Assembly: GCA_015956445.1 (NCBI GenBank)
Contig: WIUZ02000021.1
Span: 558,001 to 622,000 of the forward strand
Origin: Thelephora terrestris
Lineage: Eukaryota; Basidiomycota; Agaricomycetes; Thelephorales; Thelephoraceae
Direction: 5' to 3'
DNA length: 64,000 nt
Shown here: piece by piece, positions 1-64,000 of the stretch
Position numbering within the stretch: position 1 is the first letter of the stretch
Layout: the number at the start of each line of letters is the position of its first letter
Translations under genes and position numbers: made by a program
Notes under the pieces: model-generated
Databases searched by the model: none
What the model saw: only the letters and a program-made list of their open reading frames with translations
Told to the model about the DNA's origin: nothing

Positions 1-1
1 G

Positions 2-67
2 GACATTGTATTCCCTGACCGCCTGACGCCGTCGCAAAAGGAGGGGATCAAGAAAGTGCTGGGTTGA
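2..67 (+). CDS. C-terminal end of a type II (DnaJ B / Sis1-like) J-protein, partial
   Basis: The window opens inside the last exon of a gene. The frame starting at base 2 gives 21 residues, including VFPDRLTPSQKEG, and then a TGA at 65-67. An aromatic/hydrophobic 'VxFP' strand followed by a short helix with Gln-Lys is how the second C-terminal substrate-binding domain of type II Hsp40 co-chaperones ends. The next gene downstream ends in the same way (WEFVFPQKQ), so two J-protein genes appear to lie in tandem about 1 kb apart. The J-domain and everything upstream are outside the window, so membership rests on this short tail only. Confidence 0.55.
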   Translation, partial: DIVFPDRLTPSQKEGIKKVLG

Positions 68-1123
68 GGGGGATGCAGTTTACCAGTATGCGCCTTCTAT
101 CGTTGATGTTTAGATGGACGATCTTTCATTTGCACTGTATACTTAATCGTAATCCGCAATGTATCAGTACTACAATCTTTGCCAGTATCAGTCCACAGCC
201 ACGACAAAGCAGATATCGATGATCTCGAATAACTTTGAAAGCTCGTGGGAGATGTGACTGCGAGCGTGATCGCTGAAAATTGAAAGAGCGCGTCCCCTCC
301 TGCCACTCCCGTCCATGGACGCTCTCTAACTTAAAAAAACGACGTGATCCTCGTTTTGCTTCCCAAGCTCATACTGGGCATCTCTTAGAGGTTTCGTATC
401 TGGGGATGACTGTCCTGCGGGGCGGAACCTTGCGCCATGACATAAACGACCGTTCACACTCACAGCCGACACGCAACGAGGCGGCCCTCGTTTCATCCTC
501 GCGTGTTTTATTTGTCATCTTTGTTGCGCCTCTGCCCAAAACCCTCGAGGACGTCACCAATCCAAGCGCCTGGTGACCGACATTTTTGTCTGCGTGATGT
601 CCGGATCCTGTGATCTTCGGCTCCCAGTCCTGGCTTTTGCGTTTTTCAAGGAGATGGATGACACTAATTGTTTTGTGGATGTACGCCCCACCGGCGTGTT
701 CGTATCTTTGCAATCTTTTTCCCATTCAGATTTACCGGAAATAAAGGCAGTTCGTCATCGATGGAAGAATCGGCAACGATCATCGTTCTAAACGCCCTCT
801 ACGCCTCAAGTTTTAAATGAACTGGTCACTATACATCTCCCGGTCCTCTCACTTCCGTTCACACCCACCATCAGGGTCCAGCCCTTGACTTCTCTAGTTT
901 CCTCAGTGCAGTGCACCCAAACGCGTTTTCTTGTGCCCCTCCCATCACCACTTATATATCCTCCATCTCTCCTCTTATACCCGGGTATTTCCCCCCATGT
1001 TCTGAGCCTCTTACCACTCACTCACGCCTCCTCCGCGCCACGACGTCCATCGGATCACTGCCACTTCTTCGTTTAACCGTTCATAGTTTTTCTTTTCACT
1101 ACATTCCCTCACGACCAGCCAGC
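68..1123. other. Intergenic region and J-protein 5' leader
   Basis: I find no convincing gene here; the open frames have no recognisable domain. The last 200 bases or so before the ATG at 1124 are strongly C/T-rich, and a TATA-like TTATATA lies near 951, both common in fungal promoters. This is probably the terminator of the upstream J-protein plus the promoter of the downstream one. Confidence 0.5.
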
Positions 1124-3096
1124 ATGGCCATCGATAATTATTCCAGTTCCTCCCAGAGGACTGTCTGTTGTCGAATACTAGGTCTTGAGCTATCCGCCAC
1201 CCGCGAAGAAATAAAGTCGGCTTACAAGCAACTGGTGTGTTTTCATTTCCGCCCCACGCGAAATTTTCAATTAGCTCACCGATATCTTCGACCCTCTCCA
1301 GGCTCTCAAGTGGCATCCAGACCGACAAAAATCTCAAAAAGAATATGCGAAGGATCGTTTCGTCGAGGCAAGTTCACCCTCCCCGACTCTACCACGTATC
1401 CTCAACTTGACTCTGCCTTCTGCTCTTAGATCCATGAGGCGTACCAAACCTTGATGAACTTGACTCCAGTGTCTCCTCCTACGACAAGGGACCCACCAGA
1501 TTTCACGTCAACCCCCGCATCGAAGCCTTCTCATTTTTACGCCCAAACAGCCGGAAGCTCCACCTCATGTGATTCCTCGGGATCTGCTTCCAACGCATCC
1601 ACCCCACGGACATCCACCGATGAGCTGCCCACCCCCAAGGCGAGCAAGCATGCCAGGACACATTCAAAGACATCCACCGATGGCTTCCGAAGAGCACGGA
1701 CGAGGACCCTCTCAAGAGTAAAGAAGAGGTACATTTTGTCATTCGCTGTCGTCACGTTGAGCCGAGACTGATCACAGTTCACAGCGACAGGGCCCAGTTC
1801 ACGCGCACAGATTCGTCCGGCAGCAGTCGCTCAAACAACAACTCGAAACCTCATCACTCCTCAGGCCGCCACCACCATTCGAGCCGATCTCACAAATCGG
1901 ACCGCACAGAACCATCCTCATCAAATCGATCTCACTCTTCCAAGGACAAAGGAAAAGAGAAAGCCTCCTCCTCCTCGAAGCACTCGCATTCCCACCAGGA
2001 GCGTTCTTCGGATCGCTCTGATAGATCTGACCGTGATGAGCATCGTCGACACCGCAGCCACAGACACCGTTCGCGTACGCGCTCACGGTCCCGATCTCGA
2101 TCCCGTGACCGCTCTGAGCGCTCTGAACCCCACAGGCACTCAGACAAGGGGAAGGAGCGAGAGAGGAGTAAGCACAAGGATGCGAGGGCGGAGGAACACG
2201 AGACGAGGAAGGAGAAAGTTGAGAAGGAACCGACCAAGGTGCACAGAAAGGCAGACAAGGAAAGCGGACCGTCACCCAAGGAGAAGATGGAGAAGGTTGA
2301 GGAAGAAGTTGATGACCTTCCACCTCAGACATCCGATCCTCCCCTCCGGAGACCGATCATTGGGATCCCTCTGCGACCGAGCCATGCTCCGGACACCACT
2401 AATTCTGATTGGATCTTCCCTCTGCCTCTCACCTTGGAGGAACTCTTCTCCGGCACGAACTACAGGTTCCAGATTACCAGAAGACTGCGAAATCCTCCCA
2501 AGCACGATTCGAACCCAACATCCACCCCCAAATCAACCCACTCTTCCCTCGATGGCGACACGAACACTTCCACGATCCACGTCAATGTCGACATCCCACC
2601 GGGTGGCTACAAGAACATGACTCAGATGCGGTTCGAGGGTATGGGAAACCAACGGAAATCCGATGGGTCATTCCAGGACATCGTTTTCGTCGTTCAAGAG
2701 GTCCTTCACGATCGGTTCATCAGGATCCAGGACGACCTTGTGGCTCGGATTGAGCTGACATGGGATGAAGCTCTCCAGAAGGAAGACGTCATCCTCGTCG
2801 ATGGGCTACATGGCGAAAAGGTCGAGGTCCCGATCCCGAGGATCCCGGATGACAGCAAGGAGACCAGGATTCCAAAGGCTGGCATGCCGGTCAGGAATGC
2901 AAAGGACGAGGTCGTCAGTCGAGGCGATCTAGTCATCAGGCAAGTCTCTCCTCTACCCCTGGTCTTTTCGATAAAACTGACCTACTGAACCTGACATAGA
3001 TGGGAATTCGTTTTCCCCCAAAAGCAGTCGAGCTCGAAATGGCAGGCCCTGAAATCCAAGTTCAGTTGGCAATCGCCAAAGTCCACTGCACCTTGA
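1124..3096 (+). CDS. Type II J-protein (Hsp40 co-chaperone) with Ser/Arg/His-rich linker, five exons, two GC-AG introns
   Basis: Predicted exons 1124-1234, 1302-1367, 1430-1728, 1785-2939, 3000-3096; all phases agree, giving 575 residues. The J-domain spans about residues 10-66, with HPD at 42-44 on exon 2 and the helix IV-like IHEAYQTLM on exon 3. Residues about 150-300 are low-complexity and rich in Ser, His, Arg and Asp, in place of the Gly/Phe region of classical Sis1/DnaJB. The rest is a double-barrel substrate-binding region with IPPGGYKNMTQMRFEGMG and DGLHGEKVEVP, ending WEFVFPQKQ. No Cys-rich zinc domain is present, hence type II. Such proteins deliver clients to Hsp70 and stimulate its ATPase. 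The introns at 1368-1429 and 2940-2999 begin GCAAGT rather than GT. Fragments related to exon 4 recur at 9127-9364 and 28736-28893. An SR-like linker could mean a nuclear role, but that is inference. Confidence 0.88.
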
Positions 3097-4492
3097 GCCT
3101 TCGGTTCCTAGGGCTTGTCTTTAGGTCTTGTACTACCCTACGAGGGTGAATAAACCGCTTCAATGCTTCGACGGATGTGTCTTGCTGGTCGATCCGTGTT
3201 CCATTCTCCCTCTGACCCGAAACCTACCCTTTCCTGTGGTTCCCTCCGCCTTCCTTCTCACCTCCTCACCCCGCCTTTCTTCGCCTCTTTTTCCCACGAC
3301 CTGGTGTGTATACGGCCTACCAATACATAGTCGTTTTTCTCCTCTTCCTCATTTCCATCGTGCCATACACGTGGGAGCACTACCGGACATCAGCTCTCAA
3401 TGCCTTTTCATGAACATACCACGACCGCTCACGCCGTGTATATATGTTGCATCTTTCATCTCTTTTCCGGCGGCTCTGTTCAATCTCCCATCTCGTTTCA
3501 TCGGCACCGGTTTCTCATCCATACTTCTATCTCCTCCTGCAAATTTATTTCGATATTTTTTCCCACTTCCTTCCGCTTCCTCATATCTTTTCTGTTTAAT
3601 TCTGTACCTGATCCCTTGTCCCAGTTCAAACATGCATGTCGTGGATCGCATCTTTCATCGTGTACATACTTTCCATCCCTGTACTAATGTGTACGTTCTC
3701 CGTGGGGGTTTGAAGCCGCCATCGTATTCTTCAGTTTTTCACGTAGTGTAGCTTTTCTCCACGTAGTGCTGGTCGAGTTCTTTGCAATCAATACCAATTT
3801 CGTGACCACTTGGCGGCTCTGAATTCCTACCATCGGATATATCCGGCGGGCGGTCGAGGTGCATTGGAACGGAGGGCAAGCCCTTTGTTCATGAAACAAG
3901 CAGCAGACCGCACGCTACGCTGGCATAAGGCGGTTACTATAGCACAGCCGCGAGACTGCCATCTACACAATGTCAATGCCAAGCTGAGTATATGCCTCGC
4001 CGCCCTTGCTCGCCACGATCAAGTCGCAACCGTTGGGTTGCTGGTATCACTGTAAACCTGATCGGGTCACTACCGTTAGGTTCCCTCACTGACGACTTGC
4101 GTGTGGGCAATCAGGAGGTGTCCGCTAATAGTCGTTGCCGATGTTATAGGCCACCCAGGGTGTAGCGTATGTACAATATCTGTCCCGTTTTCTTCTAGAC
4201 GATCGGTCCTGGATCACTCCACAAGTTCGACGGTGTTCAAGAAAACGGGAACTAAGTTCTGGATGTTTGCTATAGTACACATGTTCCGGTCCTCACATAC
4301 GATATCCGATGGAACCATAGGCAGAAGGAAAACATACGCGAAAGATATATCAAGAAAGCATCACAGGGGTATTGAAGAGATCGCAATAGATTGGCCTAAA
4401 TCCCTAATCGTGGTTGCTGAGCGTGAAGTCCTGGATAGTCCGTGAACTGGAAGTTGACGTTGGAAAAACGACGAAACGTACCCTCGTCAAAG
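3097..4492. other. Intergenic, no supported gene
   Basis: The 3' side of the J-protein gene is pyrimidine-rich to about 3700 and holds open frames without domains. 3700-4490 holds nothing I recognise. The region ends at the stop codon of the minus-strand gene that follows. Confidence 0.5.
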
Positions 4493-6349
4493 TCAGGAAG
4501 AAACCGGTCGAGCCAAAAGCGGTGTAAGGCTTGAGATCTCCTTCGCAGGATTTAGCGATTTCACAGTCACATTCATCGTGGAGAGAACAAGGCCAAGTCC
4601 TCCCGTATTGGCAGTCATGGCACCCAGGGATTCGAAAGGAGATGATACGCTGATAGTCGGATTCGCTGACTTAGGTTTATCCTTTACTCCCGTCATCAAC
4701 TTGAATGCTCTAATTAAAGGCGGAAAAGTATCAGCTCCACTCACCGGTTGCGTTTGGATATGGAGACGGTCCTGGAGGACCCTTCGTCAGTTTACTACCT
4801 TCACAAAGCTGGCAGCTTACGTTGATGCCGATATCTCCGGGGACTGGGGTCGGAGCCTCGTTTACTCGGGGGCGAGACACCGGTGCCAGTTGTCCGACTG
4901 CGAACATGAATGAAAACTCGGATATCGACTCGTGAAAACCGTGGCGTACCCCCGTTTTCGTCGACCTCAACCCTTTCGATTATCGCAGACTCCTCTAGAA
5001 ACTTCAGCGTCTCTTCTTCGCTCCCCTGCGAAAGGGTGAGAAATCACGCCGAGACATAAGCAAGAAAGCGTACACGAATGAGGTCTTGAATGTCGCGATG
5101 ACTTAGTAACACCGACATCGCTTTGGTTCTCTGTTGAGATATTACTTAGAATTGATGGCACCTACGAAGAAATCCCGACCTCAAATATGAACCGTGCAAC
5201 AATGTCGAAGCCGTCGCGTGCATCCTTGGTGGGTTTCGTAAGCAACTGTAGGCGAGTGTGTTGTTTTGGACTGACCGGTGCTGCATTGTGGATCGCATTT
5301 GGGGCGGTCTCTGGGGAAATGGCCTCTGCCAAACCGTCAGAGCCGGAGATTCCAACCGCCACTGCTTTAGCATCGTCATCCTCACTATCTTCCTTTGGAA
5401 GTCGATGCGGTCCAGCCCCAGCCTTGAACAATCTGGGGATCAAAAACCTCCTGCGAAAAGTTATGTAACGAATGAAAACACATTCACTATAATCTTCTGG
5501 GGGTGAGGATGCAGAAGTTAGGCTCCCACCCATGTTCTGCACATTCGGTGCAGGAGGGCGGCGATGGGACCACTGTGGTCCACAGTTTGTGTGCACCGGT
5601 GAGCCCACAATGCGCCACGACCCCCACGTACCCGGGAGGTTGTCGACGGGCGCCACCGAGAAATCGCATCCGGTACGAGCTTTGACATCCGAGTAGACGA
5701 GCGACGCCCATTGCTTGGTCAAGTCAACTCCAGTCACGAGAATAGGGGCAACGTCCCCATGCCCTTTCGCCCTTGCGAATTCTACCCAAGACGCGTAGTA
5801 ACGTTTGGTGTACTCCTCGGCGCGGTGCATTCTTTCAACGTCTATTCTGTAGGTTGGATGGCTGGTGATCAAAATTGCGCCCCGCTCGTCGGTGAGTTCA
5901 AAGGAAAGCTTCGACCCGGGCTCCATGGACCTAGTGCGTTAGATCAATACGATACTAGACAACCGACCCAGGACATGTGCCCACACACCACCCAATATCA
6001 CGTCCACTACCAACGTCTGACCCATTCTGCTTGATGGACCCTGTGCGTAGATATCCTGGGGAACGGGGCATTCTTACGGTCGCAGGGCCCACCTCCAAAG
6101 GGCTGAAATCAGGGGGAACGTCGACGCCGAGCATCCTGGATCCTAAAATATCCCCCGCAGAGAATAGAAAGTGAAACCTCCCGTTGCGAACATAACCGAC
6201 ATCGCCCAATTTGACTCGCTCATAGCCAGCAAGGGGACTGGGCTCCCTGCGAACGATGTCAGAATTTATCTGCGGGAGAAGTGGACCGTTACCAACCAGA
6301 GAGGGTCACCAAAGCCGTGGAAATCCAACAGACTGCATGGTGTGAGTCT
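4493..6349 (-). CDS. Agaricomycete-type uncharacterised family protein, copy A; start codon not certain
   Basis: Eight exons fit in phase on the minus strand: 6349-6293, 6269-6040, 5930-5276, 5224-5180, 5130-5074, 5025-4821, 4771-4745, 4707-4493 (TGA). Exon 2 has LGDVGYVRNGRFHFLFSAG and a VDVPPDF segment. Exon 3 has the core GAILITSHPTYR, YTKRYYASWVEFAR and ILVTGVDLTKQWASL. From memory, this arrangement (DVGY head, then GAxL, SWxxFAR and LVTGxxLT) is typical of an uncharacterised family expanded in mushroom-forming fungi. I know no function. Copy B next door aligns exon by exon. The position of B's ATG reads AGA here (6349-6347), and B's exon 2 donor GT reads AT here, although a GT in the same phase lies 14 bases further on (after 6040). 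Copy A may therefore be decaying, or may start further upstream. Confidence 0.6.
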
Positions 6350-6526
6350 GCCTGGGAACTCGGAATGATGGCAAATAAACGTACTTTTTGTAGGTTTTCC
6401 AAGGTGGGGAAGGCCCGTGAAGACTATTGAGAGTTGACCTTCTACTATTGGGGGTACTGGGAAGGGATGGCACGTTGGTAGCCGGATCTGGTAACTTAGT
6501 TTCACCCTAAATAGTCGTGAGTATAC

Positions 6527-8082
6527 TCAGCCCCATCGGGTAAATGCGAACTCACAGTGATGTCGATACCCTCCCTTCCCTCGAAGCGAGTTAGTTCCCC
6601 AACTATGGAATATGTGAACTTTGATATCAACTTGGAAAAACAGCGGCCTACCACCGTTTTCGTCAACCTTAACCCGCTCGATTATTCTAGACCCTTCTAG
6701 CCGCTGTTTCATCTCGTCTTCGTTCGCCTAAGCAAGAGTGAAAAACCTGGCGATGGCGAATGACATGACCAAAAGACGGACGTGGATGAGGTCTTGATTG
6801 TCATTGTAATGCAATAACAAAGATGTTGCTTTGGTTCTCTGTGGTCATGGTTTGAAATCGGTAGCGCCTTGAACAAGACTCTGACCTCAAATATGAATTT
6901 TGCAACAATTGCAAGGTCGTCACGGTCATCCTTGGTGAGTTTGAATGAGCGATCACACGCAAATGCATTAATGGACTGACCAGCGGTGGATCGTTGGTCT
7001 TGTTTTGGCTAGCATCTTGTGTCGAATCGCCATCATCGGGGCGGAAGGGTTCGACCGCCACTGTACCTGTGTCATAATTCCCGGAGTCTCCCCCTGGGAG
7101 TTGATGTGGCCCAGCCCTTGCCCTTAGTATCCAGTACTTCATCGTGAAGTAGCTGAGGAAAATGCATTGGTTGTGATCCGGTGGAATCCGTAATCCCGGA
7201 GCGAGGCTCGGGTCCTGGTTTCCCTGTGCAGGGAGAATCTGTAATCGCGGAGTGACGCCCAGGCTCTGGTTCCCCTGTGCAGGAGGAATTAATGGCCCGC
7301 CGTTCGTGTGCACCAATGGGTCCTGAGTGTTCCATGATCCCCACGCGGTGAGAGACCCAGAACCGGCGGCAGGAACTCCCACTGTGAAATCGCATCCCAC
7401 GCGGGATTTACGATCTGAGCAAGCCATCGAAGCAAATTGCTTGGTCAAGGCGACTCCGGTCACAAGAATAGGCCGCTCATTTCCGTGACCGTTGTCCCGT
7501 GCAAATTTCACCCAGGACGTGTAGTGTCTTTTGGTGTATTCCCCAGCATCACCCGTCCTTTCGATGTCTTCGCAGTAGGTCCAGTGGTTGGTGATCAAAA
7601 CAGCACCTGTCTTGGTGGTGAGTTCAAAAGACAACTTTGTGTTGGGCTCCACAGGGCTGTTGCGTTAGATCAACACGGTAGGGGCAACTGGCCCAGAACA
7701 TGCGCACACACACCAAGGAACGGTAAGTTCAGCTTTAACCTTCAATTCCACCCCAACCTGCCTGACGCTGGCCGTGCGTAGATACCCTGGGGGACGGTAC
7801 CTCTGTACGATCCCCTCGAGTTTCAAAGGAATGAACTTAGGGGGAACGTCAACCCCGAGCACCCTCGACCCTAACTCATCTCCCGCAGAGAATAGAAGAT
7901 GAAACCTTCCTTTACGAATATAGCCGACATCGCCAAGTCTGACTTGGTGATAGCTGTAGATAGGGCTAGGATCCCTATGATAGTTGGAGTCAGACTGAAT
8001 TTACGGTGACGGAGGAGATGATTGTGAACCAAAGGGGATGGCCACGGTGGTAAGGAGCAAATGCACTATGTTGTGTGAGCAT
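6527..8082 (-). CDS. Agaricomycete-type uncharacterised family protein, copy B
   Basis: Minus-strand paralogue of copy A. ATG at 8082-8080 begins MLTQHSAFAPYHRGHPLW. Well-supported exons: 7994-7786 (LGDVGYIRKGRFH, VDVPPKF), 7656-6981 (GAVLITNHWTY, HYTSWVKFAR, ILVTGVALTKQFAS), 6930-6886, 6838-6782 and 6727-6556, all phase-consistent. The first junction, from about 8030 to 7994, does not fit in phase with the GT I can see, so exon 1 is provisional. If the 6556 donor is not used, the frame reads to a TGA at 6527. The 3' exons 7 and 8 of copy A have no clear counterpart here. Residues after about 150 are Pro/Asn/Gly-rich and poorly conserved between copies, while the N-terminal core is well conserved. 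Function unknown. Confidence 0.62.
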
Positions 8083-8899
8083 GACTTGGAAGCACGAAGG
8101 CAAGGAAAGGAGCATACTGCTTATAGACATCCCAGGGTCTGGGAGCACTGGAGGACATGAAAGGCGTGTTGTTTTCCCCAGGCCCCTGCATCGCACAAGA
8201 TATATGAGGGTTATGAGGGTGTCTTCCCACGGACTCGTGTCACCCCCATTTTGTGTGGGTCCACCACTGAAAACCACACATCGACTCACGGAAGTGGAAG
8301 AGGTCGAAAAAGGTGCGAACAAGGCACAGAAACACGAAAAAAGTTTTTCTCGTTGTTCTTGATGCTTATGATCAGCTAGATAGGTGCAACCTTCCCTACC
8401 ACCATGACACCCCCACTAACCACTTGAGTTGATCACTTTGTCTTGAGTGAATTGGTTACGTGCACGTCCTTCATACTATATCAATCACTAGTAGAGAACG
8501 TGCACGAGAGTTCGTACGCCCACTCTCATGCGCTCTTGACCGCCATTGAAAACAGTCACGGTATATTAGCTTATGCGTGCGTGAGACATTTTGGGCGACT
8601 GTCCTTAACACTAGACATATCTCTGACCGCTCTTGTTGGGGAAGTCCCCCGATCACCAGACTTTCCACGGTTTGCTGATGCTGTTGAGCCAGGAACACGA
8701 CCTTGCAAGTGACACCCTTCTACAACGTTTGGAGTCCTGACAAAAATGATCCAACAGGTGATTGTCCGTAAGGTTACACCGTATACACACGCCTCGAGAA
8801 TGCTTGATATGTCAGTCATTGTCTCATTGTATGCTTGAGCCGGCGCCAGGAGTCAAATGATGGCAAAACCTGCCATTCCCTCAATGGTGGCACAAACAC
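8083..8899. other. Intergenic upstream of copy B
   Basis: No supported gene. Around 8652-8680 lies a stretch of about 24 bases (GACTTTCCACGGTTTGCTGATG and similar) that is nearly repeated at 54857-54880 beside the F-box relics. It may be a trace of a dispersed repeat. Confidence 0.4.
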
Positions 8900-9110
8900 G
8901 TCTAATGATTCTGTCCTTTGCCATCGTCAATGCTCTAATCAAAGGCAGAAAAGTGACATTCCCGCTCACCAGTCGTGGTTGTATATAATGATGGTCCTGG
9001 AGGACCCTTCATCAGTCTATTTCGTCACAAAGCTGGGAGTTTACGGTGATGTCAATACCTCCAGGACTGGTGTTGAAACCTCATTTCTCTGGGGCGAGCC
9101 AGGCTGCCAA
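8900..9110 (-). pseudogene. Third, truncated copy (C) of the uncharacterised family: 3' part only
   Basis: Read on the minus strand, this block aligns with the end of copy A. It has the counterpart of exon 6's 3' end (GGTATTGACATCACC then a GTAAAC donor), of mini-exon 7 after a CTCCAG acceptor, and of the intron with TTTGATTAG before exon 8. Exons 1-5 are missing: the copy stops near 9110 and J-protein-like sequence begins shortly after. It is therefore a duplicated stump, not a gene. Confidence 0.65.
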
Positions 9111-9126
9111 GGCTTTTTTTACCGCT

Positions 9127-9364
9127 GCAAGCGCTTTGCGCGTGCAAATCCGTCCGGCAGCGGTCGCTCAAGCGACTTAAAACCTCATTGCTTTTCATGC
9201 TGCCACCGTGACCTCCATTCAACGAGTCGATCACATAGGTCAAATCGTTCAAACCGTCCGAAGCTCTCGCACTCTCGTTGGGAGCTTTCTTCACATTGCT
9301 CTGACGGATTCGACCGTGATGAGTATCGTCGACACTGCAGCCACAGACACAATTCGCGTTCGCG
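9127..9364 (+). pseudogene. Relic copy of J-protein exon 4, left part
   Basis: Same orientation as the J-protein gene and clearly alignable with its bases from about 1801 to 2073: CGTCCGGCAGC, the His/Ser-coding stretch, and GACCGTGATGAG then TATCGTCGACACTGCAGCC. The relic has internal losses and no open frame of its own. It begins close to where exon 4 of the parent begins, suggesting the duplicate was truncated there. It is cut at 9364 by the DNA transposon; the last 7 bases, GTTCGCG (9358-9364), are the left target-site duplicate. The right part resumes at 28736. Confidence 0.75.
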
Positions 9365-9387
9365 TGGGGATGGGCAACGCGCACCAA
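9365..9387 (+). repeat. Left terminal inverted repeat of the DNA transposon
   Basis: TGGGGATGGGCAACGCGCAC, continuing CAA. Compared with the right end in reverse complement, the first 12 bases are identical, and the two then share a CACCAA block with small differences between. Confidence 0.82.
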
Positions 9388-12300
9388 AATTTTAGTCTCG
9401 ATCATCGTCGATTTTAACCCTCCAGTCCGCAACTCGGTTGGAGGTGTTTTAGTTTAATGTAGTCACTCGTTTGTGAGATGGATATGTCAGAAACCGCGCA
9501 ATCATAAATTCCCTGGAGTTTGGTTCAGACTAGATTTTCCCGCCCAGGCACCAGTGACAATGTTCACATATTTCACCGACCAAAAAATGTGAAAATCCAC
9601 CCAGCTATCGTGCTACGTGCACGAATGGTATCTTGAATTATTCCCTTGATGAGAATAGCACTGCGGAACCAGGGTTGGTTCGTTGCGGACTCGCGAGTTT
9701 GTTGAGGCGCGGTTACCATATATGTACATGCACTAGTTACATAATCAAAACATAAAGATCTGTGAACCGGGCGGAAAGGGGGATTGCAAAATTTCGCTCT
9801 GCACCACTACCCACTCAGCCCTCTACACTTCACAAAATGCCTCTTGTGGGCCGCCAGAGAACAAAACTTCAGAAGGCTCACACCGCCGCGATGGGGAGAC
9901 AACGGGGACTTCCGAGGTCTGATGCGAAGGCCGAGGTGATTGACCCAAAAAACCGCCGCCTCTTCTCGCTAGTGCGGAAGGAGCTCAGGAAGGAAAGAAA
10001 AGAAAAAAAACAGTTGGAGTATAACTTCCAAAGGAGGGAACAAACCAGGAAAATGCGGGAGGAGTTGGAGATGAAGAAGACAGAGGATCAAATCCAGGCA
10101 GCGACTGAAGCAGCCGAAGAAAGATATAAGGGAAGATTCGAAGAATGGAGAAAAGAGAAGGAATGCCTGAAGAAGAACATAGCGCGGCTCGATGCCCGCG
10201 ACCGTTGAGAGCCGTTGAGGATCCAACATGCAATCCAACAGTTCGAAAAACACAGCCATGACACCAGCGCGGTTCAGCCGGTCATCCGGTACGTCAAGGA
10301 CAAGCGAGGGGTTGTCCAGGACTGGGCGCGCAACGCGATCTTGACACTGGTTAACCAAGGGGTTCCGATGTCGAAGACGTGGGACGTGACGAGTGCGAAT
10401 GCGAAGGCGTTAGGCGTGGTGATTGTTGGGACGTGGAGCATCCGAACGAGCTGTCGAGTTGTTCGTGAGGGTGGTATTGCAGCCGGGCTCATGATTGTTG
10501 AATATGTCCTAATGTGTATAGGTCAGTGTTAAGCTCAGAGGCATGTTCGCTTTTTTATTCACCATTGATAGCGATGACTATGAGTGGCGACGGAACCTCG
10601 CATAAAAGCATCCAATACTCGTCGAGGTATGCTGTCGTCATCCCTCTGAACAGCCAACCACCAAAGGATTGCTTCCTTGGGATCACTCCCAAGGTAAACC
10701 ACACGACCGCCACACAATTCGAGGGATGGAAGGAGACGCTTCAACACCTCTGCGACAATTTCAACAAAAGCCCTCTTGGGAACGAGGCACCTGCAGACCC
10801 TACCCGTATGTGGCAGAAGTTGAAAGGATACCTCAGTGACCATGCGTCGGACCAGAAGAAGCTTTCCGCCGCGTTGGAGAGGTACCGGTGGGAGTGCGAT
10901 CGAGAGCTTCGGGGCCAAGCCGCGATGGTGTCGGACGAACATGTAGAGGAACGAAATCAGGTGATGGTGGAGAAAGGCAAGGAGCTGATGGAAGAAATAG
11001 GTGGTCCAGACTGTTATCTGGCGCTGCCTGTTGACGAGCAGATTCGATTCGCGAAGAGGTTGGTTCGCGAGGCGCAGATTTGCCTCGGTGAACAGGCCTA
11101 CCAACGGCTGTCGCCAGAAGAGAAGGAGGTTGTCGACTGGTGGGTCTGGTCCGGGTGTGCGATGCATAAAGATCTTAATGCGATGAAAGCGGGAGCAGAT
11201 AGAATGTCGAGATGGTGGGTTGAATTTGGGGAGGGAGTGGCACCGGTGGCCTTGATGAACAAGTTCAAGACTATCGCAGCAAAATCTGGATCAGTACCCG
11301 AAGGGAGCATCGTTGGACCTGGAGACAGAGGGGGAGTGAAGGTAACCGACCTTCTTGGTTCACTGGTTAAGCATAGGGAAACAAAGAAGGGGCATCAAGA
11401 ACGCTTCCGAGCCTTTTCGGTTGAATTCCTCGGGATCCCGCGGCCGGTTCAGTTCCCGGACACGAGCAACAACCGGTACCAGAGTCACGGCCTTGCCGCC
11501 ACTGAAATCCTCCACCACCTAGATCTCTACCTCGCATTCTTACAATTGGTAGCTGACTCGAAATCCCTGGGGAACGAACTAAATCACCTCGAACGGAACG
11601 TGCAAGCCGGCCTCAATGACCCTCCCACCCGCACGGAACTTTGCGTCCTATCCCTCTACTCCCAAGCGATCAGTATTCCATTTTCGCAGCACATCCGTAC
11701 ACCAAGCAATGCATCTTTGAATGGGTTAGACCTTGGCCCGGTCTACGACCGAATCAAACGACATATGGAGGCTGTGATCAACAATCCTGATATATTGCTT
11801 GGGCGTGGGGCCTCGCAGGAAGTTGGGACACTATATGGAGAAGAGTGGAACAACGCAGATGTGATTCAGTTCATTCGAGACAATGCAGATTCCTTCCCCC
11901 ACCTACAAAAAATTCTGATCGAGTTCTTTCGAGGTGCCCTCAAAACATGGAACGAGTTTGCCAAAGACATCTGCGGGAACCCCAAGGTGACAGAGGCTAC
12001 CCCAGAGCAACGCCGCCTCGCCTTCAGGCACCCAACAAATGATCTCAATGAGGGTGCACTTGGCACTCTCCGACAAGAGTATCGCGCATATCCCAACATC
12101 ACCTTCGGAATGGTCAACGCAAAACTGATGTGCAAGTAAGCTGCTTTAATTTATATATCAACACATGGTTTACCATGAACAAAGGCTAAATCCCGGTGTT
12201 GTCGAGTACACATCAAACCTTCCCCCCGCGTGCCGGCGTTACCTTCGAGGCGCAGCCCGAGAACAGGATCAAAACAAAACATATCAAAACTTCCTCCTCT

Positions 12301-13378
12301 CACAAGCACGTTGTCGAGTTGGCTGAGGTTGTAGTGAAGAGGTCTATAAGAACTCTTACTAGTCCTTCTTGGTTTACTTAGAAGCTAAGCGTTAACAACT
12401 AAGTAGGCTGGTTGAGAAGTCAGTTATCCTGACTATCAACTCCACAGGGTGGGCGGGGTTTCGTACTTTCTGGCTCCTTGTCCTGATGAGTTCGCTGAAG
12501 GAGGTTGTAGGTCCTTCAGATGTGTTCAGAGGGGTTCAGTAACCTTTATCACTACTGCACGTATATTCCCTGGTCCAAACACCTAGTAAGAATGTAAAGG
12601 GGGTTGCTGATCTTGATAAGAATGGAGTTCCTGATCTACGCTGATGATCGGGAATGGAGATAATGATGTGCAAAACTGATACGATCGAGGCTGTATATGA
12701 GGCTGTGAAGAAGGCTGTGTAGAATGCTGTGCACTGTGGCTGTGTAAGTGGCTGTGCTGTGGCTGTGTTAAGGGGGTGGCTGTGCTAATACTTCTGAGGC
12801 TGTGCTGATATGTCTGAGTAGTTTTGATGATCTGTCAATATACTGCTGAGGTACGTCCAAATGCTGCTGAGATACGTCTGATAACTTGATACTGCTGAAA
12901 CTTGAGAACCTGTCTTGATAAGATAAACTTCTTGATATGTCTGAGATACTGATACGTCGGATACCAATGTGGTACTATTACTAAATCTGTCTGTCACCTA
13001 GTCAGTCACTAGTCTGAGGTAGAATACTCTCTGCCTGAAGGGTCTGCCTTCAGCACTAACAGAGATAAGGATATTGCTACGTCACAGAGTCAAGTGTACT
13101 AAGCTTATTCAGAAGTCCAAACTTAGAACTTATTCACACAGAGGTGGGGCTCAAAATGGTATGTGATTACTGAAAATCACTCAACCACTCAGGCCTAAGG
13201 AGGTGAGGCAAAGTAGGGGTCTTGGTGAAAAGGGGTAGAGTAAAAGAGGGTGGGTTATAGAGAGAAGAGGGGATAGAGGGGGCAACTACTGGCCAGTGGC
13301 CAACAGCTGTTGGGTAGAGAGAGAGAGGGGTAAAAGGTTATGGGTGAGTTGCCTCTCCTTAGAACTGGGGGTGAGTTC

Positions 13379-13388
13379 TTTATATACT
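13379..13388 (-). promoter_or_regulatory. Putative TATA box of the solo LTR
   Basis: The minus strand reads AAAGTATATAAAG across this position, the only good TATA-like site in the LTR. It lies on the 3' side of the TTC/GAA arrays when read leftwards, the usual order for a U3 promoter. Confidence 0.45.
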
Positions 13389-13399
13389 TTTCCATGTGA

Positions 13400-13437
13400 G
13401 AATATTCTAGAACGTTCTATGTCCTTCTACTGTATTC
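13400..13437. promoter_or_regulatory. Palindromic heat-shock-element-like site
   Basis: GAATATTCTAGAACGTTC (13400-13417) is GAAnnTTCnnGAAnnTTC, four alternating 5-bp units, the canonical heat-shock factor binding pattern. TTC recurs every 10 bases at 13405, 13415, 13425 and 13435. Confidence 0.55.
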
Positions 13438-13520
13438 TATGGTAATTAATGGTGTGACAGGTGTCACAAGTGTGACAAAATGTCACAAAAGGTGTGACCG
13501 GTGTCACATGGGGTGTGATG

Positions 13521-13633
13521 TTCCGTCACCTTCTAGAACATTCCGGCAAGTTCCAGGATGTTCCGGCGCATTCCAGGGTGTTCCTGAACATTCTGTAACA
13601 TTCTGTAACTTTCCATGAGTTTCTTGTCCTTAT
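13521..13633. promoter_or_regulatory. Ten-base-periodic TTC array (step-type HSE-like)
   Basis: Eleven successive decamers starting at 13521 each begin with TTC (TTCC or TTCT): 13521, 13531, 13541 and so on to 13621. The second, TTCTAGAACATTCC across 13531-13544, also holds the alternating TTCnnGAAnnTTC form. Heat-shock factor is known to bind step-type sites, meaning nTTCn units separated by 5 bp, a 10-bp period. Functional binding is inference. Confidence 0.5.
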
Positions 13634-15203
13634 CTAATCTTATCTTATCTGATAAGACTGTTATCTAATCTAATCTAATCTTGCTGTGGTGAATTATCAT
13701 AAATAATGACATGGTTGTTCTCATGTCCGACAACGTGAAGACACTAAGACTGCCAAGGAAAAACGGGCCGCCACAGACAAACGCAAGAAGCGAGTCCAGG
13801 CTCGGACGGACAAGCTCAACACATTTAACCCAATCCTTAGTCTCGGGAAGTTGAAGAAGATGACAATGGATGGTGACAGATCAGAACGCATCAAGCAACA
13901 GTTGTCTTGGCACAAACGGATTGGCCGGGACGTGAATATCCCAGCGGGGTTTCATGCATTTCGCAAGGCAAAAGCCTGGGGAGCTATGGTCAAAGCCGTT
14001 CAGCGGCATCAACTTGGCACATCACACCGGAAACTCCCAGGTGTGCATTGAATATACCCGAAAATTCAGTACACACTGACTTTCCACAGAACCGGAGCAA
14101 ATCGATGAAAACTTCGACCCCTTTGTGGGCGTTGAAATCACACCGGACGTGGGCGACAGTGTTAATGACGACAATTGCTCTATTCCAGGAGGCGATGACG
14201 ACAACGACGGCGTTCGTTCCAACGTAGGCAGTGGCAGTGACGAGTTCCCCAACACAGATGACGACGATGATGTCGCCAGCAACACTGACATTGTTGCAGA
14301 TGAGGTTTCAGCCCACCACATCTCACTGGACCCAGTCGTTGACTCCGAATGTGAAGATATTGGTTGTGAAGGTGAGGATGCTGATGAAGGAGACGAGGAA
14401 CTAATGGAGAGCAATCATGCCTTCGCTGTCAAGCTCGGTGTCGTACCACCACGGTCAACCCGCGATGCTGGATGTCAGCTGCCTTCACCGTATACCGCTG
14501 GCTGTACCTGGTCAAGAGAAGACTGGTCGTGTTCATACGATGCTGTTTTCATGGCCTTCTGGTCACTGTACGAGCAATCGTCCCAAAATTGGCGCTGCAA
14601 TTGGAGGGAGCGTGCACTGGAGTGGAATGGACCACTTGGCGAAAATTTTGATCATCTCATCATCCTCGCAGCCACTCCAGTTAGCATCCAGGACCGCATG
14701 GGGTGGTTCTGCCGTTATCGCGATCGTCTTCGCAACCAGCTGTCCCGCAAAGACCCCGGGTCATTCCCACGCAGAGGACAAGTCCCAGCCTCGGCCAGTC
14801 GCATATTAGAACTCCTGTTCGGCAAAGCCACTGGACCATATCTCGAGCAACGCCTCATCTGCCGAAGTTGCGAGGAGTCATCTCGAGCAGAACGCGAAAT
14901 CTGTTTCCTCGCGTTGGGTGGTCTGCAAAAAGACAAAACTCAAGTCTGGCTACACACAATTTGGGCAGAGTTCGTCAATCGCTCCAAAACAGAAGCCGCT
15001 CATATGGGAACTATGTGTCCCCACTGCCGGGGTCCAAACGAGGTGCAGGATTTGAGGATGCCGGAAGTACCATGGATTTGGTTTGAGCACGAACGATCTT
15101 CCCCTGTGTGGCCTTCGCTAACCCTCGGATTTGACTCCCCAACCCAGCGGCTTAGGTACAGCCTACGCGTGATCATCTACGCCGGTGGAAACCACTTTAC
15201 CGT

Positions 15204-16207
15204 TGAACTGCTACTATCCGGGTGGAGTCGGGACACGACCAGAATAGCAGAAGTGGGGGTGAGGGGTCACCGGTTGTGCAGAGGTCGGGAAGGGGAGAGA
15301 AGCTAGACAGAGGAGAGGGAACCACGGTAGGTCGCGACGTTGTCGGGACGAGAAGGGAGAACTCCGTACTAGCAAACTCCTGCTAGACGATGACGATGGG
15401 CTAAGGGGCTAGTGGGCGATGGGCTAGTAGGCTAGGGGTCTATTGGAACTATGGGGCTAGTGGGATCGATGTCAGAGCGAGGAGCTGGAGGTTTTCGATG
15501 ATCAGGTCGTTCAAGCAGAAGGGAGAAGAGGTGTGAAGAGGCCCAGGGGTTTCTTGGTCGTTCAACTAGCTAGTACAGGGTATTTATAGGTAAAGACAGT
15601 GCGATCTACGCGAAAGAGATGGGAAAAGTAGCGAACAAATGGAGAAACGGTGGGAGAATAAGAACAGGTAGATAGAAGGGGATAAACGAGAGTCCGATGC
15701 AGGGTAGGGAGACAAACGGTTCATCGGGAGGCCGGAACGAGGCTGGGACAGGTCTTACCGAGAGGATGGAGCGATCGTGAGAAACAGGACCGAAAGGGGA
15801 AGTCTACGGGTTCGAGATCAAAAGATCGTAACCGGGCGGGAGAGCGGGAGCAGTCGAAGATGATTGGCGAGCGAGAGGGAACGAGTCGACACGTGTATAG
15901 ACTGAAGGGAACCGGACCGAGGGAGGGGACACGTCATCTCGGCGAGATAAGGGATCGGGAGACATCGGCCGATCGCAACATCACGTGCCGTTCGGGGAGG
16001 ACGGCCACGGAGGCATAAACAGCGTGCGATGACGCGCATCGAAGGGATCGCGGGAACGGCTCGATGATCGGGACGTCAAGTGGGCGTGACCCTCCTGTGA
16101 CCGATCGAGGGGTCGTCGGCTCGCGTAGTCAGTAGCTAGCGGGGTAGGGAGGTAGGGACTGGGGACTAGCACTAGATTCGACGGTCGCGCGAATAGACAG
16201 CGGGTCA
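15204..16207 (-). repeat. 3' LTR of the Ty3/Gypsy element
   Basis: 1004 bp, same length as its partner at 27286. On the minus strand a TATAAATA lies near 15590, in the expected sense for an LTR promoter. Confidence 0.93.
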
Positions 16208-16223
16208 TCTCCTCGAGACTTTT
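16208..16223 (-). other. Polypurine-tract-like site next to the 3' LTR
   Basis: The minus strand reads AAAAGTCTCGAGGAGA directly before the LTR. The purine run is short (GAGGAGA), but the position is right for plus-strand DNA priming. Confidence 0.45.
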
Positions 16224-16359
16224 AAAATTCAACCACCCTTGGTTGCGTGAGGTCGCCATGAGGCACACGTGAGGCGTCCGAATCGGGAAGGCCGCGCGGA
16301 AGCAAAACGACGAGATCGCGGTTTCGCCAGCTCATCACTTCTCTTTTCTGGTCCTCATC

Positions 16360-18298
16360 ATGTCTTCCTCTTCTAAATGGACTCCTCCTGCTGCTGCCAG
16401 CGACCCGATTATCCTGGCCGCTATGATACAGAGCGCCAAGGCGGTGAAGATCCCGGACGACGAGAAGCATCCCGATTGGGCTCGCCCCACGATCAAGGCC
16501 TTGGTGTCGGCTCAGGGACGTCCGGAAGCGTTCGAGCCCGTCTGGGCGACGGTCCTGCCGTTTTGGCGGCTCAAGGGGTTGGAGGAAAGGCTGGAGGAGG
16601 ATAAGGAGTTGCGGGACCCTTGGGCGATGCATGCGTTGGCTTGGCTGGTGAGTCGAGTCGCGACGTTTCGATGTGGCGGGAGGGAGGGACTAAATCGTCG
16701 AGTTTGTAGGCTCGTCATCGGGACGTGTGCCGTAGTTTTGGGCTCCCGCCTCTGCAGTTGATCGTCGACTGGGCAGACGCGGCAGAGTCCATTGGTTGGT
16801 TAACTCCGGGCTCGACCCCTTTTGGCGAGGATGCAGAGGAGGCTCCCGCACCCGTGATTAGTCGTCAATCGACGCTTCGACCGGTCGGGAGTGCTGGGGG
16901 GGCTACTATGCCAGCTATGAGTCGTCAGCCGTCTATCCAGGCGGTCAGGGGCACGGTGGGCGATCTGCCGCCTCCCACTAGTCGCGAGCCCTCCATTCAG
17001 CCAACTCCACAGGTGTCCGAGCGAGACGAGGACTTTGAGATGGAGGATACGCCCAGAAGGAGCGCTGGGGGTGGTCGGAACACGACGGGGGGTAAAAGTG
17101 CGCTCATCCCATACGTTGCCGTCCCTCCTCGTCCCCAGGCTACCAGAAGGGATGTTTCGGCCACAGAGTCGAACGTCGGGTCGAAGCGGGATCTCCCCAG
17201 CTCGCCGAGTAAGGAGGAGTCCACCTCAAAACGTTCGCGGACGACGGGTACCACCGGGAAGGGGAAGGGCGTTCAACGTGATCACGTCCCGGCCTTTCCA
17301 GCCATCGACCTCTCCGGCGAGACATATGAGGAGGAGGAGCAGCTGAATACGGTGAAGTTTCCGGGTGCGCGCAAATACGTGAGTCTTTAAACTTTTCGCG
17401 CTGTATCCGGGAGGTCTCATACTTCTTCCAGACGTGTGATCGGTGCGACTCGTCCTCGTCGAAGGTGGTGAAGGATGCGTGTCGTCCAACCTGGTGCCTC
17501 GCGCTCAAGGAGGAGCGTCCGACCTTCATCTGCGCAGCCTGTAGGAAGGACAAGAAGGGTTGCTCCTTCAAATGGATGACGTTCGGGATCACTGGTTGGC
17601 CCACGGTTACTCGCACGCCCGCGGGAGATCGTCGTCGCAAGAAGGAGGCCGCAGACCGTCGAAAGACAGAGGTTCCTACGAACGAGCTTGCCGACGACGG
17701 TGGGAACGTCCCGAAACCGAAGAGAGCCCCTCGCGTGAGGAAGACTGCGACCTCTGCGGCTTCTGAGCCCTCCCTCTCCGTTTCTACCCGCTCCAAGACT
17801 AAGGCTGCCACGGTAGGTTCGAATGTTGCGCTTCCCACAGTCGCGATGGCTGGTCTGTCTGTCGGGGGTCCCTCTTCAGGACTTCACAGCTGGGAGGTCG
17901 ATCTCCGTGAGTTCGAGCAGGAGTGGGGCCCGTCGACGGATTCCCCAGTTGCTGTGGAGCAACTTCGCGCAGCTCTTCGTTCCCAGCTTGCCAAGGAGCG
18001 CAACGAGGTGGACGAGATTGCTGATCTCGTCGCGAGTCGTCGGTACATTGCGAAGAGGATCCTGGCTAGGATGAACGAGGAGATCAATCGCCGTGGTGGG
18101 GAGGAGATCTGGGACTCCTCTGACTTTGCGTGTTCGGGAGAGGAAGGGGGCGACGGTGATGTGTCTGTGGGGGCTGTGAGTGACGACGAGGTGTTTTTGG
18201 ATGGTGGGGCTGCGGTGAGGGATGTGGGAGAGGAGCTTCGGGATGTTGACGACGTTGAGGACTCGGGTATGGTTGCGGAGGGGTCGCGAAGGGTCTGA
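16360..18298 (+). CDS. Antisense reading frame 1 inside the Ty3 element, apparently spliced; unknown function
   Basis: Runs opposite to gag-pol, between the pol end and the 3' LTR. ATG at 16360 begins MSSSSKWTPPAAASDP. GT...AG signals near 16648-16710 and 17380-17432 suggest three exons, so the plus strand seems to be the coding one here. Features: Trp-rich N-terminal part, repeated SRQ/SRE-P-S-I motifs, a basic SKRSRTTGTTGKGKG stretch, then a Cys-rich part (TCDRC ... CRPTWC ... CAACRKDKKGC) that could bind zinc, and an acidic C-terminus. It resembles Cys-cluster frames I associate with agaricomycete Ty3 elements; function unknown. Confidence 0.5.
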
Positions 18299-18539
18299 GG
18301 AATGGGGAGGAGGTCGCGCGAACTTTTTAGCCATCATCATCATGTACTACTAGTTTCTTGGCCTGTTTCTTTGCTGAATTCTCGTGTTTTCTTGGTCCGT
18401 AGCGTGTGGAGTGTGGTGAGACTCGTGGAATCGAGTTGGGTAAGGCGTGAGACGAGTTCTGCAAGGTGGGTACCTCCTCTGCGTCCTTCCAGCGGGTATG
18501 AACGATGATCGGGATGCGAGCGCGATATTGGGGACTGGC

Positions 18540-18558
18540 TCTCCTCGAGACTTTTGAA
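18540..18558. repeat. Second copy of the polypurine-tract/leader motif
   Basis: TCTCCTCGAGACTTTTGAA nearly repeats the 16208 site (one base differs in the first 19). It lies ahead of the second antisense frame, just as the first copy lies ahead of the first frame. Confidence 0.5.
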
Positions 18559-18821
18559 TACTGACCGTCCTCGGTCACAACAACGACGGGGTGAAATGCT
18601 GAAACGCCTGGAAATGGCGGGACGGTTGGCCAGCATTGAATCGGGAGCCCACCCGGCTCAGAGGCACGATAACACGGGCCGGACGGGATGATCGGGACGG
18701 TGCCGGCATCTTCCGAATCACGTGGAACACCGTACGGTCCGCGAGGACGGGGGAAAACGTCAGGGAGGGGGATCGAGTGAAAAAAAAAATTTTGAAGTCC
18801 ACCACCACCAGCACGACCGCA

Positions 18822-20132
18822 ATGCCTCTCATCGGGAATCACTATCTCACCGACGGCGACAATCCTGTGTGGATAAACAACCTTGAAGCTCGCGATCCCC
18901 CCACTGATCGTCCAGGGGTCGGCTTTCTCGACATCACTCTTGCAGATATCGTGGAACGCGTTCGGAGCGAGCGTGGGGATCGCGATGCCTTGGAAAGGGC
19001 CACGAGCTCAGATGCCCTCTTCGGATTCGCTATCAGGGCTATTGAGGACGATCGAGGTCGCCCAGGGCGTCTGGGGGAGGACAGGGTTTGGAGGCGCCTC
19101 CTAGAGATGGGTCTCGCTGCTGATGGGATGTCGGGAGACGTTCGTGAAAGCATCGCGACACGACAAGCCGTTCGTTATACCGCTGTAATCGCGAACGAGC
19201 TCATGAGGCGTCAGGAGGGACTCGAAAACAGGGTATGTCGCCGGGAGTGGTCGCGTCCGAGCATAGTGCTAACTCTTGAATGGTAGATTGAGGAAGTCCG
19301 TCTTCGCAATGAATGGTTGAGGATCCGCGTGGGAATGATGGACCAGGCTATGGACGAAATGGATCGGCACTACACCGCAGAGAGCGAGGCCGGGAGTCAC
19401 TATGTGAGTCCCCGCTGTCCCGCGCAGGGTCGTGACACTGACTGGAGCACAGGTCAGGGGTCTGAACGGCAGGATCACGTGGCTGGAGCAATCGCTCGCG
19501 GACTTCGTCGAGGCGTCTCTCATGCGTCGGGAGTACTATGGGGAAGTTGGGGTCCGTCGCGAGGAAGTCACCGCTACCGCGGAGGAGCCGGTAGCCGTTG
19601 GTGGGGTGGAAGATCCGCCTGTGGTTACGGAGTTCCACGCTCAGGCGACGGACGAGGACTTGGATATTGTTCTTGCGCACGGGGAGGATCGCGAGGAGGC
19701 TCCGGTGCCGCTCGAGCGCGCCGAAACCGCTGATACCACGGGGGGTGTTGACCATGTGAGTTCATCAACTTTGTCGCGACGTCCACTGGTTGACCTGGGG
19801 AATCGTAGGTACCAACGCCAGGTGCGACGGTCGTCGGGGCTAACACCATCCCGCAAGAGGGTCCACCGCCTTCCTATACACGCCACCGCAACTACGGGCG
19901 ACTCTCTCCTGCGGAATCAGACGTGGCCGCTCGTGTACGCATGCTGCAGCACGCTGTCGCCTACATGCTCCGTGCTCGTGAGATGTTCGCGAGATCCACG
20001 GGCAGATATGCGGGATATGAAGATGACCTTGACCCCACGGAGGACGCCATGATGAACGTGGTTGGGGAGACCTCGCGACGCATTCGGGCTGAGTTTGGAG
20101 AGGGTCGCGACCGCAGAGGTGACGGGGCATAG
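18822..20132 (+). CDS. Antisense reading frame 2 inside the Ty3 element, apparently spliced; unknown function
   Basis: ATG at 18822 begins MPLIGNHYLTDGDNPVW. The first exon reads to about 19232. Further GT...AG-bounded pieces follow, with RLRNEWLRIRVGMMDQAMDE and GRITWLEQSLADF, then an acidic stretch. It looks helical or coiled-coil and carries no domain I know. It is convergent with pol, whose end lies at 20351. The exon plan is tentative. Confidence 0.42.
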
Positions 20133-20350
20133 CCCAAGGTAAGAGTGAACTAGCTGGTCATTGATGCGCAACTGCAAAGACAAAGGGGTTGTAAAGATGA
20201 TGAAAGAAGAATAGCGGGCGAAGGAAACGTGGGTGTCTAGAAGGTAGATCGAAAGTGAGACAGCATTAGAATCTTAGAAGGGGGCGGAAAAAGTGAATAG
20301 AGAGGTGCATAGCTATAGTCCGGAATAAATACGAGACAGGTTGGTCTGTC

Positions 20351-23300
20351 CTAGAACGAAGGGGAGGGAACCTCGCGATAAGATCCAACAGCGGGGTCCA
20401 AGGAATCGAAGAAGTGGACATCTTCAGGGTCCTCGCTGGTGGAGTCCTCGTCGTCGGGAAGAGTCGCGAAGCTTGGGTCGCGAGTCTCTGTACGAGCAAG
20501 GTAGGGAATCAGACGAAACCCGGCTACCCTGAGCTGAGACTGGGCGCCGTCGAGTTCAGCGACGATGTAAGAGGGGCCAGCCTTCTTGCGAATGACGACA
20601 TAGGGGCCATTGTACCGGGGCTTGGTCTTGCGGTTCAGGGACTCTTCGATGCGGGAATTCCGAACGAGGACCAGAGATCCGGGCTTGAAATCGAAGTCTA
20701 CAATCTGTGAACCATGGCGCTTCTCAAACCGTTCTAGGTTCTTGATGCGGGAAGCGGTAACTGTCTCCTGCATCTTTTCGATATCTTCCTCACGCTTCGC
20801 CAGCTGACGAGCCCGGATCGCGATGAGTTCCTCGGTAGAGATGCCAAAGTCTTGGGCAGGGACGAGGTAAGTGGCTTCGAGAATGTCAAAGGGGAGGATG
20901 GGGTGGACACCGTGGACCATGTAGTAAGGGGAGAACCCAGTCGCCTTCCGCACAGTGACACGCTCGGCCCAGAAGACCTGCGGGAGAACCTCGCGCCACT
21001 TGGACTCGTTTCCATGACAGGTTTTCATGACAGCTTCACGGACATCAAAGTGCTTCGACTCGACAATCCCATTGGCTCGGGAGTTGTAGCCAGAGATGCG
21101 GATGTGCCGTATACCGTATCGCGATGCGAGGATGTCGAGGGCTGCGATATAGGAGGAACCGTTGTCGGTGACAATCTCGGCGATGCCACCCCAACGACAC
21201 AGGAGGTCCTGGAAGATGAAGTCGGCGATGACCTTGGCAGACTCGGAGGTGGTTGCCCGAGCTTCGGGATAAGATGTAAGCGCATCGCGAGCGTGGATGA
21301 CGTATCGGTAGCTTCCAGTCCTGGGCATAAGAAAGGTATCGATATGGGCTTTCCAAAACAAGCCGGGAACGGTCGGGACGGTTGGCGGGATGTAGAAATA
21401 TTCGGTTTGGCGCAGCTGACACTCGTGGCATGTCTTGACGTACCATCGGACGTTCTCACTGAGGCAGGGCCACCAGAAACGCAGAAGGAGGTTGGCTGTC
21501 GTCGCGAAGGCCCCCTTGTGGCCGAGGTTGTCGTGGGCAAACCGAATGAGGCGGAGGCGATCTGAAGGAGGAGGAACGAGCTGTGGGCTACCCTTGCGAT
21601 TCTTCCGGAACAGCTTGTTGCCAACGAGGAAGTAGTCTGTGGCTTGGCGGATGAACTGCCGGTAGTCGTGGTCAGAGAGGTCTGGAGGGCGCTCCAAGTC
21701 GGACAGGAACTTCTGTATCACGACGAGCCGTTCTTCGCGACGGAGGCCTTTGGGGGACTGGGGGATCGCGACACCAGTCTCAGAATCCGGTGAGGAGGAT
21801 CGCGACGGAGCGGCAGAGTCGTCGGGAGGTTCTGGAGAGGGTCGAGGGGAAGGAGAGGAGGCATGCAGAGCTGGTTCGGGTTCAATGGCGAATAATATAG
21901 AAGGTGCTGGGTCTAGGGGGGATCGAGGTGTGTTGACTTCAAGGAAGAATCCTGCGCCGAGGTCTATCCACTCTTCTAGTTCGTCCGGATCGTCGGGAGG
22001 CGGATCCTCAGGGGCGCGAGGACGACGGGAGAGACCGTCAGCTCCGGTGTGCTTGTCAGCGGGGACGTGGACGAGTTCGAAGTCAAAGAGCAGGATGGCG
22101 GATATCCATCGGTTCACGGCATCGTTGGGATGGAGCGTAGGGTTATTGAGCATCCCCTTGATAAACTTGGCATCCATTTCCACAGTGAGTTTCTTCACGC
22201 CGATGGTGTAAATCTGCGTCTGCTTGAGTGCGCGAAACAGCCCGAAGAGCTCGAGCTTGGCCTGGGAGTATCGCGACTTGCGATCGTTGAACGTGATGGA
22301 CCCGAATCGACTGGGGTAGCGCTTTCCGTCTTCACCGACCTGAAGGAGAATGAAACCAACACCGTTCATGCAGGAGTCGACGGCTAGGATGACTGGGCGT
22401 TGCGACTCGTAGTCGATAGGGCGTAGAGCTGGTGAGTTTACGATCGCGGCCTTGAGGTTCTCGATAGCTGCCAACTGCGGGGGTCCGATTTCGAAGGGTT
22501 CGTCTTTCCGTGTTAGCTGGATGAGGGGCCTTGCGACGAGAGTGTAGTTCTTGATGAAGATTCGAAGGACTCCACAGGTTCCCAGAAAAGCTCGAACCTC
22601 TGAAACATTTGTCGGGACTGGCCAGTCCTGGATGGCCTGGATTCGCGAAGGATCCGCGATACGACCTTCGTAAGTACAGATGTGTCCAAGGATGTCGGCC
22701 TGAGGTACTCCGATGAAGGCCTTCTTCCCGCTAAACGTAGCCCCGTAGGACTTGACGCGCTGGATGATCCGGTGGACTGCTTGGAAGTGCTCCCAGACGA
22801 ATCGTCGTATGCCTGGGTTTTCGGGGATAGTCTCATACGTTCCGTCGGGAAGCTCGTATCGCGACTTTGGGCCTTTGATGGGGACGTCGTCGGCGAAAGG
22901 CTGGGTCCAGTGTGGAATCTCGGGTCGAAGGATGTGGGATACGTCGCCCTGTAACACGGCTGGGGAGTTCGTCCAACCCATCGGTAGAACTGTGAGTCGG
23001 AACGCGCCGAGGGGAGTGTTGAACGTGGTCATGTCGCGAGAGTCGGGATGAAGCTGACGCTGGTCGAAGGAAACGTATAGGTCGAGCGTGGTGTAGATGG
23101 AGCGACCAGCGAAGTCTTCGGCAACCACATCGGTGTAGGGAGGCATAGCGGCGTTCTTGATCGTAACGGCGTTGAGAGGCTCCAAGGAATGAACCAGACG
23201 TAATGACTTCCCATCCTTCTTGTAGACACAGAACCATCTACTGTTGTAGGAGGAGGACGAGGGTTCGTAGACACCGGACTGCCACTTGTTCTCGATGATC

Positions 23301-24388
23301 TGAGTAACCTCAGAGAGGATCCCGCGAGGGATGGGGCCTTGTCTGAGTACCCAGGGCGTGTGCGCGATGTGCGGGATCTCGATGGGGGCGAAGTACTTGG
23401 GATCAAATGTCCCTCTCTCGTCGTCAGTCCATGCGAATGCCGTGTGATGGGTGCTAACGATCCACTCCGCGAGCTTCACTTCTTCTGGTAGCAGAAGTCC
23501 TTTGCCAAGCGCCATTTGCTTCCGGCGTTCGGGAGTGAAGCGGGGGACGGGGGCGTATTCGGGAGGGTGCGTAGGCAAGGGAGGCATGTCGGCAAGGGGG
23601 TTGGGATGGTCGTGCCGAATGATCCGAAAGTTCTCTGGCAGGGTGGTGGCGACGGGTCGAGTCTTGTTCGCTACTTTCTTGTACAGGAACGTGGATCCAC
23701 CGAAGGTTTCGCTAGCGAGCGGGATCTGGGAGTAGAGCTCCGATAACCACATGCTGGCTGCTCGTGCGGGAGTAAGAGGGTCGAGAGGGGGAGATGGTAA
23801 CTCTTCGCGAAGGGCTGCAAACTCTGTCGAAAGGTCGCGACGGGCGGGAGCGTTACCCATCGCGAGGAAGAGATGTTCTAGGCGTTCTGACGAAGTTCCT
23901 GCCACTTCGAGAGGTGGGTAACCGTCCTGGGTGCCTGCGTTGTTTTGGGGCGGTCCTTCCGTCACACTCGATCTGAGAGCTCTGTAGACCTCTAATGCCA
24001 GGTGGCGGGTGAGAGCTGGTGTCGATGAGGTGGTCGCGACGTCGGGAGGATCGGGGATATCGAGAGTGGAGCGATCCGGTGGGGTCTCAGGATGGCCATC
24101 TATAGAATCGTATCCTATGAAGAAAGAGGAGAAAGGGGTGGGGGCAGCATAGTAGGATGATATGGGGAAAGGAGCAGAGGAGAGAAAAGGAGAAAGGACG
24201 GAGGAAATCGAGACAAGAGGAGGTGGGAGAGGAGACATAGGTGAAACTGACGCAAGTTCTGGTAGAGGGGACCGGGACAGGGAGGTATCATAGGGTATCC
24301 GATGTTTTGCGGCCTGCAGCTTGGCGTGCACTGCAGACACTGGGAGTCGGTTGGGTCGGGACGCGGGAGTAGGTTCAGACGGCTCCAC
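20351..24388 (-). CDS. pol: Ty3/Gypsy pol frame: reverse transcriptase, RNase H, integrase
   Basis: 1345 codons on the minus strand. RT motifs: FCVYKKDGKSLRLVHSLEPL, LPMGWTNSPAVLQ and the catalytic box FADD in place of YVDD. RNase H follows (AVDSCMNGVGFIL, then TVEMDAKFIKGML). The integrase has an HHCC zinc domain (HDNLGHKG ... CHECQLRQ) and the DDE core (IDTFLMP, VTDNGSSY, ANGIVE). The tail has LVLVRNSRIE and a GPYVVIRK beta segment without a chromodomain. The first 200 residues are Pro/Ser-rich. Confidence 0.93.
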   Translation of the reverse strand: MEPSEPTPASRPNRLPVSAVHAKLQAAKHRIPYDTSLSRSPLPELASVSPMSPLPPPLVSISSVLSPFLSSAPFPISSYYAAPTPFSSFFIGYDSIDGHPETPPDRSTLDIPDPPDVATTSSTPALTRHLALEVYRALRSSVTEGPPQNNAGTQDGYPPLEVAGTSSERLEHLFLAMGNAPARRDLSTEFAALREELPSPPLDPLTPARAASMWLSELYSQIPLASETFGGSTFLYKKVANKTRPVATTLPENFRIIRHDHPNPLADMPPLPTHPPEYAPVPRFTPERRKQMALGKGLLLPEEVKLAEWIVSTHHTAFAWTDDERGTFDPKYFAPIEIPHIAHTPWVLRQGPIPRGILSEVTQIIENKWQSGVYEPSSSSYNSRWFCVYKKDGKSLRLVHSLEPLNAVTIKNAAMPPYTDVVAEDFAGRSIYTTLDLYVSFDQRQLHPDSRDMTTFNTPLGAFRLTVLPMGWTNSPAVLQGDVSHILRPEIPHWTQPFADDVPIKGPKSRYELPDGTYETIPENPGIRRFVWEHFQAVHRIIQRVKSYGATFSGKKAFIGVPQADILGHICTYEGRIADPSRIQAIQDWPVPTNVSEVRAFLGTCGVLRIFIKNYTLVARPLIQLTRKDEPFEIGPPQLAAIENLKAAIVNSPALRPIDYESQRPVILAVDSCMNGVGFILLQVGEDGKRYPSRFGSITFNDRKSRYSQAKLELFGLFRALKQTQIYTIGVKKLTVEMDAKFIKGMLNNPTLHPNDAVNRWISAILLFDFELVHVPADKHTGADGLSRRPRAPEDPPPDDPDELEEWIDLGAGFFLEVNTPRSPLDPAPSILFAIEPEPALHASSPSPRPSPEPPDDSAAPSRSSSPDSETGVAIPQSPKGLRREERLVVIQKFLSDLERPPDLSDHDYRQFIRQATDYFLVGNKLFRKNRKGSPQLVPPPSDRLRLIRFAHDNLGHKGAFATTANLLLRFWWPCLSENVRWYVKTCHECQLRQTEYFYIPPTVPTVPGLFWKAHIDTFLMPRTGSYRYVIHARDALTSYPEARATTSESAKVIADFIFQDLLCRWGGIAEIVTDNGSSYIAALDILASRYGIRHIRISGYNSRANGIVESKHFDVREAVMKTCHGNESKWREVLPQVFWAERVTVRKATGFSPYYMVHGVHPILPFDILEATYLVPAQDFGISTEELIAIRARQLAKREEDIEKMQETVTASRIKNLERFEKRHGSQIVDFDFKPGSLVLVRNSRIEESLNRKTKPRYNGPYVVIRKKAGPSYIVAELDGAQSQLRVAGFRLIPYLARTETRDPSFATLPDDEDSTSEDPEDVHFFDSLDPAVGSYREVPSPSF

Positions 24389-24456
24389 GAAGATGTGGGG
24401 CTCTTTGCGCGAGAGCGGGGGAGGTTGGGGCTCTGTCGCGACCGTAGTGCCGTCTG

Positions 24457-25230
24457 CTAATGAAAATTTACCGCTTCCTCGGGATTTGGTCGAGGAGACT
24501 TGCGGATTCGGGGCTGCGTCGCGAACACGTAGAGCTTTCCCGTTTTCGGATCTTTGACGCGGATCTCGTGCTTCCCTCCTGCGCTGCTGACTTCGGAGCA
24601 GCTGATGACATCGAAGAAAGGTCGTCCTAAAAGAACCTCGAAAGGCGCTTCTTCGACGACCTGGATCTGGAGATAGATAGTGATGGGACCGAGCTGAACT
24701 GGGTGGTCTTCAATAAGGCCTAGCGTCATGGTGGTGCTTGCGTTCGCCGACTCCATTGGCATAGCGCGACTCGCGACGATGGGTGCTTGCAATCGGGACC
24801 AGACATCCTTTCTCATCACCACGACCTGAGCACCTCCGTCGAGAATGCACTCGGGTTCGACACCCGGCCCAAACGTCGGGTGGATGACGCGAAGGGGAAG
24901 GGAGGAGGCTGCTGCGGAGGATGAGGAGTCGTACTTCACGAGGTCCAAGAAGACTGAGGGGGGTTCTGCATCGAAACATCCAGCTAGGTAAGCATCCACT
25001 TCATCGACTTCTACCGTGTTGGCCGAGATCTTCTTGCTGGTGACAATCTCCCTGACGTGCTTTCGAAGGTCGGGAGCGACGGCCAGAAGTTCGCGAGCGC
25101 TGAGGTTGACCTTGGAGTCGAGCACACGATGGACTATGTCGCTTGTCTTCACGTTGTGTTCGACTGGGGCCTGGAAGCGATACTTGGAGTCGTCTGGAGG
25201 TGGTCTAGGTGGATAGGAGACTGGTCGCAT
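24457..25230 (-). CDS. Ty3/Gypsy aspartic protease frame
   Basis: 257 codons, in a different frame from both gag and pol, overlapping the end of gag by 82 bases. The retropepsin-like core is CILDGGAQVVVMRKDVW, with DGG where D-S/T-G is usual, and a later VLLGRPFFDV segment. The variant DxG motif is common in basidiomycete Ty3 elements as I remember them. Confidence 0.82.
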   Translation of the reverse strand: MRPVSYPPRPPPDDSKYRFQAPVEHNVKTSDIVHRVLDSKVNLSARELLAVAPDLRKHVREIVTSKKISANTVEVDEVDAYLAGCFDAEPPSVFLDLVKYDSSSSAAASSLPLRVIHPTFGPGVEPECILDGGAQVVVMRKDVWSRLQAPIVASRAMPMESANASTTMTLGLIEDHPVQLGPITIYLQIQVVEEAPFEVLLGRPFFDVISCSEVSSAGGKHEIRVKDPKTGKLYVFATQPRIRKSPRPNPEEAVNFH

Positions 25231-26936
25231 CGGTCCTTGGGGGCGCTGTGTCTGGCGATCTCCCGCTCGAGCTCCAGGCTTTCCGGAGGTGTTGGCGGGG
25301 TTCGTCTGGGTCTGGGTAGGAGCAGGAGTGGGCTTGGACGGTCCCGACTCGCGACTGGCTGGGGTAGGGCCCGTAGGGGCAGGTGGTAATCGTCCATCCC
25401 TTCGGGGTGGGCCCGTCCTTCTCGCGATCTCGACACCGTCAAACCTGACTTCTTGGGGCCAGTCTGCAGGGCGTAGATCTGGGCGTTGCGAATGGAGTCG
25501 AGCTGGGCTTGCATCAGTTCGACTTGTTCTAGTGTCTCGTCGTCGTACTTGGAGAGGGGGTTAGGAGCGTAGCGGTTCTCGACGGGAGTGTGTGGTATGC
25601 TGGTAGTCGCGTAGTCCTCTTGGTCGGGATCGCATTCCTCCTCGAAGAGGTCGTACTGTTCGTCGGGATGGGCGTAATACTCTTCGGCAGGGGGGTCTAT
25701 GTCTATGGTGAACACACACTCGTCTGGGCCTTCTAAGAAGTTGGTTGCAAAGGCGTCGCGACCTTGTCCTTCGTCGAGGCCCTCTGATGTCCAGTAGTTG
25801 TCGATACGTTCGCGAAGGTTCTTGCCAGGGATGTTGCGTGGAGGGTAGCGGCCATCGGGCAAGGATAGCTTCCCGTAGCCGTTCTTGATGACTTTCCCTT
25901 GTACGAGGTAGTCCGCTGCGATGGGGCAGTCGCGAACGAAGTGGTCATGGGCGCTACAGAACACGCAGTTCTGGGTGTACTGCTCTGGGTTTAGGGTGTT
26001 CCACCGGGGGACGTTTTGAAATACTCCTCCCGGAGTAGTCTGGGAAGTAGCGGGACGAGGGAGGCGTGGTGGAGGGGCAGAAGGAGGGGGCCCACGGCGA
26101 GGCTGTACGTTCGCGGTGAAGACCCGAGTCAGGTTTGACATTGCCTGGATGAGCTCGCTGACGCTCCCCTGCTCTGCGGGCTCCGTCTTCGGGATGACGG
26201 CTCGAGAGTCGGGGTTGTCGTCGGGAGCGCGTGCGTTAAGGACGAACAACGCAGCCTCGTGGACATCAGAGAACTGGTAACCGTCGTCGGGAAGGACGTC
26301 AGGCTTCTTGATCGACAGTCGATGCAGGATTCGTGCGCGGATAGGCTGGGGGAATCCCCTGAGATAGGCGGCATCACGCTCCCGAGCGGTGTAGCGTCCC
26401 TTCGCAATGAGGTACGCGGAATAGGTAAGGAAGGACCGGTGGTAGTCGCCGAGGTCTTCGCGACTCATGTCCCGGTACCCGCGAGTGCGTTCCAGGAGGG
26501 TATCCAGGTCTCGAGTGGTCCAGCGGCGATCCGCTTGGAGGTGGGAGTACAGATGTCTAACTTCGATCTTGAACTGAGCCCAAGTGGCGGGAGTGTGAGC
26601 GAGGACGTCCGGGTGCAAGCAGGGAACGTGCTCCCAGGATTCAGCTGCACGACCGGCGTAACGCTGAGCCCAGTCAATCATCTGTGCGTCGTCTAGACCT
26701 GCGCGCTTGGCTACCTCCTCGAGCTCGTCAAAGAAGGTCTTGAAGCCTTGCTCAGTATCGGAGGCAAACCGGGGAGCCTCGCGACTGTGCGTCAGGGGCA
26801 TGTTGGCCGTCATTGCTGGATAAGATACGGGTGGGCGGGTGGGAAAAGTTGGTGTCGTTATCGGGAGGGCCTGCGCGAGTCGCGACGGGGAGTCTGGGGG
26901 AGTGGGCGATCGCGACGGCGGAACGGTGCCTGGCAA
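25149..26936 (-). CDS. gag: Ty3/Gypsy gag frame
   Basis: 595 codons. The capsid-like helical part spans about residues 60-230 (AGRAAESWEHVP, WAQFKIEVRHLYSHL, YLRGFPQPIRARIL), with a CCHC zinc knuckle CVFCSAHDHFVRDC about residue 325, the usual nucleocapsid signature. The N-terminus is Pro/Thr-rich. Confidence 0.88.
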   Translation of the reverse strand: MPGTVPPSRSPTPPDSPSRLAQALPITTPTFPTRPPVSYPAMTANMPLTHSREAPRFASDTEQGFKTFFDELEEVAKRAGLDDAQMIDWAQRYAGRAAESWEHVPCLHPDVLAHTPATWAQFKIEVRHLYSHLQADRRWTTRDLDTLLERTRGYRDMSREDLGDYHRSFLTYSAYLIAKGRYTARERDAAYLRGFPQPIRARILHRLSIKKPDVLPDDGYQFSDVHEAALFVLNARAPDDNPDSRAVIPKTEPAEQGSVSELIQAMSNLTRVFTANVQPRRGPPPSAPPPRLPRPATSQTTPGGVFQNVPRWNTLNPEQYTQNCVFCSAHDHFVRDCPIAADYLVQGKVIKNGYGKLSLPDGRYPPRNIPGKNLRERIDNYWTSEGLDEGQGRDAFATNFLEGPDECVFTIDIDPPAEEYYAHPDEQYDLFEEECDPDQEDYATTSIPHTPVENRYAPNPLSKYDDETLEQVELMQAQLDSIRNAQIYALQTGPKKSGLTVSRSREGRAHPEGMDDYHLPLRALPQPVASRDRPSPLLLLPRPRRTPPTPPESLELEREIARHSAPKDRCDQSPIHLDHLQTTPSIASRPQSNTT

Positions 26937-27264
26937 GTCGGTGGGTGAAGATAGTGGGGTACGGAAGAAGGTCTCGTCTTGTTCGGGATGCGGGAGAGGG
27001 TTGTTCGATGAGGAAGCGATCTGCCGGGCTACGATGGCGGAAACGACGTTGTCGAGTAGAGAGAGAGTTTGGCGAGTGTCGAGAATAGCCTGTCGGGCTT
27101 CCCGAACGTCTTGGTTAATCTCGGCTGGGGCTTGCAGAGCCAGGAGCCGAGCGCGAGATCGCGTCTGAGGGGGGGAGAAATCTAGCGGGATAACCTTCTG
27201 CGCACGACCTCGTCCGCGGGGTGGAATGGCTGATAGCTTCTAGCCAGAAGTGACCTCTGAACCG

Positions 27265-27282
27265 GTCTCGGCGTGGGTTCCA
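27265..27282 (-). other. Primer binding site of the Ty3/Gypsy element
   Basis: Three bases inside the 5' LTR, the minus strand reads TGGAACCCACGCCGAGAC. Starting with TGG it would pair with a tRNA ending in CCA; I cannot name the tRNA without searching. Confidence 0.6.
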
Positions 27283-27285
27283 AAA

Positions 27286-28289
27286 TGAACTGCTACTATC
27301 CGGGTGGAGTCGGGACACGACCAGAATAGCAGAAGTGGGGGTGAGGGGTCACCGGTTGTGCAGAGGTCGGGAAGGGGAGAGAAGCTAGACAGAGGAGAGG
27401 GAACCACGGTAGGTCGCGACGTTGTCGGGACGAGAAGGGAGAACTCCGTACTAGCAAACTCCTGCTAGACGATGACGATGGGCTAAGGGGCTAGTGGGCG
27501 ATGGGCTAGTAGGCTAGGGGTCTATTGGAACTATGGGGCTAGTGGGATCGATGTCAGAGCGAGGAGCTGGAGGTTTTCGATGATCAGGTCGTTCAAGCAG
27601 AAGGGAGAAGAGGTGTGAAGAGGCCCAGGGGTTTCTTGGTCGTTCAACTAGCTAGTACAGGGTATTTATAGGTAAAGACAGTGCGATCTACGCGAAAGAG
27701 ATGGGAAAAGTAGCGAACAAATGGAGAAACGGTGGGAGAATAAGAACAGGTAGATAGAAGGGGATAAACGAGAGTCCGATGCAGGGTAGGGAGACAAACG
27801 GTTCATCGGGAGGCCGGAACGAGGCTGGGACAGGTCTTACCGAGAGGATGGAGCGATCGTGAGAAACAGGACCGAAAGGGGAAGTCTACGGGTTCGAGAT
27901 CAAAAGATCGTAACCGGGCGGGAGAGCGGGAGCAGTCGAAGATGATTGGCGAGCGAGAGGGAACGAGTCGACACGTGTATAGACTGAAGGGAACCGGACC
28001 GAGGGAGGGGACACGTCATCTCGGCGAGATAAGGGATCGGGAGACATCGGCCGATCGCAACATCACGTGCCGTTCGGGGAGGACGGCCACGGAGGCATAA
28101 ACAGCGTGCGATGACGCGCGTCGAAGGGATCGCGGGAACGGCTCGATGATCGGGACGTCAAGTGGGCGTGACCCTCCTGTGACCGATCGAGGGGTCGTCG
28201 GCTCGCGTAGTCAGTAGCTAGCGGGGTAGGGAGGTAGGGACTGGGGACTAGCACTAGATTCGACGGTCGCGCGAATAGACAGCGGGTCA
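27286..28289 (-). repeat. 5' LTR of the Ty3/Gypsy element
   Basis: 1004 bp, matching 15204-16207 apart from one base that I noticed. Confidence 0.93.
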
Positions 28290-28706
28290 CCGTGCGCTTC
28301 CGTGACCGGTCGGACGGATGGTGGAAGCACGACGGTCAGATCGCCTCAGGAGTCCCACAATCTGACGACATCCGGTCCGAGGCGGAACTTCTCACAAACG
28401 GCATGCGTTTTGCCTGCACATTTATTTATCGTCACAATGACAATTGAATCCTGGTCCGTGTTTTCTCTCCCGCTTCAGTGCTGATCTACCCTCGTTACCC
28501 TCTCCCTTGTTGTTGATCTTCACTCACGGCCACTTACCCCGTGTATCATTACCAACGAAAACCCCCCTGCCACATGCTATAGTAGTTAGCCTGTAAACTC
28601 CGCACACTGTAGTTGTCGTGTCTCATATGTGGAATTTATTAACTCGAGCGCGCCTCGGAGGAGCCTTCCCCTGCGGCAAACAAGTGTAAACAAATTACGA
28701 TCAAAC

Positions 28707-28728
28707 TTGGTGGGGCTGCCCATCCCCA
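28707..28728 (-). repeat. Right terminal inverted repeat of the DNA transposon
   Basis: Reverse complement of this end begins TGGGGATGGGCAGCCCCACC, matching the left end at 9365. The 7-bp duplicate GTTCGCG follows at 28729. Confidence 0.82.
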
Positions 28729-28735
28729 GTTCGCG

Positions 28736-28893
28736 TCCACAGTCTCGATCCCGTGACCGCTCTGAAATCCCAGGCACTCAGACAGGGGGGGGGGGCGAGA
28801 AAAGAGTTAGCACAAGGATACAAAGATGGAAGCAGCACGAGGGGAGGACCGCCATCCAAGGAGAAGATGGAGAAGGTTGAGGAAGAGGTCGAT
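28736..28893 (+). pseudogene. Relic copy of J-protein exon 4, right part
   Basis: Continues the relic interrupted at 9364. AGTCTCGATCCCGTGACCGC, then CAGGCACTCAGACA, and GAGAAGATGGAGAAGGTTGA correspond to about 2095-2310 of the parent gene, with deletions and a G-run. Homology ends near 28893, only 18 bases before the tRNA. Confidence 0.75.
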
Positions 28894-28910
28894 CTGTCGG
28901 CGGAAAAAGA

Positions 28911-28992
28911 GGTCCTACCCGGGATCGAACCGGGGTTACGGGAAATTGATCGAAGTCAGAATCCCGTGTGATAGCCGCTACACTATAGAACC
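28911..28992 (-). tRNA. tRNA-Gln (anticodon CTG), with short intron
   Basis: Minus strand, 82 nt. The acceptor stem GGTTCTA pairs with TAGGACC. The D-arm TAGTGTAGCGGCTATCAC matches the form usual in fungal tRNA-Gln. The anticodon stem is CGGGA/TCCCG with CTG at 28959-28957. An 11-nt intron (CTTCGATCAAT) fits the standard place just after the anticodon-flanking A. The T-arm is CCCGG TTCGATC CCGGG. The D-arm also resembles tRNA-Glu, but the CTG loop assigns Gln. Confidence 0.85.
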
Positions 28993-29495
28993 CTTGCTGG
29001 GAGAGTTGAAAATTACGGTCATGATCATTTTTCTTCCCGATACACCTTTGTCAGAGGCAGGGCGGACACAGTTTTGGTGGTGATTTATTGCGTCAGGGAA
29101 TGGTGGGAGTAGCGGTGCACATTGTTATTCCGGTACCGACCCCTCTGAGGGGAACATCTGCATGTCGGAGAAGAAGCAAACGCCGACTGTGACACCCGCG
29201 AGTTAGTGTACCGAGGTCCGAGGATGTTGATGAATACCTATTTAGCCCGTTTGACAAGTACGACACAGGGGATGGTTTGGAGAGATTAACCGGTGCCATG
29301 GAGGGTGGTGAGGAAGCAGCTGCTTGGTGGCTGTGCAGTGTGGCTCGGGAGGTAGAAGTGATCAGCCTTGGGCCGAACTACTTGAACCCCCTCTCGGTTG
29401 GTCGCCAGTTCGCTCCGTGGCAGGACTCCAATCTATTTCCACTCCATTACGACTTTCTTCTTCACGATCCACTCTCCTTTCTTCACGACCAACTC
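28993..29495. other. Intergenic, promoter side of the kelch gene
   Basis: No supported gene. The last 80 bases or so are C/T-rich (CTTTCTTC, CTCCTTTCTTC), typical of a fungal leader. Confidence 0.45.
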
Positions 29496-32400
29496 ATGTT
29501 TCCTTCAATATCCACCTCTATTCTCTTACTTCTCTCTTTATCTTCCCATTTCTGCGATACCTCTGCCCAGACACCTTCCACCCCAAGGTACGCGAGATCC
29601 TATCCAAAGAACTACCCTTATTCACGTCTCCTGTAGATGGGGTCAAGCACACGCTATCATCGAAGAGACCCTCTGGGTCTTTGGTGGAAAAACTGACCCC
29701 TACAACCAATTCTCTTACACCTCCGCCCCAAACACCAACGATCTCTTTAAACTCGACCTCCGCCAGTCGTTTGACCTCTCAAATCCTCCATGGGTCATCG
29801 AGGGCGGCTGCGGAAACAGCACCGGTTGTCAAGGTCCCCTCGTGGCATTCCACTCACTCTCGGCTTACGACCCCTCACATATGCTCTTGTTCGGTGGCCA
29901 ACCCGATCCGAACTCTAATATCGTCCTTCCCGACATACCCGATTCCGCATGGACCTTAAATGTGCAGGACAGCACTAGTCCTTCGTGGGTAGACGAACCG
30001 CAGGGCTGGGCGAGCGAACCATCCAGACGGATATATCACTCCGCCTCCTCTTCTGGCGGCAAGGTGTTTATCATCGGAGGCCAGAAGGCTGATGGTTCTC
30101 AAACCGCTATCAGCCAACACGAGAGCTTTGATTACAGTGTTCCAAGCTTCACCGCCTTGCCAACTTTGAACGCTCCCCCAGACATATACGGACACACCTC
30201 CCTCGTCCTGTGGAATGGTACTCTTCTCGTCTTTGGAGGCTACAGTCAATCTCAGGATACCTTGCTCTCGTTTTCTACCATCTGGACTTTGGATACTTGG
30301 GCCGACACTCTCACATGGTCTTTTGCCCGGATCGACAACACAACTTTACCCCTTGCGAGACGTAACTTTGCCGCCGTCGTACTGTCGGATGGCAGGATTC
30401 TGATACACGGTGGATCAGACGCTGTGCTACAGACGACCTATAGTGACGGCTGGATTTTGGACACAACCAAGGATCCTATGGTTTGGAGCCAAGTGGGTCC
30501 ACTCTCCACTTTGGGTCCAAGGAGGGATCATATGGCTGTAGCGATCGGCCCTGTCGTCATCTTTGGTTTCGGTGTGTCCCCTGTCAGATCGCTCTGACAC
30601 AGTTACTGAAAGCCAGCTGCAGGATATGGCTCGTCTGGCCCAGCATCTGCCCCGATAACTGTCTACGACCCATCAACAGGGACCTGGCCCTCAACCTACA
30701 CACCTCCCTCACCATCTTTCACACCAATCAACACCTTTGTTTCAACTCCGACGTCGCAACCGACTTCCAGAACGAACCCGCACAGTTCCACGACTAACCC
30801 CCTCGTCCCTACTACGAGCGGCAGCGGTATTGCGTCAACTAGTAATAGCTCACATATCGCCGCTATCGTCATTGGAGTCATCCTTGGCTCCCTCGCCCTC
30901 GTGGCGGTATCGATCGTCGTCGTGGTTGTCCGCAGGCGCCGCCGTCTCAGTAACGGTCGTTTCCACATGCTCGGCCCCTCCGAGGACGACGAAAATCCAC
31001 ACGTGGCAACCACAATCCCGGTGGCACAATCGACCACAGACCGTCACCGCTTCCCCATGTTTTTCTTCGGTATCACCGATCGTCGCAACTCACCTCAGCG
31101 ACGTGACATGCTTGCTGACGAAGACACGAGGCACTTCAACGATTATTCACACATTAGGGATGCGACTCATACAAGTTCGTTCATGGAGAAGCCAGCGTCT
31201 CTCGTGAGGGACTCATGGGCGTCACTCCGCTCTGTTGGTGCACTTCTCGGCGTCAACACTACGGGGTCCAGACGGGCGCCGAGTAGCGCTAGTTCATCGC
31301 AGAATTCCAGAAACAGTTCGATAAGGGAAAAGGATCCGTTCTCTGACCGAGCTGCTTTCGTTCCAACGCACGAAGGAATGGCTTCCCGACCTAAAGGCGG
31401 ATCGATAGGATCAGAGTGGTCCTTGCTCGCTTCACAGGCTCATCGTGACCTCGACCCATTCGAGGATTACGAGATCGACCACTATCGGGACGGTGACGCG
31501 GACGCCCATTCACTTAGGAGTGCCGAAGTGGAACTAGACCACACGCTGGACGATAACCCTCCGCAGTCCCTTTTGAGCCAGCATCATCCAGGAAGGAATA
31601 TTCATACGCTTTCCAATGTTACCGTGGGCGCTTTACCGACCGTCATGGAAGTGCCCTCGTACCGGGGCTCGGGGCCGTTCTCGGAATCGGACCCGTATCT
31701 GCGGAGTCCTTACAGCACCGGGGGCCGATCTCGAGGAGAGCTGTTGGTCGACGCAGCGGGTATCACTTCGACAAGTCTCAGTAACGGTAGTGGACACGAC
31801 CAACCCAGCCAACCTGGCTCGCCTACGCCAACGAAGGCCTCGTTTATGGACGCGAACCCCACGCATTACCAGCCGGTGAAGCGATCAGACAGCTGGTGGT
31901 CGAGGTTTACCAAAAACGCGTTCTTGGATCGACGGGCGAGCGACGCCAGTAGCCGTGGAACGGGAGGTGGACTGAACTATAGGACGAGGAGCGGGAGTTT
32001 CTCCGGGAAAACCTCCATGGGATCTCTCGTCGCGGACTTCAGAGATCCAAACCCGGCGCCGAAGCTTGTCGCGATCGAGGAGAACTCGCCAGAGTTGTTA
32101 CGGGACCCATCCAGACAAGCTAGTGGGGACTCCAAGAACAAGGGGGACGAAGACGCTCGGGGAACGAAGCTACGACGGGCTGTGACGACAGCTCATGAAC
32201 GGATATATTCCAGCACTGGACACGGAAAATCGATCTCGAGCTTGCAAACAACAAACACGGAAGCGCTCGAAAAGATTGACGGAATGGATATCGTTCAACG
32301 GGACGTCACCGAATCCTCTATGAACTCTTGGGGTGCGGTAGAGGGAGCTGTCTCGACGGAGTTTGGAGCGCGAAGACGCGACAACGATGGATCCGCGAAC

Positions 32401-32598
32401 GCTAGGATCTCGGTGCCCGACAGACCGCTTCTGGCTACTAGGCGTACGACGTCGAGTGGGGTCGTTGCGTCGAGAGTGAAGACGTTTGAGAATATGGAAC
32501 CAAAGAGGGAGCCGGTGAAGTACGGGCTTGCACCGCGCCAGCCGCTGTTCGTCGCGAACCCTGACTCGAGGAAAACGCGGTCGTCGGACTCGGTTTGA
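29496..32598 (+). CDS. Kelch-repeat single-pass membrane protein, about 1000 aa
   Basis: Exons 29496-29587, 29637-30571, 30623-32598; phases agree, giving 1000 residues. MFPSISTSILLLLSLS is a secretion signal. Residues about 30-370 contain kelch-type blades: LWVFGGK, MLLFGGQ, VFIIGGQ, LLVFGGY and ILIHGGS, each followed by the usual Tyr/Trp positions, so a beta-propeller facing out. A Ser/Thr/Pro-rich stem follows, then a transmembrane helix at about 421-445 (AAIVIGVILGSLALVAVSIV) and an RRRRR stop-transfer. The cytoplasmic part, about 550 residues, is disordered and Ser-rich. The layout is like other fungal extracellular kelch/galactose-oxidase-fold proteins with one membrane helix; ligand unknown. 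Confidence 0.85.
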
Positions 32599-35500
32599 CC
32601 GCCGTTGTTTTCCATTGACAATTTTCCCCTGTGACTTTTCACCACACACATCACGAACAACGGACACCCCCACACCTGCTCATAAATTTTGTGCAACTAT
32701 CGCTGTGTATCTCTCTTTTTGCTTTTTTGCTACGATTAGTAATTATCTGCTCTATTTCTGTATTGGAATTCACGACCACATTTTACGACGCTCCGGTGGC
32801 ACGCATCTGTTTCATGTTTTGTTCTGTAACTTCTGTATACGACATCTGCGTATATCAAGTTTTCTCAAACATACGACCCTGAGTTTGATGATCTGGTCGG
32901 TTGTGAGGCGAATGATGATCTTTTTCCTGCGACGGGCGTGGTCGAGTCGTACAGGTCGCTCCTTTGGGAGAAAGCGACCCAAAGTTGTGAGAAAGGCACA
33001 GGGAGTTGTGTATGTGATCTCTCGGGGCCTAGGCTCTACAAAATTGGATTGCGATTTCAACTAGGTCCACCAACAGATGTGATGTGTTCCACGATCGGTT
33101 CGTCGTGAAGTCTACTTCGCAGTCCGCACTTGAAATTCAGCCGAGTGATCTCAGAATAGGTGTGCGTGTGTGAATGTGTACCGTGTGCTGTGCTGGGAAG
33201 GCTAAGGAGCGATCGGTGCGAACGTTCGGAGTCTCGGAGTATGTATGCTGATAAGGATCCGTCCGTTCTTCGTCCGTTTTGTGATGGTGATTGGTGCAGT
33301 GCGCGTGGGGTTTGTGGATTTGTGTGGATGAATGGGCATCCCTCGTTGTTCGGCGAGTTGGTGGGGCTGAAGGGGTGGTGCGAGGCGTAAAAGGTTATAA
33401 TTCCCTGGGTAGTCTGTTGAAGCGAATTGAAAGGGATACCATTACAAGGCGGTCTTCCCAGGTTATCAAACCATTAGACGTATCCACGAAAGATGAAATG
33501 ATTCTCGGAACTCCAGCCCTCAGGAGAACACCCTAAATCGCTTTCGAGGGTTTTCTCGCAGAGTGCCTCGGCGGTCAAGCAGGCCGCCGAACTGTGTAGA
33601 GTGTGGATGTGTTCCCCCGCGTCGAAGGAACGTGAGGGGCTGTTTGAGCTCGGGGGTTAGAACGTCGCCTGGTACCGGTTTGAATTGAGGCGCGCGTCAT
33701 CGATGACGCAGCACGTCTTTCCGAGGGCCGAGAGTGGACTAGGAGGGGAGAGAAGGGGAGGTATTGCTTCCCCCGGTATATACGAGTACCACAGGAGCGA
33801 ATTTACGGATCTGATGTTGCGATCAGGATAGCAACTTTGCGTTTGGACCCCAAGACCCGCAGCGTGTGTTGTGTGCTGATTGTCGTCACAGAATGACCTC
33901 TGCGGAAAACGCATACGGGTTATGTGGTTAGAATACACTTTGAACCGAACCGGGGCCAAGATGGAAATGATAAGAAGTCAGTCCCAGGAAGTAATAATAG
34001 GTCCTGGCCGTCGGCGAAGGGTGGGATACAGGGCTTGATCGGATTGGTAAAGTTGAGAGGAGAGAGGGTTGGGATATTTTCCCATCGGCACGACCAGAAA
34101 GCCACGCACCTGCACCTTTCACCCCAACCACCAAAGTGATTCTCGTCCGTACCTTGATCCACATGTTCCTCGACAGACAGACAAAGAGAGATCGACGCTC
34201 CATTTTGTTTTTTGGGCGTTCCGAGTGAGGATCCTAAGGGGAGGCCCTGCGAATCGATAAGTATAGAGCCCCACCAGACCTGGCCGTTACGTTGGAACGC
34301 CCGAGCACGAAATTAAATCGCCGTGGGACTCGCGAGTCATCCGATTCAATTCTCCCCATCACGCGATCAACGTGAGTGGATACGACTCGGACCCTGAGCT
34401 CGGTGCGGCGGACACGGATGGATTACAAGTACCGTGCCATTCTTTCTTGGGCGCCTTCCAACGATTCGCTCTAGGATTTCGGGTTATGGGATTCCTCGAA
34501 ATCCGGAAACAGGATACAATATCAGATGAGAGGGGGGTGTGTGTGTGGTGGGTGCACCTTCAATGGAGTTCTGGAAGCGGTCTCGGAGTCTAGTACATTT
34601 CTAGCCCTGGTTCCATTCGTTGTTGCAGTGTAAAGAAGCAAAGCTGACATCGATACTTGGGGAAGCTCCGGAGAGGTGGCGCCGCACATGCAGCTTTCTA
34701 ATGCACTCTCGTATTCGCAGTTCTCATGCACTTTGGACGGATAGGGGATGGCGGCGTAATGCGGTTCCCTCGTATTCAAAACCACCCCTCGGACGCCTGC
34801 TCCTGAAAGACAGGTAGTACAGTTGTTTCTTGGGCGACAAACGGACTGAAGCTGTCACCGAGGACGTGCGTTTGAAAATCCGGGGGGGGAGAAGGAGACA
34901 GAAACGGATTGGGCCGCAAGAACCTCGCATGCAGTCGGGAGGAGAGGGCGCGCGTTCGTCTCGCGCTTTGACGATCAACGTTCTCCGGCTTTGACTTGTG
35001 GTCATTTGCGGTCCACATCATCTGGGATGAAACGTCGGAATCCAGGTCGACCCTGCATAAATGACTGGCGGCTAACCATACTAACCCGTTCATCCTTGTT
35101 CGCTTCAAGGAAGGTGGAGCGGAACAACTCTGAGTGAACTGATCGGATATTCCGGCAAAGGTGGGATCCCGACCATCTCAGATATCATACACACACGGCT
35201 TCGGTAACGAATCTTCCGATCCCGGCGATTCGCTGGGGGTCATTCCTCTCACCATCTCTGGCGTTTCGACAGCAGGTCCCATCACATTTTACTACGATCT
35301 ACCCAACTGCTGCGATCATCCTCCCTTTCGAGAAACCACCTACTCGCCGAAGGGTTTGCAGAAGAGTTTAGCCATTTGCACAGGCACGCCATGTGCATTC
35401 ATCGTACGGTTTTCGGCAAAGGCCTGGGCCCAGGGGGGAGGCATTTCAAGTTTCATTCGGCTGTCGCGCAGGAAGATGAATAGGAGACCGAGGCGTAATC

Positions 35501-38098
35501 GGCTGGTGAACCTTTCCTTTGTTTTTTTGGGATCCGGCCTGAACAAGGTTAAGCTCAGGGCAAACCAGATGCCCCGCTTGATGGAGCAACCGGCTTGAGC
35601 ACACGGAGAGCAAGCCTGGACGACTTGTTCTCGTCGACGTGCTGTGACCTGCAGAACGCGTCATGATCCTGGACGGACGTGGGAACGTGCTTCAACACTG
35701 TGGGTTAGACAGGATGCATGCACAACAATACAGCGCCCCATTGGAACGGCAGTTGACAGGGTTACGACAGCACTCGTCGCGGACAACAAAAAACCGCGGA
35801 ACGTTCCCCCCAAAGGTTACTGATCTGTACTGTCAGACGTCCATGTGGCGTCTGAGCCCGCGTCTCGGATCGACACCTCACTAGACCCTCACTATGAATG
35901 GTCAGGACGGTCTTGTGGGGGGAAGGATGGGGCAGGGCTTCCCCTTTGATAGGCGCATTTGGGGGCACTGGAACTGTCTGGCCCCTGTATTTGGATTCCT
36001 CGTACGCGGTTTATCGCAGATACGGTAAACAGGCCGAAGCGAAGAAGCGCGCGCCAATGTAGCGGAAGCAAATTTACAGGGACGCGGTTTCGAAATTAGG
36101 CAGGGGCCATCCCATCACGGTTTGTTAATCATCGAATCCGGGACGCCGGGAAGGTGGGAAACTTGCTTGTGTGGGCTGTGGCGATGGCCCTCATTCAAGA
36201 CCGCAACCAAAGACATATTATTGGGCGGCCGAGTCTAACCATCTCCCCCCCCCACCACCACCCCCGAGTCGGCGTCCCGCACACACGCACCGGAAGGGTC
36301 TCTTTCTCTCTCAATGAAAAAAGATTAAAATAGCCGACCCGCTTTTCGAAAAGCAATCAGCACGTCACCCCCCCTCCCAGTTCAAACACTGACCAAGCAG
36401 ACCCACAGATGGCGTACCCGTGACCCGGGTAGCGAAACTGCGCGGGGCTCATTGGCAATGAGTCCGAGGAAGTCCCTCTGATAACGTGAATCCGGGAATG
36501 TATTCTGTGGAGCGGTCGTTCTCTCATAAGCGTCCAGTGGCCCGCACGGCCACACTTGTTTGCGGCCGCGGAACCAATACAAAAGGCATCAGCCGACGCT
36601 CTCCGCGAAATTGCTCCCAGCGCTTCCAAACGAAAATTCCTAAACTCCCCTCCAAAAAGAAATCCATTCAATTCGGTTCTTTGTCCAAGTGGGGGATAGT
36701 CTGAAAGGGGCGTGCTTGTAGAAACACAACTGAATGGTGTTATCGACCGGGAAGCTCGAGGGTGGTTTACAATCCCAACAATCAATCCACACACGTCGTT
36801 TCCAAGTCGTCCGCCACAAACGCGAGCAAACAAAGCCGAGCAAAAGGATATATATATAAATGGGATTTCCGATCTCGCCGACTTGGACCCCGGACACTGT
36901 CTGGGAATGGAAATTTCGTGATGTCCTTGCCCGTGGGCCGATATACCACATCGCCGTATGAGGATTAGAGAGAGCGGCGTCAATGATCGATTTTTTCAGG
37001 AAGAGGAACAAAGGGGATTACGAACCCAATTACGGCCGTCCAATCGCGGCCCTCCCCCATACTCTCTCTCTTTGCCCAGTTCGCGCTGGAGTGCAGCTCG
37101 CCAAGCGTCTTCCAGCCGTCTCTCACGACCACTTCGCTTATTGTGCGCTAATAGACCGTTCTACCGTCTTCTCTACCTGCACTGTCTTCCACTCTGGAAA
37201 CAGAAAGGCCGCATGGAAACTTTTTTTATTCGCACAGCCGATTCTATACCCGTGAGGCATACCTTTGGAGGTTTTTGGAAACCCTATACAATCCACCACA
37301 CAGTTCGCGCCCTGGGTGGGTGGAAAGGGTAGCATCACAATAGAGTGGAAAGCCACACACGGATTCAAATATTCAATCTCGGCACTCCAAATTCCCTTCC
37401 CTACTACATACACACTGTGCTCGGTTACGGCGGCAATTCCTGCTTTCAGAACGATTATCTACCGGATCTTCAGAAAGAGACGGATGATAAGTGTTTGTTG
37501 CTGACTAGCACACATTTATCTCCCCCGGTCTTTGGTGCAGCGCGTCATCGATACGGGTACTACAAATAGCGCTGGTCAGATGGTTCCCCGGCACACACAC
37601 CCTCCCACCGCCGCAGCAGCTGCCATCTGGTCTTGTCGTTATTCGGATTCCTTGGGCAAGTCAACTGATCATATGAAAGAGAAAAGAGGGGTTCGACTCT
37701 TGGGCACCACGGCCCGTGGGCTTCCCATTGAATTCGATAGGTTTGCTTAGATAGCCAGTTATCGCTCCTGTCAGCCATGCACTTTTCATCCCCTCATTCC
37801 GGTTCAGTGTTCGGGCGCTCGACTCGACTTTCAATTGTTTTCCCCCCTCCCATCTTCCGTTTTCCGTGCTTTCCCAGGACGTGCGTTGGATATACAGCCA
37901 CGCTCAGCCACACACACATTCACTTCAACGTGTTTTCTAGGCCGAGGGTTACATGTTTGACTGCATTTCAAGAATTTCCAATTTCCACCGCCCCGATCAC
38001 GAACGAAAAAGCGCTGCTTGCGCCCTCCTCTCCATTCTCTATCAGTTTCCGCGTCCCCGCGACACGGCTGGAAGACCAACCGTGTCGTCAACATTTCT
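32599..38098. other. 5.5-kb gene-poor region between convergent genes
   Basis: Lies between two 3' ends (kelch gene from the left, acyl-CoA-binding protein gene from the right). Open frames up to about 208 codons exist on both strands but none shows a domain, a sensible start context or exon structure. There are C-runs around 36245-36265 and short purine or pyrimidine tracts, and no repeat long enough for me to call a mobile element. An unrecognised RNA gene or old repeat could be here. Confidence 0.45.
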
Positions 38099-39119
38099 TC
38101 ACTTGAGCTCCTCGATCCACTTCTTGGCCTCGTCGCCATCCGTGCGCTCCAGGACCTGCAAAACGGCTCAGCATAGCGTTCATATCTTCTGCCCAGTGGC
38201 GCCCCCACACAAGCATCACCGGAAGGCGCCGCCCGCGCTCCGTGGATACACGATGCACAGAACTTGGGACGGGAAGGGTGAAGTGTGTTCTGATGTGCAG
38301 CCAACGGCATGTTCCCGTGATGATAGAAAGGTCGAATCGTACCTCGAGAAGCTTAGCGACATACGCCTCTTGGGCGGCTTCCTTTGAGGTTCCCTTTACA
38401 GAGTCCCATGCGTCCCTAGATATCATACCAACAAAACAAGGTTTGGTTAGTAAACGTCCAACGCACGAGGTTAGGACATATCAGGCAAAGCGGTATCTGT
38501 CATCCTACTAACGGTCAATGTCCCGCATAGAAGACGAACGATCAACTGAACTGCAACTCCTCCCTTCCTGCGATACGGACATGAAACGCTCGTGGCATAG
38601 TCCCAAAACCAATCTCGCTTCCCCCCTCCGACTAGTTCCATACAAGAATAAACACACGTACCATTTCGCTTTTCCCGCAAAATCCAACAGGCCGGGTCGC
38701 TGGATATTGACATCGCCGATGGTCGCTGTTTACGAAAGTCGGACGCAGATCAGCAGATCGGCGTATACGGGTTCCACAGAAACTTTTTGAGGGGGAGCCG
38801 TCCACCCCCTGAAACGAGGCCGGGGCTCCGCATCGTACTCGACGGTTGGATGTCCATTCTGTCGTGCCACGTTCACGCGTATTGATTTTCGAGGTAATCG
38901 GACGGTCCCCCCCCCCTCCCTGGGAAAAAAAGATGGGGGAGGAAGAATCTTACCCTGTTTGTAGTACTTGTAGAACTGGGGAGATGGGTCAGCCTCGAAG
39001 GGAAAGCGATATCTGGGACTTACGGCGAGTTGCTCATCTTGGCTTGGTTTGACTGGGCCATCCTTGGGTAGACCCTGTACGATAGCAACGGCGCGGTCGA
39101 ATTTTGCTTGAGTAGACAT
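38099..39119 (-). CDS. ACB1: Acyl-CoA-binding protein
   Basis: Five exons on the minus strand: 39119-39024, 38975-38954, 38725-38662, 38415-38343, 38155-38099, all in phase, 103 residues, the normal length for this family. Starts [18 protein letters not shown]; conserved motifs [47 protein letters not shown]. The Tyr and Lys of YYKQ and the KW pair bind the acyl-CoA phosphate and adenine in characterised members. It is a small soluble protein that carries long-chain acyl-CoA esters. Exon 2 is only 22 nt. The start lies 320 bases from the divergent PH-protein gene. Confidence 0.93.
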
Positions 39120-39439
39120 TCTTGAATGAACCGGTGACGAAGATTGGGGTCGATGGGTATGGGTTACGAGGGAAAGCGGTTATCTCTCCTTCGGTCTCTG
39201 GGCCGTGACGAAACCGTGACGATGCAGCGTCACACGCTCCCAGTGCTTTGCCCATTGTCACTCCCACCGTTCCACTGACCGACTGACGGACTGCCACTCC
39301 CTTTTTGCCGGTCTGGGTTCCCACCACCGCATCATTAGCTGATAGCCCCGTTTTACCCTCCATACCCTCGGGAACATCGACCGTTTGAGCTTGGCATCCT
39401 AACCATAAGTGTCCCATAACGGAGGGTTGTAACAAAGCA
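39120..39439. promoter_or_regulatory. Shared divergent promoter region
   Basis: The 320 bases between the ATGs of the acyl-CoA-binding protein gene (minus) and the PH-domain gene (plus) must serve both. No clear TATA is visible. Confidence 0.45.
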
Positions 39440-41084
39440 ATGCCCAAGCCCGCCGCACCTCCGTCTCCCCAAGAAATCCACCGAAAGCTTTCCATTCACT
39501 CGACGCCCACTCAACCAAGGGTGAGTACGACTATGACGAACCGGACTAGCCTTTCGATCTGTCCCCTTCTTCTCCCCCCCCCCCAAAAAAAAAAAAAGAC
39601 TTGTACCCCCGAACCTGTTTTCCGTTTACTGGTTTCTTCCATTTCAATTGCGTGTATGCTGACATCACCGTCCACTTTTGCACCTTCCGCTCGCCGTTTC
39701 GTGGGATCTCTCTCTCTCTCTCTTGCAGAAACAGCTGGGGCCTAGGGTCGCTTCAACTCAACAGGCCGTGTCGGGCACCGAATCTGACTCCGATTCGATC
39801 CTGTCGCCCGATAATCCGTCGCTCACCCCCTCCACCTCTACCAGCGCCGGTGCGTTGTTCGCATCAAACGTCTCACAGCCGCCCTTGAGCTCGATCGCCG
39901 AAGGGTCGCTGGCCAGTGAGGATTCGGAAGACGATCGAGAGGGAGACGAGGACGTGGGGGTTCGTAAGCGCAGGTCGAACGATGAAACCATCATCAGATC
40001 TGGGTACCTGTGGAAGAAAGGCGAGCGTCGAAAGGTGCGCGACTATCTTTGCTGGTTGCTTCCACGTCTTTATCATATATACCCAGGCGTGGAAGAAGCG
40101 GTGGTTCGTCTTGAGATCTGTTCACCTGGTCTACTACAAGACCTCGGCCGAATACCGGTTACTTCAGCTCTTGGACCTCGGAGATATCCACACCTGTACG
40201 CCCGTCACTCTTAAGAGGCACGAGAACACCTTCTGTATCGTTTCACCCAACCGGACGTACTATCTCCAAGCAGGCTCCTCGAAGGAAGTTCAGGAATGGG
40301 TCAAGGCCGTCAATGAGGCGAGGGATGATCTACAACTGACGAGCACGGTTACCGAGGGCATGGTGGTTGCCTCGTCTACCGCCCCAATACCCGTCCCACG
40401 AAGACCTGGGGAAGCTAGCCGATCTCCGTCTCACTCACCGTATGGACTTGGGATCACATCCTCAGACTCGGAGGCAGAGGGTTCGACACCAGGGCCAAGG
40501 TCTTTTGGGATCTCGCCAGACAGGTTGGCGGTCAAGGCGCCGGGGATCGGCAAGGACGGAAGCAAACCGGTTCTGTCAGGATACTTGATGAAGTGCGGCT
40601 CCAGAAGGAGTGCATCTTGGCATCACCGATGGTTCGTCCTGGCCGAGGACAAGCTGACATACTCACGCAGCCACATGGTATGGATTTCAAACGCGATCAG
40701 AAATGATTTGAATCCTATTAACGAGGAACTGCGATCTAGGACTCGAAGCCGCATCGTGAGATACCGCTCAAGATGATATTAGATGCCCTGGATTACGAGG
40801 TTCCCCACGGTGTGCTGGGTCTGAAAGACATACGAGAACAACCACAACCGCCGAACCCGAGCAGTCAAGGGGGGACTGGGGTGGATTCCAAGCACACGTT
40901 CAAGATTGTGACCACGAAACGGACGCTTGTGCTCTGTGCCCCAAGCGAGGAGGAATCGATAAAATGGTTGAGCGCTGTGCGTGCGCTAATAGCACGAAGA
41001 TCAGAGGCAGGGGTTGTTCCAGGGAACACCACGGAGTTGCCGTCCTCGGTAGGGCGTAGGAGGATGAGTGTGGTCGATGATTAG
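39440..41084 (+). CDS. Protein with two PH domains (Opy1-like layout)
   Basis: Exons 39440-39520, 39729-40034, 40087-40677, 40740-41084; phases agree, giving 440 residues. A Ser/Asp-rich N-terminus precedes PH domain 1 (about residues 118-210: IRSGYLWKKGERRK, WKKRWFVLRSVHLVYYK, VQEWVKAVNEA). After a Ser/Pro linker comes PH domain 2 (about 290-420: LSGYLMKCGSRRS, WHHRWFVLAEDKLTYS, FKIVTTKRTLVLCA, IKWLSAVRALIAR). The closing Trp of each domain is present. Two PH domains and nothing else is the plan of yeast Opy1, a phosphoinositide-binding regulator; orthology is a guess from the layout. It probably binds membranes through phosphoinositides. Confidence 0.85.
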
Positions 41085-41437
41085 CTCAAGGCGCCGGAGA
41101 GGACGGAAAGTTGGACGGGGTTTGTGGGTTCCGAATCGGACATTGAATTGGTGGCTGTGTCATGTAAATTCGATTTCTCTGAGCGCCGTAATATCTCGAA
41201 AAGGAAATGAACCCTGATCGTGAATTACTCAAGGGTTTTCGGGGTCCTCTAGCTGTTCAATTTCTGTTTCCCTCCCCGTTGGAAATAAGTACATAAAGGC
41301 TCCTGTCTTTCTCTCGTCGTCTATTCTCCCAGCCCCTCCTCTTCCGTCACTGGGCCCCTTCCTCTTCTCTCTTCGCTTATAATCTCTCTCTTCTCGCTTG
41401 TTTACAGTTCTCCCTCTCACCCCCCAGCTAACCCCCA
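41085..41437. other. Intergenic and leader of the first Zn2Cys6 gene
   Basis: No gene. 41290-41435 is strongly C/T-rich (CTCTCTTCTCG and similar), as before many fungal start codons. Confidence 0.5.
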
Positions 41438-43986
41438 ATGCCTGACTATTCCCCCGTTCGTCGTAACATACCATCGCCCCCCGGACCTGCTTCCGGAAAA
41501 ATCGCTAAGAAACCCGGGGCGCCCAAAGCTAAAGGTGCAGTGCGCGCTAAGTCGGGCTGCTACACCTGTCGGATAAGGAGAAAGGTCGGATTTTCTTTTT
41601 CCTCATCGCCACCTTTCCACAACCGCTCACACACAACTCCCCTTTGCAGAAGTGTGACGAGCAACCGAACTCTCAAGGAAGTTGCCAAACATGCGTTCGC
41701 CTTCGTCTTCAGTGTCTTGGCTTTGGCGCCAAGCGCCCTGAATGGATGAGGGTCAGTGTTTCTTTTTAGGCGACGCGAAGAATTTTTTTTTTCTCATTGC
41801 GATTCTACAGGAGCCCGAAAGCGTACCTGTCTTGCGCGAAAAGATAAAGTCGTTCCTCGCGTCCCAGGGGATGATTAAGGGGCATTCTGGCCCTGGTCCA
41901 CGAAATTCCGAACAACAGCCACAAATTTTGATTCTCTCGGACCGCGTCGAGCCTCGAAGTCCTCCAACTCCAACGCTCTCCACCGCGTCCTCGAGCGATG
42001 GGCACAGGTCTCCCGTGACTTCCTATGTGAGGGAGGGTACGGAGTACTCTCACCTCCCCATCGACCAACCCTCCTACAACAACAGCTCATGTTCGTTTTT
42101 CCCTTTTTTTACATCGTTTGCCTCGAAAATTCTGATTTTTCTCGTTGTCTATCTAGCCTTGCATTCGTCGAGCCTCCCGGAAATGCATCACCCTCATCCG
42201 CACCACCAATCTCAGCACCATCAACAGTCTCACCCGCAACACTCGTCTTCCTTTGTTTCGTCTCGAGGGCCTTCTTTTCCGAACGACATAATGCTACACC
42301 CTTATGGACCTGCCACCAGTAATGTTTTACCATCCCCTAATAGCTTAGTGCCCTCTATGTCCTGTAAGACCCCGTACCGTTATTAGTCTGTAATCTTATA
42401 CATTGCTCAACGCCCTCGTTTCTTAACAGGGCTAAACACTTCAGTCTCGCCTTCCGAGTCCCCGACATTCACCCAGGCGCCCATTTTAAGCAATAGCGCC
42501 AGCACGGTCAACGATTCATCGGCAGTCGTTCTCGCGCCGACGATCCAGAGTTCATTCTCGCCCACGTACACTCAAGAATACGTAGTGGACGAGCCGCCGT
42601 ATTCTAAAGAGAACGATCAGGTGAATTCGATTATGGCCATGATTCAGGATCGCGACTTCGAGCTGGTCCGGCACTACATGACGAACGTTATGAAAATACA
42701 ATACATGCAGGCAGATCGGTCGATCGGACGGTTCATCTACGAGATGATAGAGAAGAGCGCGTCAGCTCGTGACGCCGTCTGTCTCTTGTCCTCCCTTCAT
42801 CGACACTGCGTGAGGGACAATTACGCAGTGCCGGTGTCTACGGGATCGAGGACGCTCATGGCTTCTGCGAACGACACCGATACTTTCTATTATCGCCTCA
42901 AGTCCTCTTTGTTACAAAGACGTGAGTCGTACGACGAGGGCGAGGCGATGGCAGGGTTGCACGTGGTCTCCAGTTTCCTGTTCTCTGGAGGAAGGGGTGA
43001 TTGGGACGCCTACCTGAACGTCGCTATCAAGTATGTCCAGAGCGTGTTCGAGGACCCGACCTACTTTGGAGCCGAGGACGCCCTGAGGAACTGCCCAGAG
43101 ACCACGAGGTTTATCATCAAGACCGCGAGTACGTTGGCTTCCAGTTTTTTTTTTCTTTCATTTTTTGACCACAGGACTGATCTCCCCGGCGCGAAAAGTG
43201 TGGTTTGACGTGTTGGCGTCAGTAACTCAAATGCGCGTCCCGAAGTTCTTGGACACTTTCCGAACCGTGTTCGGGCCCAAACAAGCGGCTTATATCGAAA
43301 TGGCGCCGTGTCCTGAACTGTCGATGATACCCATCATGGGGTGCGAGAACCACATCGTGCTCGCGATCGCGGAGATCTCTGATCTCTCGCATTGGAAGGA
43401 GATGCAGACGAGGACGGGGCGATTGTCGATGCCGGCGCTGGTTCAGCGAGGAATGGAGATTGAGAAGAAATACCTTCAGCGGACTTCCACCGGGGTTTTC
43501 CCGCAGGATGCGTATTTGGTACCCCCCACGAGCACGGCGTACGCGGACGAGGAGGCGAGGCAGATTTATCACCGGCGGAAGCTCACGAACGATATCTTCC
43601 GGGCGAGCGCGAGGGTTTACCTTCACACCGTGCTCTCGGGCGACTATCCGTCTTCGCCAGAGATCTCCGCGGCGGTCACGGAGACGATCGAGTGTCTGAG
43701 GCGGGTCCCACAGGCAAACAACGCGTCGATATCGCGATCGGTGGTCAGGAGCGTCGTGTTCGGGATTTGCATTTGTGGATGTTTGACGGATCAGCCGAGC
43801 CAGCAAGCGTTCCTGAGGGAAATGCTGGAGCAGCAGGAGGTAGAGGTCGTCGGGAACGTCGTGGCTGTGAAAAGGTTGATGGAGGACGTGTGGAGGAGGA
43901 GGGCTACGGCTGAAGGGAGGAAACCTTGGACGGTCAATTGGAGAAAAGTGATGTTGGAAGGTGGGAGGGAGTTGCTGTTGGTGTGA
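41438..43986 (+). CDS. Zn2Cys6 transcription factor with Fungal_trans_2-type domain, copy 1
   Basis: Exons 41438-41584, 41650-41751, 41811-42090, 42157-42363, 42430-43128, 43175-43986; phases agree, giving 748 residues. The binuclear zinc cluster has Cys 41, 44, 51, 61, 64 and 71 (CYTCRIRRK then KCDEQPNSQGSCQTC), closing with KRPEWM. A His/Gln-rich stretch (HHPHPHHQSQHHQQSHPQH) and Ser/Pro linker follow. The large C-terminal helical region (FRTVFG, AIAEISDLSHW, YLHTVL, GCLTDQP, ending LLLV) matches the fungal-specific Fungal_trans_2 domain of Ascomycota and Basidiomycota regulators. It would bind CGG-type DNA sites; targets unknown. The first intron splits the zinc cluster between the two Lys, exactly as in the paralogue at 47352. 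Confidence 0.9.
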
Positions 43987-46900
43987 ACGCATGGGTAGTT
44001 TCTCTCTCCCTCGGTTTGTTATTTTTTCAATGTTTTTTCTCTCTTTCTTTTTCAAAAACGTGTGTGCTTGTACGATGTATCCCCCTCAAATTTCCAAGTG
44101 CGTATCCACTTAATCTTTTCCCCCCCTCCTCCTCCATTCTGATATCCCACTATCGGCATACCACCCCTCATTCTTTTCGCCACGTACTTCTGACGCTTTC
44201 TTTTCTCCCCCCATATATGTTGCTTATCTTGTATTGCAAAAGCGAATTCGGCTTTTTCGAAGGATTCCTCAGCAGAGCTGGTTTTGTTTGTCATTTTTGC
44301 CCTAGTTTACCCTCAACGATCGTGTGCTCACAGCCCGAAACAGTAGAACGGACGGGCTTCGGAGGGTCTGATCATGGAAGCGGTGTGCAGATGTATGCGC
44401 TAGAGAGTGGCGTAGGGCTGTGCAGGAGGACAAAGATGACAAAAGGGATTGTGGGAAGGGAGATTGAATTGGGACGGCGATCGTGGGGGGCACGACGGTG
44501 TTTCAGTGATGGGGGATCCAGGGATGCCTTGATGAACGAAGGAATGCGGTGGCAATTCGTTCAGGTTTCCTATCTCAGTAAGTTTCTGTTTTTTTCTTTT
44601 TTTTTTGCCACGAATGGGAACGGGGAAGTGGGAGGTATAGGCCCGTGTTATATCCCTGACGGTGAGTTTTACTCGAAGTGTATTGTGACAAATGGGTGGC
44701 CTGGGTCGAAACGGTAAATGATATGATCGGTGTTTGTCACCAGGAGCCCTGTGGATAGTTTCTCATGGGAAGGGTGGAGATTAAGAGAGAAAGGATGGCG
44801 ACGGGCACTCACTTGAGCTGTAGTGGACCTCGGCACCTGTGCTCGTTGTCGTTCACCGCCACGTACGGTAAGTAGCACGTTGGTCGTTTTTCTTCCTCGG
44901 GAGCCGTGTGTCGTCAGGTCGTTACACTATGGTAACGAAGATCGACGACGAGATTAAATTCACTGTCCGTGGTTCTCTCCTTCCTTCCCTTGTGTCCGTT
45001 GGTAAGCGTGGCGAGTGGGGCGTTTTTCAGATCGGGACCCGCGTCCGTTCCAAGAGTCATGGTGGCACGAAACGCGCGAGATGGTCGTGAGAAAACCGGT
45101 GGGGGCGTCAATCAGCGGGTTCTTGAGTTCCGAGAGGGAAGGTGGGCGTCTTCCCTTCACTTATTTCACCCGAGCGCTCGGGGATCCCCGAGGGTTCTGA
45201 CCGAAGGGCATGAGCCACCCCCCCCATCGTATTCTGAACGTCCTGATCCTCCTCTTGAACTCTCGTCAGCGGTCGGAAGTTATTCATATACGGTGTGTGG
45301 CGCAGACAGGCTGGTTCTACGCCTCCCGAAGAGGCGTCGATAAGGCGACCTGAGAAGACGTTAAAGTTGAGTAAAAAATCTGGTTTGGGTCTCGCTCTTG
45401 GACGGTAGCTGTGAGCCATGGGGTGGGGTTGCCTTATCGTTTGTGTGTGCTCTTCGGCAGAGAGGGGGGAATGTATCTGATGGCATCTGTCCAACGAGTG
45501 GCCCACATACAATCGTACGGGGTTCTCCCGACAAGGGCAAGAAAACGAGCTCCTCTCTTCCTCCGCTGCCTGTGACAGCCCTTTGGAGGCAAATGGGGTC
45601 GCGCTTTCTGGGCCCCAAGTCCCGACCTACGGTTTGACTCGGACGTGTCGCCTCGCTACCCGGGCGTTTATTCAATATGCTTATATCTTACATACCCCCC
45701 CCCCAATCCTTGCCCTTTTGTTTTCAAACAAGGAATTCCGGCCGCATTTGATAAATGTTATGACAACCGAGGATATACCTTGTAAAGACCAATGGGGGAG
45801 AGGGCTGTCCTTGGCTACCGCACAGATTTCCCGACTCTCGTGGTAGTAGACGCCCGGCGAACGTTGAGCGGACGTTAAGGTACCCGTCCCGTGTTCATGA
45901 GCCGGCGGGAAACTTCCGGAGGATTGCGGTGGGTAAGCGCTTCCACGAGAACCTCATTCCAAGAAGTCTCCTGTTCATTTCGCTGTCTCGCAGATTCGTC
46001 ACACGCTGCCGCACATTTGCTTTGAGCTCCGTTCTGCTTCCTCCCCTTCGTGCCCGCGTACTCTCATCCCCTCTGGTTTTATCAGCAGGGAAGCGAAACA
46101 TATATTTGATGATGAAGCGTGTGCGAGTTGTTTCATGATCGCGCGAGTATAAGTATAGGTACCATCGATTGACGATCGTATTCAACACTGCCGGAACTGC
46201 GTCAGAGATCAAAAGAACTGTTTGATTACGCGGGTACCGACCCAGTCTGACCAAGGGGAGCGTTTGAAGTACAGTTCAATGAATTGATCCTTGGATCTTT
46301 CGCCGTGGGAGGCTCATGTATACTTATCGAGCGCAGAGCGGCTCTCGGCCTCGAATCGTTCCCCGCGTTCCCGGGACGCTTTGGTTATTCGCGAGCCCAC
46401 GACGAGGTTTGAGAGGATCCTTGCTAAACTAAAACCCCTGTCCTTTTCCCATCATCAAAAAAGAGGATCGCGTACGGTGAGCACAAGTACCCGTGTGACC
46501 CTATCCCTTGACGCAGCGAACGTGGTGTTGGAGGTTCCGGGTAAGAAACTAGTCCCTACTTCGCCGGTCACGCCATCTTCCAGAGTGGAGCGCAGGTGAT
46601 CTTTTCATATATATGTTTTCTCGCCCGGCCGCATTCGTCGGATGGTGACCAAAGATCGATTGCGGCAAGTGGGGGGGAACGGAAGACGCGGAAGCCCACA
46701 GCGAGGTCCGTTACGCGTTCGAAACGAGTCCCTCTCTGCTGTGTAATCTACATAATAACGAATGATAGCTGAAAGATTGTCTGTTCTGCATAGCCTCTAC
46801 GTGTTTTACATTTTTGCACAGGTCGGCCATCTATCTACCTTATCTACGTCAAGGGACCCAGTAAGAGTCACGACCCGGATGCTGTGCGAGTGGAAGGGTA

Positions 46901-47351
46901 CAGGATCCCCCCTCCCAGCTTCCGGGAACCCGTGACGCGCGTCCATCTCGGCTTGCGGTAAACGGGATGGTCGACTGTGGGCCGGGATTGCGGTGATACA
47001 GTTCCCGCATATGGTAACAACTTCCCAAATACGGCCGCTGACTAATCATCGGACCAGCCAAAGTGAAGGGCCTAAAAAGGAATTCAGTCGGCAAGTTCCT
47101 GGGTTACCGTCGATCTGGGGTGGGGGATGAGCGAGAGAAAATATTTATTATTATTCGCAGCGGGCATTTTCACACCGCACACAGCTTACATGAACGGTTG
47201 GGTGACAATACAGAGCGACACACGATCATGGTACAAGAAATCAATTCCCTTATAATATTTCCTCCTCCTGCCTTTCCTCGTCTCTGCTTTCCCGTCCCAC
47301 GTTCCCCATACCTTCTTCTTCCGACCCCCGCCCTTCTCTCCCTAGCACTTA
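43987..47351. other. 3.4-kb intergenic region between the Zn2Cys6 paralogues
   Basis: No supported gene: the larger open frames lack domains and exon signals. The right end, roughly 47240-47350, is C/T-rich leader. It is probably a long regulatory region for the second factor, or the site of lost sequence. Confidence 0.4.
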
Positions 47352-50155
47352 ATGCCTTCCCGACGGCCAGGCAGTTCTGCATCTGCCGCCACAACAACCT
47401 CCTCCCTTTCCGACATACCGTCCCCGCTCAACAACACCCTGACCCTCCTCCCACAGCCAGAGGACCGCGGTTCTCCAAACTCCAGAAGCTCAAGGAGCAC
47501 CCCTTCGCGTCCTGATCTTGACGTTTCGCGTTCCTACTCCGCTGGAAAGGGTGGATGCTGGTACGTAATTAATTATTGTCGCCAACGCTCGACCGTATGC
47601 TGAACGCTGCTCTCCCTCTCTCTCATTTTTATAGGACGTGTCGCCTACGCAGAAAGGTGTGATACCCCCCCTCATCGTTGATCATTATCAAAGATCGACA
47701 GTCTCGCTTACCCGGTCTGCCTCCGCGCTTTTTAGAAATGCGACGAGATTCGCGTTGACAATTCGTGCAAAACTTGCATCCGGCTTAACATTGATTGCCT
47801 CGGCTGGGGCGTAAAACGACCCGAATGGATGAGAGTAAGTCCCCCCCCACCACAAGTTTTATATCTATCATTCCCAGTCCGTCAAAACGGCGAGAAACTC
47901 ACCCCAACACTTTTACGTTAGGACAAACAACAAGTCCAGTCGTACCGCTCAAAAATCACGGACAAGCTTCGCCGCGAAAACAGGATAAGGGGGCAGCCTC
48001 GTCAGTCCTACGTTCAGGCTCAGACCCAATCCGTCCCCGGCACGCCTTCCTCAAACCCGACCCCCGCTCCTGCCGCCACCAGATCCAGACCCAGACCAAA
48101 ATCCTACGTCAGCGCTCCCTCGCTTTCTGCGAACACCGACTGGAGTTCTCCGGAGGTGAACAGCCATCGACACTCTCAAGCGTACATCTCGTCCCAGGGT
48201 CTTGCGACCCCCATATCAGGTTAGTTTCTACCGCCTTACCTCCCACCCCCTTTGTTTCTCTCTCTCTCTCTCCTCTCCTGTGTTTTGTTCCATCACTGAC
48301 ACTTCATTCTTCTAAAGCCTCGAACAGCCCTCACATCACCCAGATGCCGTGTCTCAGCCTATACCCCGAACAGACTCTGAACCCACTTGATTTGTCAGCT
48401 CATCTCCCCTACCAATTACTCCATAACCGTCCTGGCTCTCCCATCATTTCCCTCCCCACCGACTCGTTACCGAACATACCCTTTGGATTGTACCCATCCG
48501 AATACGACCCCCTGCCCGGTCCGTACAACTCTGGTTTGCAGTCGCGCGCGCTGAGGCATACGCCCTCTCCCGTCCAACTCGGCGACTTCTCAACGGTAAG
48601 ACCGATTCAACACCGGCACTCAGATCCCCAACCCATCTCCGGCCAGACGTCAGAACTCGTCTTGTATTTCTTTGAGCACGTCAACGGACTGCTCAACAAG
48701 TTTCACTCTAGCTCAAACGACATCACCAACATCCTTTACTCCGTAAGTGTATTGTTCCTTCATCTCCATTCTTCGATCTCCGCTATGCGGCTTCATTCTC
48801 GGCTAAATCTTCACGGGATCTTCATCCCGCGCCCTTTCCCTCATATCCCTTACGAGAGCCATAATTGATCTAACGACCATCGTAGATTATCGTTCAGGAG
48901 CCTAGAGGCGCTGTAGCCAACGCGATCTGCGCTCTCGCGAACCTCCACAGTTCACGAGCACGCCAAGCCGCCGGCTACGAGCTTCCAGACCCAAACCCGG
49001 ACCACTCTTACACCAAGTTCCTCTACGATCAAGCCTTTTTCCAGCTCATCAACGCCAACCATCTCAACGGTGCCTATACCGAAACGGACGCGATTGCGGC
49101 CCTCCACCTTACCAGCTTTTCGCTCCTTTCTGACGGTTGGACCAACTGGGTGCCCACCCTCCAGATCGCCCAAGATTGGTTAGCGTCGACTGGGATCTCG
49201 ACCGAGGAGAACCCGCGCTTGTTTGTCGCCAACTTGCCCAATGGCAGTGCTTACGCCGCCAAGGCGACCATGGTCTGTTTCCCCTATCTGCCATCACTGT
49301 TGCGAACAGAGACTTACCTGTTTGCGGTTATAGTGGCTTGATATATTCTCGAGCATTACATTGATGCAGCCACCGAGGTTTATGGACGTCTATCACCGCA
49401 TGTTTAAACACAAGGCCACGTTCGGATCCCTTTTCGAGCCCTTCACTGGCTTCCCCGACGAGATCCTGTATGCGATCGCCCAGACATCAGAACTTGCCCA
49501 TTGGAAGTCACAAGAGTCGCTGAAAGGGACGCTGAGCACGAGAGAGCTGATCCGAAGAGGTGATATAATCGAGCGAGGCATCAGGGACACAACGGCAACC
49601 AACAGTGGCCTCTCGCTGGATCTCGGCTTTGGCCCCGAGCTCTCGCCGCTGATGAGCGGTGATTCCAACTTGGATTCGCCGTTCCTCAACGACGACACCC
49701 GACGCGGAGTGCGGGACTTGTTCAAAGAAAGCGCCCTTCTTTACCTTCACACCACGTTAAGCGATCCCAACCCAGGTAGGCCTCTTTTCCTCATCTGTTT
49801 CAGGGAGCCGCGTGCTGATGTGTATGTCGTAACGTCAGGTGTCCATGAGATTTCAACTTCTGTCGCGAACATCATCCAGCTGATTCAGCAACAGCCCATG
49901 GGAGAGGTCGATCAGAGCGTCGTCCTTCCGATTTACATCGCTGGGTGCATGACCGACAACCTGCTTCAACGTCAGTACCTCTCTGGGCGGCTAAGAAGTC
50001 ACAATAACCTCGGGAACCTCCTCCAGACGCGATCCGCAATGGAAAACGTCTGGCATAAGCGGGATGTCCTCCGTCAAACTGGCGCTCCCGGTTGGGAAAC
50101 CGTTGACTGGCGAGAGGGCCTTCGTAATGGAACCTCGAGCCTCCTCCTCGTATGA
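47352..50155 (+). CDS. Zn2Cys6 transcription factor with Fungal_trans_2-type domain, copy 2
   Basis: Exons 47352-47560, 47635-47656, 47736-47834, 47922-48219, 48318-48742, 48886-49272, 49370-49775, 49839-50155; phases agree, giving 720 residues. Zinc-cluster Cys 69, 72, 79, 88, 91 and 98 (CWTCRLRRK, KCDEIRVDNSCKTC), then GVKRPEWMR. The helical C-terminal domain includes ANAICALANLHSSRAR, FRT-type FMDVYHRMFKHKATFG, EILYAIAQTSELAHWK, YLHTTLSDPNPG, YIAGCMTDN and LLLV at the end. It aligns with the gene at 41438 over the zinc cluster and the C-terminal domain, and shares the intron in RRK|KC and the one after PEWMR. Extra introns here show the duplication is not recent. Exon 2 is just 22 nt. Confidence 0.9.
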
Positions 50156-51808
50156 GCGCCACCTCCCCTCTCCCCTCTGCACCATATATGGAAGCACTTG
50201 CCTTCGTGTAACATCCTTCGTCGCATCGCATGAACACTCTACTCTGTCGGGTCTCGATACCCATTATATCCCTATGCCCCTTCCCATGCCCGGGTTTTCT
50301 GTTCGGTTCTGTGGTAAATGCTTGTTCTGCTTTTGGATATTATTTTATTGGACGACTCGCCTGATTGCTTTGCTGATCCCCTCTCACGCCCCCTGTTTGC
50401 TGTCCCCTCTGTTCGTAGTATGATTGTTGTCCACCTGCTGAAGTATTTAGAATGTACTTTGTAATATCCCATAAAAAATCGACGAACATACCAATGAACA
50501 CTTATGATATTATCCGAGCGAGCGCGATGAGCGGAGAAAGCAAAATGCAGGTATGAACCTTGAAAGGGAATGGACGAGGGATGTGCGCCGGCAGAGAGAG
50601 GGAATAAAGTGGTGGTGGGGAAACACCAAGAATGGGCGCAGTGTATGTCAGGATTGCGTATGGCCAGGCCAACGCGGAGCGCGGGCCGAACTAAATCTGT
50701 TGTTCGGAAGGTTGCGCTGAGATGGGCGGGATTAGCCTACCATATATGGAAGGAGGGAAGGAAAATCTCCGACGCCCTTTCCTTCCGCCCAGGACTTACG
50801 AGCGCGAGGACATAAACCCTGTAGCTGGCTGCTTGAGAATCCAGGAGCGTGGTCGGGTGTCGAAAGAAGCCGGGGGAAAGACAATTCCCGACCGCGTCGG
50901 TATTTAATTTTCGACAGCTGGAGATTTCAAACGCGGGGGCCGAGAAGTGGACGAGCGGCTCTGAAGGATTAGACAGTGGAAGCATTGGAAAGATAGTGAA
51001 GACGCTGATTCAAAGGCGGGGAGTGGGACGGGAGGAGAGGGAGAGGGATGCGGGGTTCTGGAAGGTGAGTAGAGGTGAGAAAGAAGAGGGAGAGGGAAAG
51101 GCCGACCGACCGGGAAATGCGCCCAAGCGAGGTTTTTAACTGGGAAGCGTCCTGGGGTTTTGTGCCTTTGGGCGCGGTCTCACCATCAGTGCATGGGCGG
51201 CGAACTGTTATACTTCCCGCTCTACCCCTTCCCTTTCCGAGCTATGTGTCTGCCCCAATCCTCCCATTAGTAGTATATTGGCGGCTTTGCGCGCACGGCT
51301 GCGGAGCTTGGGGAGGGATCAAAATAAGAGGAAACCAACAGGGGGGCGTTGGTGTGAGAGAATCGGCCACCTCGTTCCGGGGTTTTGTGGCCTGGCGCGC
51401 AAATCTGGGTGGGTGCTTGGGTCGGTCTCCGGTGTAGGGTCTGCCGGACAGGGTCAGGAAGAGTTTACATGCTGTGTGAGACTTGCGCGCACCTCAGGAG
51501 AAAACTATAAAGAGTGCGGTAATTGCGTAGCCCTCTCTCCCCCTCTCACGAGCCCACCGGGATACGGTACACCAACACCCCATCGTCGTGCTTTATTACA
51601 TCGGGTGATGACATCCTCCGACGACCGGCAAATGCCGTACACCATAATGAAGTCGCGCGTGATCTTGTGGTCAGGTGACTGTCGCGTGGCGGCGAATTAC
51701 CATCAAAGTGTTGAAAGTTCAACTTCTTTTCGTGGTTCAACTCTGCTTAACTGCGAGCCTCTCTCAATCACCCCCTCCTACATTCTACCTCCATCGGTTC
51801 AGCTCGCC
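50156..51808. other. Intergenic, upstream of the GBD-like gene
   Basis: No supported gene. 50160-50480 is the likely 3' end of the Zn2Cys6 gene. 50900-51140 is purine-rich (GGGAGGAGAGGGAGAGG) and the final 100 bases are C/T-rich leader. Confidence 0.45.
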
Positions 51809-54018
51809 ATGTTCAAAAACATTCTTCCTGGTACCTCCAAGAGGATATCCAACTCGGACTTCATGATGGTGACGCCAACCCTGGACCCCGACGTGAATGA
51901 CCTGGGGGCGGGTAGGGACAAGGAAAACATCGAAGTTTACGCTCCGAAGATGGTCCCTACAAAGTCGGCTCCAGCCAGTAAGATGCATAAGAGAACTTTC
52001 AGTCAGGCTGCACCCAAGGAAGACACGAACGTCGCTTTCGAACAGCTGCTTGTGAGTCAATCATTTTCTTTCGGGGTCATTAAACCTCGCTTCTGACTTC
52101 GGCATCTTTTTTTTGCTGTCTGTAGGATGACCTCCAGATCCCGCCTACTATCAGACCAAAACTCGCGGGTATGGAGTCGTCCGTCAAAGCTGCGATGCTC
52201 AAGTCATCCAAGACCATTGGGAACACTCAACAACCCCAAACCACCCGTGGTCTCCGTAGAGCCCACAGCATCGAATCTCTAGAATCTCCCAAACCATCCA
52301 AGAAATCGGTCGACTACGATAACCTCTACCACAAAACTGCTGGCCGTACCTCGGTCAATCCCGTAGCAAACGATGATTCGGCGAGACCCGAGACCCGGAC
52401 CCGATCGAGGGGAAAGTCGATTGACTTCCCGAGGCCCAAGTCACGAGCTGGCGATAGGTCTCCGGATGAGGGTGGTAAGGGGAAGGACAAGAAAGCCGGG
52501 AATAGCTGGACCCCTTCCAGGTTGTGCACTATCCTCGACAGTACTCCAAGCGCCACCCTTGAGGTCGAGGTCGTAAAGAAGCTGAGGCTCCATCTCCGTA
52601 ACGAACTTGCAATGTACGCATACACCCGCAAATGCGCCACCGTCCCATAAATAACCTCTTTGACACAGCTGGACTGAAGAGTTCATTCAAGAAGGCGGTT
52701 ATGACAGCCTCCTCAGTCGCTTGAGCGAAGTGCTGCAATTCGAGTGGCGAGAGGAACAACACGACGATAAGTTGCTCCATGCTCTGCTGGAATGCATCAA
52801 GGCCATCTCTACTTCTGCCGTCGGATGCGATGCCATTCGTTCTGCTTTCCCTGCCCCATTTTCACAATTCTTCACCCTCCTCTATTCCGACAAGAGACCT
52901 GGAGAGGTGGTTTCAAGGCATTTGATCGTCGAACTTATTCAACTGCTGTTCGACCTTTTCCCAATGGGCTCGCTACCAAGTTTCAACGAAAATGAACGCC
53001 GTCGAGAACAGTGGGACGATCAGGACCTTTTCGCTGTCTCGGCTCACAGCGGTCTCGTTACGCTCCCCCATCCTCACAAAAGCGTCTTTAGCCTGGTCCG
53101 CTCGTTGCTTCTTACCCCTGCCCCGCGGGCCGCCGAGGCTCCAGAAGTTTCCGTTACTCCTCACGAATTTATCGGCAACTTGCACAAACCTAGAGTATAC
53201 AAGACGTACCTTCAGGAACTCTCCGACATCTGCCGGGACTATTTCTGGGTATACTGTCATCCAAACAACACGATCTGGAACCTCGCGGAATGTGACGAGG
53301 GCAAAGTTGAGAGACCCCGGGCGCCCGGCGGCATGACCGGCGGTGTTGAAGCTGAGGCTATGCGATACATGGTAAGCCGCCCTTCACCTGTTCCCCACGT
53401 TGGAGTGCATGCTGATGTGTGATGCTCGTTGGTCAGACCCTTCATTTCAAGTTCATCAACCAGCTGTCCGCTGTTGCAATCCAATACAACATGCCACGTG
53501 AACATGAGCACTCTGCGTACAACTTCCATTCGGATCTCTTCCTGTCAGGTCTCGAGCGCATCATCATGGTAAGCCGCCCATCCATCTGATCTATCTTTTC
53601 CCTCCGCTCCCGTCGGTCTCCCATCCACTATGCCTTATCTGTCGCTTTTGTTGTTTCCGAGAAACTGACTAGCGGACGCCCGCGCTTTGAATTGTAATTT
53701 CACCAGACCGGGAGGAGGGCGTCAACCGTGTACTATCCCACTTTGCACCTCGAGATCGCGCGGTATGTGCAGAATGCTGGCTTGGCTGGGTACGAAATTC
53801 CGTGGGCAATCTCGAGGATAATTGGTTCCCCGCCATCTGCGATGTGCAAGTCTGGGGTGCAGAGCGCTCCTCCGCCCGTGCCCAGCAGACCCTCGAGCGC
53901 GCATCACAAGCAATCGAGATCGAAGCCCCCTTCCCCAACGAGGAGACAAGCGAAACCTAGTGTGAGCGGTAACGGTAACGGCAAGAAGGTCACTCCTGCA
54001 GGATTATTCGATCCATGA
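51809..54018 (+). CDS. Formin GTPase-binding (Drf_GBD/FH3-like) protein without FH1/FH2
   Basis: Exons 51809-52051, 52126-52613, 52669-53371, 53437-53568, 53707-54018; phases agree, giving 625 residues. After a disordered start, the segment FEQLLDDLQIPPTIRPKLAG with ESSVKAAMLKSSK looks like the opening of the Rho-GTPase-binding domain of diaphanous formins. A basic Ser-rich insert follows, then helical ARM-type sequence (WTEEFIQEGGYDSLLSRLSE, LLHALLECIKAIS, VSRHLIVELIQLLFDLFP), and FH3-like sequence to about residue 560. The C-terminus is Pro/Ser/Lys-rich. No FH1 proline runs or FH2 domain are present, and the gene ends cleanly at TGA. It may regulate formins or bind Cdc42/Rho at growing tips; that is inference. 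Confidence 0.72.
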
Positions 54019-54980
54019 AGAAAACAGCTCGGAATGCTTACCCTGTTTTCTCGGAACAGGATGTCGTGCCGTTGTGTCTGTACTGGTGATGGCGATTGGT
54101 TGCCTTCACCTCAGTGGTGGTGAGGTGACTTGGATGTCGAGGTTGGTGGACGAGATGGTATTATTTGTTTGGAACTCTGTTGTACGTTCGAGACCTACAC
54201 GCTCATGAATCTTCCCCTATGCGAACTTTCTCTCTCAAGTTTTTTTATCTCTTGTTCTGCTTGGCTGTCGATGAAATATGATCTACATTTCTCTCCCTTC
54301 GCTCAGGCTACCTAACCCCAAGTCTTAGAACGAGTCCGTACCTAGATTATCCCCATACACGAGAAGGGTTGTAACAATATGCTATCTGCAATAAACTCCA
54401 CTGTCAGTGTAACTTTTCCCTGACGAGAATGGCGAGGATTTTGGGGCGTCCCAGTCGCTAGAAATCGAGAGATTGTGGCGATGAACCATCCACAGGAGGA
54501 AGCGCCGGACAAGCAGGATGAAGGAGCTTGATAGTGAGAGGAGGTTTCGTGTTTGCATGCGGTCCGTACGCGTTAGGCCGCAACAATCTACGCTGAGACA
54601 AGAATAGGGTCGGTCTGGATGTGGCTAAAGGGTGCAGCGGTTGGGCGCCACGGGGCGAGACGGAGTTCTAGTGGCGCATCAGCAAGTTGAGGAAAGTCTG
54701 GTAATCAGGGTACCTCCCATACAAGGGCTTATAACCCGTTATAATGCGTTGTAAGCCATTATATACCTCCCAGGTGACCGTTAGCGCCGATCTATGTAAT
54801 GCGTTATAAGGCTATATACCGGACTACGACTTTCGTAGACCCATATATTCAATTGCCGGACTTTCCACGATTTGCTGATGCCGCCCCGCCCTAGGTGGTC
54901 CCCCACAATGGAATCCGAAGAATCCCATCGACGTCGATAGGTCGTAAACTCCGGTGGGCGCAACTGAACGACGAAACTCG
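54019..54980. other. Intergenic
   Basis: 3' side of the GBD-like gene. 54735-54815 holds related words (GTTATAATGCGTTGTAAG and TGTAATGCGTTATAAGG). No gene seen. Confidence 0.4.
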
Positions 54981-55115
54981 AAGGACCCCCATACATTTCT
55001 CGTGCGAGTATCGAGCTGATCAGAGCCTTGGGGGAAGACGGGAGAGGGCTAGGGAACCCTGACGATGCGTACGAAATTTTGCTGCACATACGCGTGCCTC
55101 CCAAAACCTTCGGGT
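54981..55115 (+). pseudogene. Relic of the F-box gene 5' region
   Basis: ATCGAGCTGATCAGAGCCTTG at about 55010-55030 matches the F-box gene at about 56710-56731 over 20 or more bases, and weaker similarity continues to GTGCCTCCCAAAACC, the counterpart of the F-box start. There is no open frame. Confidence 0.6.
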
Positions 55116-55164
55116 ACCTCATATATGTATATGTCCAACGGCGGATAGGTTGATCACCAGAGGT

Positions 55165-55345
55165 CGAGGTAGGTTTAAGATGGCTCCCGACCGTCGTTTT
55201 TTACGTCGACGTCAAAGAGGCACAAGGTCCAAAGTGGAGGGAGGAGTTCCCTCAAGTTGGCGTGGGCCCGTCTTGTTTTTGCCTCTAATTCCTTGATGTT
55301 AGGCATCGAAACAAACAGGTTTTCTGGCACTCCAGAGCACCGGTA
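55165..55345 (-). pseudogene. Relic of the F-box/LRR gene 3' region, opposite strand
   Basis: On the minus strand NLFVSMPNIKELEA, then LLPPLWTLCLFDVDVKND, parallels GLLFAMPSIEELRV and LLPSLRRLFLEDVTVKDD of the F-box gene at 56551. The frame then meets TAA where the parent has AAG. It points away from relic 1, so the two fragments are in inverted order. Confidence 0.6.
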
Positions 55346-56550
55346 AGATTCAAAAGATACCCACGTTCCAGCGGATGGACTCATGAGATCTAGCTAGGAG
55401 CAATTTATTGATTCCCCGACGACGACGAGGGCAGGCGACAAGCATCGTAAAGCATGTGGAGGGCACCATCGTTTCATTGTGAGGTGGTCGCAAAAATTCC
55501 TCAGCGATTTCGAGGCGATCGTCGCGGAGCTGGAAGATGACAGCCACCAATCTGCCTTTAGACTTGGTATCTCGTCGGAGGTGGTCGCATCGTCGTTCAT
55601 TGGAATCAGTCATCTTGAGGCTCGTGTGATCCAACGTCGCCGGCAGCTCTAGTCTGTGCGATAGGGCGGTGCTCGTATAGTGGATCAACCGACGTCCTTG
55701 GGGGCATCCTCTCCTGACGGCGTGATCTCTGGATCGAATTCGAAAAATGGAACTATCTTTGATGTGGACTTGAAGGAAGTGATGGTGGACGAAGTTGAAG
55801 CGGGAAGGGGTCGGAGTAGTTGCCAACGTTCGCGATGTCAGGCGCTCCTACGAAGGCGGAGGCATGGCAGCTTGCCGTGTCAGCTCGAGCAAATTCGCAC
55901 AAGCCAGACCACTGGGCCGCGCAGAGTTTCAGAGGGGAAAAAATGCCTGTGCTGTTCTTTTGTTATGGGAGAAAATGCACCTGACCACTGTTACTCACTA
56001 GTCATCGTGGGGGACAGACTTCAGATAGCAATGATGAATTACACGAGACAAGCCTGGGTGTCTCACCTATGCTTGCTACTGTTGAATCGAAGCGACTGGA
56101 TTGCGGCACGAATCTTCTATGGAGCTCATGAGAATCCATTCGTGGTGCCAAAAGCGACGGTCATTTATGTGGGCCAGTGTTCTGGCGGCCACTTACCTGG
56201 AGAATTGCCTTTTTGCCATCGGTTGAAGAATTAGTACCAATTGGGCAGTGATACGAATTAACTCAAGCCTACTTGAAATCCATGGTACTAGTAGTTTGGG
56301 TGGACAATATGCGAGCCGGCGGGGCCCAGGGTTGTCCCAAACCCACCCCGCAGGAGTGGCACGCTCCTCAGTCTTCCCCCTTCGAATCGCCTCCACCACA
56401 GCGAAGGATTGGTGGGCCGTAGGCATGGCTTGTAAGTTGTGAGTGGAATCGGTCAAGGCGCGGAGCGCCCGTGCCCGTGGTCGGAGTTCGGCCTGCCCTG
56501 GACCCTGGTCAACGCCACCATCCTCTTTCAATCTCATTGTCCTCCCCATC
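55346..56550. other. Intergenic between F-box relics and F-box gene
   Basis: Minus-strand open frames to 55826 may be a weaker extension of the relic at 55165; beyond that I see nothing. No functional gene is supported. Confidence 0.4.
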
Positions 56551-58315
56551 ATGCTATCATCTGTCGACACCAAGGACGACGGATTGCCGGTCCTCGAAAA
56601 TCAAGGAGAGTCATCATCATCCATGTAAGCCGATGCGTTCAGAATGGTCATGGCATCTCTTTGTGCTGATAAGACATATGCGGTCCGTTAGTATGGGCCC
56701 AGAGGCCAACATCGAGCTGATCAGAGCCTTGGAGGAACAGATAAAAGAGGGCAAGGGAGATCTGATAAAACTCAAACGCACCCGGAATTCATTGTTGAAC
56801 ATTTCCGTGCGCGGGCCTCCCGAAATCCTCGTGGACATCTTTTCCCAGGTCCTCATCCAGAGCAGGAGCCAGGGCTTAGGGTCTGGTCCACACTTCTATG
56901 GCTATCGCCCAAACTCTTACAGTTTCCTCCTCGTCTGCCACCATTGGTACGAGGTCGCATCTCGCACTCCTCAGCTTTGGAGTTTCTGGGGAAACACCTT
57001 GGCGGAATGGAGGAAACGTCACCATCACGCTGTACTAGCTGATCCGATCGACCTGGTGCTTTGTGAGCTCGGGGTCTGGAGTAGTCCTGGTCCCTATGGC
57101 CCCCTCCAGCGTTCAATCAAAGATCGCGCAGGGCGAGATCTCATACGCCAAGTTCACCTACTGAGCCTCCGAGAAGACCCCATCCCCTCCATCATAACCT
57201 GGTTGACCCCCGATACCCAAGGCGTCCAGCGCAGGTCGATCGAATCTATCGATCTGCAGAGCATGGTGAACCGGACCCTGGATATCTCTAATTTCTTCGC
57301 GCGGCTCCATCTCCCGGAGTTGAAAAGTCTCCTCCTTTGCGGGGTATTGAGGATGCCGTCCTGGGATCATCTTGTACCACAAACCACACTCCTGACAACC
57401 TTGTCGCTCGACATCGACCGCATCTCGCCAACCACGCCCCCGACCGCTGCCCAGTTATTATCTATCCTCAATTCAAACCCCGGCCTTCAGGATCTTTCGT
57501 TGGCCGACATCGCAATCCCCGAAGACGATGGTGATGAATTTACCCCTCAAGTACCACTCCCCGACCTAAAAAAGGTTTTTTTAAAGGGAGGGCTTCGTCC
57601 TACCTTGAAGTTATTCGGCCGACTATCGTTCCCCGATACATTTGATCGGTTGGAGCTCATTTCACTCGATTCCAGGGCCGAGGACCTTTCGGAAGTCGAA
57701 CCCCACCTACGAGACTATCTCCGACGTGCTCGTGGGCTACAAGGTCAACTGAAAATTGAAGCCTTGCATTACCCCACGGGCTTCATGATTCGCATAACCG
57801 ACGACAGCGGGTCTCTGCGTCGAATAAAGTTGAGGGTCTCTCCGCCCAGACACTATTCAGATTCCATGGTGGACCCGTGTCTCAACTTGGTCACATTCAT
57901 TCCTCAGGGCCGCCCATGTTGTTTCACCACAAACTTTCCCACTAAGGTGTTGGAGGGCCTACTTTTTGCGATGCCGAGTATCGAGGAGTTGCGGGTCAAT
58001 GGCGTAGTTCTTTCGGAAGGGTTTCTGCAGCCGAACCCGTATGGGCTGTATGTCGGCTCGAGGCTTCTCCCATCGCTTCGAAGGCTTTTCCTGGAAGACG
58101 TCACCGTCAAAGATGACGACTGGGGACATCTAAAGTCGTACCTTGCCTATCAGACATCTGACGGGCAACTAATTTCGCTAGAGATTAGAGGTGGACTCGC
58201 GCATCTGTGTCCGGAAGTGGCGAAAGAGATAGGGGGTCTGGTTGAGAAGTTCAAATGCGAATTGGCTCCGAAGACGAGATGCCCTGTCGGTCGGTGCGGT
58301 GAAGTGACGGAGTAG
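56551..58315 (+). CDS. F-box / leucine-rich-repeat protein
   Basis: Exons 56551-56624 and 56692-58315 join in phase, giving 565 residues; the alternative of reading straight through from upstream has no support. A short coiled-coil (ELIRALEEQIKEGKGDLIKL) precedes the F-box at about residues 62-115 (PPEILVDIFSQVLIQ ... FLLVCHHWYEVASRTPQLWSFW). The rest is irregular LRR-type sequence with LPELKSLLLCGVL, LLTTLSLDIDRI, LQDLSLADIAI, LPDLKKVFLKGG, IEELRVNGVVL and LPSLRRLFLEDV. Such proteins recruit substrates to SCF ubiquitin ligases through Skp1; basidiomycetes carry large expanded sets. Two relics lie just upstream. Confidence 0.85.
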
Positions 58316-59460
58316 CCCGGTCAGGCGAGTTGCGACCAATCTCTTTTCGAGAGTGTTGTGGGCCCGGTCCCAATTAGGTCCAATAACAGTCCACCGACGT
58401 TCTAACCGACCAGTAGTAATTTGCATTGCACACCAACGTTAAGCGTTAGACTGTTATCATACTGTTCGTCGATGATGTAAAATACCACGTTGCTCGTGAA
58501 GAGGAACACATGAAGAAAACAGAAATGGAGTGGAAGGAGCTACTAAAAGGAGCTTATCTATTAGGACACAGAGAAAGAGATAGAGAGGCAGAAGTAAACT
58601 AAGTGGTACCAGGTTGTTTTATGTGCAAGAGACAATAGGAAACGCAAAGAAATTCGAAGGAACGGACGAAGACACAGTCCGTAATGAAAAAAAAAGACAG
58701 AAAAACTAATTGGTACATAAATAGGATATTTCCTCCAGTTGTCCGTTTAAGAAAGAAACCCCGAGGAGAGAGTCGAAAGAGGAGAGTCGGTAGAAGGGAA
58801 GGTGAGAAACCCGCGAAAAGACGCAAAGTGTGGCGTGGGAAGAGATTGGAGAATGGAGGGGATAGGGGGTCAAAGGGGTCGGCGCATCAAATCACGTTAG
58901 GAGATAGAAAAGGGGGGGAGGTGAGGGTAAAACAACATGAGGGAGCTTTCCAAAACGTAACCATGTATTGAACCCAGAGCCCTACAGCCCGGGCCGAAAA
59001 CCGAGGAGCGAACCTCTATCTGAGCGAAGGAGGGTCGAAAGAAACCAGGTGGACGCACTTAGACGGAGAAAAGAGCGGCGAGAGAGGAAAGGCAGAGGGT
59101 GGGTATTACAGGGATCTCCAACTCGGGTGATTGCCCACCAGACCCGCTACACTTGTACTTGTGAATGCCGTTGGATCTGTGCCGACGACCTCTTCTGTTT
59201 CCTCAACACTCTTCTCTGTGGTTCTTCGTGTGTTGGAGCCGGGTGTGTTGGTGAACTCGCAGGCGTTGGGGAGACTTCGCCTTCCCCACTCCGACTTTCT
59301 GTCGCTCCTCTCCTACTAGGAAGCGTTCGACTCCGCCGGATGCTGCCCACAACGGACTGCACGGGGCTCCCTGGGGCCTCGGCGACTGGTGAGAGCTCAT
59401 CGCTTGTTATCCCTTCTGTCAGGGCGCCATGTACTACGAGATCAAAGAAAGGATTAATTT
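58316..59460. other. Intergenic
   Basis: Purine-rich from about 58500 to 59100 (AGAAAGAGATAGAGAGG and similar), so poor in stops on one strand, but without any domain. No gene seen. Confidence 0.45.
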
Positions 59461-61090
59461 TTAAATTTCGGAACTCGCGGTGGGAGGCTTACTGCCGTGC
59501 TTCTCGTTCAAAGTTCTCCTTCTCATGATTCGCGTCGGTTGTGGGCTCCCGACGAGCTTCCATCCACCGCCATTCCCCTCGTCATCCGATGACAATATTA
59601 CGTCCGGATCCTCGTCAGACCCCACGCCCGAGGCAGAAGGTGGAGTGACGTCGAGCATGAACCAATCCTGGTGAGCGATTAAGAATTCTAGTACTTCTTG
59701 ACTGAGTCTATGTTCCTGGGGTTGCATCTCGTGATCCGGATGGGATAGCACGGCTGGTCTGAATATCACGGCCAGATCTGTCATTTGCGTCACATAAATT
59801 GACCAAATGGAGATGGAAAGTCAAATATGATAGAGGTAATGGAAAAGAAGATCAGTGGCACTGCGGCAAAAGGATTGATGTAATAGAGATAGGCTACGCA
59901 CTCGCAGGGGTCATCAGGTTCTTGTCGCTCTTACGAGCAAAGACAGATAGAAGGTCGAGGAGGTACAAGAGCAAGTACTGGTTCGGTCGGGGCATCGACC
60001 GTATCAACCGTTTATACGTTGCTATCACCTCTTCTTGATTGTGTGGTTTCTTGGCTAAGATGCGCACGATCGAGTGTGAGGTCATCGTAGATCAGTTGTG
60101 GAGAGCGATCGTATGCTCACCTATTGCGCTCCGGAACTATTTGGGGATGAAAGGCGGTGGGGCCGTGAGTAGAGCTACTCTTAAAATGGAGCAAAACGAA
60201 GGCTCACATCGTGGTACATATTAAAGGGTATTACGGCTTCCTGTGGGACAGTCACGGGATCAGTGGCTGTAGATTGCGAGCGTATGTCTTTGGTGACGTA
60301 CAGGCATTTGTGTGAGGTATCTTCGGAAGACACTTGCAACATCATGAGGAGTAAAAGCTTCCTCTTTCCAATTGAGATCTTTGCCATACTGTCATTTTAG
60401 ACGCGTGGGAAGTCAGAGGGAGGATAACATCATAGTGGAACCTAGAACACTGACTCGGGGCGGAGACTCGAATCTCGCCTGGAGGTCTCTCATCCGTCTG
60501 TTGCTGCCATTTATTCGAAACGTGCCTTCGATTTCGGTTGCTGTGTTGCGCCACCCGAGGAATAGGGGAATGGGACACGAGGTAGAAACAGGGAAGGGAA
60601 TTAGCGGAAGTTTGTGTGTGTGCGTGGATGTGAAGAGGATGAAACGTACCTTGTTCCTTCAAATAGAGACCACTGGAATTACGTAGTTTAACGCGCGGTA
60701 ACCGAGATAATGGCAAACGTCAGGGTGAAGGGTACGCACGACTTTGCAACGACGACGGGGATGTAACCCCATACGTAGAGTTCACCATTGGCATTGGCGG
60801 TGGATATCTGTACACTGGCGTATTTGAGGCTTTCCTTTAGAGGTTTGCCGAAGACACCATTCTGGGTGGTAGTGGGTACGGGGCGTGGGGGAGGTAAACC
60901 TGCGGACACTTCTGCATGAGGACACCTATGAGGGAGAAATGAAGGGACACACACCTTTCCTCTCTCCGGCCTCCTTCTTTTGCCGTTGTGCGGAGGTGAA
61001 TTGTTTCCACCATGCTCTCAGGTTGTTCTTGGTGTGGAGGGCCGCAGGGGACTGGGGCCGATAGTGATCGAAGGTGGGGGCGGCGGTCAT
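59461..61090 (-). CDS. RhoGAP-domain protein
   Basis: Nine exons on the minus strand: 61090-60955, 60911-60740, 60672-60650, 60540-60455, 60388-60302, 60240-60208, 60136-60121, 60054-59902, 59777-59461; all phases agree, giving 340 residues. The N-terminus has RAWWKQFTSAQRQKK. The RhoGAP domain covers about residues 65-275: VFGKPLKESLKYA, SGLYLKEQ, then EGTFRINGS with R119 as the arginine finger, RRYLTQMP, AVIPFNMYHDF, PNQYLLLYLLDLL and NLAVIFRPAVLSHP. The tail is acidic and Ser-rich (SSDDEGNGGG). It would stimulate GTP hydrolysis by Rho/Cdc42-type GTPases. One exon is only 16 nt. The start lies 350 bases from the divergent GMC gene. Confidence 0.9.
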
Positions 61091-61440
61091 CGTCGTTGCT
61101 GTCCTCGGGCGTGGTGGTGATTCGGGAGCAGGAACTGTGCTGGCCCTTGAGGGAGACCTAAATCGTCTGAAAGGGTTTGAAGTTGGACTGGTCGCCGTGG
61201 GGGTCGGATCTCTTGGGGATGATGCAACGGAGGGTCGTCGTTTCGGGAAAAGGAACCCGAGCGGACCAGGACGTCGGTTGGATTGGCTCGAGGCCAGCCT
61301 CTCTGATTTATCGGGGGACGTTCCAGAGCTTAGTTAGGAGACCACGGATTATGAGGAGAGCCGAGGTAGCAAGAGCGGAAAGCGTCCAATTGTTGGCTTC
61401 TAAAGTACAAGCGTACTTGCACAGCCACTCACACGCACCC
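61091..61440. promoter_or_regulatory. Shared divergent promoter region
   Basis: The 350 bases between the RhoGAP ATG (minus) and the GMC ATG (plus) must hold both promoters. No clear TATA or known operator is visible. Confidence 0.4.
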
Positions 61441-64000
61441 ATGTCTCCCTTTCCTCAAAATACCCACCTCGCCGTCATCGGTGTCGTTTCCGCTCTACTC
61501 ATTTTCAAGGCAACAAAAAGAGCCCCTAAGAAACCTCCCCTACTTAATGATCTCAGGGACGTCGCGTCTCGAGTTGACGCTGACGATGTCACCGGACAAC
61601 ACCTGTTTGGGTCTGAGTACTACGACATCATCATCGTAGGAGGAGGCGAGTTTCCCTTTGTCTCCGTCTTTGGTCCTCAAACGACTAAAATCTCCTGAAG
61701 GGACCGCGGGCTGTGTTCTCGCCGCTCGTCTCTCCGAGGAACCTAATCTACGGGTGTTGCTACTCGAGTCTGGGGAAAGGTGCTTATCCACTCGATCGAC
61801 TGGCGAATAACGGATCTTCATCCTCCCATTTACGCCACACCTAGCTCCGTTGACCTCAAGCTATCTAACATCCCTGCGGCATTCCACAAGCTGTTCAAAA
61901 CGAAACACGACTACGACCTGAGCACAGTCCCGCAGCCGAATGCCGGCGGGAGTAGTCGCTATTGGCCCCGAGGTGCGTGTTATCGCACGGTTTTTGAAAT
62001 CGCGCGCCTCATGTTGGTTGACCGCTCTTGCGGTGCTTTGGGCAACCAGCACGCCTGTTGGGTGGTTGTAAGTCATCACGCTTGATCAAAATGTCTAGAC
62101 CGTCACCCTCGGCTAATGAAAATCTCCTTGTCCTTATCTGGCCAACTAGGTACCGCGATTAACGCTATGATGTCAGTCAGCCAAGTTTCCTCTTTTCATG
62201 CATCCATCGGTGGCTGATCGGTGAATTGGTCCAGCCTCCATCATGCCACCCCTTCAGATTTCGATGAATGGCCAAAGTTTTTAGGCAAGACCAAGGACAA
62301 CTCCATTTGGTCCTACCAGGGTCTCAAAAAGTGACGCAATTTTAATCAGTCAAGCGATCCGGGCTGACATACGAGATCGACGTAGGTACCTATTGAAGCT
62401 CGAGACTTTCATCCCCCACAAGGACCACCCAGATGTCGATGTCTCTGAGCGCGGATCTTCTGGGCCCATGAAGAGTGAGTCTGCCTCCCGGCCGCTTCGC
62501 TTGCGGAATTCATCAGCACTCGATTTTAGCCGGCTACTTCGGTCACAACTCTTACATTACTCGACAGTTCATTCGTGCATGTCAGACGGCCGGAATCCCC
62601 GCTTTGCCGGATGCTAACACGTCAAAGGGTACATTGGGTGTGACAAAGGTAACGGCAGTTCGCAGCCTTTACCACTGAAGACCTAACTCCTTCCCGCAGA
62701 CAAGTTTCGTCAAACTGTTCACTTTTTCGACTAATCAAGCTAATTTCCCCATCAGTCAACTTCGTAGACCCTAGAGGGCGCCGAGTTACTGCAGAGAACT
62801 CATACTTCACCCCTGAAGTGCTTGAACGTCCGAATCTCAGGGTTTGCACCTCTGCGATAGTCACCAAAGTAATCTTCGACAAAAGCGGCGACCAGCCACG
62901 AGCTGTCGGAGTCGGATTTACGACCAGCCGTGATGGACCCAGATTCGAGGCTAGAGCTAGGAAGGAAGTCATCCTCTGGTAGGTTTATCCTCCCAGTTTA
63001 CTGTCAATAATGTTTATATCTCCTTCCAGTGCCGGAGCAATCCACACGCCTCACGTGAGTAATATTTTGTCTTCAGTGGGCTCAAGCGTGACGTCGGCGT
63101 GTAGATCTTGATGCTGTCTGGTATCGGGCCAGCTGCCCAGTTGGCATTCCACGATGTTGCTCCTCTGGTGGACCTTCCTGGAGTCGGAGAACACTTGATG
63201 GATCATCCCACCGTTGACGTAAATCTCCTCGACAAGAGTGGTCACAGTCTTGGATGGATGCGCAAAGCCACTGGGGTAAATTTCCAAGCTATCTCCGCTC
63301 TTTTCCAATGGACCTGGATGGGGAACGGGCCCTTGACCACAAACGTGAGCGATTGTGCCGTGTGGTGTATCTTTGGGGCTCATTGACCATACGTACGTTG
63401 TCTCCGCTATGTAGCTCGCGGAAGGGATGGCGTTCATCCGTGCGGATGATCCTAAAGTATTCCCAGACCCTCAAGAGCTGCCTCTCGCAGAAGATTCGAC
63501 CTCGGGGCCCGGGTGTCCGGACATCGAGCTGTTCGTAACCCCAATGGGGTATAACCTCTTCGGTGAACAGATCACAGAGCCGGCGTTCGGAGTACATGCC
63601 GTGGGTTTGCGGCCGACGAGCTTGGGTACTGTGAGACTCAGATCAAATGATCCGTTTGACAGTCCAGTTATTGATCCAAGGTTTGCTGCTGCCACCAGTC
63701 ACCATGGCCCAGGAGATATTGATTTTTGTCGCTACAGGTACCTGAGCACGCAACACGATGTTCAGGTTCTAATTAAGGGAGTCAAGGCACTCATCCGAAT
63801 CACTCAAGCCGAACCGCTAGTAAGCAAGGTGGTGGATAGGGCTGGAGATGACGATCCAACATTAGACCACCATCTCTTCAAGGCAACAAGGGCCGAGATT
63901 GAAGAGTTCGTTCGGGAGAGGGTAAACACGCTGTACCATCCCACTTCGACTGCACGGATGGCTAGGAGGGAAGACGGGGGCGTTGTGGATGAGGAACTCA
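61441..64000 (+). CDS. GMC oxidoreductase (choline dehydrogenase-like), membrane-anchored; runs off the right edge
   Basis: Exons that fit: 61441-61645, 61701-61779, 61845-61972, 62050-62067, 62150-62171, 62235-62330, 62386-62474, 62530-62648, 62700-62703, 62756-62978, 63030-63054, 63105-63344, 63415-63680, 63738 to the edge. The N-terminal hydrophobic segment (LAVIGVVSALLIFKA) looks like a signal anchor. The FAD-binding motif VGGGTAG starts at residue 66 and continues LLLESGE; GMC signature pieces are YWPRGARLLGGCTAINAM and ILCAGAIHTPH. The C-terminal HPTSTARM brings the active-site His. Flavoenzymes of this family oxidise alcohols, sugars or choline; substrate not predictable. The first intron has a GC donor. 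The 4-nt exon ACAA is needed to keep frame and homology (GVTK-TINFVD). The C-terminus is outside the window. Confidence 0.85.

Follow-up and report, generated by a model that had tools for sequence, protein, structure and literature searches.

Does this locus hold a mobile element whose transposase is fused to a ubiquitin-specific protease (USP)-like domain, as the original prediction proposed, and to which families would the two parts belong? The window, that is, the whole 64,000-nucleotide stretch of Thelephora terrestris DNA analysed, contains a single terminal inverted repeat (TIR) transposon at 9365–28728, with an exact 7-bp duplication on either side. The left TIR, TGGGGATGGGCA, lies at 9365–9376 on the forward strand, and the same sequence recurs inverted at 28717–28728 (reverse strand). 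Copies of the target site duplication (TSD) GTTCGCG occupy 9358–9364 and 28729–28735. Repeats and duplication had both been predicted, and both are present. The two element ends were also fixed independently, because the alignment with a paralogue, L009 (contig C2), starts at 9365 and stops at 28730. A tRNA-Gln gene near the right end, the nearest tRNA in the window, lies 180 bp beyond the TIR and is uninterrupted. It prompted the idea of tRNA targeting, which was rejected, as no tRNA gene was detected at any of the 16 other loci (ARAGORN with the bacterial code, which might miss some fungal tRNAs).

In the same 40.6-Mb genome, 17 copies of this element were found. Both TIRs were located in 11 of them, and an exact 7-bp duplication flanks 10 of these 11; as all of these duplications differ in sequence, the agreement is more than chance. 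Most complete copies measure 4.8–4.9 kb, with TIRs of about 12–18 bp that start with TGG. With TIRs and a fixed-length duplication at different sites, the family is one of cut-and-paste TIR DNA transposons. Searches of viral and prokaryotic contig collections returned no relatives beyond the source genome, a result that has no bearing on spread among fungi.

The gene opens with an ATG at 9837 and its stop codon ends at 28447, exactly as predicted, and the window copy of it is damaged by a premature stop, a 1.4-kb insert resembling a solo LTR and a 13.1-kb Ty3/Gypsy element. This breakage had not been spelled out in the original prediction. All four exons lie on the forward strand. Exon 1 (9837–10515, ends transferred from the L009 model) encodes an N-terminal coiled coil and a basic region, and contains the premature TGA codon at 10206–10208. 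Exon 2 (10572–12135), delimited from motifs and the L009 gene model, encodes a candidate DDE core. Exon 3 (12185–14040, start uncertain), placed by L009 comparison and the gene model, encodes a linker; its homologue is present in 14 of the 16 fetched loci, counting L009. The first part of exon 4 (14090–15203, from alignments) encodes an acidic linker and a C-terminal cysteine-protease-like domain with its Cys (14530), two CxxC pairs and His (15193), while the final part (28290–28447, from the sequence and L009 comparison) runs from WWKHDG, with the Asp codon at 28331–28333, to the stop. Every motif named in advance was recovered: DGTS from 10589, HKDLN at 11165–11179, NEGALG from 12047, WSCSYDA at 14524–14544, GGNHFT at 15184–15201 and WWKHDG at 28319–28336.

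Exon 3 is interrupted by the solo-LTR-like insert (12312–13732; 1,421 bp), which is absent from L009. It has ends of the form TGTCG...CGACA and a 4-bp duplication, ACGT (12308–12311 and 13733–13736), and has at least 40 matches in the genome including its own copy, at least 36 of them full length. Exon 4 is split by the Ty3/Gypsy LTR retrotransposon (15204–28289, reverse strand), recognized from its LTRs, its TSD and Pfam matches to reverse transcriptase, RNase H and integrase. Its LTRs (15204–16207 and 27286–28289) show one difference per 1,004 positions, its TSD is CCGT (15200–15203 and 28290–28293) and pol spans 20351–24388. An ORF at 25149–26936 is called gag-like from its position, its zinc-knuckle matches reaching only E 0.1–0.16.

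L009 is nearly identical to the window copy and has neither the stop nor the two inserts. Its open four-exon frame is predicted to yield one 1,313-aa protein. This model, with a 49-bp second intron, was chosen among seven open models obtained by splice-site enumeration; an alternative with a 188-bp second intron was rejected, as it broke the frame. The protease residues are C1039, H1260 and D1276 in L009, two lower than in the numbering of the original prediction. Across the family, 14 of the 17 copies carry the C-terminal domain, always in the order core then domain, and the other three (L013, L022 and L023) match just part of the core.

Family-wide invariance of Cys, His and Asp, on which the original prediction staked its protease assignment, held in all 15 aligned sequences from three lineages (alignments A1 and A6, which exclude L019 and L020, whose frames are broken in the protease region). 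In L020, one of these excluded broken copies, Asn replaces Asp. The 15 sequences follow the USP order of Cys, two zinc-binding Cys pairs, His and Asp/Asn. Spacing in the first pair is CxxC in group A, CxxxC in Helitrons and CxxxxC in group B; in the second pair, L011 has lost one Cys and L012 has CxC. To our knowledge, USPs usually have a Cys box other than the SC(S/A)YD motif seen here, and that of USPL1 differs from it too. The OTU and Ulp1 proteases of the Ginger1 type have a catalytic residue order that differs from that of this domain. Protease-domain dN/dS, calculated without L019, L020 and L024, was 0.11–0.28 among the transposon groups, where 18 of 20 pairs could be computed, and 0.16–0.19 among Helitrons, where 3 of 6 pairs could. 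Many sequence pairs were near-saturated at synonymous sites. Judged by these ratios, the domain is under purifying selection.

Profile searches pointed to the same kinship at low significance. The SUMO isopeptidase USPL1 (PDB 7zju) headed the eight PDB matches (E 0.0075) and was again the best PDB match for a second, overlapping profile (E 0.0082); for both profiles, the three best of eight were USP-family enzymes. In the USPL1 alignment, His and Asp fall in register and a CxxC precedes them. Over the 15 members, Pfam peptidase family C98 was matched in three and UCH in two. The best Pfam match of L014 was UCH (E 0.0024; 18.0 bits, below the curated cut-off of 23.9), and L017 matched Peptidase_C98 (E 0.042; 13.9 bits, below the cut-off of 27). 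Ten of the 15 were scanned singly, and eight of these lacked UCH or C98 matches, six having no match of any kind. No USP was retrieved from PDB when group A, group B and Helitron sequences were each profiled separately. When aligned by hhalign with six USP fragments of the host, the domain scored E 0.022 at a probability of 2%, and its second CxxC, His and Asp coincided with theirs. A single-sequence structure model of the protease exon (245 aa, last 50 residues omitted) had a pLDDT of 33.0, too low for use. The predicted USP-like fusion thus stood as regards the residue order and fell short as regards the curated cut-offs: relationship to the ubiquitin/SUMO proteases USPL1 and UCH fits in layout, with weak scores (best E 0.002–0.008). 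Pfam C98 matched nothing in the genome, which therefore yielded no cellular USPL1 that might be the source; the 35 UCH exon matches in the genome all lie outside these elements.

The same domain also terminates Helitron Rep-helicase proteins at four loci (L025–L028). At L025, the one of the four whose protein was scanned over its full length with Pfam, it ends a 2,484-aa protein matching Helitron_like_N (E 2.2e-26) and PIF1 (E 1.4e-14). L026 and L027 were assigned through DNA similarity to L025, and L028 by eye from a 1,516-aa frame that is separated from the domain by a stop codon; three of the Helitrons have one unbroken frame including the domain. The transposon and Helitron versions matched each other in hhalign with E 1.3e-25 and 7.2e-18, and on this evidence are clearly homologous. 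Fusion of the same tail to an unrelated class of element in the same genome suggests a common tool with which different mobile elements handle the host.

In the core exon, the invariant residues are D at 10589 (SGD), D at 10838 (SDHA), CxxH at 11156–11167 (CAMH) and E at 12050 (NEG). Alignment A2 covers 13 of the 17 loci, with L015, L016, L023 and L024 excluded as short or flagged for a stop; the core dN/dS calculation omitted L013, L019, L022, L023 and L024. Fifteen sequences extend over CAMH, and its C and H do not vary among them. D429, in HKDLN, had been put forward as the second catalytic acid, a role that it probably does not play: the invariant CAMHKDLN looks like a C/DxxH signature, and therefore the invariant D of SDHA is the better candidate. 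The resulting D...D...CxxH...E arrangement is a candidate RNase-H-type transposase core, resembling such cores at the level of motifs. A PDB search with the core profile gave no match, and a single-sequence model (528 aa) reached a pLDDT of 39.8, too low for use.

The original prediction had raised the possibility of an undescribed superfamily. A competing reading, which we regard as a serious contender although somewhat short of probable, is that the core represents a diverged branch of an established superfamily (hAT, P, Kyakuja/KDZ or similar), with just the protease tail being new. A host hAT (L036) has a CxxH...NL motif that CAMHKDLN resembles, and 7-bp TSDs are on record for Puccinia hAT7 and Kyakuja (PMC12730594). 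Against this, none of the 13 core members matched any Pfam transposase domain, and hhalign detected no relation between the core and a hAT or a KDZ fragment of the host (one of each), a low-power comparison with single-sequence templates. The hAT dimerisation domain (PF05699) had no match in the 13 core sequences, the window pieces, a 97-aa linker stretch of L009 or the protease domain. The hAT TSD is 8 bp (5, 6 or 7 in named subgroups), compared with 7 bp here; the C/DxxH signature of hAT is present as CAMH, and is described as common to several superfamilies (PMC8869645). Puccinia hAT7 is alike in its 7-bp TSD and C/DxxH-type core (PMC12730594), but differs from the present family, which lacks a dimerisation match and a detectable relation to the host hAT fragment. 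The KDZ domain PF18758 had no match in any of the 13 core members, and the same genome has 108 matches to the KDZ family. Kyakuja shares the 7-bp TSD, but is reported with CA..TG termini and no TIRs (PMC12730594), unlike the TGG..CCA termini with TIRs found here. The 6–7-bp TSD of Dada fits as well, whereas its insertion into small-RNA genes was not seen, judged by tRNA genes at the 16 other loci (bacterial code). A divergent known core would be compatible with the explanation that we favor.

As for the tail, it could belong to another cysteine protease family or a zinc-binding fold in which the Cys-His-Asp order arose convergently. The weak scores, the subgroup profiles without a USP-like match and the six of ten singly scanned members without a Pfam match speak for this; we nevertheless consider it unlikely, given that USP-family enzymes took the top three of eight PDB places with two overlapping profiles, with His and Asp in register in the alignments inspected for one of the two, and that the second CxxC, His and Asp coincide with host USPs too. 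Still less probable is a USP fold kept for ubiquitin/SUMO binding or for structure, without catalysis. Activity of the domain is a prediction, but none of the 15 aligned sequences, which come from three lineages and include many pairs near-saturated synonymously, departs from the Cys, His and Asp. Chance capture of an independent host protease gene between the element ends is hardly credible and was rejected. The protease exon is distinct from the core exon, but the order is the same in 14 of 17 loci, three Helitrons have a single unbroken frame, and the strong genome matches listed all fall within the TIR family or Helitrons.

We therefore consider it likely that the window holds a broken copy of an autonomous TIR family encoding a four-exon transposase with a USP/USPL1-type isopeptidase, a domain exchanged with Helitrons. 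One gene would provide the N-terminal coiled-coil/basic region, the core and the C-terminal isopeptidase. The D...D...CxxH...E core would cut and join the ends with the 7-bp stagger seen in the duplications, a chemistry that we infer. The C-terminal part would be a papain-like cysteine isopeptidase of the USP/USPL1 type with a two-Cys-pair zinc finger, and would have been exchanged between the TIR family and Helitrons in the same genome. Most likely, it would act in cis, freeing the transposase, or proteins on its DNA, of ubiquitin or SUMO, and the transposase may thereby escape degradation or SUMO-dependent silencing.

Ubiquitin/SUMO proteases recur on transposon proteins (Ulp1, OTU, VTD and one mention of C19). 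Here, a single genome carries one such domain on two transposition enzymes of unrelated mechanism, with purifying selection in both, so that the transposon/Helitron pair offers a matched test of whether the protease aids transposition and whether it acts on the transposase or on the host. Confirmation of the fold would add a USPL1-like branch to the transposon-borne deubiquitinases in fungi. In the mainly non-subscription literature covered, in excerpt, we found no fungal transposase or fungal Helitron described with a USP-type domain; the words "ubiquitin", "peptidase" and "OTU" do not occur in the main text of a paper on basidiomycete Helitrons (PMC4289320), and the available parts of PMC10799480 contained nothing on USP-type transposon domains.

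The association of protease and transposase itself has precedent in print: the discussion in PMC2836005 mentions a Transposase_11 protein of Trichomonas vaginalis that also carries Peptidase C19. Both cases link a C19-type (USP) deubiquitinase to a DDE transposase; the Trichomonas case is one protein of a protist with an IS5-like core, and the parts of that paper available to us did not link C19 to Helitrons. Ginger1 transposases carry a C-terminal OTU or Ulp1 protease (PMC2836005), and thus also combine a transposase with a C-terminal ubiquitin/SUMO protease, but with other protease folds and a Gypsy-integrase-like core. Animal Helitrons carry VTD or OTU deubiquitinase domains, and the VTDs are active on ubiquitin (PMC9741609); like the Helitron proteins here, whose domain is predicted from sequence, they join a Helitron protein to a deubiquitinase, but VTD and OTU are other families, the VTD active site has an unusual Asp-x-His and the hosts are animals. 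USPL1 (family C98) is the best structural match, with the register of His and Asp and the preceding CxxC noted above, but at E 0.0075 only, and is not a transposon protein. The TET/JBP dioxygenase has been captured by 11 fungal DNA transposon lineages including Helitrons, and its author thinks that the enzyme helps escape silencing (PMC12730594). In both systems, one accessory enzyme has moved between unrelated fungal transposon classes, TET/JBP being a dioxygenase with its own gene and the present domain a protease fused to the transposase. More tentatively, and with some doubt, we suggest that an unnamed fungal cut-and-paste superfamily and a Helitron lineage share an exchanged USP/USPL1-type isopeptidase cassette as a general counter-defence against ubiquitin/SUMO control; if so, the cassette would parallel, at the protein level, the exchange of TET/JBP among fungal transposons.

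Scanning for inverted termini bordered by a repeat located TGGGGATGGGCA at 9365-9376, its inverted counterpart at 28717-28728, and GTTCGCG directly outside each of them. As a separate line of evidence, the paralogue L009 on contig C2 aligned with the window at 98.6-99.5% over 9365-12311, 13733-15203 and 28289-28730. As these two results agree, the element was delimited at 9365-28728. The L009 element is 4,849 bp long with its own duplication (GTCCTTC), and the interruptions in its alignment indicate two inserts in the window copy that L009 lacks. One of these (1,421 bp, 12312-13732) ends in TGTCG...CGACA with the 4-bp duplication ACGT; among the genome matches listed, it had 40, its own copy counted, and since 36 were full length, it was classed as a solo-LTR-like repeat. 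The other is a Ty3/Gypsy element on the minus strand (15204-28289, duplication CCGT); it matches reverse transcriptase, RNase H and integrase. Its 1,004-bp LTRs differ only at 16038, indicating a recent insertion. Exon 1 of the window copy also carries a premature TGA (10206-10208), and the genome also holds a copy free of all three defects. Inside the Gypsy element, the stretch from the end of pol to the LTR contains four plus-strand ORFs (16725-20052) that run opposite to gag-pol; none has a significant Pfam match. The protein of one (17465-18295) had 39 genome matches among those listed (25-100% identity, own copy included), so an antisense gene seems to belong to the conserved make-up of a retrotransposon family.

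We then surveyed the host genome (40.6 Mb, 60 contigs; the window lies on contig C14). A search with the core region gave at least 18 matches at at least 17 loci, window included, and a second query returned the identical 17 loci. The copies form group A (the window and L009-L014) and group B (L015-L024), whose cores share about 36% identity. Both TIRs were present in 11 of the 17 loci, 10 of which had an exact 7-bp duplication, each of different sequence; L015 had TIRs and no duplication. Only the left end was found in L010 and only the right end in L021, and neither end was convincingly seen in L013, L022, L023 or L024. Two group B copies, L015 (5.8 kb) and L020 (6.2 kb), exceed the usual 4.8-4.9 kb and, given this length, probably contain further inserts. 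Separately, 39 bp at position 156 of locus L038 (C7:187555) match the left end of the element at 97%. The remainder is absent there, and the 3 kb read showed no right end; the match may be a remnant or a short relative that is non-autonomous.

The gene span of 9837-28447 and the motifs named in the original prediction are present in the window. In L009, removal of introns of 56, 49 and 49 bp gives a single predicted open frame of 1,313 aa, although the exact ends of the second intron are uncertain, as seven choices keep the frame open. The linker exon joining the core to the C-terminal domain occurs in 14 of the 16 fetched loci, L009 counted. The C-terminal domain lies downstream of the core in 14/17 loci, and those that lack it (L013, L022 and L023) each match part of the core only. 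The N-terminal exon, core, linker and C-terminal domain gave no match above curated cut-offs.

For the C-terminal domain, we aligned 15 sequences, 11 from the transposons and 4 from Helitrons. The three residues singled out in the original prediction were invariant: all 15 share the Cys within SC(S/A)YD, the His in xHF and the Asp in Wx(Y/H)D. In L020, a broken copy outside the alignments, Asn takes the place of the Asp. Two Cys pairs lie between the Cys and the His. Spacing within the first pair differs between the lineages (CxxC for group A, CxxxC for Helitrons, CxxxxC for group B); the second pair keeps CxxC in all but L011 (one Cys missing) and L012 (CxC). Values of dN/dS could be computed for 8 of 10 pairs of group A (0.14-0.28), all 10 of group B (0.11-0.23) and 3 of 6 Helitron pairs (0.16-0.19). 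They are rough, because many pairs approach saturation at synonymous sites. Amino-acid replacement in this domain is clearly restrained.

When the profile of all 15 sequences was compared with PDB, USPL1 ranked top (E 0.0075 and 0.014), followed by a ubiquitin carboxyl-terminal hydrolase (E 0.22); the five remaining matches were unrelated. A trimmed profile of the same sequences gave E 0.0082 and 0.011, and separate profiles of group A, group B and Helitrons found no USP in PDB. Pfam matches across the 15 members, all below the curated cut-off, were to C98 in three and UCH in two. Among ten members scanned singly, L014 matched UCH (E 0.0024) and C98 (E 0.067), L017 matched C98 (E 0.042) and UCH (E 0.19), six had no match and two had only unrelated weak ones. 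With hhalign, the domain aligned to six host USP fragments at E 0.022 (probability 2%), pairing the second CxxC, His and Asp, against E 0.19 for the core profile as a control. The predicted USP-like order of Cys, Cys pairs, His and Asp is present, and no match exceeded curated cut-offs. The domain is likely, but not established, to be a USP/USPL1-type protease.

When the domain alone was used to search the genome, it also appeared at the end of reading frames some 2,400 aa long. The frame in L025 has 2,484 aa and matches DUF6570, Helitron_like_N and PIF1; L026 and L027 (frames of 2,400 and 2,406 aa) resemble L025 at the DNA level. L028 has a 1,516-aa frame that resembles the other Helitrons by eye, with a stop codon between this frame and the domain that follows it. 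The group A and group B domain profiles matched the Helitron profile at E 1.3e-25 and 7.2e-18, respectively, and the Helitron sequences formed one clade in an unrooted tree (support 1.0). The A/B split appeared in both core and protease, so their fusion is most likely older than that split. All strong genome matches to the domain, among those listed, fell in the transposon family or Helitrons; of the two weak ones that remain, C6:355814 (E 0.2) overlaps a long frame, unrelated and on the opposite strand, and C56:832958 had E 0.03. In L025 (two stretches, at about 79-90 and 9410-9443) and L026, the Helitron 3' end is conserved; in L025 it reads GACTCGGGGAC..GGCGCCCTGCGCCGTTACGAT, and it opens with the reverse complement of TCCCCGAGTCC, which lies near the 5' side. 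These ends resemble the asymmetric terminal inverted repeats that PMC5148889 reports for Helitron2.

That the core acts as a transposase is suggested by its conserved acids and by the TIRs and duplications of the element. Residues invariant among the sequences covering them include D26, D109, D113, C215, H218, D220, E498 and E513 (window ORF numbering). The original proposal placed the catalytic acids in DGTS (D), HKDLN (D) and NEGALG (E); as D220 is likewise invariant, conservation alone gives no basis for a choice. A host hAT (L036) shows a similar motif pair, TDASGECRK and CYAHQVNL, which is a resemblance of motifs and not a test of fold. The core profile had no match in PDB, and hhalign showed no relation to one host hAT and one host KDZ fragment. 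Across the genome, the KDZ domain had 108 matches and the hAT dimerisation domain 3. These KDZ matches, together with the short introns and the kinds of element present, suggest a fungal host, probably a basidiomycete.

Passages of PMC12730594 report 7-bp duplications for hAT7 and Kyakuja. For Dada, 6-7-bp duplications are reported. The present family had no hAT or KDZ Pfam match, its termini are unlike those of Kyakuja, and Dada-like targeting of tRNA genes was not seen; the family was therefore filed in none of the three. A tRNA-Gln gene does lie 180 bp beyond the right TIR (28909-28992, minus strand), probably by coincidence, as no tRNA gene was found at any of the 16 other copies. We do not claim a new superfamily: the most likely outcome is a relation to the C/DxxH group, hAT included.

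Close parallels to this family are found in three reports: Ulp1 and OTU domains borne by transposons (PMC2836005), VTD deubiquitinases in animal Helitrons (PMC9741609), and TET/JBP enzymes passed among fungal transposon classes (PMC12730594). A transposase with a USP-type protease is itself not a new idea, since a Trichomonas protein combining transposase_11 and peptidase C19 domains is mentioned in PMC2836005. Within the literature searched, what is new is the occurrence of such a family in fungi, the fusion to a core of this kind, and the sharing of the domain with Helitrons.
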